From positions 558,001 through 622,000 of the forward strand of contig JAIQDT010000304.1 in assembly GCA_021521415.1 (NCBI GenBank): a stretch of 64,000 nt of DNA. Direction: 5' to 3'. The notes under the pieces were generated by a model. It made no database searches. It was not told where the DNA came from and was given only the letters and a program-made list of their open reading frames with translations. Positions 1-64,000 of this stretch are shown here, in pieces. Every line of letters begins with the position of its first letter. The stretch's first letter is position 1. This DNA comes from Bidens hawaiensis. Lineage: Eukaryota > Streptophyta > Magnoliopsida > Asterales > Asteraceae. A program made the position numbers and the translations under genes.

Positions 1-1328
1 AAATGACGCTTAACACTTACTACATGTGTAGTCTTTCGGGAATTGCACCGAAACGCAAACGAGTTGACGCAAACGATTGGTGAATAAACTAAAAATGTCA
101 AAACAATAATTATGTGATAATTATGTGTTAGACTTATGTGTTATGTGATAACATTGTTATAAACGTTAACTCAATGTGCTAGAACTAGTTAATTAAGCTA
201 GAAATGTAACATTTGGAAGTTGAGGGACTAAAGTGTAACATGTTATTATTATTAATAACAATAAACCCTAACTCTCTCTTCTCCCTTTCACTCTACCCGA
301 CGGCAGCCCTCCCCTTCCCCTCTCTCGCGATCGGCAGCCTCACACACACACATATACACAAGATCTTTCAAGTTTGGTCGAAGATTAAGGTGCTAGGAAG
401 GTATAAACAACTATCCTATGCATTCTTCTTGCTTAATTTCGATTTTTAATGGGTTAATTGTGAACCCTAGGTTCCGAAAATTTTCATATATGGTGCTCAT
501 ATGATTTGTTTGATTAGATGATGTATTGATTGTGATTTGATAACTAGAATTGATGTTATCACATGTTAATTGTTTGTGTCTTTGATTTGAGTTCAAGAAA
601 AAACCCTAATCATGTATGTAATGTGTAATTGATGTGCATGGATAGTGATTATGGAGTCTAGAGAGTTATATGAACGGATTATAGTCTATAGATGGTTAAT
701 ATGTTGAGTTTTGTTGCAAACAATTTCTGGACAGATTGTGTTGTTGATGTTCAATTAACTGTAACGGGGTGTAAATGTGAAAATTGGTTGAGATTATTGA
801 TACTACAGTAAACTAGGTTGAGTCTAGTTTCTAAAGAATATAAATTTGCAATTTTTGAACATGTAAAAGTTAACTTTTATGATTTTACAAAAACGTTGTG
901 CAAAGCTGAGTTGTTAGACCTGCTGTTAGGTTGTTTTGTAAATATTATATCTCATGAACTACAAGGCCAAATGGGTTTGTTCCACTTCTGGAAGTTAACT
1001 TGTTGAGTTAAGAACTAAACCCAATTGGTCTTGCATTTGTTGGATTTTTCATTTAACGGAAATTTCAAATAACATTCTGTTGCGCATGAATTTGACTGTT
1101 ATGAGCTTGCTGTAATGTTTTGATCATTATGAGAAATCTATGTGGAATAAAAATAAAATAAAATATTTTCTAGAAACCTAACAAATGCATGCTTTTGTGA
1201 TGATTTTTGGTAAATTAATTGAGATGCTATGATCGGTGGAATAGTACAATCTTTCAAGTAGAATTTCTGTCTCGGTGAAACTAGCTGCTGAATTTTGTGA
1301 AAATGCATGAAACATGATAATTGCTAGT

Positions 1329-1521
1329 TAATTGTTATGATTTGACCAAATTTCCCCTGTGGGGAATACTTGCTATATAATTGTTATGTTTTGACCAAAT
1401 TGCCCCTGCGGGGAATACTTGCTAAATAGTTGTCGTGTTTTGACCAAATTGCCCTTGCGGGGAATCATTGCTAGTTAATTGTTAAGTGTGACCAAATTGC
1501 CCTTACGGGGAGTAATTGCTA
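1329..1521 (+). repeat. 49-bp tandem repeat inside LTR-B, 4 copies
   Basis: The motif GACCAAA followed by a small C-run/G-run hairpin (TGCCCCTGCGGGGAA type) starts at 1344, 1393, 1442 and 1490, so the period is 48-49 bp. The other LTR-B copy has five repeats, so copy number differs between the two LTRs. Confidence 0.9.
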
Positions 1522-1583
1522 GTGATGTACATTATTAATACATGACACGTAAATAATTGCTCACACATGTAATGTATCACGAA

Positions 1584-1588
1584 TGTAC
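1584..1588. other. Target-site duplication TGTAC, left side of element A
   Basis: TGTAC directly precedes the TG of the outer LTR at 1589 and is repeated at 15376-15380 directly after the CA at 15375. The empty site can be recognised in LTR-B copy 2 near 61085-61095. Confidence 0.93.
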
Positions 1589-1899
1589 TGTCACACCCCG
1601 GTCGTAATGGCGGAAAACCGAGGCGTGGCGACTAGGTCGTGATTGATTGAGCACAATAGTATAAAAGTCTAAATGCATAAACATAACCAAACTGTCAAAT
1701 ATTACATCATCCAGGTAACATGAAACAAATTGTTTTAATACAAAATATCAAGTTTCCAAACAACTCCTAGCCTAGCCTTCATCTCTCTAAGGCCTCTATC
1801 AGCTATTAGCTACTTCCTGCTTCATTTCCTGAAAACATGTAATAAAACGTCAACTACAAAAAGTAGATGAGTGAATTCATAGGTTAACTAATACTGTAG

Positions 1900-2014
1900 T
1901 GATAAGCCCTACACAAGCATACTAGGCTAAGTTGTAGGGGTTTATATATAGGGTGTACCATCGGCTAACCCACCACTCCTACAACTTATCCTACTATGCT
2001 TGGTATGCTTATCA
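1900..2014 (-). promoter_or_regulatory. LTR-A hairpin with TATA box in the loop
   Basis: Arms of about 37 nt are complementary with few mismatches; the inner 11 bp (TAAGTTGTAGG with CCTACAACTTA) are perfect. The 39-nt loop carries TTTATATATAGGGTG, which is a TATA box read on the minus strand (CTATATATAAA). The same loop, with different arms, occurs three times in the 3'UTR of the internal gypsy sequence. Confidence 0.75.
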
Positions 2015-2223
2015 TCTCAACTGAATCTGCAAGAGTTTCGTATAAAGATTTCAATTATTGTTTCCATGCATGCAGGAGGAAACGGTATCAAGGATATATG
2101 TATAAGATACCCAAGAATCATATGTAACCATGCCATGATGAAAAATGATAATGATGCATAATGATCACACAAGACCTGACATCGACCCCACACAAGACCA
2201 CACTATGCTACTTGATTTCCTTG

Positions 2224-2461
2224 ATGGTAACCCAAATCGATCACTTTGGGTACCATGAGAGAATTCTAAAGCGTACTTTAGTATCTCTTGGATTTCCTAA
2301 TCGATCACTTAGGAGATCCTTCGGATCCTTAATCGAACACTTAAGAGATCCTTCGGATTCTTAATCGAACACTTAAGAACCCCATAGGTCACGTGTATTC
2401 TAAATCGATCACTTTAGAATCCCACATCTAGTGACGACCTGTCTACCAATCGACCACTTGG
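2224..2461 (-). repeat. Six small hairpins with constant loop and variable arms
   Basis: Hairpins lie at 2224-2256, 2290-2319, 2323-2351, 2358-2379, 2397-2420 and 2446-2461. Each has the core TCGATCAC, TCGAACAC or TCGACCAC between arms that differ between copies but pair with each other, for example ACCCAAA/TTTGGGT, TCCTAA/TTAGGA, TTCTTAA/TTAAGAA and ATTCTAAA/TTTAGAAT. They lie a few hundred bases upstream of the TATA box in LTR sense. The same set recurs in the other LTR-A copies (about 4713-4950, 6100-6335 and 13545-13785). Confidence 0.85.
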
Positions 2462-3022
2462 AGATCAAACCTATGCACTATTGTGACCTATATTGCCACT
2501 GTTCACACGATCACAAGACTGACCAATGAATAATGTGTTTTCATGATAAAGTATAACGGGTACATGACTTTGATTTCCAAACGTCCAATGTTCCCTAAAC
2601 GCTGAGTGATTCCCATATTTACTCCTGAATATTTGATTATGCATACACAACTTCCGAGAAAGTTAAGGTACGCGTAACCTGCCATGATTACTTGTTTTCC
2701 CAATGTTCATTGTTTGCAAAAGATTTGTCAAGTGTTTATGATAAGTAATGTTTGAATAAATGTGTTTTGTCAAAACGTGTACATTTACCATGTTTTCACC
2801 CCCAATGATTTGAAAGGCTTTAAAAGAAAAATGGGGGCTATGAACTCACCTTGTTGACTAGGTGTGGTTGCTAGGGCGGTCGGGTGCTGTCAAACGTCGA
2901 TCCTCTAAGTCTAGACAAGGACATAATAAGTTAACAACGCAGTTTAAGTCTAAGAGTGTAAGCCTTACACGATCTCGAGCAAAAACTAGGTTTTAAAGAC
3001 GAAACAGCTTGGTTCTGACCTG

Positions 3023-3270
3023 ATTCGATCGAATAGGAACACATTCGATCGAATCGAAACACATTCGATCGAATAGACACTCATTCGATCGAATAGACAG
3101 ACGTTCGATCGAATAGACACTCATTCGATCGAATGAGTTGGAGACCATTCGGTTGCTTTCCTATTCGGTCGACTGGACTGGTTCGATCGACACATTCGAT
3201 CGAATGAACTGATTCGATCGACTGGTTCGATCGACTGGACTGATTCGATCGACTGGTTCGATCGAATGAG
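3023..3270 (-). repeat. Array of the palindrome TTCGATCGAA in U3 of LTR-A
   Basis: Twelve TTCGATCG cores, most of them the full palindrome ATTCGATCGAAT, occur in about 250 bp at roughly 20-bp spacing. Copies recur at 5512-5760 and 14344-14591. The position in U3 and the near one-helical-turn multiples suggest a bank of protein-binding sites, but this is inference. Confidence 0.85.
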
Positions 3271-3823
3271 TCTGATTCGACTCCTTCAAGCTGGGCGACG
3301 GAGATACCCACGGGTTTTCCAGATTTTCCAGATTTTTGACCCAAAATCGAAGTTTTTGACATGGAAATGCTCGGGATTGAAAGGGGTATCGATTCCTAGT
3401 ACTTTTAAACACAAAAGCTTGCATTTTGACACCAAAAATGACGGTTTTTGACCAAGAACACACTTGACACAAAAGTCGGAGTTTTTGCTCGATTCGGGGC
3501 GGGTTTTGGTTGTAAAAACGTATGATTTTCAAGAAGATCTTACCGACAACAACGATAAACAGATTGGTGGACTCGAATCTTAGATTGGATGACTTTCTCT
3601 CACTACTCTCTCTCTAGAAGTGGGAGTGTTTGGGTGGGAAGTGTTGGTGGAAATGAAAGAGATGGTGTAAGAATACTTGATTTTCCGCTTAAATACTCGG
3701 GTGACTCGGGTTCGGGTTTAGGCTACCGACGGGTCAAGACTAGTCGAGTTCATAAGTTTTTAAACAAACTAAAACTTTTTCAGCAAAACTTTTATAAACC
3801 ATTTTCCGAATAATTATTTAAAA

Positions 3824-3856
<33 letters not shown>

Positions 3857-4054
3857 AGAACATTTTATTTTTCAAAAGCATAAAAATTAATATTTTCCAG
3901 GCGTAAATGTCGTTTTATAAAATAAACATTTCAAATGATAAAAGCAGATTTCTCCAATGATATGGGTTCCGAACTTATCGTCCAGAACCCCAAAGTGTAT
4001 AGTTTCCGATGATTCCTTGATTTTTGTCTACCAGTCAAATTCCAGGGCGTTACA

Positions 4055-4077
4055 TCCTCCCCAACTTAGGGGAATTT
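4055..4077 (-). other. Polypurine tract of composite element A, minus strand
   Basis: Read on the minus strand, the segment is AAATTCCCC, then TAAG, then TTGGGGAGGA, directly followed by the LTR start TGTAACGCCC at 4054. A G-rich tract immediately before an LTR is the plus-strand primer of gypsy elements. On its other side it abuts the U5 end (TGTGACA) of a partial LTR-A instead of 3'UTR sequence, which is abnormal. Confidence 0.85.
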
Positions 4078-5781
4078 TGTCACACCCCGGTCGTAATGGC
4101 GGAAAACCGAGGCGTGGCGACTAGGTCGTGATTGATTGAGCACAATAGTATAAAAGTCTAAATGCATAAACATAACCAAACTGTCAAATATTACATCATC
4201 CAGGTAACATGAAACAAATTGTTTTAATACAAAATATCAAGTTTCCAAACAACTCCTAGCCTAGCCTTCATCTCTCTAAGGCCTCTATCAGCTATTAGCT
4301 ACTTCCTGCTTCATTTCCTGAAAACATGTAATAAAACGTCAACTACAAAAAGTAGATGAGTGAATTCATAGGTTAACTAATACTGTAGTGATAAGCCCTA
4401 CACAAGCATACTAGGCTAAGTTGTAGGGGTTTATATATAGGGTGTACCATCGGCTAACCCACCACTCCTACAACTTATCCTACTATGCTTGGTATGCTTA
4501 TCATCTCAACTGAATCTGCAAGAGTTTCGTATAAAGATTTCAATTATTGTTTCCATGCATGCAGGAGGAAACGGTATCAAGGATATATGTATAAGATACC
4601 CAAGAATCATATGTAACCATGCCATGATGAAAAATGATAATGATGCATAATGATCACACAAGACCTGACATCGACCCCACACAAGACCACACTATGCTAC
4701 TTGATTTCCTTGATGGTAACCCAAATCGATCACTTTGGGTACCATGAGAGAATTCTAAAGCGTACTTTAGTATCTCTTGGATTTCCTAATCGATCACTTA
4801 GGAGATCCTTCGGATCCTTAATCGAACACTTAAGAGATCCTTCGGATTCTTAATCGAACACTTAAGAACCCCATAGGTCACGTGTATTCTAAATCGATCA
4901 CTTTAGAATCCCACATCTAGTGACGGCCTGTCTACCAATCGACCACTTGGAGATCAAACCTATGCACTATTGTGACCTATATTGCCACTGTTCACACGAT
5001 CACAAGACTGACCAATGAATAATGTGTTTTCATGATAAAGTATAACGGGTACATGACTTTGATTTCCAAACGTCCAATGTTCCCTAAACGCTGAGTGATT
5101 CCCATATTTACTCCTGAATATTTGATTATGCATACACAACTTCCGAGAAAGTTAAGGTACGCGTAACCTGCCATGATTACTTGTTTTCCCAATGTTCATT
5201 GTTTGCAAAAGATTTGTCAAGTGTTTATGATAAGTAATGTTTGAATAAATGTGTTTTGTCAAAACGTGTACATTTACCATGTTTTCACCCCCAATGATTT
5301 GAAAGGCTTTAAAAGAAAAATGGGGGCTATGAACTCACCTTGTTGACTAGGTGTGGTTGCTAGGGCGGTCGGGTGCTGTCAAACGTCGATCCTCTAAGTC
5401 TAGACAAGGACATAATAAGTTAACAACGCAGTTTAAGTCTAAGAGTGTAAGCCTTACACGATCTCGAGCAAAAACTAGGTTTTAAAGACGAAACAGCTTG
5501 GTTCTGACCTGATTCGATCGAATAGGAACACATTCGATCGAATCGAAACACATTCGATCGAATAGACACTCATTCGATCGAATAGACAGACGTTCGATCG
5601 AATAGACACTCATTCGATCGAATGAGTTGGAGACCATTCGGTTGCTTTCCTATTCGGTCGACTGGACTGGTTCGATCGACACATTCGATCGAATGAACTG
5701 ATTCGATCGACTGGTTCGATCGACTGGACTGATTCGATCGACTGGTTCGATCGAATGAGTCTGATTCGACTCCTTCAAGCT
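4078..5781 (-). repeat. Partial LTR-A (U5-side 1.7 kb), minus orientation
   Basis: This is a near-identical copy of 1589-3293, starting at the LTR terminus TGTCACACC next to AATTT (4073-4077). It ends abruptly just past the palindrome array at AAGCT, where the sequence switches to the opposite orientation with a 1-nt overlap. The hairpin (4389-4503) and the TTCGATCGAA array (5512-5760) are present. Confidence 0.9.
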
Positions 5782-6973
5782 ACACGTTTTGACAAAACAC
5801 ATTTATTCAAACATTACTTATCATAAACACTTGACAAATCTTTTGCAAACAATGAACATTGGGAAAACAAGTAATCATGGCAGGTTACGCGTACCTTAAC
5901 TTTCTCGGAAGTTGTGTATGCATAATCAAATATTCAGGAGTAAATATGGGAATCACTCAGCGTTTAGGGAACATTGGACGTTTGGAAATCAAAGTCATGT
6001 ACCCGTTATACTTTATCATGAAAACACATTATTCATTGGTCAGTCTTGTGATCGTGTGAACAGTGGCAATATAGGTCACAATAGTGCATAGGTTTGATCT
6101 CCAAGTGGTCGATTGGTAGACAGGCCGTCACTAGATGTGGGATTCTAAAGTGATCGATTTAGAATACACGTGACCTATGGGGTTCTTAAGTGTTCGATTA
6201 AGAATCCGAAGGATCTCTTAAGTGTTCGATTAAGGATCCGAAGGATCTCCTAAGTGATCGATTAGGAAATCCAAGAGATACTAAAGTACGCTTTAGAATT
6301 CTCTCATGGTACCCAAAGTGATCGATTTGGGTTACCATCAAGGAAATCAAGTAGCATAGTGTGGTCTTGTGTGGGGTCGATGTCAGGTCTTGTGTGATCA
6401 TTATGCATCATTATCATTTTTCATCATGGCATGGTTACATATGATTCTTGGGTATCTTATACATATATCCTTGATACCGTTTCCTCCTGCATGCATGGAA
6501 ACAATAATTGAAATCTTTATACGAAACTCTTGCAGATTCAGTTGAGATGATAAGCATACCAAGCATAGTAGGATAAGTTGTAGGAGTGGTGGGTTAGCCG
6601 ATGGTACACCCTATATATAAACCCCTACAACTTAGCCTAGTATGCTTGTGTAGGGCTTATCACTACAGTATTAGTTAACCTATGAATTCACTCATCTACT
6701 TTTTGTAGTTGACGTTTTATTACATGTTTTCAGGAAATGAAGCAGGAAGTAGCTAATAGCTGATAGAGGCCTTAGAGAGATGAAGGCTAGGCTAGGAGTT
6801 GTTTGGAAACTTGATATTTTGTATTAAAACAATTTGTTTCATGTTACCTGGATGATGTAATATTTGACAGTTTGGTTATGTTTATGCATTTAGACTTTTA
6901 TACTATTGTGCTCAATCAATCACGACCTAGTCGCCACGCCTCGGTTTTCCGCCATTACGACCGGGGTGTGACA
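5782..6973 (+). repeat. Partial LTR-A (U5-side 1.2 kb), plus orientation
   Basis: It is the reverse complement of about 4078-5268, so 4078-6973 forms a large fold-back with arms of 1.2 kb around an unpaired 0.5 kb. It ends GGGGTGTGACA at 6973 and is followed by the PBS, so for the plus-strand gag-pol it is the U5 end of a truncated 5' LTR. The TATA box is kept (6611-6620), so it might still promote transcription. Confidence 0.9.
6548..6662 (+). promoter_or_regulatory. TATA-box hairpin of the plus-oriented LTR-A fragment
   Basis: This is the 115-nt stem-loop described for the other LTR-A copies, here in sense for gag-pol. CTATATATAA lies at 6611-6620, so a start site would fall near 6640-6650, inside the 3' arm, with a leader of about 565 nt before the ATG at 7213. 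Confidence 0.7.
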
Positions 6974-6976
6974 GAT

Positions 6977-6989
6977 TGGTATCAGAGCC
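6977..6989 (+). other. Primer-binding site, initiator tRNA-Met type
   Basis: TGGTATCAGAGCC lies 3 nt after the LTR end at 6973. It is complementary to the 3' end of initiator tRNA-Met, the usual primer of plant gypsy elements, and the flanking sequence (ATGGTTATAGGGAATTAGG) is the typical leader of this family. Confidence 0.93.
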
Positions 6990-7212
6990 AATGGTTATAG
7001 GGAATTAGGAAACCGACCTAGACTATAACCTAGGACCCTTAACTCTAGATAATTCATGCATCACTATCACACGCCCACACTTATGTGCTTGCTATGTGCT
7101 TATGTGCTGCATCTTTAATTGTGTCTATCGTAGCGATGTATTCTTTGGCTATTCCTTATCCTGTTATTCTTATTCCCGGTATCATTCTTGCGCGTTCTTT
7201 TTCTTTTTCAGA

Positions 7213-10200
7213 ATGCCTCCTCGTCGCTCGTCCGTTAATGCTGACCCTGCTGACCTCGCTGCCATCATAGCGCAGCAAATTGCAGCAGTTCTTCCGGGTC
7301 TGGTTAACAACCTAAGGCAAGAAGGAACCTCGGGTGCGCCACAAGCCCCAGAACCGAATCCTACTCTTCAGGCCGACAGGCTCTATAAGGCTTTTACTAA
7401 CACTGGGCCTACGAGCTTTAATGGATCCGAGGGAGCTGCTGGTCTTCTCCAGTGGTTCGAGAAAGTCGAAGCTTCATTCAACATGTGCTCTTGCCCGGAT
7501 GAACTCAGGGTCAAATTCGCGGCGAGTATGTTCCACAAACGGGCTCTCACGTGGTGGAATATCGAGATTAGAACCAGGGGGCGAGACGCGGTCTTAGCCT
7601 TGCCCTGGGCCGAGTTTGTTGAGCTAGTCACGCAGGAGTTCGTTCCGAGAACCGAACTCCAGAAATTGGAGGCTGAGTTTAGGGCGCACTCGATGAAGGG
7701 CGCCGATCACATGAAGTACACGGAGAGATTTCATGAACTCTCCCTATTGGTGCCCCACATGGTTACCCCAGCTTCACGCGCTGTCGAGCAATACATCAGC
7801 GGTCTTCCGGACTCTATGAGGGGCATTGCGGTTGCAGTTGACCCCACTACACTTAAGGCAGTGATCGATCTCACTGCCCGTTTGACCAGGGAACAGCTCA
7901 GGTCCGGTGTTTTGCATCAGGATAAGGGCAAATCTTCCGATGGGAAAGCGAAAAAGGGGAACAATAGGAAGCGGAAAGCGACCTACTTAACTGCGATCAC
8001 TGGTGCTACGCCTATCAACTCCATGGCCCCCGTTTCAGCCGCAACAGTTCAGGGAAGACCGAGAAAGGAATATACTGGGCCGCATCCCAAGTGCAACTTA
8101 TGTTCTTATCATCACCCAACAAGTGAGTTGTGCCGCAAGTGCACAAATTGTGGACGATTCGGACACCTGGTGGAGCGCTGCAGGAGTCCTGGCAACCAAT
8201 TGGCTGTGGGGAATGCTAACCCTCAGCCTAACCCTGCTCGAGGCTGCTTCGAGTGTGGCGCGATGGACCATTACAGAAATCGATGCCCTCGCGTCACCAA
8301 CGTTCCTCCGGCTCGCGGGAGGGCCTTCACCATTGGAGCTGCCGAAGCACGCCAAAACCCCGATGTTATTACTGGTACGTTTACTCTTAACAACAATTGG
8401 GTGTCTGTCCTATTTGATACAGGAGCTGATAGGAGTTTTGTCTCTTGCGAATTGGTTCCTTTGCTGAAATTAAAAATTTCCGAGTTGGAACCTGCCTTGG
8501 TTGTTGAACTTGCTAGTGGAGAGTCCACACAAGTGAGGTCTGTCATTCGATATTGCACCCTTACTCTTGTCACCACATCGTTCAGTATTGACCTTATACC
8601 TTTTCGTCTTGGAAGCTTCGATCTAGTTGTGGGAATGGACTGGCTGTCTAGCAATCGCGCGGAAGTAATCTGCGCCGAGAAACTTATTCGTATCCCTCTG
8701 TCTTCTGGTGAAATTCTAACCATTCAAGGGGATAGGTCGGGTGGATGCCTAAGAATCGTTTCTTGCTTAAAAGCCAGTCGGTACCTTCAAAAGAAGTATC
8801 CCGCATTTCTAGCCCGTGTTACTCTCAAGGAATCCAAAGTCAAGAGACTGCAGGACTTCCCTGTCGTGCGTGAATTTTCTGATGTTTTTCCCGATGAGCT
8901 GCCTGGACTTCCTCCTAGCAGGCAGGTGGAATTTCGTATCGATCTTATTCCTGGTGCTCTCCCTGTTGCTAAGTCTCCTTATCGTCTAGCTCCGCTGGAA
9001 CTTCAAGAATTATCGAATCAGCTTCAAGAACTTCTTGGCAAGGGATTCATTCGCCCTAGCTCGTCTCCATGGGGAGCCCCAGTACTCTTCGTCAAAAAGA
9101 AGGATGGGACTTTCCGTATGTGCATTGACTATCGGGAGCTTAATAAACTGACCATCAAAAACCGGTACCCGTTACCGAGAATTGATGATCTCTTTGATCA
9201 GCTTCAGGGTGCTACGTTTTTCTCTAAGATCGATCTGCGTTCTGGTTACCATCAATTGCGTGTTCTGGAAGAGGATATCCCGAAAACTGCGTTCCGAACT
9301 CGTTACGGTCATTACGAGTTCATGGTTATGCCTTTTGGAATGACCAATGCCCCCGCCATTTTCATGGATCTGATGAATCGCGTTTGCCGTCCATATCTCG
9401 ACCAGTTTGTCATTGTTTTCATAGACGATATTCTCATTTATTCTCGTTCGAGGACCGATCATGAGCTTCATCTCAGGCTTATTTTGGAGCTTCTCAGGAA
9501 GGAACAACTATATGCCAAGCTCTCCAAGTGCGAATTTTGGCTAAAGGAAGTTCAATTCTTGGGACATGTTATCAATGTCGACGGCATACACGTCGACCCT
9601 GCCAAGGTAGAAGCCATCAGAAATTGGGTAGCGCCTAAAACACCTACCGAAATCCGTTCATTTCTTGGATTGGCTGGTTACTACCGCCGATTTATCTCAA
9701 ACTTCTCCAGGATTGCCTTGCCTTTGACCACTCTGACTCAGAAGGGAGAACCCTTCGTGTGGGGACGAGATCAAGAGGAAGCCTTCCAAACTCTGAAGAA
9801 TAAACTTTGCCGTGCACCGATTCTATCGCTTCCGGAAGGTGACGATGACTTTACCGTTTATTGCGATGCTTCAAATCAAGGCCTCGGTTGCGTTTTAATG
9901 CAACGAGGGAAGGTCATCGCTTACGCTTCTCGACAACTCAAGGTGCACGAAAAGAACTACGCCACGCATGACCTCGAGTTGGGTGCTGTGGTGTTTGCCT
10001 TAAAAATCTGGAGACACTACCTGTACGGCACGAAGTGTGTCATCTATACCGACCACAAGAGCTTACAGCACATCCTCCATCAGAAAGAGTTGAACATGAG
10101 GCAGCGACGCTGGGTCGAACTTCTCAGCGATTACGATTGTGAAATCCGCTACCACCCGGGAAAGGCTAATGTGGTGGCTGACGCATTGAGTCGTAATGAA

Positions 10201-11046
10201 AGGACCCAGCTGCACTCTATTCGAATTCAATCCAATCTTCCCTCCTTAATTCGCGAAGCTCAGAATCAGGCGCTTGTGAATGGAGATCTCAAGGGCGTTT
10301 TGTCGTGTGGAGCCGAACAGAAATTCGAAACCAAGTTGGACGGCATCCTCTATTTTCTTGATCGAGCATGGATCCCAAACTCTGAGCCTCTTCGAACGCT
10401 TATTCTAAGTGAAGCCCACAAGTCCAGATACTCGATTCATCCCGGCAGCAGCAAAATGTATCAAGATCTTAAACCTCATTATTGGTGGCCCGGGATGAAG
10501 AAAGACATCGCTTTATACGTGATGAGATGTTTGACTTGTTCGCGAGTCAAGACAGAGCATCGAAGGCCGTCTGGGCTGCTTCAGCAACCTATTATTCCTC
10601 AGTGGAAGTGGGAAGAGTTAGCTATGGATTTCATCACCAAGCTACCGCGGACGCCTAACGGTCATGACTCAATTTGGGTTATTGTGGACATTCTAACTAA
10701 ATCCGCTCACTTTATCCCGGTTCGTGAGGACTACACTACGGAAAAGTTGGCGCGGATATACATTCGTGAGATCGTTTCCCGTCATGGTGTGCCTAAGGGC
10801 ATTACGTCTGATCGCGACAGCAGTTTTTCTTCCAGGTTCTGGAAATCTTTGCAAAAGGCCTTTGGGACAAGTGTGAAGCTTAGCTCTTCCTATCATCCAG
10901 AAACTGATGGGCAGAGCGAGAGGACCATACAAACCCTAGAGGACATGTTGAGAGCTTGTATCCTTGAATTCGGTAATAGTTGGGAAGCTCATCTGCCGCT
11001 GGCAGAATTTTCTTACAACAATAGTTACCACTCTTCTATTAAATGA
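7213..11046 (+). CDS. Ty3/gypsy gag-pol polyprotein, chromovirus (Tekay-like), main part
   Basis: The polyprotein supplies capsid, protease, RT, RNase H and integrase. I start it at the ATG at 7213 (MPPRRSS...), since the open frame from 7096 begins with an unlikely hydrophobic, Phe-rich stretch. Approximate residues from that start: gag with ALTWWN near 110; two CX2CX4HX4C knuckles near 309-322 and 344-357; protease DTGA near 401; RT with MPFGMTNAP near 705 and FIDDIL near 737; RNase H with YCDAS near 882 and YTDHKS near 945; integrase HHCC zinc finger from 1076 (HPG) to about 1112 (CLTC); DDE core with D near 1139, D near 1199 and E near 1236. All catalytic residues I looked for are present. 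The frame stops at a TGA (11044-11046) inside integrase and continues in another frame from 11043, consistent with loss of one A in an A run. TTTTTCTTTTTCAG just before the ATG resembles a 3' splice site. Confidence 0.93.
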
Positions 11047-11663
11047 CGCCGTTTGAAGCTCTTTACGGTCGCAAGTGTCGCTCACCCTTGTGTTGGTCCG
11101 AGACCGGGGATTCACAGATCATCGGCCCGGAACTAATACAGGAAACAACCGATCAAATCGCTATCATTCAACAGCGACTCAAAGACGCCCGTTGTCGGCA
11201 TAAGTACTACGCAGACAAACGACGCAAGCCACTCGAGTTTCAAGTTGGTGACCGTGTTCTGCTGAAAGTTTCCCCCTGGAAGGGCGTAGTCCGTTTCGGG
11301 AAGAAGGGAAAGTTCGCTCCTAGGTATGTTGGACCATTCAAAATCCTTGAAAGGATCGGACCAGTTGCCTATCGTCTTGAGCTGCCGCCGAAACTCGGTA
11401 GAGTTCACAATGTTTTTCATGTTTCGCAGTTAAAGAAGTGTCTTGTTGACGAGGCCCTTCTCATTCCCGTCGACGAGGTTCGAATTAACGACAATCTGCT
11501 TTTTGTTGAAGAACCCGTCGAAATCTTGGATCGCGAGGTCAAGAAGACCAAGCGTAGCCGCATACCGCTTGTGAATGTTCGATGGAATAACAAACGCGGA
11601 CCCGAGTTTACATGGGAACGCGAAGATCAAATGAAGGAGAAATACCCTCATCTGTTCTCTTAG
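11043..11663 (+). CDS. Integrase C-terminus with chromodomain-like tail (continuation of gag-pol)
   Basis: This 206-codon frame begins [15 protein letters not shown], the conserved sequence that directly follows the DDE core in gypsy integrases, so it is the downstream part of the polyprotein and not a separate gene. It contains the [10 protein letters not shown] and [12 protein letters not shown] motifs of the GPY/F region. A C-terminal segment ([10 protein letters not shown] to [17 protein letters not shown], about residues 157-205) looks like the degenerate chromodomain of plant chromoviruses. It overlaps the previous frame by 4 nt. Whether the shift is a mutation, an assembly error in an A run or a used frameshift cannot be told here; a mutation is most likely. 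Confidence 0.92.
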
Positions 11664-12099
11664 TCTCTATTCTTGTAATCTATTGTCTAGAAGTCAATAT
11701 AACATTTGCAGCATGTATCAAATAATTGTGTTATTCAATGAATATCGTGTTGCCTTATTATGCTTATAAGTATTCTTTTATTTGCATCCACAAATTTGGC
11801 TACTCAGGGCTCATGCTGGGAGCACAAGTCATATCTACTCAATCATATGAATTTTGGGGAAATTTATACATTATTTAAGCCAAAAATTTGTCATTCATTC
11901 TTGCATTCATGGAGCAAGGTTGTGTGTATGTGTGTGGTGTCGTGTCAAATTTTCTAGCCGCACACAATAGAGCTTATACATTGATACAAGGTGAGCTCGT
12001 AATTATAGTCCGGAATATAATTACATCAAGGTCACAGGTGTATACGTGTATAAGCAATATGCTATTGTGTAACTAGAAGTCGTGAACTCAAGGTTCGTG

Positions 12100-12191
12100 T
12101 AGAGAAATATTCGACAAAGGTTGAAGAAGTGGTGGGTTAGCCGCTGGTACACCCTATATATAAACCTCTTCGGCACGAGTTGAATATGTCT
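12100..12191 (+). repeat. 3'UTR TATA-loop hairpin, copy 1
   Basis: The loop AGTGGTGGGTTAGCCGCTGG... to ...CTATATATAAACC sits between GGTTGAAGA and TCTTCGGC (pairing with two G-T pairs). An outer ATATTC (12107-12112) pairs with GAATAT (12182-12187). Confidence 0.75.
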
Positions 12192-12267
12192 GAAGCGAAA
12201 CCTGGAATTAGGGACTTATAGTTAGCGTGGCAGCTGTGAGACATTGAATTCAAGAATTACCGAGGGT

Positions 12268-12350
12268 AATATTCGCGGAAGATTGAAGGAGTGGTGGGTT
12301 AGCCGCTGGTACACCCTATATATAAACCCCTTCAATCCGAAATGAATATG
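12268..12350 (+). repeat. 3'UTR TATA-loop hairpin, copy 2
   Basis: The same 39-nt loop lies between perfect 9-bp arms GATTGAAGG and CCTTCAATC, with an outer ATATTC/GAATAT pair beyond a short internal loop. Confidence 0.8.
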
Positions 12351-12430
12351 TCTGATGTAAAGCTTGAGGATGATGCCTTGTAGTGGAAAATAGTGTGTCG
12401 TCCTGTGTGTCATTGATCTAATAGGAGTCG

Positions 12431-12525
12431 AAGGAAACACCCAAGTAAGGTTGAAGGAGTGGTGGGTTAGCCGCTGGTACACCCTATATATAAGCCCCTT
12501 CGGCTTGATTTGGGTGGTGCCTGAG
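12431..12525 (+). repeat. 3'UTR TATA-loop hairpin, copy 3
   Basis: The same loop (last residues AAGCC) lies between GGTTGAAGG and CCTTCGGCT. The outer arm here is CACCCAA pairing with TTGGGTG, different from ATATTC/GAATAT in copies 1 and 2 but again complementary. Confidence 0.75.
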
Positions 12526-12628
12526 ACGAATATTAGAAGTGGTGGCGCATAGTGGTCATCATGGGATCATGTAATCTTAATCATCGATGCATCAAGTATA
12601 CTAAAAAGCTAAATTTCGGGACGAAATT

Positions 12629-12909
12629 TGTAACATCCGGCCCCTCGCACCACCAATATTGTCCGCTCTGCCCACGAAGAGCTCACGGATTTGTTTTTGG
12701 TTGCCCAAAACGCGTTGGTGATTGAAGAGGCAGGACATTACTTATGAACCAGTGATCTCTCTTGTCCACGGCCGATGTGGGATAGCCTAAGAGTGGGACA
12801 ATGTTGTGTTTGCCAAGGGTGTTACAGACAACCCCCCTTTGGACTCATCGTCCTCGATGAGGCGTGTCCCAACATCCCGAACGGCACAAGAGTGGCTCTG
12901 ATACCAATC
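12629..12909 (-). mobile_element. TRIM-like fragment: short LTR, PPT, tiny interior, PBS
   Basis: Read on the minus strand, 12909-12893 carries GATTGGTATCAGAGCCA (PBS). Then come about 50 nt, then CCAAAGGGGGGTTGTC (PPT, about 12827-12842), then a 198-bp TG...CA sequence (12826-12629) starting TGTAACACCC and ending GGATGTTACA. This order (PBS, tiny non-coding interior, PPT, short LTR) is that of a terminal-repeat retrotransposon in miniature. TCCCACATCGG inside the short LTR is common in such plant LTRs. Its own 5' LTR is missing: LTR-A is joined directly at the PBS. AAATT at 12624-12628 flanks the short LTR, and AATTT at 4073-4077 flanks the fold-back, so these may be its split TSD. Confidence 0.7.
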
Positions 12910-15144
12910 TGTCACACCCCGGTCGTAATGGCGGAAAACCGAGGCGTGGCGACTAGGTCGTGATTGATTGAGCACAATAGTATAAAAGTCTAAATGCATA
13001 AACATAACCAAACTGTCAAATATTACATCATCCAGGTAACATGAAACAAATTGTTTTAATACAAAATATCAAGTTTCCAAACAACTCCTAGCCTAGCCTT
13101 CATCTCTCTAAGGCCTCTATCAGCTATTAGCTACTTCCTGCTTCATTTCCTGAAAACATGTAATAAAACGTCAACTACAAAAAGTAGATGAGTGAATTCA
13201 TAGGTTAACTAATACTGTAGTGATAAGCCCTACACAAGCATACTAGGCTAAGTTGTAGGGGTTTATATATAGGGTGTACCATCGGCTAACCCACCACTCC
13301 TACAACTTATCCTACTATGCTTGGTATGCTTATCATCTCAACTGAATCTGCAAGAGTTTCGTATAAAGATTTCAATTATTGTTTCCATGCATGCAGGAGG
13401 AAACGGTATCAAGGATATATGTATAAGATACCCAAGAATCATATGTAACCATGCCATGATGAAAAATGATAATGATGCATAATGATCACACAAGACCTGA
13501 CATCGACCCCACACAAGACCACACTATGCTACTTGATTTCCTTGATGGTAACCCAAATCGATCACTTTGGGTACCATGAGAGAATTCTAAAGCATACTTT
13601 AGTATCTCTTGGATTTCCTAATCGATCACTTAGGAGATCCTTCGGATCCTTAATCGAACACTTAAGAGATCCTTCGGATTCTTAATCGAACACTTAAGAA
13701 CCCCATAGGTCACGTGTATTCTAAATCGATCACTTTAGAATCCCACATCTAGTGACGGCCTGTCTACCAATCGACCACTTGGAGATCAAACCTATGCACT
13801 ATTGTGACCTATATTGCCACTGTTCACACGATCACAAGACTGACCAATGAATAATGTGTTTTCATGATAAAGTATAACGGGTACATGACTTTGATTTCCA
13901 AACGTCCAATGTTCCCTAAACGCTGAGTGATTCCCATATTTACTCCTGAATATTTGATTATGCATACACAACTTCCGAGAAAGTTAAGGTACGCGTAACC
14001 TGCCATGATTACTTGTTTTCCCAATGTTCATTGTTTGCAAAAGATTTGTCAAGTGTTTATGATAAGTAATGTTTGAATAAATGTGTTTTGTCAAAACGTG
14101 TACATTTACCATGTTTTCACCCCCAATGATTTGAAAGGCTTTAAAAGAAAAATGGGGGCTATGAACTCACCTTGTTGACTAGGTGTGGTTGCTAGGGCGG
14201 TCGGGTGCTGTCAAACGTCGATCCTCTAAGTCTAGACAAGGACATAATAAGTTAACAACGCAGTTTAAGTCTAAGAGTGTAAGCCTTACACGATCTCGAG
14301 CAAAAACTAGGTTTTAAAGACGAAACAGCTTGGTTCTGACCTGATTCGATCGAATAGGAACACATTCGATCGAATCGAAACACATTCGATCGAATAGACA
14401 CTCATTCGATCGAATAGACAGACGTTCGATCGAATAGACACTCATTCGATCGAATGAGTTGGAGACCATTCGGTTGCTTTCCTATTCGGTCGACTGGACT
14501 GGTTCGATCGACACATTCGATCGAATGAACTGATTCGATCGACTGGTTCGATCGACTGGACTGATTCGATCGACTGGTTCGATCGAATGAGTCTGATTCG
14601 ACTCCTTCAAGCTGGGCGACGGAGATACCCACGGGTTTTCCAGATTTTCCAGATTTTTGACCCAAAATCGAAGTTTTTGACATGGAAATGCTCGGGATTG
14701 AAAGGGGTATCGATTCCTAGTACTTTTAAACACAAAAGCTTGCATTTTGACACCAAAAATGACGGTTTTTGACCAAGAACACACTTGACACAAAAGTCGG
14801 AGTTTTTGCTCGATTCGGGGCGGGTTTTGGTTGTAAAAACGTATGATTTTCAAGAAGATCTTACCGACAACAACGATAAACAGATTGGTGGACTCGAATC
14901 TTAGATTGGATGACTTTCTCTCACTACTCTCTCTCTAGAAGTGGGAGTGTTTGGGTGGGAAGTGTTGGTGGAAATGAAAGAGATGGTGTAAGAATACTTG
15001 ATTTTCCGCTTAAATACTCGGGTGACTCGGGTTCGGGTTTAGGCTACCGACGGGTCAAGACTAGTCGAGTTCATAAGTTTTTAAACAAACTAAAACTTTT
15101 TCAGCAAAACTTTTATAAACCATTTTCCGAATAATTATTTAAAA

Positions 15145-15177
<33 letters not shown>

Positions 15178-15375
15178 AGAACATTTTATTTTTCAAAAGC
15201 ATAAAAATTAATATTTTCCAGGCGTAAATGTCGTTTTATAAAATAAACATTTCAAATGATAAAAGCAGATTTCTCCAATGATATGGGTTCCGAACTTATC
15301 GTCCAGAACCCCAAAGTGTATAGTTTCCGATGATTCCTTGATTTTTGTCTACCAGTCAAATTCCAGGGCGTTACA
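12910..15375 (-). repeat. LTR-A, full, minus orientation (5' LTR of composite element A)
   Basis: It matches 1589-4054 over its full 2,466 bp, including the T27 run (15147-15173). Differences I noticed are GCATAC instead of GCGTAC near 13574 and GACGGCC instead of GACGACC near 13755. It contains the TATA hairpin (13221-13335), the small hairpins and the palindrome array (14344-14591). The right end GGGCGTTACA abuts the TSD TGTAC. Confidence 0.93.
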
Positions 15376-16431
15376 TGTACTTATTGAAGTCACACACGAT
15401 TCACAAACGAAACACGAAACACATTGTGTGCATAGGTATTATGTGCCGAGTCTAGAGACTCGATAATAGTTCCGACACTTAGAAAAATCTCTTTGTTGTT
15501 ATAGAATGCTAGAGAGAGTTTTTCTGTGACGCGCATCCTTTGGTGATTTATTTTGGGAATTCTTGGCAAACAGTGAGTTCACTTACCCGTTTTTAAACTG
15601 TTTTCAAACGCTTTTCACTTGGGGGAGATAACATACTCCGAAAACGCATTTAAGATGTTGTTAATATAGTTTATATATCACTTGTAAAGACTAAGTGGCA
15701 AACGCAATAACTAAAGTCCTTCATTCACATCGAACCGTTTAATATTGGATAATAGCGAGTCATTGTTGAGTAGTACTACTGGGTTTGACAAACCCCACCC
15801 AACGCTAAACTCGACTGGAGGTCGAGTGGGTGTAATCTTGGCTAAACACATACCATGGTCGGGATAGACCTGGTGGCAAGGCAAATGATAAACAGTCAGC
15901 TTCGGTATCGAACACTTAGTAATATTTGTTTTATAGGCTAGCTACCTATAGATATATAATTGATTTAACACTATCTGGTAACGCAAAACCCTGAACGTAA
16001 AACGCTAAACGCAAAACGCTGAACGCAAAACGCTGAACGCAAAACGCTAAACGCGAAACGCTGAACGCAAAACGCTAAACTCCAAAATGTTGAACGCAAA
16101 ACGCTAAACGCTTTATTTTATACAAACTTGTGAACTCACCAACCCCGTGTTGACACTTTTAGTAAGTTATTCTCTGGTAGCCGAGGCGGGCACGCGGTTT
16201 AGGATCATGCATTGCTTGTAACACTTTTAATTATGCAAACTTATTTTAAGCTGTTATCATTGGGTTTTTATGTCGTCCTGCGTGACGCAACATTGGTTTC
16301 AATGGTTTTACGATTCCGCACTTATTTTCATTTAAACGTTTTTATAGTTTAATTATAACTAATGATTCCGATCCTGTTTGTTCACACCCTCTGACGGTAA
16401 AACTCCGTTAGTGGATTTTGAGGGTGTGACA
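15376..16431 (+). repeat. LTR-B copy 1, 3' portion
   Basis: It begins with the second TGTAC of the target duplication and continues the alignment to LTR-B copy 2 (61090-62100), ending in GGGTGTGACA. It is followed directly by copia sequence starting TTCATGATG. No PBS follows, so this is either a solo LTR or the 3' LTR of an element whose body lies left of the window. It is non-coding; the only notable content is an AACGCAAAACGCT repeat at 15979-16110. Confidence 0.9.
15979..16110 (+). repeat. AACGCAAAACGCT minisatellite in LTR-B
   Basis: About nine degenerate copies of a 14-bp unit (AACGCAAAACGCTG/A) are present. The matching position in copy 2 (61687-61760) has about five, so the tract is unstable in length. 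Confidence 0.85.
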
Positions 16432-16567
16432 TTCATGATGCAACTTCTAATTTGATCATTGAGGAACTTGATCTCAATGACACAAATCTTGATTCTAATG
16501 TGTCTACATATTTAATTGTGCAAACTTCCTTTGTTGGAAGAAATCATCCAAATGAAAAGAAAAAATT
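16432..16567 (+). repeat. Copia array, tail of a unit cut by LTR-B
   Basis: This is the last 136 bp of a unit (the spacer before the junction), matching 18111-18246. It shows that the array once extended further left. Confidence 0.9.
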
Positions 16568-18246
16568 GTGAACTCAATTGAAAATGTACTGGAAATGCTT
16601 CATATGGATCTCTTTGATCCGGTGAGTGTTCCTAGTATAGGAAAGAAGAGGTATTTCTTAGTGATTATTGATGATTTTTCAAGATACACTTCGTTTTATT
16701 TTCTGAACTCCAAAGATGATGCTGCTGAATTGATCAAGAGTTGTGTTACAAGGATGGAAAACCAATTGGATGTTATGGTGAAAGTGATGAGAAGTGAAAA
16801 TAGGACTGAGTTCAACAATGGGGTAATGACTAAATTCTGTCTTGCAAAGGGAGTTCTTCAACAATCCAGAGCTCCTAGAACTCCTGAACAAAATGGTGTA
16901 GCTGAAAGAAGAAATAGAACACTCACTGAAGCTGCAAGGACCATGTTAGCAGATGCTTACTTGCCTGTTACTTTTTCGGCAGAAGCAATCAACACTGCCT
17001 TCTATATTCAGTACAGGTTCTTCACAACAAAAGCCAAGACAAGACTCCTTATGAGATTTTGTTCAAAAGAAAGCCCTACATCAAGTTTCTCAAACCTTTT
17101 AGATGCAAGTGTTCTTTACCAAATACTAAAGACTACTTGACCAAGTTTCCATCAAAATCTTTAGACTGCTTCTTTGTTGGATACTCCACACACTCAAAGG
17201 CTTACAGAGTATATGTGAAGGATCACTTGAGTGTGATTGAAACTTCAGATGTGATATTCAATGGAAACCATTTCAATAAAGTTGATGGAGCATCCTGGTT
17301 ATTTTACCATGAGAAGTTAATCAAGTCTTTCAATATTTCTACTGAAAACTTTGATAAAACTTTCTATAGAACAAGTGTCCATGGAGAAAAGTCAGATAAA
17401 AAGATTGACCTGGACAAGTTGTGGTCAAAGGTTGCAAACAAAAATGATGAAAATTCCTTTAATAAGACTGCTTCTGATCATGAAGAAGATGATGAACAAA
17501 ATGACAATCTTGAGCAATCACCTGTTCAAGAACAACCTATCATGAATGATGAGCAAACAAATACTCCACACACTCATAGGCTTACAGAGTGTATGTGAAG
17601 GATCACTTGAGTGTGATTGAAACTTCTGATGTGATATTCAATGGAAACCAGTTCAATAAAGTTGATGGAGCATCCTGGTTATTTTATCTTGAGAAGTTAA
17701 TCAAGTCTTTCAAATTTATACTGAAAACTTTGATAAAACTTTCTATAGAAAAAGTGTCCAAGGAGAAAAGTCAGATAAAAAGATTGACCTGGACAAGTTG
17801 TGGTCAAAGGTTGCAAATAAAAATGATGAAAATTCCTTTAACAAGACTGCTTCTAATCATGAAGAAGATGATGAACAAAATGACAATCTTGAGCAATCAC
17901 CTGTTCAAGAACAACCTATCATGAATGATGAGCAAACAAATGATCAAAATGATCAAGAGCAAACTGTCAACATTGAAGGGCAACCTGATGACTTGTTTGT
18001 TCAATATCAAAATGAAAGACAACCAGACTTTGAAACTTTGTTTCAAAGTTTGAATATTGGAAAAAATGTTGCTTCATCTTCACAATAGTTTGCTGAAGAT
18101 TCAACCAAATTTCATGATGCAACTTCTAATTTGATCATTGAGGAACTTGATCTCAATGACACAAATCTTGATTCTAATGTGTCTACAGATTTAATTGTGC
18201 AAACTTCCTTTGTTGGAAGGAATCATCCAAATGAAAAGAAAAAATT
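16568..18246 (+). repeat. Copia array unit 1 (long type, 1,679 bp)
   Basis: Integrase core MLHMDLFDPV to VAERRNRTL is readable. The second catalytic Asp is Glu (RSENRTEF), and a shared 1-nt deletion (GGG to GG near 17017) shifts the frame. A 380-bp internal duplication, 17182-17561 and 17562-17941, makes this the long type. Confidence 0.9.
17182..17941 (+). repeat. 380-bp internal tandem duplication (defines long units; example in unit 1)
   Basis: The segment from TACTCCACACACTCA to GAGCAAACAAA occurs twice in a row (17182-17561 and 17562-17941). The same duplication with the same junction (AACAAATACTCC) is found in units 3, 5, 7, 9, 10, 12 and 14. Confidence 0.9.
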
Positions 18247-19545
18247 GTGAACTCAATTGAAAATGTACTGGAAATGCTTCATATGGATCTCTTTGGTCCG
18301 GTGAGTGTTCCTAGTATAGGAAAGAAGAGGTATTTGTTTCTGATTATTGACGATTTTTCAAGATACACTTCGTTTTATTTTCTGAACTCCGAAGATGATG
18401 CTGCTGAATTGATCAAGAGTTGTGTTACAAGGATGGAAAACCAATTGGATGTTATGGTGAAAGTGATGAGAAGTGACAACAGGACTGAGTTCAACAATGG
18501 GGTAATGACTGAATTCTGCCTTGCAAAGGGAGTTCTTTAACAATTCAGAGCTCCTAGAACTCCTGAATAAAATGGTGTAGCAGAAAGAAGAAACAGAACA
18601 CTGACTGAAGCTGCAAGGACCATGTTAGCAGATGCTTAATTGCCTGTTACTTTTTGGGAAAAAGCAATCAACACTGCCTTTAATGTTCAATAAAGGTTTT
18701 TCTCAACAAAAGCCAAGACAAGACACCTTATGAGATTTTGTTCAAAAGAAAGCCCTACATCAAGTTTCTTAAGCCTTTTAGATGCAAGTGCTCATTACCG
18801 AATACTAAAGACTACTTGAACAAGTTTCCGTCAAAATCTTTAGACTGCTTCTTTGTTGGATACTCCACACACTCAAAGGCTTACAAAGTATATGTGAAGG
18901 ATCACTTGAGTGTGATTGAATCTTCTGATGTGATATTCAATGGAAACCAGTTCAATAAAGTTGATTGAGCATCCTGGTTATTTTATCTTGAGAAGTTAAT
19001 CAAGTCTTTCAAATTTATACTGAAAACTTTGATAAAACTGTCTATAGAACAAGTGTTTAAGGAGAAAAGTCAGATAAAAAGATTGACCTTGACAATTTGT
19101 GGTCAAAGGTTGCCAACAGAAATGATGAAAATTCCTTTAACAAGACTGCTTCTGATCATGAAGAAGATGATGAACAAAATGACAATCTTGAGCAATCACC
19201 TGTTCAAGAACAACCTATCATGAATGATGAGCAAACAAATGATCAAAATGATCAACAGCAAACTGTCAACTTTGAAGGGCAACATGATGACTTGTTTGTT
19301 CAATATCAAAATGAAAGACAACCAGACTTTGAAACTTTGTTTCAAAGTTTGAATATTGGAAAAAATGTTGCTTCATCTTCACAATAGTTTGCTGAAGACT
19401 CAACCAAATTTCATGATGCAACTTCTAATTTGATAATTGAGGAACTTGATCTCAATGACACAAATCTTGATTCTAATGTGTCTACAGATTTAATTGTGCA
19501 AACTTCCTTTGTTGGAAGAAATCATCCAAATGAAAAGAAAAAATT
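18247..19545 (+). repeat. Copia array unit 2 (short type, 1,299 bp)
   Basis: It keeps the MDLFGPV spelling and RSDNRTEF. Stops fall at 18538, 18568 and near 18637, so it is the most damaged short unit. It has no 380-bp duplication. Confidence 0.9.
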
Positions 19546-21223
19546 GTGAACTCAATTGAAAATGTACTGTAAATGCTTCATATGGATCTCTTTGATCCGG
19601 TGAGTGTTCCTAGTATAGGAAAGAAGAGGTATTTCTTAGTGATTATTGATGATTTTTCAAGATACACTTCGTTTTATTTTCTGAACTCCAAAGATGATGC
19701 TGCTGAATTGATCAAGAGTTGTGTTACAAGGATGGAAAACCAATTGGATGTTATGGTGAAAGTGATGAGAAGTGAAAATGGGACTGAGTTCAACAATGGG
19801 GTAATGACTAAATTCTGTCTTGCAAAGGGATTTCTTCAACAATTCAGAGCTCCTAGAACTCCTGAACAAAATGGTGTAGCTGAAAGAAGAAATAGAACAC
19901 TCACTGAAACTGCAAGGACCATGTTAGCAGATGCTTACTTGCCTGTTACTTTTTGGGCAGAAGCAATCAATACTGCCTTCTATATTCAGTACAGGTTCTT
20001 CACAACAAAAGCCAAGACAAGACTCCTTATGAGATTTTGTTCAAAAGAAAGCCCTACATCAAGTTTCTCAAACCTTTTAGATGAAAGTGTTCTTTACCAA
20101 ATACTAAAGACTACTTGGCCAACTTTCCATCAAAATCTTTAGACTGCTTCTTTGTTGGATACTCCACACACTCAAAGGCTTACAGAGTATATGTGAAGGA
20201 TCACTTGAGTGTGATTGAAACTTCTGATGTGATATTCAATGGAAACAATTTCAATAAAGTTGATGGAGCATCCTAGTTATTTTATCTTGAGAAGTTAATC
20301 AAGTCTTTCAATATTTTTACTGAAAACTTTGATAATACTTTCTATAGAACAAGTGTCCATGGAGAAAAGTCAGATAAAAAGATTGACTTGGACAAGTTGT
20401 GGTCAAAGGTTGCAAACAAAATGATGAAAATTCCTATAATAAGACTGCTTCTGATCATGAAGAAGATGATGAACAAAATGACAATCTTGAGCAATCACCT
20501 GTTCAAGAACAACCTATCATGAATGATGAGCAAACAAATACTCCACACACTCAAAGGCTTACAGAGTATATGTGAAGGATCACTTGAGTGTGATTGAAAC
20601 TTCTGATGTGATATTCAATGGAAACCAGTTCAATAAAGTTGATGGAGCATCCTGGTTATTTTATCTTGAGAAGTTAATCATGTCTTTCTAATTTATACTG
20701 AAAACTTTGATAAAACTTTCTATAGAACAAGTGTCCAAGGAGAAAAGTCAGATAAAAAGATTGACCTGGACAATTTGTGGTCAAAGGTTGCAAACAAAAA
20801 TGATGAAAATTCCTTTAACAAGACTACTTCTAATCATGAAGAAGATGATGAACAAAATGACAATCTTGAGCAATCACCTGTTCAAGAACAACCTATCATG
20901 AATGATGAGCAAACAAATGATCAAAATGATCAAGAGCAAACTGTCAACATTGAAGGGCAACCTGATGAATTGTTTGTTCAATATCAAAATGAAAGACAAC
21001 CAGACATTGAAACTTTGTTTCAAAGTTTGGATATTGGAAAAAATGTTACTTCATCTTCACAATAGTTTACTAAAGACTCAACTAAATTTCATGATGCAAC
21101 TTCTAATTTGATCATTGAGGAACTTGATCTCAATGACACAAATCTTGATTCTAATGTGTCTACAGATTTAATTATGCAAACTTACTTTGTTGGAAAAAAT
21201 CATCCAAATGAAAAGAAAAAATT
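19546..21223 (+). repeat. Copia array unit 3 (long type, 1,678 bp)
   Basis: A stop lies just after the start of the unit (GTACTGTAA). Integrase is otherwise readable from 19573 with RSENGTEF. The internal 380-bp duplication is present, with stops in both halves. Confidence 0.9.
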
Positions 21224-22521
21224 GTGAACTCAATCGAAAATGTACTGGAAATGCTTCATATGGATCTCTTTGATCCGGTGAGTGTTCCTAGTATAGGAAA
21301 GAAGAGGTATTTGTTTGTGATTATTGACGATTTTTCCAGATACACTTCGTTTTATTTTCTGAACTCCGAAGATGATGCTGCTGAATTGATCAGGAGTTGT
21401 GTTACAAGGATGGAAAACCAATTGGATGTTATGGTGAAAGTGATGAGAAGTGACAACAGGACTGAGTTCAACAATGGGGTAATGACTGAATTCTGCCTTG
21501 CAATGGGAGTTCTTCAACAATTCAGAGCTCCTAGAACTCTTGAACAAAATGGTGTAGCTGAAAGAAGAAACAGAACACTCACTGAAGTTGCAAGGACCAT
21601 GTTAGCAGATGCTTATTTGCCTGTTACTCTTGGGGCAGAAGCAATCAACACTGCCTTCTATGTTCATTACAGATTCGTCTCAAAAAAGCCTAGACAAGAC
21701 TCCTTATGAGATTTAGTATAAAAGAAAGCCCTACATAAAGTTTCTCATGCCTTTTAAATGCAAGTGCTCATTACCGAATACTAAAGACTACTTGAACAAG
21801 TTTCATTCAAAATCTTTAGACTGTTTCATTGTTGGATACTCCAGACACTCTAAGGCTTACAGAGTATATGTGAAGGATCACTTGAGTGTGATTGAAACTT
21901 CTGATGTGATATTCAATGGATACCAATTCAATACTGTTGATAGAGCATCCTGGTTATTTTATCTTGAGAAGTTAATCAAGTTTTCAAGATTTATCCTGAA
22001 AACTTTGATAAAACTTTGTATAGAACAATTGTTCAAGAAGAAAAGTCAGAAAAGAAGATTGACTTGGACAAGTTGTGGTCAAAGGTTGCAAACAAAATTG
22101 ATGAATGTTCCTTTAACAAGACTGCTTCAGATCATGAAGAAGATGATGAACAGAATGACAATCTAGAGCAATCACCTGTTCAAGAACAACCTATCATGAA
22201 TGATGAGCAAACAAATGATCAAAATGATCAAGAGCAAACTGTCAACATTGAAGGGCAACCTGATGACTTGTTTGTTCAATATCAAAATGAAAGACAACCA
22301 GACTTTGAAACTTTGTTTCAAAGTTTGAATATTGGAAAAAATGTTGCTTCATCTTCACAATAGTTTGCTGAAGACTCAACCAAATTTCATGATGCAACTT
22401 CTAATTTGATCATTGAGGAACTTGATCTCAATGACACAAATCTTGATTCTAATGTGTCTACAGATTTAATTGTGCAAACTTCCTTTGTTGGAAGAAATCA
22501 TCCAAATGAAAATAAAAAATT
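21224..22521 (+). repeat. Copia array unit 4 (short type, 1,298 bp)
   Basis: Short-type markers are LNSEDDAAEL, RSDNRTEF, PRTLEQNG, PVTLGAEA and VHYRFVSKKPRQ. The frame breaks at 21709. Confidence 0.9.
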
Positions 22522-24200
22522 GTGAACTCAATTGAAAATGTACTGGAAATGCTTCATATGGATCTCTTTGATCCGGTGAGTGTTCCTAGTATAGGAAAGA
22601 AGAGGTATTTCTTAGTGATTATTGATGATTTTTCAAGATACACTTCGTTTTACTTTCTGAACTCCAAAGATGATGCTGCTGAATTTATCAAGAGTTGTGT
22701 TACAAGGATGGAAAACCAATTGGATGTTATGGTGAAAGTGATGAGAAGTGAAAATGGGACTGAGTTCAACAATGGGGTAATGACTAAATTCTGTCTTGCA
22801 AAGAGAGTTCTTCAACAATTCAGAGCTCCTAGAACTCCTGAACAAAATGGTGTAGCTGAAAGAAGAAATAGAACACTCACTGAAGCTGCAAGGACCATGT
22901 TAGCAGATGCTTACTTGCCTGTTACTTTTTGGGCAGAAGCAATCAACACTGCCTTCTATATTCAGTACAGGTTCTTCACAACAAAAGCCAAGACAAGACT
23001 CCTTATGAGATTTTGTTCAAAAGAAAGCCCTACATCAAGTTTCCCAAACCTTTTAGATGCAAGTGTTCCTTACCAAATACTAAAGACTACTTGACCAACT
23101 ATCCATCAAAATCTTTAGACTGCTTCTTTGTTGGATACTCCACACACTCAAAGGCTTACAGAGTATATGTGAAGGATCACTTGAGTGTGATTGAAACTTC
23201 TGATGTGATATTCAATGGAAACCATTTCAATAAAGTTGATGGAGCATCCTGGTTATTTTATCTTGAGAAGTTTATCAAGTCTTTCAATATTTATACTGAA
23301 AACTTTGATTAAACTTTCTATAGAACAAGTGTCCATGGAGAAAAGTCAGATAAAAAGATTGACCTGGACAAGTTGTGGTCAAAGGTTGCAAACAAAAATG
23401 ATGATAATTACTTTAATAAGACTGCTTCTGATCTTGAAGAAGATGATGAACAAAATGACAATCTTGAGCAATCACCTGTTCAAGAACAACCTATCATGAA
23501 TGATGAGCAAACAAATACTCCACACACTCAAAGGCTTACAGAGTATATGTGAAGGATCACTTGAGTGTGATTGAAACTTCTGATGTGATATTCAATGGAA
23601 ACCAGTTCAATAAAGTTGATGGAGCATCCTGGTTATTTTATCTTGAGAAGTTAATCAAGTCTTTCAAATTTATACTGAAAACTTTGATAAAACTTTCTAT
23701 AGAACAAGTGTCCAAGGAGAAAAGTCAGATAAAAAGATTGACCTGGACAAGTTGTGGTCAAAGGTTGCAAACAAAAATGATGAAAATTCCTTTAACAAGA
23801 CTGCTTCTATTCATGAAGAAGATGATGAACAAAATGACAATCTTGAGCAATCACCTGTTCAAGAACAACCTATCATGAATGATGAGCAAACAAATGATCA
23901 AAATGATCAACAGCAAACTGTTAACATTGAAGGGCAACCTGATGACTTGTTTGTTCAATATCAAAATGAAAGACAACCAGACTTTGAAACTTTGTTTCAA
24001 AGTTTGAATATTGGAAAAAATGTTGCTTCGTCTTCACAATAGTTTGCTGAAGACTCAACCAAATTTCATGATGCAACTTCTAATTTGATCATTGAGGAAC
24101 TTGATCTCAATGACACAAATCTTGATTCTAATGTGTCTACAGATTTAATTTTGCAAACTTACTTTGTTGGAAAAAATCATCCAAATGAAAAGAAAAAATT
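22522..24200 (+). repeat. Copia array unit 5 (long type); first unit of 7.63-kb block I
   Basis: Private markers DDAAEFIKSC and CLAKRVLQQ are shared only with unit 10. The internal duplication is present, with a stop at GATTAA (near 23308). Confidence 0.9.
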
Positions 24201-25498
24201 GTGAACTCAATTGAAAATGTACTGGAAATGCTTCATATGGATCTCTTTGATCCGGTGAGTGTTCCTAGTATAGGAAAGAAGAGGTATTTGTTTGTGATTA
24301 TTGACGATTTTTCAAGATACACTTCGTTTTATTTTCTGAACTCCGAAGATGATGCTGCTGAATTGATCAAGAGTTGTGTTACAAGGATGGAAAACCAATT
24401 GGATGTTATGGTGAAAGTGATGAGAAGTGACAACAGGACTGAGTTCAACAATGGGGTAATGACTGAATTCTGCCTTGCAAAGGGAGTTCTTCAACAATTC
24501 AGAGCTCCTAGAACTCTTGAACAAAATGGTGTAGCTGAAAGAAGAAACAGAACACTCACTGAAGCTGCAAGGACCATGTTAGCAGATGCTTATTTGCCTG
24601 TTACTCTTGGGGCAGAAGCAATCAACACTGCCTTCTATGTTCATTACGGATTCGTCTCAAAAAAGCCTAGACAAGACTCCTTATGAGATTTTGTTTAAAA
24701 GAAAGCCCTACATAAAGTTTCTCATGCCTTTTAGATGCAAGTGCTCATTACCGAATACTAAAGACTACTTGAACAAGTTTCAATCAAAATCTTTAGACTG
24801 TTTCATTGTTGGATACTCCACACACTCAAAGGCTTAAAAATTATATGTGAAGGATCACTTGAGTGTGATTGAAACTTCTGATGTGATATTCAATGGATAC
24901 CAGTTCAATACTGTTGATAGAGCATCCTGGTTATTTTATCTTGAGAAGTTAATCAAGTTTTCAAGATTTATCCTGAAAACTTTGATAAAACTTTGTATAG
25001 AACAATTGTTCAAGAAGAAAAGTCAGAAAAGAAGATTGACTTGGACAAGTTGTGGTCAAAGGTTGCAAACAAAATTGATGAATGTTCCATTAACAAGACT
25101 GCTTCTGATCATGAAGAAGATGATGAACAAAATGACAATCTTGAGCAATCACCTGTTCAAGAACAACCTATCATGAATGATGAGCAAACAAATGATCAAA
25201 ATGATCAAGAGCAAACTGTCAACATTGAAGGTCAACCTGATGACTTGTTTGTTCAATATCAAAATGAAAGACAACCAGACTTTGAAACTTTGTTTCAAAG
25301 TTTGAATATTGGAAAGAATGTTGCTTCATCTTCACAATAGTTTGCTGAAGACTCAACCAAATTTCATGATGCAACTTCTAATTTGATCATTGAGGAACTT
25401 GATCTCAATGACACAAATCTTGATTCTAATGTGTCTACAGATTTAATTGTGCAAACTTCCTTTGTTGGAAGAAATCATCCAAATGAAAAGAAAAAATT
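24201..25498 (+). repeat. Copia array unit 6 (short type, 1,298 bp)
   Basis: Short type. VHYGFVSKK and the stop GGCTTAAAAA near 24832 are shared with unit 11. Confidence 0.9.
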
Positions 25499-27181
25499 GT
25501 GAACTCAATTGAAAATGTACTGGAAATGCTTCATATGGATCTCTTTGATCCGGTGAGTGTTCCTAGTATAGGAAAGAAGTGGTATTTCTTAGTGATTATT
25601 GATGATTTTTCAAGATACACCTCGTTTTATTTTCTGAACTCCAAAGATGATGCTGCTGAATTGATCAAGAGTTGTGTTACAAGGATGGAAAACCAATTGG
25701 ATGTTATGGTGAAAGTGATGAGAAGTGAAAATGGGACTGAGTTCAACAATGGGGTAATGACTAAATTCTGTCTTGCAAAGGGAGTTCTTCAACAATTCAG
25801 AGCTCCTAGAACTCCTGAACAAAATGGTGTAGCTGAAAGAAGAAATAGAACACTCACTGAAGCTGCAAGGACCATGTTAGCAGATGCTTACTTGCCTGTT
25901 ACTTTTTGGGCAGAAGCAATCAACACTGCCTTCTATATTCAGTACAGGTTCTTCATAACAAAAGCCAAGACAAGACTCCTTATGAGATTTTGTTCAAAAG
26001 AAAGCCCTACATCAAGTTTCTCAAACCTTTTAGATGCAAGTGTTCTTTACCAAATACTAAAGACTACTTGACCAACTTTCCATCAAAATCTTTAGACTGC
26101 TTCTTTGTTGGATACTCCACACACTCAAAGGCTTACAGAGTATATGTGAAGGATCACTTGAGTGTGATTGAAACTTCTGATGTGATATTCAATGGAAACC
26201 ATTTCAATAAAGTTGATGGAGCATCCTGGTTATTTTATCTTGAGAAGTTAATCAAGTCTTTCAATATTTATACTGAAAACTTTGATAAAACTCTCTATAG
26301 AACAAGTGTCCATGGAGAAAAGTCAGATAAAAATATTGACCTGGACAAGTTGTGGTCAAAGGTTGCAAACAAAAATGATGAAAATTCCTTTAATAAGACT
26401 GCTTCTGATCATGAAGAAGCAGTCTGAAGAACAAAATGACAATCTTGAGCAATCACCTGTTCAAGAACAACCTATCATGAATGATGAGCAAACAAATACT
26501 CCACACACTCAAAGGCTTACAGAGTATATGTGAAGGATCACTTGAGTGTGATTGAAACTTCTGATGTGATATTCAATGGAAACCAGTTCAATAAAGTTGA
26601 TGGAGCATCCTGGTTATTTTATCTTGAGAAGTTAATCAAGTCTTTCAAATTTATACTGAAAACTTTGATAAAACTTTCTATAGAACAAGTGTCCAAGGAG
26701 AAAAGTCAGATAAAAAGATTGACCTGGACAAGTTGTGGTCAAAGGTTGCAAACAAAAATGATGAAAATTCCTTTAACAAGACTGCTTCTAATCATGAAGA
26801 AGATGATGAACAAAATGACAATCTTGAGCAATCACCTGTTCAAGAACAACCTATCATGAATGATGAGCAAACAAATGATCAAAATGATCAAGAGCAAACT
26901 GTCAACATTGAAGGGCAACCTGATGAATTGTTAGTTCAATATCAAAATGAAAGACAACCAGACATTGAAACTTTGTTTCAAAGTTTGAATATTGGAAAAA
27001 ATGTTACTTCATCTTCACAATAGTTCACTAAAGACTCAACTAAATTTCATGATGCAACTTCTAATTTGATCATTGAGGAACTTGATCTCAATGACACAAA
27101 TCTTGATTCTAATGTGTCTACAGATTTAATTTTACAAACTTACTTTGTTGGAAAAAATCATCCAAATGAAAAGAAAAAATT
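25499..27181 (+). repeat. Copia array unit 7 (long type, 1,683 bp)
   Basis: GKKWYFLV is shared only with unit 12. A 4-nt net insertion at 26420-26428 creates a perfect 10-bp inverted repeat, AGACTGCTTC (26396-26405) with GAAGCAGTCT (26416-26425). Confidence 0.9.
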
Positions 27182-28479
27182 GTGAACTCAATTGAAAATG
27201 TACTGGAAATGGTTCATATGGATCTCTTTGATCCGGTGAGTGTTCCTAGTATAGGAAAGAAGAGGTATTTGTTTGTGATTATTGACGATTTTTCAAGATA
27301 CACTTCGTTTTATTTTCTGAACTCCGAAGATGATGCTGCTGAATTGATCAAGAGTTGTGTTACAAGGATGGAAAACCAATTGGATGTTATGGTGAAAGTG
27401 ATGAGAAGTGACAACAGGACTGAGTTCAACAATGGGGTAATGACTGAATTCTGCCTTGCAAAGGGAGTTCTTCAACAATTCAGAGCTCCTAGAACTCTTG
27501 AACAAAATGGTGTTGCTGAAAGAAGAAACAGAACACTCACTGAAGCTGCAAGGACCATGTTAGCAGATGCTTATTTGCCTGTTACTCTTGGGGCAGAAGC
27601 AATCAACACTGCCTTCTATGTTCATTACAGATTCGTCTCAAAAAAGCCTAGACAAGACTCCTTATGAGATTTTGTTTAAAAGAAAGCCCTACATAAAGTT
27701 TCTCATGCCTTTTAGATGCAAGTGCTCATTACCGAATACTAAAGACTACTTGAACAAGTTTCAATCAAAATCTTTAGACTGTTTCATTGTTGGATACTCC
27801 ACACACTCAAAGGTTTACAGAGTATATGTGAAGGATCACTTGAGTGTGATTGAAACTTCTGATGTGATATTCAATGGATACCAGTTCAATACTGTTGATA
27901 GAGCATCCTGGTTATTTTATCTTGAGAAGTTAATCAAGTTTTCAAGATTTATCCTGAAAACTTTGATAAAACTTTGTATAGAACAATTGTTCAAGAAGAA
28001 AAGTCAGAAAAGAAGATTGACTTGGACAAGTTGTGGTCAATGGTTGCAAACAAAATTGATGAATGTTCCATTAACAAGACTGCTTCTGATCATGAAGAAG
28101 ATGATGAACAAAATGACAATCTTGAGCAATCACCTGTTCAAGAACAACCTATCATGAATGATGAGCAAACAAATGATCAAAATGATCAAGAGCAAACTGT
28201 CAACATTGAAGGGCAACCTGATGACTTGTTTGTACAATATCAAAATGAAAGACAACCAGACTTTGAAACTTTGTTTCAAAGTTTGAATATTGGAAAAAAT
28301 GTTGCTTCATCTTCACAATAGTTTGCTGAAGACTCAACCAAATTTCATGATGCAACTTCTAATTTGATCATTGAGGAACTTGATCTCAATGACACAAATC
28401 TTGATTCTAATGTGTCTACAGATTTAATTGTGCAAACTTCCTTTGTTGGAAGAAATCATCCAAATGAAAATAAAAAATT
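27182..28479 (+). repeat. Copia array unit 8 (short type, 1,298 bp)
   Basis: Short type with EMVHMDLF at the start; otherwise nearly identical to unit 13. Confidence 0.9.
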
Positions 28480-30155
28480 GTGAACTCAATTGAAAATGTA
28501 CTGGAAATGCTTCATATGGATCTCTTTGATCCGGTGAGTGTTCCTAGTATAGGAAAGAAGAGGTATTTCTTAGTGATTATTGATGATTTTTCAAGATACA
28601 CTTCGTTTTATTTTCTGAACTCCAAAGATGATGCTGCTGAATTGATCAAGAGTTGTGTTACAAGGATGGAAAACCAATTGGATGTTATGGTGAAAGTGTT
28701 GAGAAGTGAAAATGGGACTGAGTTCAACAATGGGGTAATGACTAAATTCTGTCTTGCAAAGGGAGTTCTTCAACAATTCAGAGCTCCTAGAACTCCTGAA
28801 CAAAATGGTGTAGCTGAAAGAAGAAATAGAACACTCACTGAAGCTGCAAGGACCATGTTAGCAGATGCTTACTTGCCTGTTACTTTTTGGGCAGAAACAA
28901 TCAACACTGCCTTCTATATTCAGTACAGGTTCTTCATAACAAAAGCCAAGACAAGACTCCTTATGAGATTTTGTTCAAAAGAAAGCCCTACATCAAGTTT
29001 CTCAAACCTTTTAGATGCAAGTGTTCTTTACCAAATACTAGACTACTTGACCAACTTTCCATCAAAATCTTTAGACTGCTTCTTTGTTGGATACTCCACA
29101 CACTCAAAGGCTTACAGAGTATATGTGAAGGATCACTTGAGTGTGATTGAAACTTCTGATGTGATATTCAATGGAAACCATTTCAATAAAGTTGATGGAG
29201 CATCCTGGTTATATTATCTTGAGAAGTTAATCAAGTCTTTCAATATTTATACTGAAAACTTTGATAAAACTTTCTATAGAACAAGTGTCCATGGAGAAAA
29301 GTCAGATAAAAAGATTGACCTGGACAAGTTGTGGTCAAAGGTTGCAAACAAAAATGATGAAAATTCCTTTAATAACACTGCTTCTGATCATGAAGAAGAT
29401 GATGAAAAAAATACAATCTTAAGCAATCACCTGTTCAAGTACAACCTATCATGAATGATGAGCAAACAAATACTCCACACACTCAAAGGCTTACAGAGTA
29501 TATGTGAAGGATCACTTGAGTGTGATTGAAACTTCTGATGTGATATTCAATGGAAACCAGTTCAATAAAGTTGATGGAGCATCCTGGTTATTTTATCTTG
29601 AGAAGTTAATCAAGTTTTCAAGATTTATCCTGAAAACTTTGATAAAACTTTGTATAGAACAATTGTTCAAGAAGAAAAGTCAGAAAAGAAGATTGACTTG
29701 GACAAGTTGTGGTCAAAGGTTGCAAACAAAATTGATGAATGTTCCTTTAACAAGACCGCTTCTAATCATGAAGAAGATGATGAACAAAATGACAATCTTG
29801 AGCAATCTCATGTTCAAGAACAACCTATCATGAATGATGAGCAAACAAATTATCAAAATGTTCAAGAGTAAAATGTCAACATTGAAGGGCAACCTGATGA
29901 CTTGTTTGTTCAATATCAAAATGAAAGACAACCATACTTTGAAACTTTGTTTAAAAGTTTGAATATTGGAAAAAATGTTGCTTCATATTCACAACAGTTT
30001 ACTGAAGACTCAACTAAATTTCATGATGCAACTGCTGATTTGATCATCGAGGAACTTGATCTCAATGACACAAATCTTGATTTTAATGTGTCTACAGATT
30101 TAATTGTGCAAACTTCCTTTGTTGAAAGAAATCATCCAAATGAAAAGAAAAAATT
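28480..30155 (+). repeat. Copia array unit 9 (long type, 1,676 bp); end of block I
   Basis: MVKVLRSENG and WAETINTAF are shared with unit 14. A 2-nt deletion (ACTAAAGAC to ACTAGAC near 29039) compensates the 1-nt deletion shared by long units, so the frame stays open for 324 codons (28480-29454). Confidence 0.9.
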
Positions 30156-31833
30156 GTGAACTCAATTGAAAATGTACTGGAAATGCTTCATATGGATCTC
30201 TTTGATCCGGTGAGTGTTCCTAGTATAGGAAAGAAAAGGTATTTCTTAGTGATTATTGATGATTTTTCAAGATACACTTCGTTTTACTTTCTGAACTCCA
30301 AAGATGATGCTGCTGAATTTATCAAGAGTTGTGTTACAAGGATGGAAAACCAATTGGATGTTATGGTGAAAGTGATGAGAAGTGAAAATGGGACTGAGTT
30401 CAACAATGGGGTAATGACTAAATTCTGTCTTGCAAAGAGAGTTCTTCAACAATTCAGAGCTCCTAGAACTCCTGAACAAAATGGTGTAGCTGAAAGAAGA
30501 AATAGAACACTCACTGAAGCTGCAAGGACCATGTTAGCAGATGCTTACTTGCCTGTTACTTTTTGGGCAGAAGCAATCAACACTGCCTTCTATATTCAGT
30601 ACAGGTTCTTCACAACAAAAGCCAAGACAAGACTCCTTATGAGATTTTGTTCAAAAGAAAGCCTACATCAAGTTTCCCAAACCTTTTAGATGCAAGTGTT
30701 CCTTACCAAATACTAAAGACTACTTGACCAACTATCCATCAAAATCTTTAGACTGCTTCTTTGTTGGATACTCCACACACTCAAAGGCTTACAGAGTATA
30801 TGTGAAGGATCACTTGAGTGTGATTGAAACTTCTGATGTGATATTCAATGGAAACCATTTCAATAAAGTTGATGGAGCATCCTGGTTATTTTATCTTGAG
30901 AAGTTAATCAAGTCTTTCAATATTTATACTGAAAACTTTGATTAAACTTTCTATAGAACAAGTGTCCATGGAGAAAAGTCAGATAAAAAGATTGACCTGG
31001 ACAAGTTGTGGTCAAAGGTTGCAAACAAAAATGATGAAAATTACTTTAATAAGACTGCTTCTGATCTTGAAGAAGATGATGAACAAAATGACAATCTTGA
31101 GCAATCACCTGTTCAAGAACAACCTATCATGAATGATGAGCAAACAAATACTCCACACACTCAAAGGCTTACAGAGTATATGTGAAGGATCACTTGAGTG
31201 TGATTGAAACTTCTGATGTGATATTCAATGGAAACCAGTTCAATAAAATTGATGGAGCATCCTGGTTATTTTATCTTGAGAAGTTAATCAAGTCTTTCAA
31301 ATTTATACTGAAAACTTTGATAAAACTTTCTATAGAACAAGTGTCCAAGGAGAAAAGTCAGATAAAAAGATTGACCTGGACAAGTTGTGGTCAAAGTTTG
31401 CAAACAAAAATGATGAAAATTCATTTAACAAGACTGCTTCTATTCATGAAGAAGATGATGAACAAAATGACAATCTTGAGCAATCACCTGTTCAAGAACA
31501 ACCTATCATGAATGATGAGCAAACAAATGATCAAAATGATCAACAGCAAACTGTTAACATTGAAGGGCAACCTGATGACTTGTTTGTTCAATATCAAAAT
31601 GAAAGACAACCAGACTTTGAAACTTTGTTTCAAAGTTTGAATATTGGAAAAAATGTTGCTTCGTCTTCACAATAGTTTGCTGAAGACTCAACCAAATTTC
31701 ATGATGCAACTTCTAATTTGATCATTGAGGAACTTGATCTCAATGACACAAATCTTGATTCTAATGTGTCTACAGATTTAATTTTGCAAACTTACTTTGT
31801 TGGAAAAAATCATCCAAATGAAAAGAAAAAATT
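30156..31833 (+). repeat. Copia array unit 10 (long type, 1,678 bp); start of block II
   Basis: It repeats unit 5 at a distance of 7,634 bp, including AEFIKSC and CLAKRVLQQ, but lacks one C (GAAAGCCTAC near 30660). It directly follows another long unit, which breaks the long/short alternation exactly at the block boundary. Confidence 0.9.
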
Positions 31834-33131
31834 GTGAACTCAATTGAAAATGTACTGGAAATGCTTCATATGGATCTCTTTGATCCGGTGAGTGTTCCTA
31901 GTATAGGAAAGAAGAGGTATTTGTTTGTGATTATTGACGATTTTTCAAGATACACTTCGTTTTATTTTCTGAACTCCGAAGATGATGCTGCTGAATTGAT
32001 CAAGAGTTGTGTTACAAGGATGGAAAACCAATTGGATGTTATGGTGAAAGTGATGAGAAGTGACAACAGGACTGAGTTCAACAATGGGGTAATGACTGAA
32101 TTCTGCCTTGCAAAGGGAGTTCTTCAACAATTCAGAGCTCCTAGAACTCTTGAACAAAATGGTGTAGCTGAAAGAAGAAACAGAACACTCACTGAAGCTG
32201 CAAGGACCATGTTAGCAGATGCTTATTTGCCTGTTACTCTTGGGGCAGAAGCAATCAACACTGCCTTCTATGTTCATTACGGATTCGTCTCAAAAAAGCC
32301 TAGACAAGACTCCTTATGAGATTTTGTTTAAAAGAAAGCCCTACATAAAGTTTCTCATGCCTTTTAGATGCAAGTGCTCATTACCGAATACTAAAGACTG
32401 CTTGAACAAGTTTCAATCAAAATCTTTAGACTGTTTCATTGTTGGATACTCCACACACTCAAAGGCTTAAAAAGTATATGTGAAGGATCACTTGAGTGTG
32501 ATTGAAACTTCTGATGTGATATTCAATGGATACCAGTTCAATACTGTTGATAGAGCATCCTGGTTATTTTATCTTGAGAAGTTAATCAAGTTTTCAAGAT
32601 TTATCCTGAAAACTTTGATAAAACTTTGTATAGAGCAATTGTTCAAGAAGAAAAGTCAGAAAAGAAGATTGACTTGGACAAGTTGTGGTCAAAGGTTGCA
32701 AACAAAATTGATGAATGTTCCATTAACAAGACTGCTTCTGATCATGAAGAAGATGATGAACAAAATGACAATCTTGAGCAATCACCTGTTCAAGAACAAC
32801 CTATCATGAATGATGAGCAAACAAATGATCAAAATGATCAAGAGCAAACTGTCAACATTGAAGGGCAACCTGATGACTTGTTTGTTCAATATCAAAATGA
32901 AAGACAACCAGACTTTGAAACTTTGTTTCAAAGTTTGAATATTGGAAAGAATGTTGCTTCATCTTCACAATAGTTTGCTGAAGACTCAACCAAATTTCAT
33001 GATGCAACTTCTAATTTGATCACTGAGGAACTTGATCTCAATGACACAAATCTTGATTCTAATGTGTCTACAGATTTAATTGTGCAAACTTCCTTTGTTG
33101 GAAGAAATCATCCAAATGAAAAGAAAAAATT
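31834..33131 (+). repeat. Copia array unit 11 (short type, 1,298 bp)
   Basis: Repeat of unit 6 at +7,633 bp, with VHYGFVSKK and a stop at GGCTTAAAAA. Confidence 0.9.
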
Positions 33132-34812
33132 GTGAACTCAATTGAAAATGTACTGGAAATGCTTCATATGGATCTCTTTGATCCGGTGAGTGTTCCTAGT
33201 ATAGGAAAGAAGTGGTATTTCTTAGTGATTATTGATGATTTTTCAAGATACACCTCGTTTTATTTTCTGAACTCCAAAGATGATGCTGCTGAATTGATCA
33301 AGAGTTGTGTTACAAGGATGGAAAACCAATTGGATGTTATGGTGAAAGTGATGAGAAGTGAAAATGGGACTGAGTTCAACAATGGGGTAATGACTAAATT
33401 CTGTCTTGCAAAGGGAGTTCTTCAACAATTCAGAGCTCCTAGAACTCCTGAACAAAATGGTGTAGCTGAAAGAAGAAATAGAACACTCACTGAAGCTGCA
33501 AGGACCATGTTAGCAGATGCTTACTTGCCTGTTACTTTTTGGGCAGAAGCAATCAACACTGTCTTCTATATTCAGTACAGGTTCTTCATAACAAAAGCCA
33601 AGACAAGACTCCTTATGAGATTTTGTTCAAAAGAAAGCCCTACATCAAGTTTCTCAAACCTTTTCGATGCAAGTGTTCTTTACCAAATACTAGACTACTT
33701 GACCAACTTTCCATCAAAATCTTTAGACTGCTTCTTTGTTGGATACTCCACACACTCAAAGGCTTACAGAGTATATGTGAAGGATCACTTGAGTGTGATT
33801 GAAACTTCTGATGTGATATTCAATGGAAACCATTTCAATAAAGTTGATGGAGCATCCTGGTTATTTTATCTTGAGAAGTTAATCAAGTCTTTCAATATTT
33901 ATACTGAAAACTTTGATAAAACTCTCTATAGAACAAGTGTCCATGGAGAAAAGTCAGATAAAAATATTGACCTGGACAAGTTGTGGTCAAAGGTTGCAAA
34001 CAAAAATGATGAAAATTCCTTTAATAAGACTGCTTCTGATCATGAAGAAGCAGTCTGAAGAACAAAATGACAATCTTGAGCAATCACCTGTTCAAGAACA
34101 ACCTATCATGAATGATGAGCAAACAAATACTCCACACACTCAAAGGCTTACAGAGTATATGTGAAGGATCACTTGAGTGGGATTGAAACTTCTGATGTGA
34201 TATTCAATGGAAACCAGTTCAATAAAGTTGATGGAGCATCCTGGTTATTTTATCTTGAGAAGTTAATCAAGTCTTTCAAATTTATACTGAAAACTTTGAT
34301 AAAACATTCTATAGAACAAGTGTCCAAGGAGAAAAGTCAGATAAAAAGATTGACCTGGACAAGTTGTGGTCAAAGGTTGCAAACAAAAATGATGAAAATT
34401 CCTTTAACAAGACTGCTTCTAATCATGAAGAAGATGATGAACAAAATGACAATCTTGAGCAATCACCTGTTCAAGAACAACCTATCATGAATGATGAGCA
34501 AACAAATGATCAAAATGATCAAGAGCAAACTGTCAACATTGAAGGGCAACCTGATGAATTGTTAGTTCAATATCAAAATGAAAGACAACCAGACATTGAA
34601 ACTTTGTTTCAAAGTTTGAATATTGGAAAAAATGTTACTTCATCTTCACAATAGTTCACTAAAGACTCAACTAAATTTCATGATGCAACTTCTAATTTGA
34701 TCATTGAGGAACTTGATCTCAATGACACAAATCTTGATTCTAATGTGTCTACAGATTTAATTTTACAAACTTACTTTGTTGGAAAAAATCATCCAAATGA
34801 AAAGAAAAAATT
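33132..34812 (+). repeat. Copia array unit 12 (long type, 1,681 bp)
   Basis: It carries GKKWYFLV and the palindromic insertion of unit 7. It also has the 2-nt deletion of units 9 and 14 and the TTTTCGATGC change of unit 14, and so is a mosaic. The frame is open for 308 codons (33132-34058). Confidence 0.9.
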
Positions 34813-36110
34813 GTGAACTCAATTGAAAATGTACTGGAAATGCTTCATATGGATCTCTTTGATCCGGTGAGTGTTCCTAGTATAGGAAAGAAGAGGTATT
34901 TGTTTGTGATTATTGACTATTTTTCAAGATACACTTCGTTTTATTTTCTGAACTCCGAAGATGATGCTGCTGAATTGATCAAGAGTTGTGTTACAAGGAT
35001 GGAAAACCAATTGGATGTTATGGTGAAAGTGATGAGAAGTGACAACAGGACTGAGTTCAACAATGGGGTAATGACTGAATACTGCCTTGCAAAGGGAGTT
35101 CTTCAACAATTCAGAGCTCCTAGAACTCTTGAACAAAATGGTGTTGCTGAAAGAAGAAACAGAACACTCACTGAAGCTGCAAGGACCATGTTAGCAGATG
35201 CTTATTTGCCTGTTACTCTTGGGGCAGAAGCAATCAACACTGCCTTCTATGTTCATTACAGATTCGTCTCAAAAAAGCCTAGACAAGACTCCTTATGAGA
35301 TTTTGTTTAAAAGAAAGCCCTACATAAAGTTTCTCATGCCTTTTAGATGCAAGTGCTCATTACCGAATACTAAAGACTACTTGAACAAGTTTCAATCAAA
35401 ATCTTTAGACTGTTTCATTGTTGGATACTCCACACACTCAAAGGTTTACAGAGTATATGTGAAGGATCACTTGAGTGTGATTGAAACTTCTGATGTGATA
35501 TTCAATGGATACCAGTTCAATACTGTTGATAGAGCATCCTGGTTATTTTATCTTGAGAAGTTAATCAAGTTTTCAAGATTTATCCTGAAAACTTTGATAA
35601 AACTTTGTATAGAACAATTGTTCAAGAAGAAAAGTCAGAAAAGAAGATTGACTTGGACAAGTTGTGGTCAATGGTTGCAAACAAAATTGATGAATGTTCC
35701 ATTAACAAGACTGCTTCTGATCATGAAGAAGATGATGAACAAAATGACAATCTTGAGCAATCACCTGTTCAAGAACAACCTATCATGAATGATGAGCAAA
35801 CAAATGATCAAAATGATCAAGAGCAAACTGTCAACATTGAAGGGCAACCTGATGACTTGTTTGTACAATATCAAAATGAAAGACAACCAGACTTTGAAAC
35901 TTTGTTTCAAAGTTTGAATATTGGAAAAAATGTTGCTTCATCTTCACAATAGTTTGCTGAAGACTCAACCAAATTTCATGATGCAACTTCTAATTTGATC
36001 ATTGAGGAACTTGATCTCAATGACACAAATCTTGATTCTAATGTGTCTACAGATTTAATTGTGCAAACTTCCTTTGTTGGAAGAAATCATCCAAATGAAA
36101 AGAAAAAATT
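34813..36110 (+). repeat. Copia array unit 13 (short type, 1,298 bp)
   Basis: Repeat of unit 8. Private changes are IIDYFSRY (Asp to Tyr) and MTEYCLAK. Confidence 0.9.
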
Positions 36111-37786
36111 GTGAACTCAATTGAAAATGTACTGGAAATGCTTCATATGGATCTCTTTGATCCGGTGAGTGTTCCTAGTATAGGAAAGAAGAGGTATTTC
36201 TTAGTGATTATTGATGATTTTTCAAGATACACTTCGTTTTATTTTCTGAACTCCAAAGATGATGCTGCTGAATTGATCAAGAGTTGTGTTACAAGGATGG
36301 AAAACCAATAGGATGTTATGGTGAAAGTGTTGAGAAGTGAAAATGGGACTGAGTTCAACAATGGGGTAATGACTAAATTCTGTCTTGCAAAGGGAGTTCT
36401 TCAACAATTCAGAGCTCCTAGAACTCCTGAACAAAATGGTGTAGCTGAAAGAAGAAATAGAACACTCACTGAAGCTGCAAGGACCATGTTAGCAGATGCT
36501 TACTTGCCTGTTACTTTTTGGGCAGAAACAATCAACACTGCCTTCTATATTCAGTACAGGTTCTTCATAACAAAAGCCAAGACAAGACTCCTTATGAGAT
36601 TTTGTTCAAAAGAAAGCCCTACATCAAGTTTCTCAAACCTTTTCGATGCAAGTGTTCTTTACCAAATACTAGACTACTTGACCAACTTTCCATCAAAATC
36701 TTTAGACTGCTTCTTTGTTGGATACTCCACACACTCAAAGGCTTACAGAGTATATGTGAAGGATCACTTGAGTGTGATTGAAACTTCTGATGTGATATTC
36801 AATGGAAACCATTTCAATAAAGTTGATGGAGCATCCTGGTTATATTATCTTGAGAAGTTAATCAAGTCTTTCAATATTTATACTGAAAACTTTGATAAAA
36901 CTTTCTATAGAACAAGTGTCCATGGAGAAAAGTCAGATAAAAAGATTGACCTGGACAAGTTGTGGTCAAAGGTTGCAAACAAAAATGATGAAAATTCCTT
37001 TAATAACACTGCTTCTGATCATGAAGAAGATGATGAAAAAAATACAATCTTAAGCAATCACCTGTTCAAGAACAACCTATCATGAATGATGAGCAAACAA
37101 ATACTCCACACACTCAAAGGCTTACAGAGTATATGTGAAGGATCACTTGAGTGTGATTGAAACTTCTGATGTGATATTCAATGGAAACCAGTTCAATAAA
37201 GTTGATGGAGCATCCTGGTTATTTTATCTTGAGAAGTTAATCAAGTTTTCAAGATTTATCCTGAAAACTTTGATAAAACTTTGTATAGAACAATTGTTCA
37301 AGAAGAAAAGTCAGAAAAGAAGATTGACTTGGACAAGTTGTGGTCAAAGGTTGCAAACAAAATTGATGAATGTTCCTTTAACAAGACCGCTTCTAATCAT
37401 GAAGAAGATGATGAACAAAATGACAATCTTGAGCAATCTCATGTTCAAGAACAACCTATCATGAATGATGAGCAAACAAATTATCAAAATGTTCAAGAGT
37501 AAAATGTCAACATTGAAGGGCAACCTGATGACTTGTTTGTTCAATATCAAAATGTAAGACAATCATACTTTGAAACTTTGTTTAAAAGTTTGAATATTGG
37601 AAAAAATGTTGCTTCATATTCACAACAGTTTACTGAAGACTCAACTAAATTTCATGATGCAACTGCTGATTTGATCATCGAGGAACTTGATCTCAATGAC
37701 ACAAATCTTGATTTTAATGTGTCTACAGATTTAATTGTGCAAACTTCCTTTGTTGAAAGAAATCATCCAAATGAAAAGAAAAAATT
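36111..37786 (+). repeat. Copia array unit 14 (long type, 1,676 bp); end of block II
   Basis: Repeat of unit 9 at +7,631 bp with a private TAG (near 36309). The frame reopens for 255 codons from 36318. Confidence 0.9.
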
Positions 37787-39086
37787 GTGAACTCAATTGA
37801 AAATTTACTGGAAATGCTTCATATGGATCTCTTTGATCCGGTGAGTGTTCCTAGTATAGGAAAGAAGAGGTATTGCTTAGTGATTATTGATGATTTTTCA
37901 AGATACACTTGGGTTTATTTTCTGAACTCCAAAGATGAAGCTGCTGAATTGATCAAGAGTTTTGTTACAAGGATGGAGAACCAATTGGATGTTATGGTGA
38001 AAGTGATGAGAAGTGACAATGGGACTGAGTTCAAGAATGGGGCAATGACTGAATTCTGCCTTGCAAAGGGAATTCTTCAACAATAAAGTGTTCCTAGAAT
38101 TCCTGAACAAAATGGTGTAGCTGAAAGAAGAAATAGAACACTCATTGAAGCTGCAAGGACCACGTTAGATGATGCTTATTTGCAAGTTACTTTTTGGGAA
38201 GAAGCAATCAACACTGCCTTCTATGTTCAGTACAGGGTTCTTCTCAACAAAAGCCAAGACAAGACTCCTTATGAGATTTTGTTCAAAAGAAATCCCTACA
38301 TCAAGTTTTTCAACCCTTTTAGATTCAAGTGCTCATTACCGAATACTAAATACTACTTGAACAAGTTTCCGTCAAAGTCTTTAGACTGCTTCTTTGTTGG
38401 ATACTCCACACACTCAAATGCTTACAAAGTATATGTGAAGGATCACTTGAGTGTGATTGAATCTTCTGATGTGATATTCAATGGAAACCAGTTCAATAAA
38501 GTTGATGGAGCATCCTGGTTATTTTATCTTGAGAAGTTAATCAAGTCTTTCAAATTTATACTGAAAACTTTGATAAAACTTTCTATAGAACAAGTGTCTA
38601 AGGAGAAAAGTCAGGTAAAAAGATAGACCTTGACAATTTGTGGTCAAAAGTTGCAAACAAAAATGATGAAAATTCCTTTAACAAGACTGCTTCTGATCAT
38701 GAAGAAGATGATGAACAAAATGACAATCTTGAGCAATCACCTGTTCAAGAACAACCTATCATGAATGATGAGCAAACAAATGATCAAAATGTTCAAGAAT
38801 AAAATGTCAACATTGAAGGGCAACCTGATGACTTGTTTGTTCAATATCAAAATGAAAGACAACCATACTTTGAAACTTTGTTTCAAAGTTTGAATATTGG
38901 AAAAAATGTTGTTTCATATTCACAACCGTTTGCTGAAGACTCAACAAAATTTCATGATGCAACTACTGATTTGATCATCGAGGAACTTGATCTCAATGAC
39001 ACAAATCTTGATTTTAATGTGTCGACAGATTTAATTGTGCAAACTTCCTTTGTGGAAAGAAATCATCCAAAAGAAAAGAAGAAATT
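37787..39086 (+). repeat. Copia array unit 15 (ancestral-like short, 1,300 bp)
   Basis: It has RYTWVYFLNSKDEAAEL, RSDNGTEFKNG and the in-frame VQYRVLLNKSQDKTPYEI, which match ordinary copia integrases better than units 1-14. It has a stop after LQQ (near 38083). Confidence 0.9.
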
Positions 39087-40377
39087 GTGAACTCAATTGA
39101 AAATGTACTGGAAATGCTTCATATGGATCTCTTTGATCCGGTGAGTGTTCCTAGTATAGGAAAGAAGAGATATTGCTTAGTGATTAATGATGATTTTTCA
39201 AGATACAATTGGGTTTATTTTTTGAACTCCAAAGATGAAGCTGCTGAATTGATCAAGAGTTGTGTTACAAGGATGGAGAACCAATTGGATGTTATGGTGA
39301 AAGTGATGAGAAGTGACAATGGAACTGAGTTCAAGAATCGGGTAATGACTGAATTCTGCCTTGCAAAGGGAATTCTTCAACAATTCAGTGTTCCTAGAAC
39401 TCCTGAACAAAATAGTGTAGCTGAAAGAAGAAACAGAACACTCATTGAAGCTGCAAAGACCATGTTAGAAGATGCTTATATGCAAGTTACTTTTCGGGCA
39501 GAAGCAATCAACACTGCCTTCTATGTTCAGTACAGGGTTCTTCTTAACAAAATCCAAGACAAGACTCCATATGAGATTTTGTTCAAAAGAAATCCCTACA
39601 TCAAGTTTCTCAAGCCTTTTAGATGCAAGTGCTCAATACCGAATACTAAAGACTACTTGAACAAGTTTCAATCAAAATCTTTAGACTGTTTCTTTGTTGG
39701 ATACTCCACACACTCAAAGGCTTACAGAGTATATGTGAAGGATCACTTGAGTGTGATTGAATCTTCTGATGTGATATTCAGTGGAAACCAGTTCAATACA
39801 GTTGATGGAGCATCCTGGTTAGTTTATCTTGAGAAGTTAATCAAGTCTTTGAAGATTTATACTAAAAACTTTGATAAAACTTTGTATAGAACAAGTGTCC
39901 AAGAAGAAAAGTCAGATAAAAAGATTGACTTGGATAACTTGTGGTCAAAGGTTGCAAACAAAAATGATGAATATTCCTTTAACAAGACCGCTTCTGATCA
40001 AGAAGAAGATGATGAACAAAATGACAATCTTGAGCAATCACCTGTTCAAGAACAACCTATCATGAATGATGAGCAAACAAATGATCAAGAGCAAACTGTC
40101 AACATTGAAGGGCAACCTGATGACTTGTTTGTTCAATATCAAAATGAAAGACAACCATACTTTGAAACATTTTTCAAAGTTTGAATATTGGAAAAAATGT
40201 TGCTTCATCTTCACAACAGTTTGCTGAAGACTCAACTAAATTTCATGATGCAACTGCTGATTTGATCAACGAGGAACTTGATCTCAATGACACAAATCTT
40301 TATTTTAATGTGTCTACAGATTTAATTGTGCAAACTTCCTTTGTTGAAAGAAATCATCCAAAAGAAAAGAAGAAATT
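39087..40377 (+). repeat. Copia array unit 16 (ancestral-like, 1,291 bp; longest open frame)
   Basis: A 365-codon frame (39087-40184) spans the integrase core, the GKQ-less C-terminal part and the acidic spacer (EEDDEQNDNLEQ). The first Asp and second Asp (RSDNGTEF) and the Glu (VAERRN) are kept. Odd residues are INDDFSRYNW, EQNSVAERR and TFRAEA. There is no initiation signal; it is an internal polyprotein segment. Confidence 0.9.
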
Positions 40378-41669
40378 GTGAACACAATTAAAAATGTACT
40401 GGAAATGCTTCATATGGATCTCTTTGATCCGGTGAGTGTTCCTAGTATAGGAAAGAAGAGGTATTGCTTAGTGATTATTGATGATTTTTCAAGATATACT
40501 TGGGTTTATTTACTGAACTCCAAAGATGAAGCTGCTGAATTGATAAAGAGTTGTGTTACAAGGATGGAGAACCAATTGGATGTTATGGTGAAAGTGATGA
40601 GAAGAGACAATGGGACTGAGTTCAAGAATGGGGTAATGACTGAATTCTGCCATGCAAAGGGAATTTTTCAACAATTCAGTGTTCCTAGAACTCCTGAACA
40701 AAATGGTGTAGCTGAAAGAAGAAATAGAACACTCATTGAAGCTGCAAGGACCAGGTCAGAAGATGCTTATTTGCAAGTTACCTTTTGGGCAGAAGCAATC
40801 AACACTGCCTTCTATGTTCAGTACAGGGTTCTTCTCAACAAAAGCCAAGACATGACTCCATATGAGATTTTGTTCAAAAGAAAGTCCTACATCAAGTTTC
40901 TCTAGCATTTTAGATGCAAGTGCTCAATACTGAATACTAAAGACTACTTGAACAAGTTTCAATCAAAATCTTTAGACTGTTTCTTTGTTGGATACTCCAC
41001 ATACTCAAAGGCTTACAGAGTATATGTGAAGGATCACTTGAGTGTGATTGAATCTTCTGATGTTATATTCAATGGAAACCAGTTCAATACAGTTGATGGA
41101 GCATCCTGGTTAGATTATCTTGAGAAGTTAATCAAGTGTTTCAAGATTTATCCTAAAAACTTTGATAAAACTTTGTATAGAACAAGTGTCCAAGAAGAAA
41201 AGTCAGATAAAAAGATTGACATGGACAAGTTGCGGTCAAAGGTTGCAAACAAAAATGATGAATATTCCTTTAACAAGACTCCATCTGATCATGAAGAAGG
41301 TGATGAAGAAAATGACAATCTTGAGCAATCACCTGTTCAAGAACAACCTATCATGAATGATGAGGAAACAACATGATCAAGAGCAAACTGTCAACATTGA
41401 AGGGCAACCTGATGACTTGTTTGTTCAATATCAAAATGAAAGACAACCATACTTTGAAACTTTTTTCAAAGTTTGAATGTATGAAAAAATGTTGCTTCAT
41501 CTTTACAATAGTTTGCTGAAGACTTAACAAAATTTCATGATGCAACTGCTAATTTTATTATTGAGGTATTTGATCTCAATGACACAAATCTTGATTCTAA
41601 TGTGTCTACAGATTTAATTGTGCAAAGTTCCTTTGTTGGAAGAAATCATCCAAAAGAAAAGAAGAAATT
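40378..41669 (+). repeat. Copia array unit 17 (ancestral-like, 1,292 bp)
   Basis: Integrase is open to 40905 (stop in place of the KPFRC segment), with RRDNGTEF. The spacer is frameshifted near 41370. Confidence 0.9.
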
Positions 41670-43782
41670 GTGAACTCAATTGAAAATGTACTGGAAATGC
41701 TTCATATGGATCTCTTTGATCCGGTGAGTGTTCCTAGTATAGGAAAGAAGAGGTATTGCTTATTGATTATTGATGATTTGTCAAGATACACTTGGGTTTA
41801 TTTTCTGAACTCCAAAGATGAAGCTGCTGAATTGATCAAGAGTTGTGTTATAATATGGAAAACAAATTGGATTTTATGGTGAAAGTGATGAGAACTGACA
41901 ATAGGACTGAGTTCAACAATGGGGTAATGACTGAATTCTGCCTTGCAAAGGGAATTCTTCACCAATTGAGAGCTCCTAGAACTCCTAAACAAAATGGTGT
42001 AGCTGAAAGAAGAAACAGAACACTCACTGAAGCTGCAAGGACTATGTTAGAAGATGCTTATTTGCCTATTACTTTTTGGGTAGAAGCAATCAACACTGCC
42101 TTCAATGTGCAATACAGGTTCTTCTCAACAAAAGCCAAGACAAGACTCCTTATGATATTTGGTTCAAAAGATATCCCTACATCAAGTTTCTCAAGCCTTT
42201 TAGATGCAAGTGCTCATTATTGAATACTAAAGACTACTTGAACAAGTTTCAGTCAAAATCTTTAGACTGTTTCTTTGTTTGATACTCCACACACTCAAAG
42301 GCTTACAGAGTATATGTGAAGGATCACTTGAGTGTGAGTGAATCTTCTGATATGATATTCAATGGAAACCAGTTCAATACAGTTGATGGAGCATCCTGGT
42401 TAGTTTATCTTGAGAAGTTAATCAAGTCTTTCAAGATTTATCCTGAAAACTTTGATAAAACTTTGTATAGAACAAGTGTCCAAGAAGAAAAGTCAGATAA
42501 AAAGATTGACTTGGACAAGTTGTGGTCAAAGGTTGCAAACAAAAATGATGAATATTCCTTTAACAAGACCGCTTCTGATCATGAAGAAGATGATGAACAA
42601 AATGACAATCTTGAGCAATCACCTGTTCAAGAACAACCTATCATGAATGATGAGCAAACAAATGATCAAAATGTTCAAGTGTAAAATGTCAACATTGAAG
42701 GGCAACCTGATGACTTGTTTGTTCAATATTAAAACGAAAGACAACCATACTTTGAAACTTTGTTTCAAAGTTTGAATATTGGAAAAAATGTTGCTTCATA
42801 TTCACAACAGTTTGCTGAAGACTCAACTAAATTTCATGATGCAACTGCTGATTTGATCATCGAGGAACTTGATCTCAATGACACAAATCTTGATTTTAAT
42901 TTGTCTACAGATTTAATTGTGCAATCTTCCTTTGTTGAAAGAAATCATCCAAATGAAAACATCATTGGGGACATTAATGAAAGAATTACCATAAGTGCAT
43001 CTGAATCTGCAAACATCTGTTTGTACTCCTTCTTTCTATCCCAAGTTGAACCCAAGAACGTTGTTCAAGCATTAAAAGACAATAGTTGGGTAGAAGCAAT
43101 GCTGGAAGAGTTGGTTCAATTCAAAGATTTGTAAGTGTGTGAACTTGTAGATAAGCCAAGAAACAAGAATGCCATTGGAACCAAATGGGTTTTTAGGAAC
43201 AAGAGAGATGAAAGAGGGATTGTTATAAAGAGCAAGGCATGACTAGTTGCTCTAGGCTGCTTAAAAAAGGAAGGAATTGACTTTGAGGAAGTATTTGCAA
43301 CAGTGGCAAGGCTAGAGGCTATCAGAATCTTTCTAGCCTATTCCGCTTCAAAGAATATTAATGTGTTTCAATTGGATGTTAAATCTGTCTTTCTAAATGG
43401 AAAAATTGAAGATGAGGTGTATGTGGCTCAACCTCCAAGCTTTGAGGATCCTGAGTTTCCAGATTGAGTCTACAAGTTGAACAAAGCTCTATATGGATTC
43501 CATCAAGCACCAAGGGCTTGGTATGATGAGTTATCAAACCACTTGCTTGTTAATGGTTTTCAACGGGGAGCAATTGACAAGAACCTTTTTCTACAAAAGG
43601 AGAGGAAGAGATTTACTCTTCTACAAGTTAATGTAGATGAAATCATCTTTGGGTCTACCAATGAACAAATGTGCTTGGAGTTTGAAGAAGTCATGAAATT
43701 AAAATACTGCATGAGCTCCAAGGGTGAAATGAATTTCCTTCTGGGTTTGCAAGTTCAACAAAAGAAAGATGGCATATTCATT
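41670..43782 (+). pseudogene. Copia array unit 18 running on into reverse transcriptase
   Basis: This is the only unit that does not end in the array junction. Integrase (41670 to about 42223, with a frameshift near 41850) and the acidic spacer are followed at 42960 by ...NENIIGDIN..., the native continuation. RT then follows with FLSQVEPKNVVQAL, GTKWVFRNKRDERG, FQLDVKSVFLNG and LYGFHQAPRAWYDEL. The catalytic YVDD is NVDE (about 43633-43644). In-frame stops lie near 43132, 43240 and 43465. RT is cut at 43782 by element C. Confidence 0.88.
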
Positions 43783-46700
43783 TGTAACGATTCCGACGAA
43801 ACCAGGGATACCCTAACCGGTAGACAATAGTTACGTTATATTTAAGGTCGGGCACATTAATTACCATAGTAATTATACGAGAATACATGGTTCACTGTAT
43901 TGATTGTACGTGAATATATAATTCATCGTATTGAATATGCGATTAATCGATTGATAGTTATTGAAACCCGAACGAATCGAGGGTTCAATTATAGATGATA
44001 TCTATGATATTTAGTGATGTTTACGAAGTATTAAAGCTTCGGGATAAGTAAATAAATGCTCAGAAAAAGAATTTTCGATTTAATGGTACGTCGGTACGTT
44101 AAACGAAACCTTTAATACCAAACCGAGCGAGAGACGATCGATCAAGCCGAAAAAGATGCGCAATAATTAATAATATGATGTTTTAAGTTAATAAATGTCA
44201 TGGTTTAAGTTTTTAAAGTTTTTAAATCGGTTTTATATAAATTTCATTTTTTAGCCGAAAACGACCGTTTTAACCTCGTTTTAAGCCAAATTAAACATTT
44301 AACAGAAAAACGAACTGAACCAGATTATCCAAAACATTATCCAGATCTCTGATATCCAAACATGTGGCTAAGAATGAAAAGGTGGGTCCCACCCCACCCC
44401 TTCATAGTTCCGATCGGCATTGGGGGTGTTCCCCTAGCCTTTCATTTCTTTTTTACATCAAGCTATTGCAACAATCTTCAATTCTCTCCACAAGATCAAC
44501 TAAAAACCGAGATTTTAGCTAGAAAACCGAGGTAAAAAGTCGAGTTATTTACGTTTCCATCTTCGTTTCTTGAGTTTATTTGCAAGAAAATGAGGTTTCA
44601 ATGAGGAAAACCGATTCTTGCATGATCAAGTGATGTATACGGGTTATACAAGGGATCTTGGTCCAAGAAAGGAGTTAAACGAACCAAAAACGAATTTTTA
44701 CGGTTTAAACTTTAGTTTTGAAACAATAACCGAAACTATAGCGTAAGAGGCTTGATTGTGAGTGTAACTTGCTTGGTATTGTGGCATGTTGGTTGTAGGT
44801 TCTGTATTTAGTGGTAAATAAGGTGGAAAGACGAGTGTGTAGCTTGTAGTGACGGAAAACAAAAGGTATATTCGGTTTATGTTCGATTATGGATTTTTGG
44901 ACAGATTGTGGATGGTTTAGAATTAGGTCATGAAATTTTACAGAGGTGTTAAATACATGAAAATATGAGTTCTGTGAATTTTTGGTAATTTTTGAACAGA
45001 GGATGAATATTTGGTGAATTTAATGCTCGGTTTTGGCTAAAAATGGTGAAAAATAGCTAAATAACATGAAAAATTCTGGTAAATTCCAGATAAGCTTTTT
45101 ATAACATGTATAAGTCACACACAAAATTTTAAGTCTGTTGGAGAAGTCCAAGTAGGCTTTTCGGTTAAACGAGTTCTAGGGTTTTCTAGCTCGGTTTTAG
45201 TGAAAATGGCATGTAAAGTGATATTTTGGTTCTGGAAAAATTAAAGGGGACTATGTGGATGGTAGGGGTCATTCAGGAAAAATTTGGGATTTTTCTAAGG
45301 TCGTTTGGTATGTACGACATATTTAGTGTTTAAATGGTGTTTAAAAATAGATAAATAAATTTTAAATATAAAATTTAATTCTGGAAATATTTTTATAAAT
45401 TTCCCCACTGTCAAAATGTTATTTTTGCAAAATCTCAAGATCCGAGGATGAACGGATATTTATTTGGAATAAAAGTGAACTTTTATAATATAAAACGCGT
45501 AAACCAGCAAAGTTCGGGTGGACGAGCTGACTGGTGTATAAAAACCCTAAAAATGAACTATTTTCATATAACTGTGTTAAACAAGTAAAAATAAATCATC
45601 CGAAAATAATTCGGATGATTTGGGTAATTTTAAACGATTTAACATTTTCTGGTGCACTAAAGACGGAAACGGGTCCCGCGGCCAATCGGGGCGTCTAAAC
45701 CGAGCTCTAATTTCACATCGTTAATTAAATTATCAGTCAACCACTATTTTTGGGTCGTGTGTTCCCAAACTCATTTTTGAAACGTAAAAACGGATAGCCG
45801 TGCTAGGCACGCTAAACAGGGAAACGAACTATATTAATTTGGACTAATGAACTCTAAACGAAATCACAATCTGAGTCCGGAGAAGTGTTCTGGGTTAACA
45901 TTGCCCCCGGAACGGGTACAATTCTGGGTTAACATTGCCCCCAGAATGGGTAAAGTACTGGGTTAACAGTGTCCCCAGATGTACCGGTTAACACGGTTAA
46001 AGATTATATAAACAATAATTGTATAATAACAATCGTAGGGATCATATTACAGATTGGACGTGTTAACTGATAATGATTGTTGTTGCCTGCTTGCATGTGC
46101 TAAGGTGAGTTTCACGAGCCCCTTTTTCTGAATTGTTTTTAAATATTTTCCCGGGGCGGAAGCATGTTACTACTGAAATGTTTAAGTACATACTAAACGC
46201 ATGGATTTGCGTTTATTTACATATATTTTATTGTACGGGAATCGTACGGAAATGTACTAAGATGGTAATTGTCTGAGTTGCTAACATTCTAAGGCCCCGG
46301 AACACGAGTGATTAACTGAAAGCCGGTAGAGTGTGGATAGTACTATTGGTCTGACAAACCCAACTGGTCCGGCATGGATTTGATGATGTTTCCCAACCAG
46401 TTGCACATGTCTATTTTGTTGTTATATATATTTTTCTATGTAATGTTAGACATAGCGGTTTGGGGCAGGTCCGTGGGCGGAGTATGCAACGGGGTTGTGT
46501 GTGGATAGTCAGAGGTTTCACTTGTGGGCTCAGCATAATTACATCGATAATATTATATTATGATATGGATTTATCATGGTTTACTCAAATTGTGAAACTC
46601 ACCAACTATTCGTAGTTGACCCGTTTTCTCACATGCTTTTCAGGTACAATTAAGATGAAGTGATTGCTTACGTGCTAAGTGCTTGATGTGTGTAAGATTT

Positions 46701-46907
46701 GCGTGAGGGATGTTAGGATACATTATATTAAATAGAATTATGTATCATATTGTATGATGTGTGTATCACCTAGACGGTAATGAAATATGAGATAATGTAA
46801 TTTGAAGTATATTAATGTATTCAGTTTTCTTTATAAACAATGTGGTTGATATCAGAGGTGTCTGTTGCATCCCGTTTACGTTTCCACTGCGGTTACGGGG
46901 TGTTACA
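43783..46907 (+). repeat. Element C 5' LTR
   Basis: 3,125 bp, aligned to 52742-55866 with dozens of scattered differences. Contains a set of three variable-arm hairpins (45887-45984). Non-coding. Confidence 0.95.
45887..45984 (+). repeat. Three variable-arm hairpins in the element C LTR
   Basis: The loop TTAACATTGC or TTAACAGTGT lies between arms GTTCTGGG/CCCGGAAC (45887-45913), ATTCTGGG/CCCAGAAT (45921-45947) and GTACTGGG/CCCA...GTAC (45955-45984). The outer four bases differ in each copy and remain complementary. The set is repeated in the 3' LTR (about 54845-54943). Confidence 0.8.
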
Positions 46908-46912
46908 GAACT

Positions 46913-46925
46913 TGGTATCAGAGCC
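46913..46925 (+). other. Element C primer-binding site
   Basis: TGGTATCAGAGCC (initiator tRNA-Met type) starts 5 nt after the LTR end and is followed by the gypsy leader ATTGGTTATAAAGAATTAGG. Confidence 0.93.
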
Positions 46926-48335
46926 ATTGGTTATAAAGAATTAGGATGTCTTTAAAAGATACCTAAAATATAACCAGTAGCTCAAGTATTATAGGATCTG
47001 AATATCAACTAATAATATATGGTGACGAGTATCGGGATGAACTCGGTCGGACAAGTGAGTTATTATGGTCCGGAACATAATAACAGACTTGTCTGCACGA
47101 GGGAATTCAGGGGAAGTCACTGGGTACATTAATAGGTAAAAATGGCAACATATGTGTAAAGTATATAATATTATTTATACGTGCTAATGTGTATATATAT
47201 ATATATATGTACATATCTTGTGGGTACATGTACTGAGAAATAGGACCCGGATAAGGAACCGGGGGATGAAATAATAAAAAGTACCGAGGATGCTGAAATT
47301 TCTATAGCATCGGTTGATGATAAGTCTGACTTATCGGGCTATAGTTATGATAGTACCAAGTTAGATATCCCGTTTGACATGAACCAGAAATATCGAGTAA
47401 CCGTCACTCCCAACCGAAATTAATAAATCCCTTACCCTACCAATACCGGTACCGTATATCTTGATAACCCCCTATGTTCACCCGAACCGCCGACCCTCAC
47501 GTATGGACGGATCTGTACCTGAACCCATTCCTATTCCATTAAGGTAAAAAAAAAAGTAAATAAATAAATAAATAAAATAAAATATAATAATAATAAATTT
47601 GATAATAAATGAGCAGATAAAAATAATATATAGAAATATATATGTGTATTTCACACTCTCAAACATATGAGACATACCACCTCCAGATCGAGAATTACCG
47701 ATTTTATCGAACCTAGAACGCCTGAGGACATTGATTGAGCAAGTGATAGAGTTTTCCATAATAGTAATTGATAATATTTGAAGGCAACATGGGTTGCGCG
47801 ATTACCTTGAACCTTGCAACTCCCTATGTTATCCTTACATCCGTTAGATGCCTATACCCATGTATACTCGAATAGAATGATTACCCATACACAAAGAGGT
47901 GTTGGAATCATTATAGCATAGTTGGTTGTTCGTTCGTAGGTGGTATACCGTGTATGCCAGATATACAAATAGACACGGATATTATAACTCCGTGGTACGT
48001 AATCGTTTGGTGCTCACGGTGAGCATGTATCGGTTATGCTGACATGCAGAAGGATATTGAAATCAAGCATATTAAACATTAATCTTTGTTGAGAAAGATC
48101 TATATGTCAGTTGGTGACAAGGGTTATGAAACATATTTAAACGTTAACCGGCGTCAGGTTAAGTCCATATGTTATTATATTTGTGGGGACATATATACTA
48201 GATACGGGTATGTGTAATATGTATGATAATATTTGGTGTGTATGTGTACCTGCTGTTATGATTGAGCTGGTAACGAGTTATACGGTGAGATTAGTATTGA
48301 TTACTGCGTACGGGATGGGTACGGCAGAATGACAT
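46926..48335 (+). other. Element C leader region, no recognisable gene
   Basis: About 1.4 kb between PBS and the gag remnant. It is AT-rich, with a simple AT stretch (ATATATATATAT) near 47190 and a TAAA/TAA-rich microsatellite at 47545-47640. I see no protein similarity. A 93-codon minus-strand frame at 47478-47759 translates the microsatellite and is not a gene. Confidence 0.6.
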
Positions 48336-49600
48336 AAAAAGAGTAACTCCAATGATGGAGATTGATATGATTCAGTTGATTGCTCAAAGATAGCAGATGA
48401 TGATACCGAATGTCGTATCACAGATCACTGCTAGTGTTGATGCAAATGTGATCGCAGAATTATAGATCGAGCAATCACATGAATATGAATATTTCAATTC
48501 TTAGAGTTATTACTAAGAGTGATAATGTTCCACCGAATACTATTATGACTACAAGTATTAGTTATAAACTAAACATGAATAGTAGTCGTAATGAATTAGA
48601 TCCGGTATAAAGGATATGTTTGTTGGTTGTGTTAAGGAAATTATTAATAGTTTACTGATGGTAAATGGAGGAATAGATTAGCTAGTGGATAGAAAAGATC
48701 GAAATGGTTAAGGATATTGGTAAGAGTCTAGAACATTGTGTAGTGAAATATGCTACAGATATGTTGGTAGATTATGTTGTATCGTGATGGAACACGATGG
48801 TATAAAATTATAGTTAGAAAATTAATACTCAGATGATATGGTCAGAATTTAAAATTCTTGTGCTAGAGCACTTTTATTCGAGTAATTAAGTCTAGAGATT
48901 GAAAACTGAACTATGGAAGATAGAAATGTTGTGTGCTGATCACTTAGAACACGCTAATCGTTTGAAGGAATTGTCATGTCCGGTAACATGGCTAATTACT
49001 CCTGAAACTAAGCGAAGTGAGCGCTATATTGGGGACTAACTCCATCGATAAGGAGTATAGTCAATCTTGTAAAATATACAACCTTTGGAAGGGTTGTGTC
49101 ACAAGCCAGCATTGATATATTTGACTCTATGGGAAGCGGACTGGAAGGACATTAGGTGAGACGTCGAGTGTTAAAGAAGAGAAATGATAAAGGTATAGTG
49201 CAAGATAGGCTTTTGAATAAGTAGGTAGGTCCTACAACCCAGAATTATACTAAAGACTAGTTCTGGTGTGAAAACATGAACCGCATGAAGGGTTATTCCC
49301 TAAATGTGGAAAATATGGTTATCGGCAGGAAGAAGAATGTCGAGTGATAGTAGGCCACAGGTGTGGTACAGATGGATGTAATGCCCCAATTGTAGAACCA
49401 ATTGAAGCCATGTGAACCGGCAACCCCAACCCATTCGTGTACAACCACTCCGAACCCAACAGTTTCAATAACAATCCATCCAAAGAAATCAAATTATGCC
49501 AAACGGTTGTACGTGCTATGAATGTGGCAGTACAGAACGTTTCAAGAGAAATTGCCCAAAGTTGAACCAAGGTGTCGTTGGAAGACGAACCTCATGACAA
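48336..49600 (+). pseudogene. Element C gag remnant with nucleocapsid knuckle
   Basis: Segments read like gypsy gag in shifting frames: a stretch near 48370-48480, WSEFKILVLEHF and RLKTELWKIEM...HANRLKEL with TPETKRSERYIG (about 48840-49040), and a knuckle CYECGSTERFKRNC (about 49510-49551) in which the zinc-binding His is Arg. Several stops and frameshifts separate them. Confidence 0.75.
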
Positions 49601-50440
49601 GCATCAACCTCTGATCAAGCAAGGAGCTGTGCTTTTGTGAGTAATTCGAATAAAGCACGTCATGATCCAAAGGTGGTATTAAGTACGTGGTAGTTTTAAA
49701 TCAATAGGCTTCAGTGATATTTTTACGGTCGTCGATAGAAGTTAGTTCCTATTGACCTCCTATCATTTGGAAAGATACCGATTAGTGAAACTATAGAACC
49801 CTATACTGTAGAATCGCTAACGGTAAATCCCTAATGGTTAACTAAATTGTTTGGAATTGTCCTATTATTCTGAACGATTAACCTTTCCTTATTGACCTAC
49901 GACCAGTAAAGTTAAGAGGTTTTGACGTAATAGTTAACATGGATTGGCTAACTCAACATGAAGCTGAAATCAAATATGAAAAGAAGATGATTAGAAGCTC
50001 TCTTTCGGACGATGAAGCGATTAGATACAGAGAAAAGTATATAAAAGAAAACATATAGAAGATGTTTCGGTAATACGTAAATATCCAGAAGTTTTCCCAG
50101 AAGAACTTCCTGGATTACCGCCAACCCGACAGTTCGAATTCATAATCGATTTAATGCCTCAAGCTGGCCCTGTTGCTAAAGCACCCTACCGACTTGCACC
50201 AACTGAAATGCAAGAATTGTTGGATAAGGTTTTATACGACCTAGTTAGTCACCATGGGGTGCACCAGTGTTATTTGGGAAATGAAGGACGGAAGTGTTAG
50301 GATAAGTATTGATTAGGGAGAATTGAATAAAGTGACGATCAAGAATAGGTATTCACTTCTTCGAAGTAAATGATCTGTTTAACCAACTGCAAGGGACGAT
50401 TTAATTTTAGAAAATTGATCTTAGATATAGTTATCTCCAA
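49601..50440 (+). pseudogene. Element C protease and N-terminal RT remnant
   Basis: The protease active site (DTGA) is not found. Downstream GFDVIVNMDWLTQHEAEI (about 49918-49971) matches the end of gypsy protease, and the RT entry PEELPGLPPTRQFEF...APYRLAP (about 50098-50205) is clear. The next 230 bp are shifted and interrupted. Confidence 0.8.
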
Positions 50441-51010
50441 ATGAAAATCCAAGAGGAGGACGTTGCAACAACAGCGTTTCGGACTCGTTACGGCCGTTAT
50501 GAATTCTTAGTTATGCCTTTCGGACTAACAAATGCGCCGGCAGTGTTCATGGACCTCATGAATCGAGTCTGTAAACCCTACCTCGACAAATTCGTCATCG
50601 TGTTTATTGACGATATTTTGATCTACTCGAAAAGTAAAGAAGAGCACGAGCAACACTTAAGAATACTTTTAGAGCTTCTGAATCAGGAGGAGTTGTATGC
50701 AAAATTCTCCAAGTGTAACTTCTGGTTACAAGAAGTGCAATTCCTCGGTCACGTTGTAAACCATCAAGGAATACACGTTGATCTGAGTAAGGTTGAAGCA
50801 ATTAAAAATTGGCAAGCGCCTAAATCGCCAAAGGAAATCCGCCAATTCTTAGGCTTAGCTGAATATTATCGTCGATTTATAGAGAACTTTTCCAGCATCG
50901 CCCAACCTTTAACTCTCCTGACTCAAAAGAACGAAAGTATGAATGGGGAGAAGAGCAGGAAACGGCGTTTCAAACGTCAAAGCAAAAATTGTGCCAAGCG
51001 CCGATTTTAA
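50441..51010 (+). pseudogene. Element C reverse transcriptase, readable core
   Basis: A 189-codon stretch contains [20 protein letters not shown], the catalytic FIDDILIYS (about residues 55-63), [11 protein letters not shown] and [15 protein letters not shown] (Gly to Glu in GLAGYY). It has no proper start, being the inside of a polyprotein, and shifts frame near 50935. Confidence 0.85.
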
Positions 51011-51686
51011 GTCTCCCGGATGGAGACGATGGTTTTGTCGCGTTTTGTGACGCATCGTGTAGAGGGTTAGGATGCGTGTTGATGCAGAATAATAAGGTTA
51101 TAGCCTATGCTTCCCGACAGTTAAAAGTACACGAGAAAGAAAAAAAAATTACACTACTCATGACTTAGAACTGGGAGCGGTTATCTTCGCACTTAAAATC
51201 TGGAGACATTATCTCTACGGTACAAAGTGCACCATCTTCACCGATCATAAAAGTTTGCAGCACATATTCGATCAGAAAGAACTGAATATGAGGCAACGAA
51301 GATGGGTCGAGTTGTTAAGCGATTATGACTGTGACATCCGTTATCACCCCGGCAAGGCTAACGTCGTAGCCGATGCCTTGAGTAGGAAAGATCGGGTTAA
51401 GCCATTGCGAGTGCGAGCAATGGGGATGATAGTCCAGTCGAACCTTTCGGACCTGATTCGAGTCGCTCAACGTGAGGCGTTGAAAGAGGAACAATTGGAA
51501 ATGGAGGGACTTTACGGCAATGAGAAGAATTTCGAACAGCGCGTGGATGAAATTCTCTCTTTCAAAAATCGGGTTTGGATCCCGACCCTCCATGACCTTC
51601 GCGATTTAATCATGGACGAAGCGCATAGATCGAAATATTCCATGCATCCGGGATCGGATTGGACTATTGATGATACGAATATCTGA
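51011..51686 (+). pseudogene. Element C RNase H and start of integrase
   Basis: RNase H motifs FCDAS (about 51046), [19 protein letters not shown] and [11 protein letters not shown] are readable across a short insertion in an A run (about 51140). The open frame 51255-51686 continues through [14 protein letters not shown] into the integrase zinc-finger start ([13 protein letters not shown]), then ends in unrelated codons. Confidence 0.85.
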
Positions 51687-52731
51687 AAGGATTTTATTAA
51701 TGGCCGAGTTTGGAGAAAGATATGGTTACGTATGTTGGTGAATATTTAAGTTATGCAAGAGATAAGGCTGCACACCGAAAACCCTAGGGAACGCCACAAC
51801 GACAGAAAATTCGCCAATGATAGTGGGAATAAAATTACAATGGATTTCGGGCGCAAATTCCCAAGATATATCCAAGGCATGAGGTAAATTGGGTAATCGC
51901 GGATCGATTAACCAATACTCGCATTTCATCCCAATCCATGACGATTACCACATTGAATTCTCGCCCAAATTCATGATGGTGAAATGGTATCTCGTCGTGG
52001 AGTACCATTTTCAATTATCTTAGATTGAAATAGTCATCCTACTTCCATTATTGGAAGGCGAGGAAGGAAGCATCGAGAGCTTGAAGCTTTCTATGGGTGA
52101 AGTACTTATCACCAATTTGTTGAACTGAAAATGGGCGTCACTCAAGCCATAAGATTTGAATTGATTCGAGAAACAACCAATCGGATTTATAATATTTAAG
52201 ATAAGTTGAGAGCAGCGCGAGATTGGCAAAGGAATTATGCCAACATTCATAGGAAACCATTGTCACTGGAGGGAGGTGACAAGGCATTTTTAAGGCATCA
52301 TCTTAGAGAGGTGGTATGAGGTTTGGCAAAACCGAAAATAGCTCCTTAATATATTGGACCTCATGAGACTATCTCCATGATTGGTCATTTAGTTTATCGA
52401 TTAAAGTACTCCAGGGGCTAAGTACTATACATGATATTTTGCCATGTATACGGATTGATAAGTACCTAAGCGATGAGGCAACGAAAGTACTAGTAATGGG
52501 GGTACTCATAGAAAACATGCTTAATATCATAAATAATTCCGTAGAGATAGTAGACGGGAAAACTAAACAGTTTGGACACACCGAGCTTTATTGATTAAGA
52601 TTAAGTGGAATTCACAGCGAGGACCAGATTATACCTGGTAACGCGAGGGTGAATTCTGAAGGAAAAACCCCCACCTCTCTCTCGGAAGGGGATAGTGGGC
52701 GTGTAAAATTTCGAGGACGAAATTTCTTAAC
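51687..52731 (+). pseudogene. Element C integrase core to tail, badly decayed
   Basis: Only fragments resemble integrase (for example around 51830-51930 and 52180-52330). A short piece near 52600-52660 resembles the RGPDYTWEREGEF end of the chromodomain region. AAATTTCGAGGACGAAATTT (52707-52726) is the conserved near-palindrome before the PPT. Confidence 0.65.
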
Positions 52732-52741
52732 GGGGGGAGAA
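52732..52741 (+). other. Element C polypurine tract
   Basis: GGGGGGAGAA lies immediately before the 3' LTR start at 52742. Confidence 0.92.
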
Positions 52742-55700
52742 TGTAACGATTCCGACGAAACCAGGATACCCTAACCGGTAGACAATAGTTACGTTATATT
52801 TAAGGTCGGGCACATGAATTACCATAGTAATTATACGAGAATACATGGTTCACTGTATTGATTGTACGTGAATATATAATTCATCGTATTGAATATGCGA
52901 TTAATCGATTGATAGTTATTGAAACCCGAACGAATCGAGGGTTCAATTATAGACGATATCTATGATATTTAGTGATATTTACGAAGTATTAAAGCTTCGG
53001 GATAAGTGAATTAAAGCTCAGAAAAAGAATTTTCGATTTAATGGTACGTCGGTACGTTAAACGAAACCTTTAATACCAAACCGAGCAAGAGACGATCGAT
53101 CAAGCCGAAAAAGATGCGCAATAATTAATAATATGATATTTTAAGTTAATAAATGTCATGGTTTAAGTTTTTAAAGTTTTTAAATCGGTTTTATATAAAT
53201 TTCATTTTTTTAGCCGAAAACGACCGTTTTAACCTCGTTTTAAGCCAAATTAAACATTTAACCGAAAAACGAACTGAACCAGATTATCTAAAACATTATC
53301 CAGATCTCTGATATCCAAACATGTGGCTAAGAATGAAAAGGTGGGTCCCACCCCACCCCTTCATAGTTCCGATCGGCATTGGGGGTGTTCCCCTAGCCTT
53401 TCATTTCTTTTTTACATCAAGCTATTGCAACAATCTTCAATTCTCTCCACAAGATCAACTAAAAACCGAGATTTTAGCTAGAAAACCGAGGTAAAAAGTC
53501 GAGTTATTTACGTTTCCATCTTCGTTTCTTGAGTTTATTTGCAAGAAAATGAGGTTTCAATGAGGAAAACCGATTCTTGCATGATCAAGGGATGTATACG
53601 GGTTATACAAGGGATCTTGGTCCAAGAAAGGAGTTAAACGAACCAAAAACGAATTTTTACGGTTTAAACTTTAGTTTTGAAACAATAACCGAAACTATAG
53701 TGTAAGAGGCTTGATTGTGAGTGTAACTTGCTTGGTATTGTGGTATGTTGGTTGTAGTTTCTGTATTTAGTGGTAAATAAGGCGGAAAGACGAGTGTGTA
53801 GCTTGTAGTGACGGAAAACAAAAGGTATATTCGGTTTATGTTCGATTATGGATTTTTGGACAGATTGTGGATGGTTTAGAGTTAGGTCATGAAATTTTAC
53901 AGAGGTGTTAAATACATGAAAATATGAGTTCTGTGAAGTTTTGGTAATTTTTGGACAAAGGATGAATATTTGGTGAATTTAATGCTTGGTTTTGGCTAAA
54001 AATGGTGAAAAATAGTTAAATATCATGAAAAATTCTGGAAAATTTTAGATAAGCTTTTTATAACATGTATAAGTCACACAAAAAATTTTAGGTCTGTTGG
54101 AGAAGTCTAAGTAGGCTTTTCGGTTAAACGAGTTCTAGGGTTTTCCAGCTCGGTTTTAGTGAAAATGGCATGTAAAAAGAGATTTTGGTTCTGGAAAAAT
54201 TACAGGAGACTATGTGCATGGTAGGGGTCATCCAGGAAAAATTTGGGATTTTTCTAAGGTCGTTTGGTATTTACGACATATTTAGTGTTTAAATGGTGTT
54301 TAAAAATAGATAAATAAATTTTAAATATAAAAATTAATTCTGGAAATACTTTTATAAAATTCCCCACTGTCAAAAAGTGATTTGTACAAAATCTCAAGAT
54401 CCGAGGATGAACGGATATTTATTTGGAATAAAAGTGAACTTTTATAATATAAAACGCGTAAACTAGCAAAGTTCGGGTGGACGAGCTGACTGGTGTATAA
54501 AAACCCTAAAAATGAACTATTTTCATATAACTGAGTTAAACAAGTAAAATTAAATCATCCGAAAATAATTCGGATGATTTGGGTAATTTTAAACGATTTA
54601 ACAGTTTCCGGTGCACTAAAGACGGAAACGGGTCCCGCGGCCAATCGGGGCGTCTTAACCGAGCTCTAATTTCACATATTTAATTAAATTATCAGTCAAC
54701 CACTATTTTCGGGTCGTGTGTGACCAAACTCATTTTTGAAACGTAAAAACGGATAGCCGTGCTAGGCACGCTAAACGGGGAAACGAACTAATATTAATTT
54801 TGACAAATAACTCTAAACGAAATCACAATCTGAGTCCGGAGAAGTGTTCTGGGTTAACATTGCCCCCGGAACGGGTACAATTCTGGGTTAACATTGCCCC
54901 CGGAATGGGTAAAGTACTAGGTTAACAGTGTCCCAAGATGTACCGGTTAACACGGTTAAAGATTATATAAACAATAATTGTATAATAACGATCGTAGGGA
55001 TCATATTACAAATTGGACGTGTTAACTGATAATGACTGTTGTTACCTGCTTGCATGTGCTAGGGTGAGTTTCACGAGCCCCTTTTTCTGAATTGTTTTTA
55101 AATATTTTCCCGGGGCGGAAGTATGTTACTGCTGAAATGTTTAAGTACATACTGAACGCATGGATTTGCGTGTATTTACATATATTTTATTGTACGGGAA
55201 TCGTACGGAAATGTACTAAGATGGTAATTGTCTGAGTTGCTAACATTCTAAAGCCCCGAAACACGAGTGATTAACTGAAAGCCGGTAGAGTGTGGATAGT
55301 ACTATTGGTCTGACAAACCCAACTGGTCCGGCATGGATTTGCTGATGTTTCCCAGCCAGTTGCACATGTCTATTTTGTTGTTATATATATTTTGCTATGT
55401 AATGTTAGACATAGCGGTTTGGGGCAGGTCCGTGGGCGGAGTATACCACGGGGTTGTGTGTGGATAGTCAGAGGTTTCACTTGTGGGCTCAGCATAATTA
55501 CATCGATAATATTATATTATGATATGGATTTATCATGGTTTACTCAAATTGTGAAACTCACCAACTATTCGTAGTTGACCCGTTTTCTCTCATGCTTTTC
55601 AGGTACAATTAAGATGAAGTGATTACTTACGTGCTAAGTGCTTGATGTGTGTAAGATTTGCGTGAGGGATGTTAGGATACATTATATTAAATAGAATTAT

Positions 55701-55866
55701 GTATCATATTGTATGATGTGTGTATCACCTAGACGGTAATGAAATATGAGATAATGTAATTTGAAGTATATTAATGTATTCAGTTTTCTTTATAAACAAT
55801 GTGGTTGATATCAGAGGTGTCTGTTGCATCCCGTTTACGTTTCCGCTGCGGTTACGGGGTGTTACA
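52742..55866 (+). repeat. Element C 3' LTR
   Basis: 3,125 bp. The right end GTTACA is followed by the second TCATT. Same features as the 5' LTR. The 60-codon frame at 55392-55574 is not kept in the other copy and is not a gene. Confidence 0.95.
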
Positions 55867-56670
55867 TCATTTGCCAGTCAAAGTATGTGCAGGACATTCT
55901 GAACAAGTTCAAGCGTCAAGATCTCAAGACTGCTTCAACTCCAATGGACACTGATGAAAAGATGATTATAGATAAAAAGGGGGAGCCTATTGATGAACAT
56001 GAATATAGGGTAAAGATTGGTTCACTAAAGTATCTGACTGCTTGAAGACCAGTTATTATGTTTGTTGTCTATGTATGTGCAAGATTCCAGTCAAGTCCAA
56101 AGATGGCTCACATGACTGTTGTCAAGAGGATCTTTAGATACATGAAAAGAAAACCTGATTTAGGGATATGGTAGCCAAAGATCCTTTCCTTTGATCTAAT
56201 TGATTATACTGACAGTGACTATGGTGGCTGCAACATGAGTAGAAAGTTTACATCTGGTGGATGTCAATTTATGAGAGACATGCTAGTGTCATGGCAGTGC
56301 AAGAAACAAACTATTGTGTCTATCTCAACTGCTGAAGCTGAGTACATTGCAGCATCTGCTTGTTGTGCACAAGTTCTTTGGATTCAGAACCAATTACTGG
56401 ACTATGGTTTGAATTTCTTGAACACCCCTATTTTTATTGACAATACTGCTACATTGTTTATTGTTAGGAATCCAGTCCAGCACTCCAAGACCAAGCACAT
56501 TGAAATCAGACATCACTTCATTAGAGATTGTAATGAGAAATGATTGTTTGAAATGAAAAGAGTTGACACTACTGACAACTTGGCTGACCTATTCACCAAG
56601 CCACTAGATAAGACCAAATTCCACTTTCTCCTGAAAGCATTGCGAATGATCAACTCAGATGAGGTATAAT
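55867..56670 (+). pseudogene. Copia reverse transcriptase end and RNase H
   Basis: The sequence continues the copia RT interrupted at 43782; the codons join across the TCATT duplication. It reads CQSKYVQDILNKF, ASTPMDTDEKM and RVKIGSLKYLTA, then a stop (near 56042). RNase H follows: YTDSDYGGC (about 56199), SISTAEAEYIAASACC (about 56318), FIDNTATL, NPVQHSKTKHIEIRHHFIRD and NLADLFTKPLDKTKF, ending at a stop near 56667. The DSD, E and D residues of RNase H are present, but stops near 56042, 56172 and 56541 make it a pseudogene. Confidence 0.9.
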
Positions 56671-59347
56671 TAATGATGTGTGCTGATTGTGCTAACTGAT
56701 TCTCTTTGATGGTCTTGTGAGTGAAAGTAGTGATTATTTTCATGTTTAACTGATATGTGATTTAAATGATTATCTGTGTGACTTATGTGTTTCTGATGCT
56801 TAAGTTGCTTAAATTCAGTGAATGTGTGTGATATCAGGATAATTTTGTTTGAATGTGATTTGAAATGATGAATATGTGTGCTTATCTGGTATTTTGAATT
56901 CCTTGGGTAATTTGAATTGATGATGTGTTTAGAATAGAATAGCCTTTGCATAATCTGTCTTGGATGTACATTATGTGAAGTCTGCTTTTTTTTAAATGTG
57001 TCATTTATGTTCTAATTATTCATGAATATGTTTCATACAACTTTTGCCAAAACTAAGTTTTTGTGTCAAACTTGTATGCTCAAATAAATATTTTGCAAAA
57101 GACGTTTTTTCAAGAAAATTGTTTTTGATAAAGTGAGCAAGTTATATGGTGTAAAACATGATAAGATTATTCTATTCAAAGCTTTGTAGAAGCTTAAAAG
57201 GTTTTTAAGTGAAAATTGATCCAACCTTTTAGGAAATGATAGTACATTGGTTATTTATGCTGATAATGTGGATTTAATAGGCCAAAAAGACAAATAGTAC
57301 AGTCATTAATATGTATAGTCGCTTTCCATGATGTGTAAAAACTGAGGTGATATAAACATAATGAAAATGCTAATCTTAATGTGGAGATACATTGTTGAAT
57401 ATGCATGTTTCAAGATAATTCTCTCCAAATGATAGGCAGAAAAGTGATTACCCGGTCATACAAGAGCCTATTGGTATTTGGTCACCAAAATGAATCATTT
57501 TATACATATGATAAAGAACAAATGTGAAAAAAGTTTTTATATTCAGTCAAATGTTGATTGTTGTTCACAAATTTTGAATGAAAATACAAACATGAGGTTA
57601 ACTATAGAACTACAGCGGTGGAGGCAATAATATAAGTCCTTTAAACATTCGGAATGAAAGGCATGTAAGTCCGTATTGCATGGCATGTAAGTCCAACGTT
57701 CATCCTCAATATGTTTAAAGTTTTGAAAAGAAAAATTAAATGAATTTAAATGTTCTGTCATAAAAATATTTTAACCAAATATCAGGGGGTTGAAGTCAAA
57801 TTGGGGTGTTTTGGGGAAAGCCAAATAAGCTTTGAGAAGAGATATGGGACATCATAGCACAATAAGTGTTATCCAATTTTGTATTATGCTAAATTAATTG
57901 AACCTTAAGCATAACACCAAAATGTAATGAAAATCATGCTAAGTCTAGACTTGTTGTTAACCTGTCTGATATGTCATAATAATGTTGAGAATGAAGTATT
58001 GAGAGGTGACTTAACCAATATGATCCCATGCTGAGATCTTTGTAGAAAAAGAGATGGAAATAAATAACTGAAATTTGATCTCTTAATGCACCATTTGCTC
58101 TTAAACATTGAACTTTAATGATAAAACTGTGTGAAAAATGGTTTAAGACAAAAAGAGTTGCATTTTAACCTTGAAAAAGTCTGAATTTGTCAATTCTAGC
58201 AAGCTTTAATGATTTTTGAACTTTCAAGCAAACTTAGTTGTTTTATAGGATATTTAGCTCATTCTAGCAAGCTTTACACTTGAAAATGTATGAATATGTT
58301 AATTCTAGCAAGATTTGATGATTTCTAAACTATTCTAGCAAACTTAGTTGTTTTATAGGATGTTTAGCTCATTCTTGCAAGCTTTACACTTGAAATGTAT
58401 GAATACGTCAATTCTAGCAAGCTTTGATGATTTCTGAACTATTCTAGCAAACTTAGTTGTTTTATAGGATGTTTTACTCCTTCGAGCAAGCTTTACACAT
58501 GAATATGTTGGAATTTGTTATTTCTAGCAAGCTTTGATGTTTTTGGACTATTCTAGCAAACTTATCTGTTTTGTTTGAATCTTTAAGATATTTGAGCAAG
58601 CTTGATGATTATCTATACTTAAATGAATTATTCATGTTTTATCGGGTAGACTTTGATAAATTTATGCTTTCGAGTAAAATTGGATGTTTAGAAAGTTATA
58701 TGTTTGTCTAGCACAATTGAAAATTATGTGATACATGTCTGAAGGTGCTTTACATGTCTATTTCCAGTAAACGTTGTTGTTTTATTTGAAATTTGTATTT
58801 GTCTAGCATACTTCATGATGTTGGTGTTATTTTCTGAAATTACAAGGGTCTTCTAGTGAACTTTGTTTACCGAGCAAACTTTATCCTTAGAGCACACTTG
58901 TAAAATGTTGGCTCATTCCAAGTGTACACCTAGCATACTTGTAAACGTCAGAAGATTCCCAGCAAACTTTACTTTTCGGGTGCACTTTGTGTTTAGAGCA
59001 TACTATACATCAAAGAATAAATAAATCTACTCTAGCACACTTTGCACTCTTGAAGTACTTTCGGGCATACTTTTCTTTTTAAAGTGTACTTGAATGAATA
59101 TTTGTTAATTTTATAAGTATACCGGGTAAGGTTTGTCAAACTCAGATATTCGAGCAAGGTTGACAATTAGAAATAACTGTAAGTTATTATTTGAGGATTT
59201 TTTATCGATTCCTAACAAGGTTGCCTATTTGATGCATTATACTTGATTATTTGTCTTGTGATTTATTTCTCGAGCAATATTGTATATTCGAGTAAGCTTC
59301 CTTCATCTTATCCACTTAGTGTTATTTTAATTACTTTAAATATCTAA
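56671..59347 (+). other. Copia 3' region, non-coding, with AGCAARCTT-type repeats
   Basis: 2.7 kb of AT-rich sequence after copia pol. No env-like ORF, LTR terminus or host gene could be recognised. A purine-rich CAGGGGGTTGAAG near 57783 might be a PPT remnant, but no TG start fits. The second half (58190-59300) is dominated by a repeated short motif. Confidence 0.55.
58195..58620 (+). repeat. 109-bp tandem repeat, four copies
   Basis: TCTAGCAAG followed by (C/A)TTTRATGATTT starts at 58195, 58304, 58413 and 58522, an exact 109-bp period. Each unit contains several AGCAAGCTT or AGCAAACTT motifs. Degenerate single motifs (GAGCAA, AGCATACTT) continue to about 59290. Confidence 0.88.
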
Positions 59348-60783
59348 TGTGACAATCGTCAATTTCAGGTTAACTCCGTTAACTCAACTCCGTCAATTCA
59401 AACTTTGGATCACTGAATCTATAACGCACACCTCATTACATTTAAACTAGGGTTTAAATGACGCTTGACACTTACTACATGTGTAGTCTTTCGGGAATTG
59501 CACCGAAACGCAAACGAGTTGACGCAAACGATTAGTGAATAAAAAAAAACGTCAAAACAATAATTATGTGATAATTATGTGTTAGACATATGTGTTACTT
59601 GATTATGTTATGTGGAATGCTAAACAAGAAACAAGAACCCAATTAATTAAGCTAGAGATGTACCATTTGGAAGTTTAGGGACTAAAGTGTAACATGTTAT
59701 TATTATTAATATTATAAAACCCTAACCTCTCCTCCCTCTCCCTCTTCCCAAAACCGACGGCCAAACCCCCCCCCCCCCTCTCCTCAAAATCGGTTCACAC
59801 ACACACATACCTCTTGGATTTTGATCTTGTCTTTCACAATTGAAGCATCGTATATCCGTTTCTAGCCATCTCCTACCTTCCTATTGCTTGTATTGGTGCT
59901 TTTGAAGGTATAAATTACAAACCCTAGGTCCGATTTTTCCTTTGTATGGTGTTCATATGATTGTTGTTGATTTGATGGTGTATGATGATGATTTGATAAC
60001 TAGTTTTGATATTATTGCATGTTAATTGTTGTGTCTTTGAGTTTGAGATCAAATAAAACCCTAACTACGTATGTATGGTGTAATTGATATGCATGGATAG
60101 TATTTATTGTGTCTAGAATGTTATATGAATGATTTGTGGTCCATAGATAGCTAAATTGTTGAGTTTGGATGCAAACAGTTTCTGGACAGATTGTGTTGTT
60201 GATGTTTGATTGACTGTAACGGGGTGTAAAAGTGAAAATTTATTGAGATAATTGATACTACAGTAAACTAGGTTGAGTCTAGTTTCTAAAGAATATAAAT
60301 TTGCAATTTTTGGACGTGTAAAAGTTAACTTTTATGATTTTACAAAAACGTTGTGCAAAGCTGAGTTGTTAGACCTGCTGTTAGGTTGTTTTGTAAATGT
60401 TATATCTCATGAACTACGAGACCAATTGGGTTGGTTCCACTTCTGAAAGTTGACTTGTTGAGTTAGGAACCTAACCCAAGTGGTCTTGCATTTATTGGAT
60501 TTTTTGTTTAACGGGAATTTCAAATAAAATTCTGTTGCGCATGAATTTGACTGTTATGAGTTTGCTGTAATGATTTGATTATTGTGAGAAACCTATGTGG
60601 AATAAAAATATAATAAAATATGTTCTGGAAACCTAGGACATATATGCTTTTGTGATGATTTTGGTAAATTAATTGTGATGCTATGATCGGTGGGATAGAC
60701 TAGTTTTTCAAGTAGAAATTCTGTCGTTAAGAAACTAGTTGCTGAATTTTGTGAAAGTTGCATGAAACAACGTGATTGCTAAT

Positions 60784-61026
60784 TTATTATCGTGTTTTGA
60801 CCAAATTGCCCTTGAGGGGAATGATTGCTAATTAATTGTCTTGTTTTGACCAAATTGCCCTTGAGGGGAATGATTGCTAATTAATTGTCATGTTTTGACC
60901 AAAATGCCCTTGCGGGGAATAATTGCTAATTGATTGTCATGATTTGACCAAATTGCCCTCGTGGGGAATAATTGCTAGTTAATTGTTATGTGTTGACCAA
61001 ATTGCCCTTACGGGGAGTAATTGCTA
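60784..61026 (+). repeat. 49-bp tandem repeat in LTR-B copy 2, 5 copies
   Basis: GACCAAA starts at 60799, 60848, 60897, 60946 and 60995, an exact 49-bp period. Each unit has a C-run/G-run hairpin whose loop varies (TTGA, TTGC, TCGT, TTAC). Confidence 0.9.
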
Positions 61027-61686
61027 GTGATGTACATTATGAATACATGACACGTAAATAATTGCTTACACATGTAACGTATCACAAATACACTTGTTAA
61101 AGTCACACACGATTCACAAACGAAACACGAAACATGTTGTGTGCATAGGTATTATGTGCCGGGTCTAGAGACTCGATAATATTCCGACACTTAGAAAAAT
61201 CTCTTTGTTGTTTTAGAACGCTAAAGAGAGTTTTTATGTGACGCGCATCTTGGTGAATTATTTTGGGAATACTTCGCAAACAGTGAGTTCACTTACCCCT
61301 TTAAACTATTTTCAAACGCTTTTCACTTGGGGAAGATAACATACTCCGAAAACTCATTTAAGATTTTGTTAATATAGATTATATATCACTTGTAAAGACT
61401 AAGTGGCAAACGCGATAACTAAAGTCCTTCATTCACATCGAACCGTTTAATATTGGATAATAGCGAGTCATTGTTGAGTAGTACTACTGGGTTTGACAAA
61501 CCCCACCCAACGCTAAACTCGACTGGAGGTCGAGTGGGTGTAATCTTGGCTAAACACATCCATGGTCGGGATAGACCTGGTGGCAAGGCAAATGATAAAC
61601 AGTCAGCTTCGGTGTCGAACACTTAGTAATACTTGTTTAATAGGCTAGCTACCTATAGATATATAATTGACATAACACTATCTGGT

Positions 61687-61760
61687 AACGCAAAACGTTT
61701 AACGCAAAACGCTTAACGCAAAACGCTGAACGCAAAACGCTGAATGCAAACGCTAAACGC
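61687..61760 (+). repeat. AACGCAAAACGCT minisatellite in LTR-B copy 2
   Basis: About five copies of the 14-bp unit, against about nine in copy 1. Confidence 0.85.
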
Positions 61761-62103
61761 TTTATTTTATATAAACTTGTGAACTTACCAACCCCGTGTT
61801 GACACTTTTAGTATGTTATTCTCAGATAGCCGAGGCGAGCGCGCGGTTTAGGATCATGCATTGCTTGAAACACTTTTAATTATGCAAACTTATTTTAAAC
61901 TGTTATCATTGGGTTTTAAGTCGTCCTGCGTGACGCAACATTGGTTTCTATGGTTTTACGCTTCCGCATTTAATTACTCGTAAACCTTTTCATGGTTTTA
62001 AAACTTTGTTTTATGGTTTGATTATAACTAATGATTCCGATCCTGTTAGTTCACACCCTCTGACGGTAAAACTGCGTTAGTGGATTTTGAGGGTGTGACA
62101 GAT

Positions 62104-62116
62104 TGGTATCAGAGCC
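62104..62116 (+). other. Element D primer-binding site
   Basis: TGGTATCAGAGCC starts 3 nt after the LTR end, followed by ATTGGTTATAGCGAACTAG. Confidence 0.93.
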
Positions 62117-62275
62117 ATTGGTTATAGCGAACTAGAAGTTGCATGCATACTAGACTATAACCGCGACGACCCATTAGTTATAATGATACGCACTGCATAT
62201 GTTTGTGTAGTCTTTGTAATCTTACCTCTTTACCTCTTTCACTCATACGCGCGCATACACGGCTTACCTGTAGGG

Positions 62276-63040
62276 ATGTTGACGCCACCCTCATCATCAT
62301 CCGATCCGATGACTCATGCTCACGGGAAGGAACCGCAGTTACCTACCGCATCGCCACCCCGAGTAGTCCCGGAACTCGAAGCTCCCGCACCGAAGAGGTA
62401 TCGCTTATCCGGAGGCATGTACAAAAACGAAGTTAGCTGGGATTGGTACCCTAATATGATCAGACGTATGATCTATCGTGAACAAGTTCCCCCATTACCA
62501 CCCCCGAACCATCCTGCTTACCCCAACACCCTACCACCCATAACCGAACCTGTAGAGCGAGTTCTCGCAGTTGTTGTTTCATGCTTGGAGCGTGACGTGG
62601 GTTACATGCGCTATACGAGAGCTAACGTTTCCGGACTGTTAAAGGAAGGAACGGAAACTAAGGAGGAAATTTCCCGCATGACAGTAGCAATGAAGGAAAT
62701 GCAAGAGGCTAGTGATCAACAGATGAAGATTATGAGAAAGATGCAAGCCGAGATGATAGACTTGCAAGAGCAACTTCAAGTAGCAAGGACCCGAACCGAA
62801 ATAGCTTTAGAGCGTTGCGATGTCTTACAAATGCGAATTGCTCAGAACGTAGCCGAACCTGAGGCAGAGCCTGAGGCCGAGCCTGAGGCAGAGCCTGAAG
62901 AGGAACCTGAAGAAGATCCCGAAGAGGAGCCTGAGGAGGATCCCGAGGAAGATCCCGAAGAGGAACCTGAAGAAGAACTGGAGGAAGAACCGGCTGAGGA
63001 GGAGGCACACTCAGAGGTGTCCTCAGATGATGACATCTAG
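62276..63040 (+). CDS. Acidic coiled-coil protein encoded between PBS and gag of element D
   Basis: I do not recognise a family. The open frame extends up to 62183; I prefer the ATG at 62276 (MLTPPSSSSDP), because the longer form begins with a hydrophobic stretch (about 20 residues, IRTAYVCVVFVILPLYLF) that may be chance or a signal-like segment. Numbered from 62183: a Pro-rich, probably disordered N-terminal part (about 35-130), a helical heptad-like segment (about 150-222, rich in Glu, Met, Gln and Lys: predicted coiled coil), and a very acidic tail (about 223-285) of EPEAEPEAEPEEEPEEDP type encoded by a 6/12-bp repeat (62862-62990), ending SDDDI. It lies 250 bp upstream of gag on the same strand and would share its transcript. 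An extra ORF before gag is known in some Tat-lineage elements (Ogre), but the gag here does not obviously belong there. Confidence 0.75.
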   Translation: MLTPPSSSSDPMTHAHGKEPQLPTASPPRVVPELEAPAPKRYRLSGGMYKNEVSWDWYPNMIRRMIYREQVPPLPPPNHPAYPNTLPPITEPVERVLAVVVSCLERDVGYMRYTRANVSGLLKEGTETKEEISRMTVAMKEMQEASDQQMKIMRKMQAEMIDLQEQLQVARTRTEIALERCDVLQMRIAQNVAEPEAEPEAEPEAEPEEEPEEDPEEEPEEDPEEDPEEEPEEELEEEPAEEEAHSEVSSDDDI

Positions 63041-63291
63041 TGATGATGACACCTAGATGGAGGGGTTGTCTCCATCCGAACTATTATTTTTCTATGATTT
63101 TAAGGATTGACTGGAAATACTTTGTAGCGAATACAATGGTTTTAATCATGAATTATTATTTGGATAAATATATGGTTGTGATGTGATGTTTGCTTCTTAT
63201 TTCTTTCTTACCTATCTTTTTATTACGTGTATGGTGTGTTGCATATGAAAGAAAAAATCATGTTTAACATTTTATGCTGTGATTCTAGGAA
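63041..63291 (+). other. Spacer between acidic ORF and gag
   Basis: 250 bp, AT-rich, no frame. It ends with GATTCTAGGAA before the gag ATG. Whether gag is reached by splicing, reinitiation or another route cannot be seen. Confidence 0.6.
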
Positions 63292-64000
63292 ATGGCAGGA
63301 AGAAACGCTGGACACGGACGTGGTAACATCAACTTGATTGCAGCAGAACTCCAAACTCTGCTGAACGACCATGCGGCGGCCGCTCTAGCCGCACATGTTC
63401 AGAACCAAGCTGGAGGTCCAATTGGAACGTGTACCTTCAAGAATTACCTTGACTGCAAGCCCAGTTCGTTTAAGGGCACTGAGGGAGCTATAGGCTTCAT
63501 GCGTTGGGCTGAGAAGGCCGAATCGGCGTTTGAGATGTGTAATTGTCCCCCTGCCAGTAGGGTCAAATTTGCTGCTGGAACACTTGAAGATTCTGCCCTC
63601 ACTTGGTTGAATTCGAACGTACAGATTCTTGGATTGGAACTAGCTAACGTGATGAACTGGGAGGAGTTCAAAAACATGATGCGAGAAGAGTACTGTCCAA
63701 GAGAGGAGATTGCAAAGTTGGAGTCAGAATTTTGGTCATTGAAGATGGTGGGTTCGGAAATCGAAGCCTACACTACCGTTCTCACGAGTTAGCTGTGATG
63801 TGTCCGCGGATGGTAGACCCGCCGAGTAAGAGGATTGAAATGTATATTGATGGGTTAGCACCGCAGATTCAGGGCATGGTGACGTCATCCAGACCAGCCA
63901 CGATACAACAAGCGATCCGGTTAGCTCACAAGCTGACGGATCAAGCAGTGACTCAAGGTGCGTTACCACCTAGGGGTTCAACCACTATAGCCCGTGACAA
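63292..64000 (+). pseudogene. Element D gag, frameshifted and truncated by window end
   Basis: Gag forms the virus-like particle. The frame 63292-63792 starts MAGRNAGHGRGN and contains the retrotransposon gag domain: SFKGTEGAIGFMRWAEKAES (about 59-78), FAAGTLEDSALTWLN (about 97-111) and W-E-E-F-K-N-M-M near 124. It then ends in a premature TAG. The expected continuation (HELAVMCPRM, SKRIEMYIDGL) is readable in another frame from about 63778 to the window end, consistent with loss of one base near 63776 (ACTACCGTT). The rest of gag-pol is outside. Confidence 0.88.

Follow-up and report, generated by a model that had tools for sequence, protein, structure and literature searches.

Mobile DNA is a known source of satellite-like DNA, and the origins of satellites are often inferred from finished arrays. 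Among the closest described systems are CRM1TR and CRM4TR, maize tandem repeats derived from centromeric gypsy elements. According to the available part of the study that describes them, their retrotransposon-derived units are found at one or two loci and trace to an illegitimate founding junction, their growth and mosaicism are put down to conversion or exchange, retrotransposons that inserted later serve for dating, and the CRM4TR monomer is about 1.37 kb long (PMC3648361). In all of these respects they resemble the array from Bidens hawaiensis described here. However, CRM1TR and CRM4TR come from the LTR and UTR of gypsy/CRM elements and lie in or near centromeres (the same part of PMC3648361), whereas the Bidens array was built from copia integrase coding sequence, is still attached on one side to its parent, and carries higher-order repeats of two kinds, a dimer and a five-unit block.

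The satellites of Lathyrus sativus that arose from Ogre elements likewise have LTR retrotransposons as their hosts and grow where they stand. They begin from short repeats that pre-exist in the 3'UTR of many copies; higher-order repeats were reported in this species for two satellites that are not Ogre-derived (excerpts of PMC7004042). The potato repeats sobo and St3, as cited in the available parts of PMC3648361 and PMC9659126, likewise have kilobase-long monomers related to LTR retrotransposons, but they are LTR-related and lie in or near centromeres, with sobo reaching about 360 kb.

There are also cases where, as here, coding parts of transposable elements became satellite monomers. These include gag in rye E3900 and in the 250-bp repeat of wheat and rye, LINE ORF2 in chicken HinfI and Phodopus PROsat, and a CACTA transposase in Chenopodium CficCl-61-40 (excerpts of PMC9659126 and PMC3648361). 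Preservation of the junction between parent and array is a feature that we state for the Bidens array alone. Copia integrase has no row in Table 1 of PMC9659126, as available in part, and no copia-integrase satellite was found in the open-access papers searched, mostly at the level of listings. The array is a clear new example, from copia integrase, of the known route from mobile DNA to satellite-like DNA.

An array of integrase units within a copia element

The window, which is the whole stretch of 64,000 nucleotides that was analysed, contains 18 head-to-tail units (8 long, 10 short) at positions 16553-42953 of the plus strand (26.4 kb), all inside a single dead copia element. Each unit runs from just 5' of the copia integrase core through an SH3-like domain to the integrase-RT spacer, and only the last, u18, continues into native reverse transcriptase (RT). 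An initial annotation had described eighteen units of about 1.3 or 1.7 kb with this span and with the last alone joining RT; all 18 were recovered and the description was borne out. Its array limits, 16432 and 43131, were right at the start and wrong at the end: the repeats stop near 42953, and 43131 lies within RT.

Successive unit starts are spaced by 1679, 1299, 1678, 1298, 1679, 1298, 1683, 1298, 1676, 1678, 1298, 1681, 1298, 1676, 1300, 1291 and 1292 bp. Once the first copy of an internal duplicate is omitted from the eight long units, identity across all 153 pairs of units lies at 91.7-99.8%. Self-identity has maxima of 0.41-0.45 at shifts of 7631, 1298 and 2977, against a maximum of 0.286 in three shuffles sampled at every 7th shift; the self-similarity of the array is therefore far above chance. 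In its head-to-tail order over this length, the array is organised like a satellite.

The left end is cut at 16431/16432 by the right part of an LTR, named LTR-B (15381-16431), with no gap between it and the array. A related copy stops at 62100, where a PBS-like stretch follows. The truncated left end consists of a 121-bp unit tail (16432-16552, plus strand) that has one mismatch to the tails of the short units u04, u06, u08 and u13, two to those of u01, u02 and u11, and 4-8 to the remaining 11. Since this stub matches unit tails, the array formerly reached at least 121 bp to the left of u1. The earlier statement that LTR-B truncated a longer array holds, with the stub as the minimum extra length.

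To the right of the array, the native copia spacer end and RT, with in-frame stops, occupy 42954-43782 (plus strand). Pfam identified rve in all three unit ORFs tested, SH3_retrovirus in one of the three, and RVT_2 in both RT pieces tested downstream of the array. Integrase thus lies upstream of RT, and RVT_2 together with this domain order is what we take to be the mark of a copia element. A nested gypsy element sits in the copia RT (43783-55866, plus strand; LTRs at 43783-46907 and 52742-55866). Its LTRs are 2.6% apart, and its target site duplication, TCATT, is found at 43778-43782 and 55867-55871. The end of the copia RT and an RNase H-like remainder, with stops, were recognised by eye at 55867-56600 (plus strand); two pieces of it that were tested gave no Pfam match.

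Among the best 120 of 7999 database matches, the named organisms, sorted by eye, were all Asteraceae (Tanacetum, Smallanthus, Helianthus, Mikania, Centaurea, Cichorium and Lactuca), with identities up to 83%. The best 120 of 1769 matches in a second similarity search named mostly Tanacetum and Arctium, and also Centaurea, with the top listed match at 74%. One Micrococcus luteus label among these 120 probably reflects contamination.

The junction register is identical at all 18 unit boundaries. The junction reads AAATGAAAA at 15 of them and AAAAGAAAA at three on the right edge; in a second reading it is CAAATGAAAA at 15 of 18 and CAAAAGAAAAGAAG at the three leading into u16, u17 and u18. The claim that every junction is the same is thus correct for the register and incorrect for the letters. 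A probe sequence for the array junction is CATCCAAATGAAAAGAAAAAATTGTG. With one register at 18/18 boundaries and the last unit running into native RT, all units come from one retrotransposon through one illegitimate junction. Each junction is out of frame and hits a TGA in the spacer frame, which rules out amplification as a protein-making process.

Higher-order repeats, mosaic units and relative ages

The 1.7-kb unit is a 1.3-kb unit with one internal tandem duplication of 379-384 bp. The junction of this duplication is common to all eight long units (in u1 the duplication lies at 17181-17941, plus strand; probe sequence CAAACAAATACTCCACACAC). Long and short units alternate, giving a 2.98-kb dimer. 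At a higher level, in a windowed comparison, a near-identical block of 7.63 kb (about 22550 to 30183) directly adjoins its copy. In whole units, the source of this most recent duplication is u5-u9 (22507-30140, plus strand) and the copy is u10-u14 (30141-37771, plus strand). When 22550-30183 is aligned with 30184-37820, the two differ by 25 substitutions and 2 gaps over 7631 bp. The edge units u15-u18 (37772-42953, plus strand) are divergent and have no internal duplication. The two unit sizes had been noted correctly in the initial annotation, which missed most of this history, that is, the internal duplication, the dimer, the block and the mosaic units.

A tree of the units contains the edge units u15-u18, a short-unit group and a long-unit group, with five sister pairs at 99.6-99.8% identity (u5/u10, u6/u11, u7/u12, u8/u13 and u9/u14). 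Other pairs are about 1-8% apart and carry private stops and indels. The first copies of the internal duplication (n = 8) form one tree group (support 96/95, bootstrap not settled). The second copies do not, and those of u09 and u14 cluster with short units, which we read as recombination. At 50 sites diagnostic of long or short units, u09 and u14 each carry 34 long states, then 15 short, then 1 long, and u02 is mixed at these sites. Conflicting sites cluster, with a near-neighbour incompatibility of 0.084 against 0.194 +/- 0.009 (1000 permutations, none as low). Judging from these patterns, the units are mosaics. A 2-bp deletion in u12 that is absent from its sister u07 and common to u09 and u14 suggests later exchange within one array. 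Homogenisation, higher-order repeats and an older edge, as in satellites, are all present in the form of the dimer, the five-unit block, the mosaics and the divergent right edge, the one edge that lies in the window.

Transversions per site amount to 0.028 for u16/u17, 0.040 for u17/u18, 0.0115 for the LTRs of the nested gypsy element, and 0.0024 for the block duplication (block versus LTRs, p = 1.9e-8; u16/u17 versus LTRs, p = 2e-4). At 5-7% divergence from one another, the edge units predate the gypsy insertion, and the right edge is, by divergence, the oldest part of the array. The ages of the dimer step and the gypsy insertion are not separable (0.0081 versus 0.0115, p = 0.19). By transversions, the block duplication is about five times younger than the gypsy insertion, with the caveat that conversion can make copies seem younger than their true age. 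Because the gypsy element had interrupted the copia RT, array growth apparently continued after the element was broken.

Origin of the array

It is highly probable that this satellite-like array arose by one microhomology duplication in a dead copia element, followed by unequal exchange and conversion. At the founding step, an A-rich stretch 5' of the integrase core would have been joined illegitimately to a similar spacer stretch (AAATGAAAA), duplicating a 1.3-kb integrase-SH3-spacer piece. The microhomology is presumed, as the native sequence upstream of integrase is absent from the window, which shows one side only of the founding break; of the 'microhomology-type' duplication proposed earlier, it is the single junction that stands. 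Once there were at least two copies, misaligned sister arrays may have exchanged and converted, adding units in register. A 2-bp match (AT) was the site at which one unit acquired its internal tandem duplication of 379 bp, probably after this to judge from the tree, and that long unit and its short neighbour would then have been amplified as the 2.98-kb dimer. Finally, a single event appears to have copied the five-unit block beside itself, by divergence at a time when the copia RT was already interrupted by gypsy. The common register (18/18), the common internal junction (8/8), the adjoining block and the mosaics support the original proposal of one founding junction with amplification by unequal exchange. 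The phrase 'becoming a satellite' is fair if read as satellite-like.

Template switching during reverse transcription, before insertion, could instead have delivered a copy with two or more integrase pieces. The edge units predate the gypsy element, so the founding may predate visible decay, and one proposal derives the tandem repeats of Ogre 3'UTRs from abnormal strand transfer (excerpts of PMC7004042). However, with its junction out of frame and an early TGA, a copy of this kind would depend on functions supplied in trans, and the last block, which by divergence is later than the gypsy insertion in RT, is not explained; we consider this route unlikely. Rolling-circle copying of an extrachromosomal circle, with reinsertion through homology, would likewise yield head-to-tail units in one register, and for the maize arrays this route is listed among the options (available part of PMC3648361). 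It is quite improbable here, where the stepwise structure of single units, a dimer and a block adjoining its source is explained more simply by repeated unequal exchange, and the expected runs of near-identical neighbouring units are not seen.

It is very doubtful that assembly error accounts for part of the array or block, with repeat expansion or the joining of two haplotypes in tandem giving rise to u10-u14. The 25 differences in 7631 sites between the blocks (0.33%) are in a haplotype-like range, but the divergence, private stops and indels of other pairs show that most of the array is not one sequence duplicated. In addition, the block ends within the array and not at unique flank, and u12 differs from its sister u07 by the deletion that it has in common with u09 and u14.

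Several units retain integrase ORFs of 160-365 aa, the longest of which, in u16 (365 aa; 39087-40184, plus strand), covers the integrase core and SH3-like domain. There are stops or indels in every unit across the three pieces (integrase, SH3 and spacer) in which replacement and silent variants were counted separately. Their ratio is near neutral in integrase (0.89, p = 0.57) and SH3 (0.85, p = 0.50), while the spacer falls short of the expected number of replacements (0.57, p = 0.008), a result that a simple neutral model leaves unexplained. One G is missing from 15 of the 18 units and another G from 15 of the 18. These losses shift the frame, and whole-unit single-frame ratios of 1.32 and 1.53 were therefore discarded. 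Methylation-type decay found no support as the driver of the unit differences; transversions outnumber transitions (178 versus 135 variants), and there are few CG or CHG positions (6 and 69 of 1299). As a whole, the array encodes nothing, with each junction out of frame and a stop or frame change in each unit. A gene-like expansion of integrase coding sequence under selection is scarcely credible, for the retained ORFs and the replacement-poor spacer are set against 18/18 out-of-frame junctions with a stop, damage in all units and near-neutral integrase and SH3 pieces, where a functional gene array would keep its frame and protein constraint.

Significance for satellite formation

A part of the source element, a single junction, the variant that seeded the dimer, the five-unit block and a dated insertion are all present on one stretch, which makes the succession of steps readable. 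Internal coding sequence, and not LTR or UTR repeats alone, can seed such arrays. There is a slim chance that a new satellite family was born at this locus and that its integrase unit or 2.98-kb dimer has since moved out into larger arrays elsewhere, perhaps centromeric ones; if so, this copy would preserve the founding step still joined to the parent element. The locus also suggests that array growth can go on after the death of the element.

Layout of the array

In what is probably an Asteraceae host, the middle part of an old copia element has been turned into a tandem array of 18 head-to-tail units (16553-42953; u1 to u18, from left to right). Each unit starts a few codons ahead of the integrase core, takes in this core and an SH3-like domain, and ends in the spacer ahead of the reverse transcriptase (RT). 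Pfam rve matched in all three unit ORFs tested and SH3_retrovirus in one of them, while both downstream RT pieces tested matched RVT_2. Pairwise identity is 91.7-99.8% across all 153 pairs of units, and the self-comparison peaks (0.41-0.45) lie far above the shuffled maximum of 0.286 (three shuffles, every 7th shift). These unit bounds, identities and matches bear out the initial annotation, which had placed 18 integrase-to-spacer units inside one copia element. Its further claims, that only the last unit joins the native RT and that an LTR cuts the left end, also hold: past u18 the spacer keeps its frame on entering RT, where stops occur, and before u1 a 121-bp stub of a nineteenth unit is cut by an LTR at 16431/16432. 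The copia element has a CpG observed/expected ratio of 0.06-0.11 (16432-43781 and 55867-57000), perhaps through decay, perhaps as a family trait. Downstream of its RNase H-like region is a 109-bp tandem repeat (3.7 copies, 58170-58603).

Of the 18 units, eight measure 1676-1683 bp (long) and ten 1291-1300 bp (short); a long unit is a short unit plus a tandem repeat of 379-384 bp. The junction of this internal duplication is CAAAT/ACTCC in all eight long units, its two ends sharing 2 bp (AT). The eight first copies of the duplicate form one group in the tree (whose bootstrap had not converged), so the internal duplication was most likely a single event. The second copies are split, those of u9 and u14 falling among the short units.

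The LTR that adjoins the array on the left (LTR-B) carries a very young gypsy element (1589-15375, target site duplication TGTAC), whose two LTRs show 2 differences in 2468 sites. Its outer LTRs are on the minus strand; the gag-pol ORF (7096-11046), followed by a further ORF to 11663, is on the plus strand. Gag-pol is preceded by part of a plus-strand LTR (5781-6973) with a PBS-like stretch, and another partial LTR lies at 4078-5781. The interior is inverted, as following self-integration or inversion. A second LTR-B-like LTR (59456-62100), 81-88% like the left copy, is followed by a PBS-like stretch, and both copies contain 49-bp and 14-bp tandem repeats.

The unit junctions

The claim that every junction is identical stands for the register, which is the same in all 18, but not for the letters. 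In 15 junctions the sequence is CAAATGAAAA, then G or T, then an A run, whereas the three closest to RT, leading into u16, u17 and u18, have CAAAAGAAAAGAAG; the native spacer at the break is CAAATGAAAAC. We read all of them as a single founding break with later substitutions, while two separate breaks at the identical register are also conceivable. The spacer frame reaches TGA at each of the 18 junctions, and the duplication therefore broke the polyprotein.

In relatives, a basic linker precedes the integrase core (e.g., ...KGKQHRASCKTK...LHMDLFGP), as seen among the 25 listed of the 85 proteins, out of 240, that match the core motif with at least 25 upstream residues. Since the KRKEEIVNSIENVLEMLHMDLF of the edge units u15-u18 (hand translation) fits the position of this linker, it is plausible that linker and spacer shared a short A-rich stretch. 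For this copia copy the window lacks the native linker, so we infer the founding microhomology from the spacer side.

Growth of the array and its timing

The unit tree groups the right-edge units (u15-u18), the short units u4, u6, u8, u11 and u13, and the long units, with u2 apart. From u1 to u8, and once more from u10 to u13, long units take turns with short ones, which gives a 2.98-kb dimer. Each of u5-u9 has its sister in u10-u14, five pairs in all (99.6-99.8% identity), the near-identical stretch at about 22550-30183 being followed directly by its copy, with 25 substitutions and two gaps in 7631 bp. Ahead of this block duplication, the part of the array now in the window would have comprised 13 units. 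Divergence is greatest at the right edge, as expected if exchange renews an array from within and leaves its border alone.

At 50 sites distinguishing the long from the short type, u9 and u14 have 34 long-type sites, then 15 short-type and a last long-type one. Unit u2 combines both types (30 long, 17 short, 3 neither), as do the edge units (29-39 long letters), which is expected if the latter retain older states. Overall, many site pairs are incompatible (1291 of 6670), but near neighbours seldom are (0.084 vs 0.194 +/- 0.009; none of 1000 permutations as low), a pattern that marks mosaic sequences. A 2-bp deletion is common to u12, u9 and u14 and absent from u7, the sister of u12, which suggests conversion later than the block duplication. 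The proposed amplification by unequal exchange fits the mosaic units, the single register and a block adjoining its source.

Replacement and silent changes were compared with a neutral expectation, adjusted for transitions and transversions only, in three separate pieces. The integrase piece (ratio 0.89; 82 replacement, 27 silent; p = 0.57) and the SH3-like piece (0.85; 61 and 20; p = 0.50) are near neutral. The spacer (about 42440-42953 and the other unit spacers) has fewer replacement changes than expected (0.57; 77 and 36; p = 0.008), which speaks against plain neutrality. Over the three pieces every unit is hit by stops or indels, and u16 retains a 365-aa ORF. One microhomology duplication, then unequal exchange and conversion, is the best explanation and probably right, if slightly less so given the spacer result. 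Block u10-u14 may be an assembly error; most of the remaining array is too diverged to be one.

A second gypsy element interrupts the copia RT (43783-55866, 5-bp duplication TCATT), and between its two LTRs there are 80 differences in 3123 sites, 36 of them transversions. The block copies have 25 differences in 7631 (18 transversions), u16/u17 have 67 in 1291 (36) and u17/u18 90 in 1290 (52). Transversions are the fairer yardstick, because the copia part is CpG-poor (observed/expected 0.10), unlike both gypsy stretches measured, which are near 1 (0.96 and 1.12). By this measure the age of the block is about a fifth that of the gypsy insertion (p = 1.9e-8), and the edge units predate the insertion (p = 2e-4 and 4e-9); the ages of the dimer step and the insertion are not separable (p = 0.19). 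Assuming 1.3e-8 substitutions per site per year, the edge units would date to about 2-3, the insertion to about 1 and the block to about 0.1 million years, only as an order of magnitude. If the apparent youth of the block is not due to conversion or an assembly error, the final step of growth, if no other, took place after RT was interrupted, and therefore would not be a by-product of the element's own reverse transcription.

Relation to known satellites

The closest known case, as described in PMC3648361, is maize CRM1TR and CRM4TR, arrays derived from retrotransposons that were founded at an illegitimate junction and grew by conversion or exchange, and for which later insertions supply dates. 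Lathyrus satellites are described as grown from repeats pre-existing within Ogre elements (PMC7004042). The table of a review (PMC9659126) contains no copia integrase as a satellite source, and passages of PMC8407070, PMC9241371 and PMC13270711 describe no comparable case. The sources named in that review include coding regions from mobile elements (gag, LINE ORF2 and a CACTA transposase), and it concludes that any part of a mobile element may become a satellite source. The present array is therefore a further example of the known class of TE-derived tandem repeats, unusual in its source segment, its surviving parent junction and the readable order of its steps.
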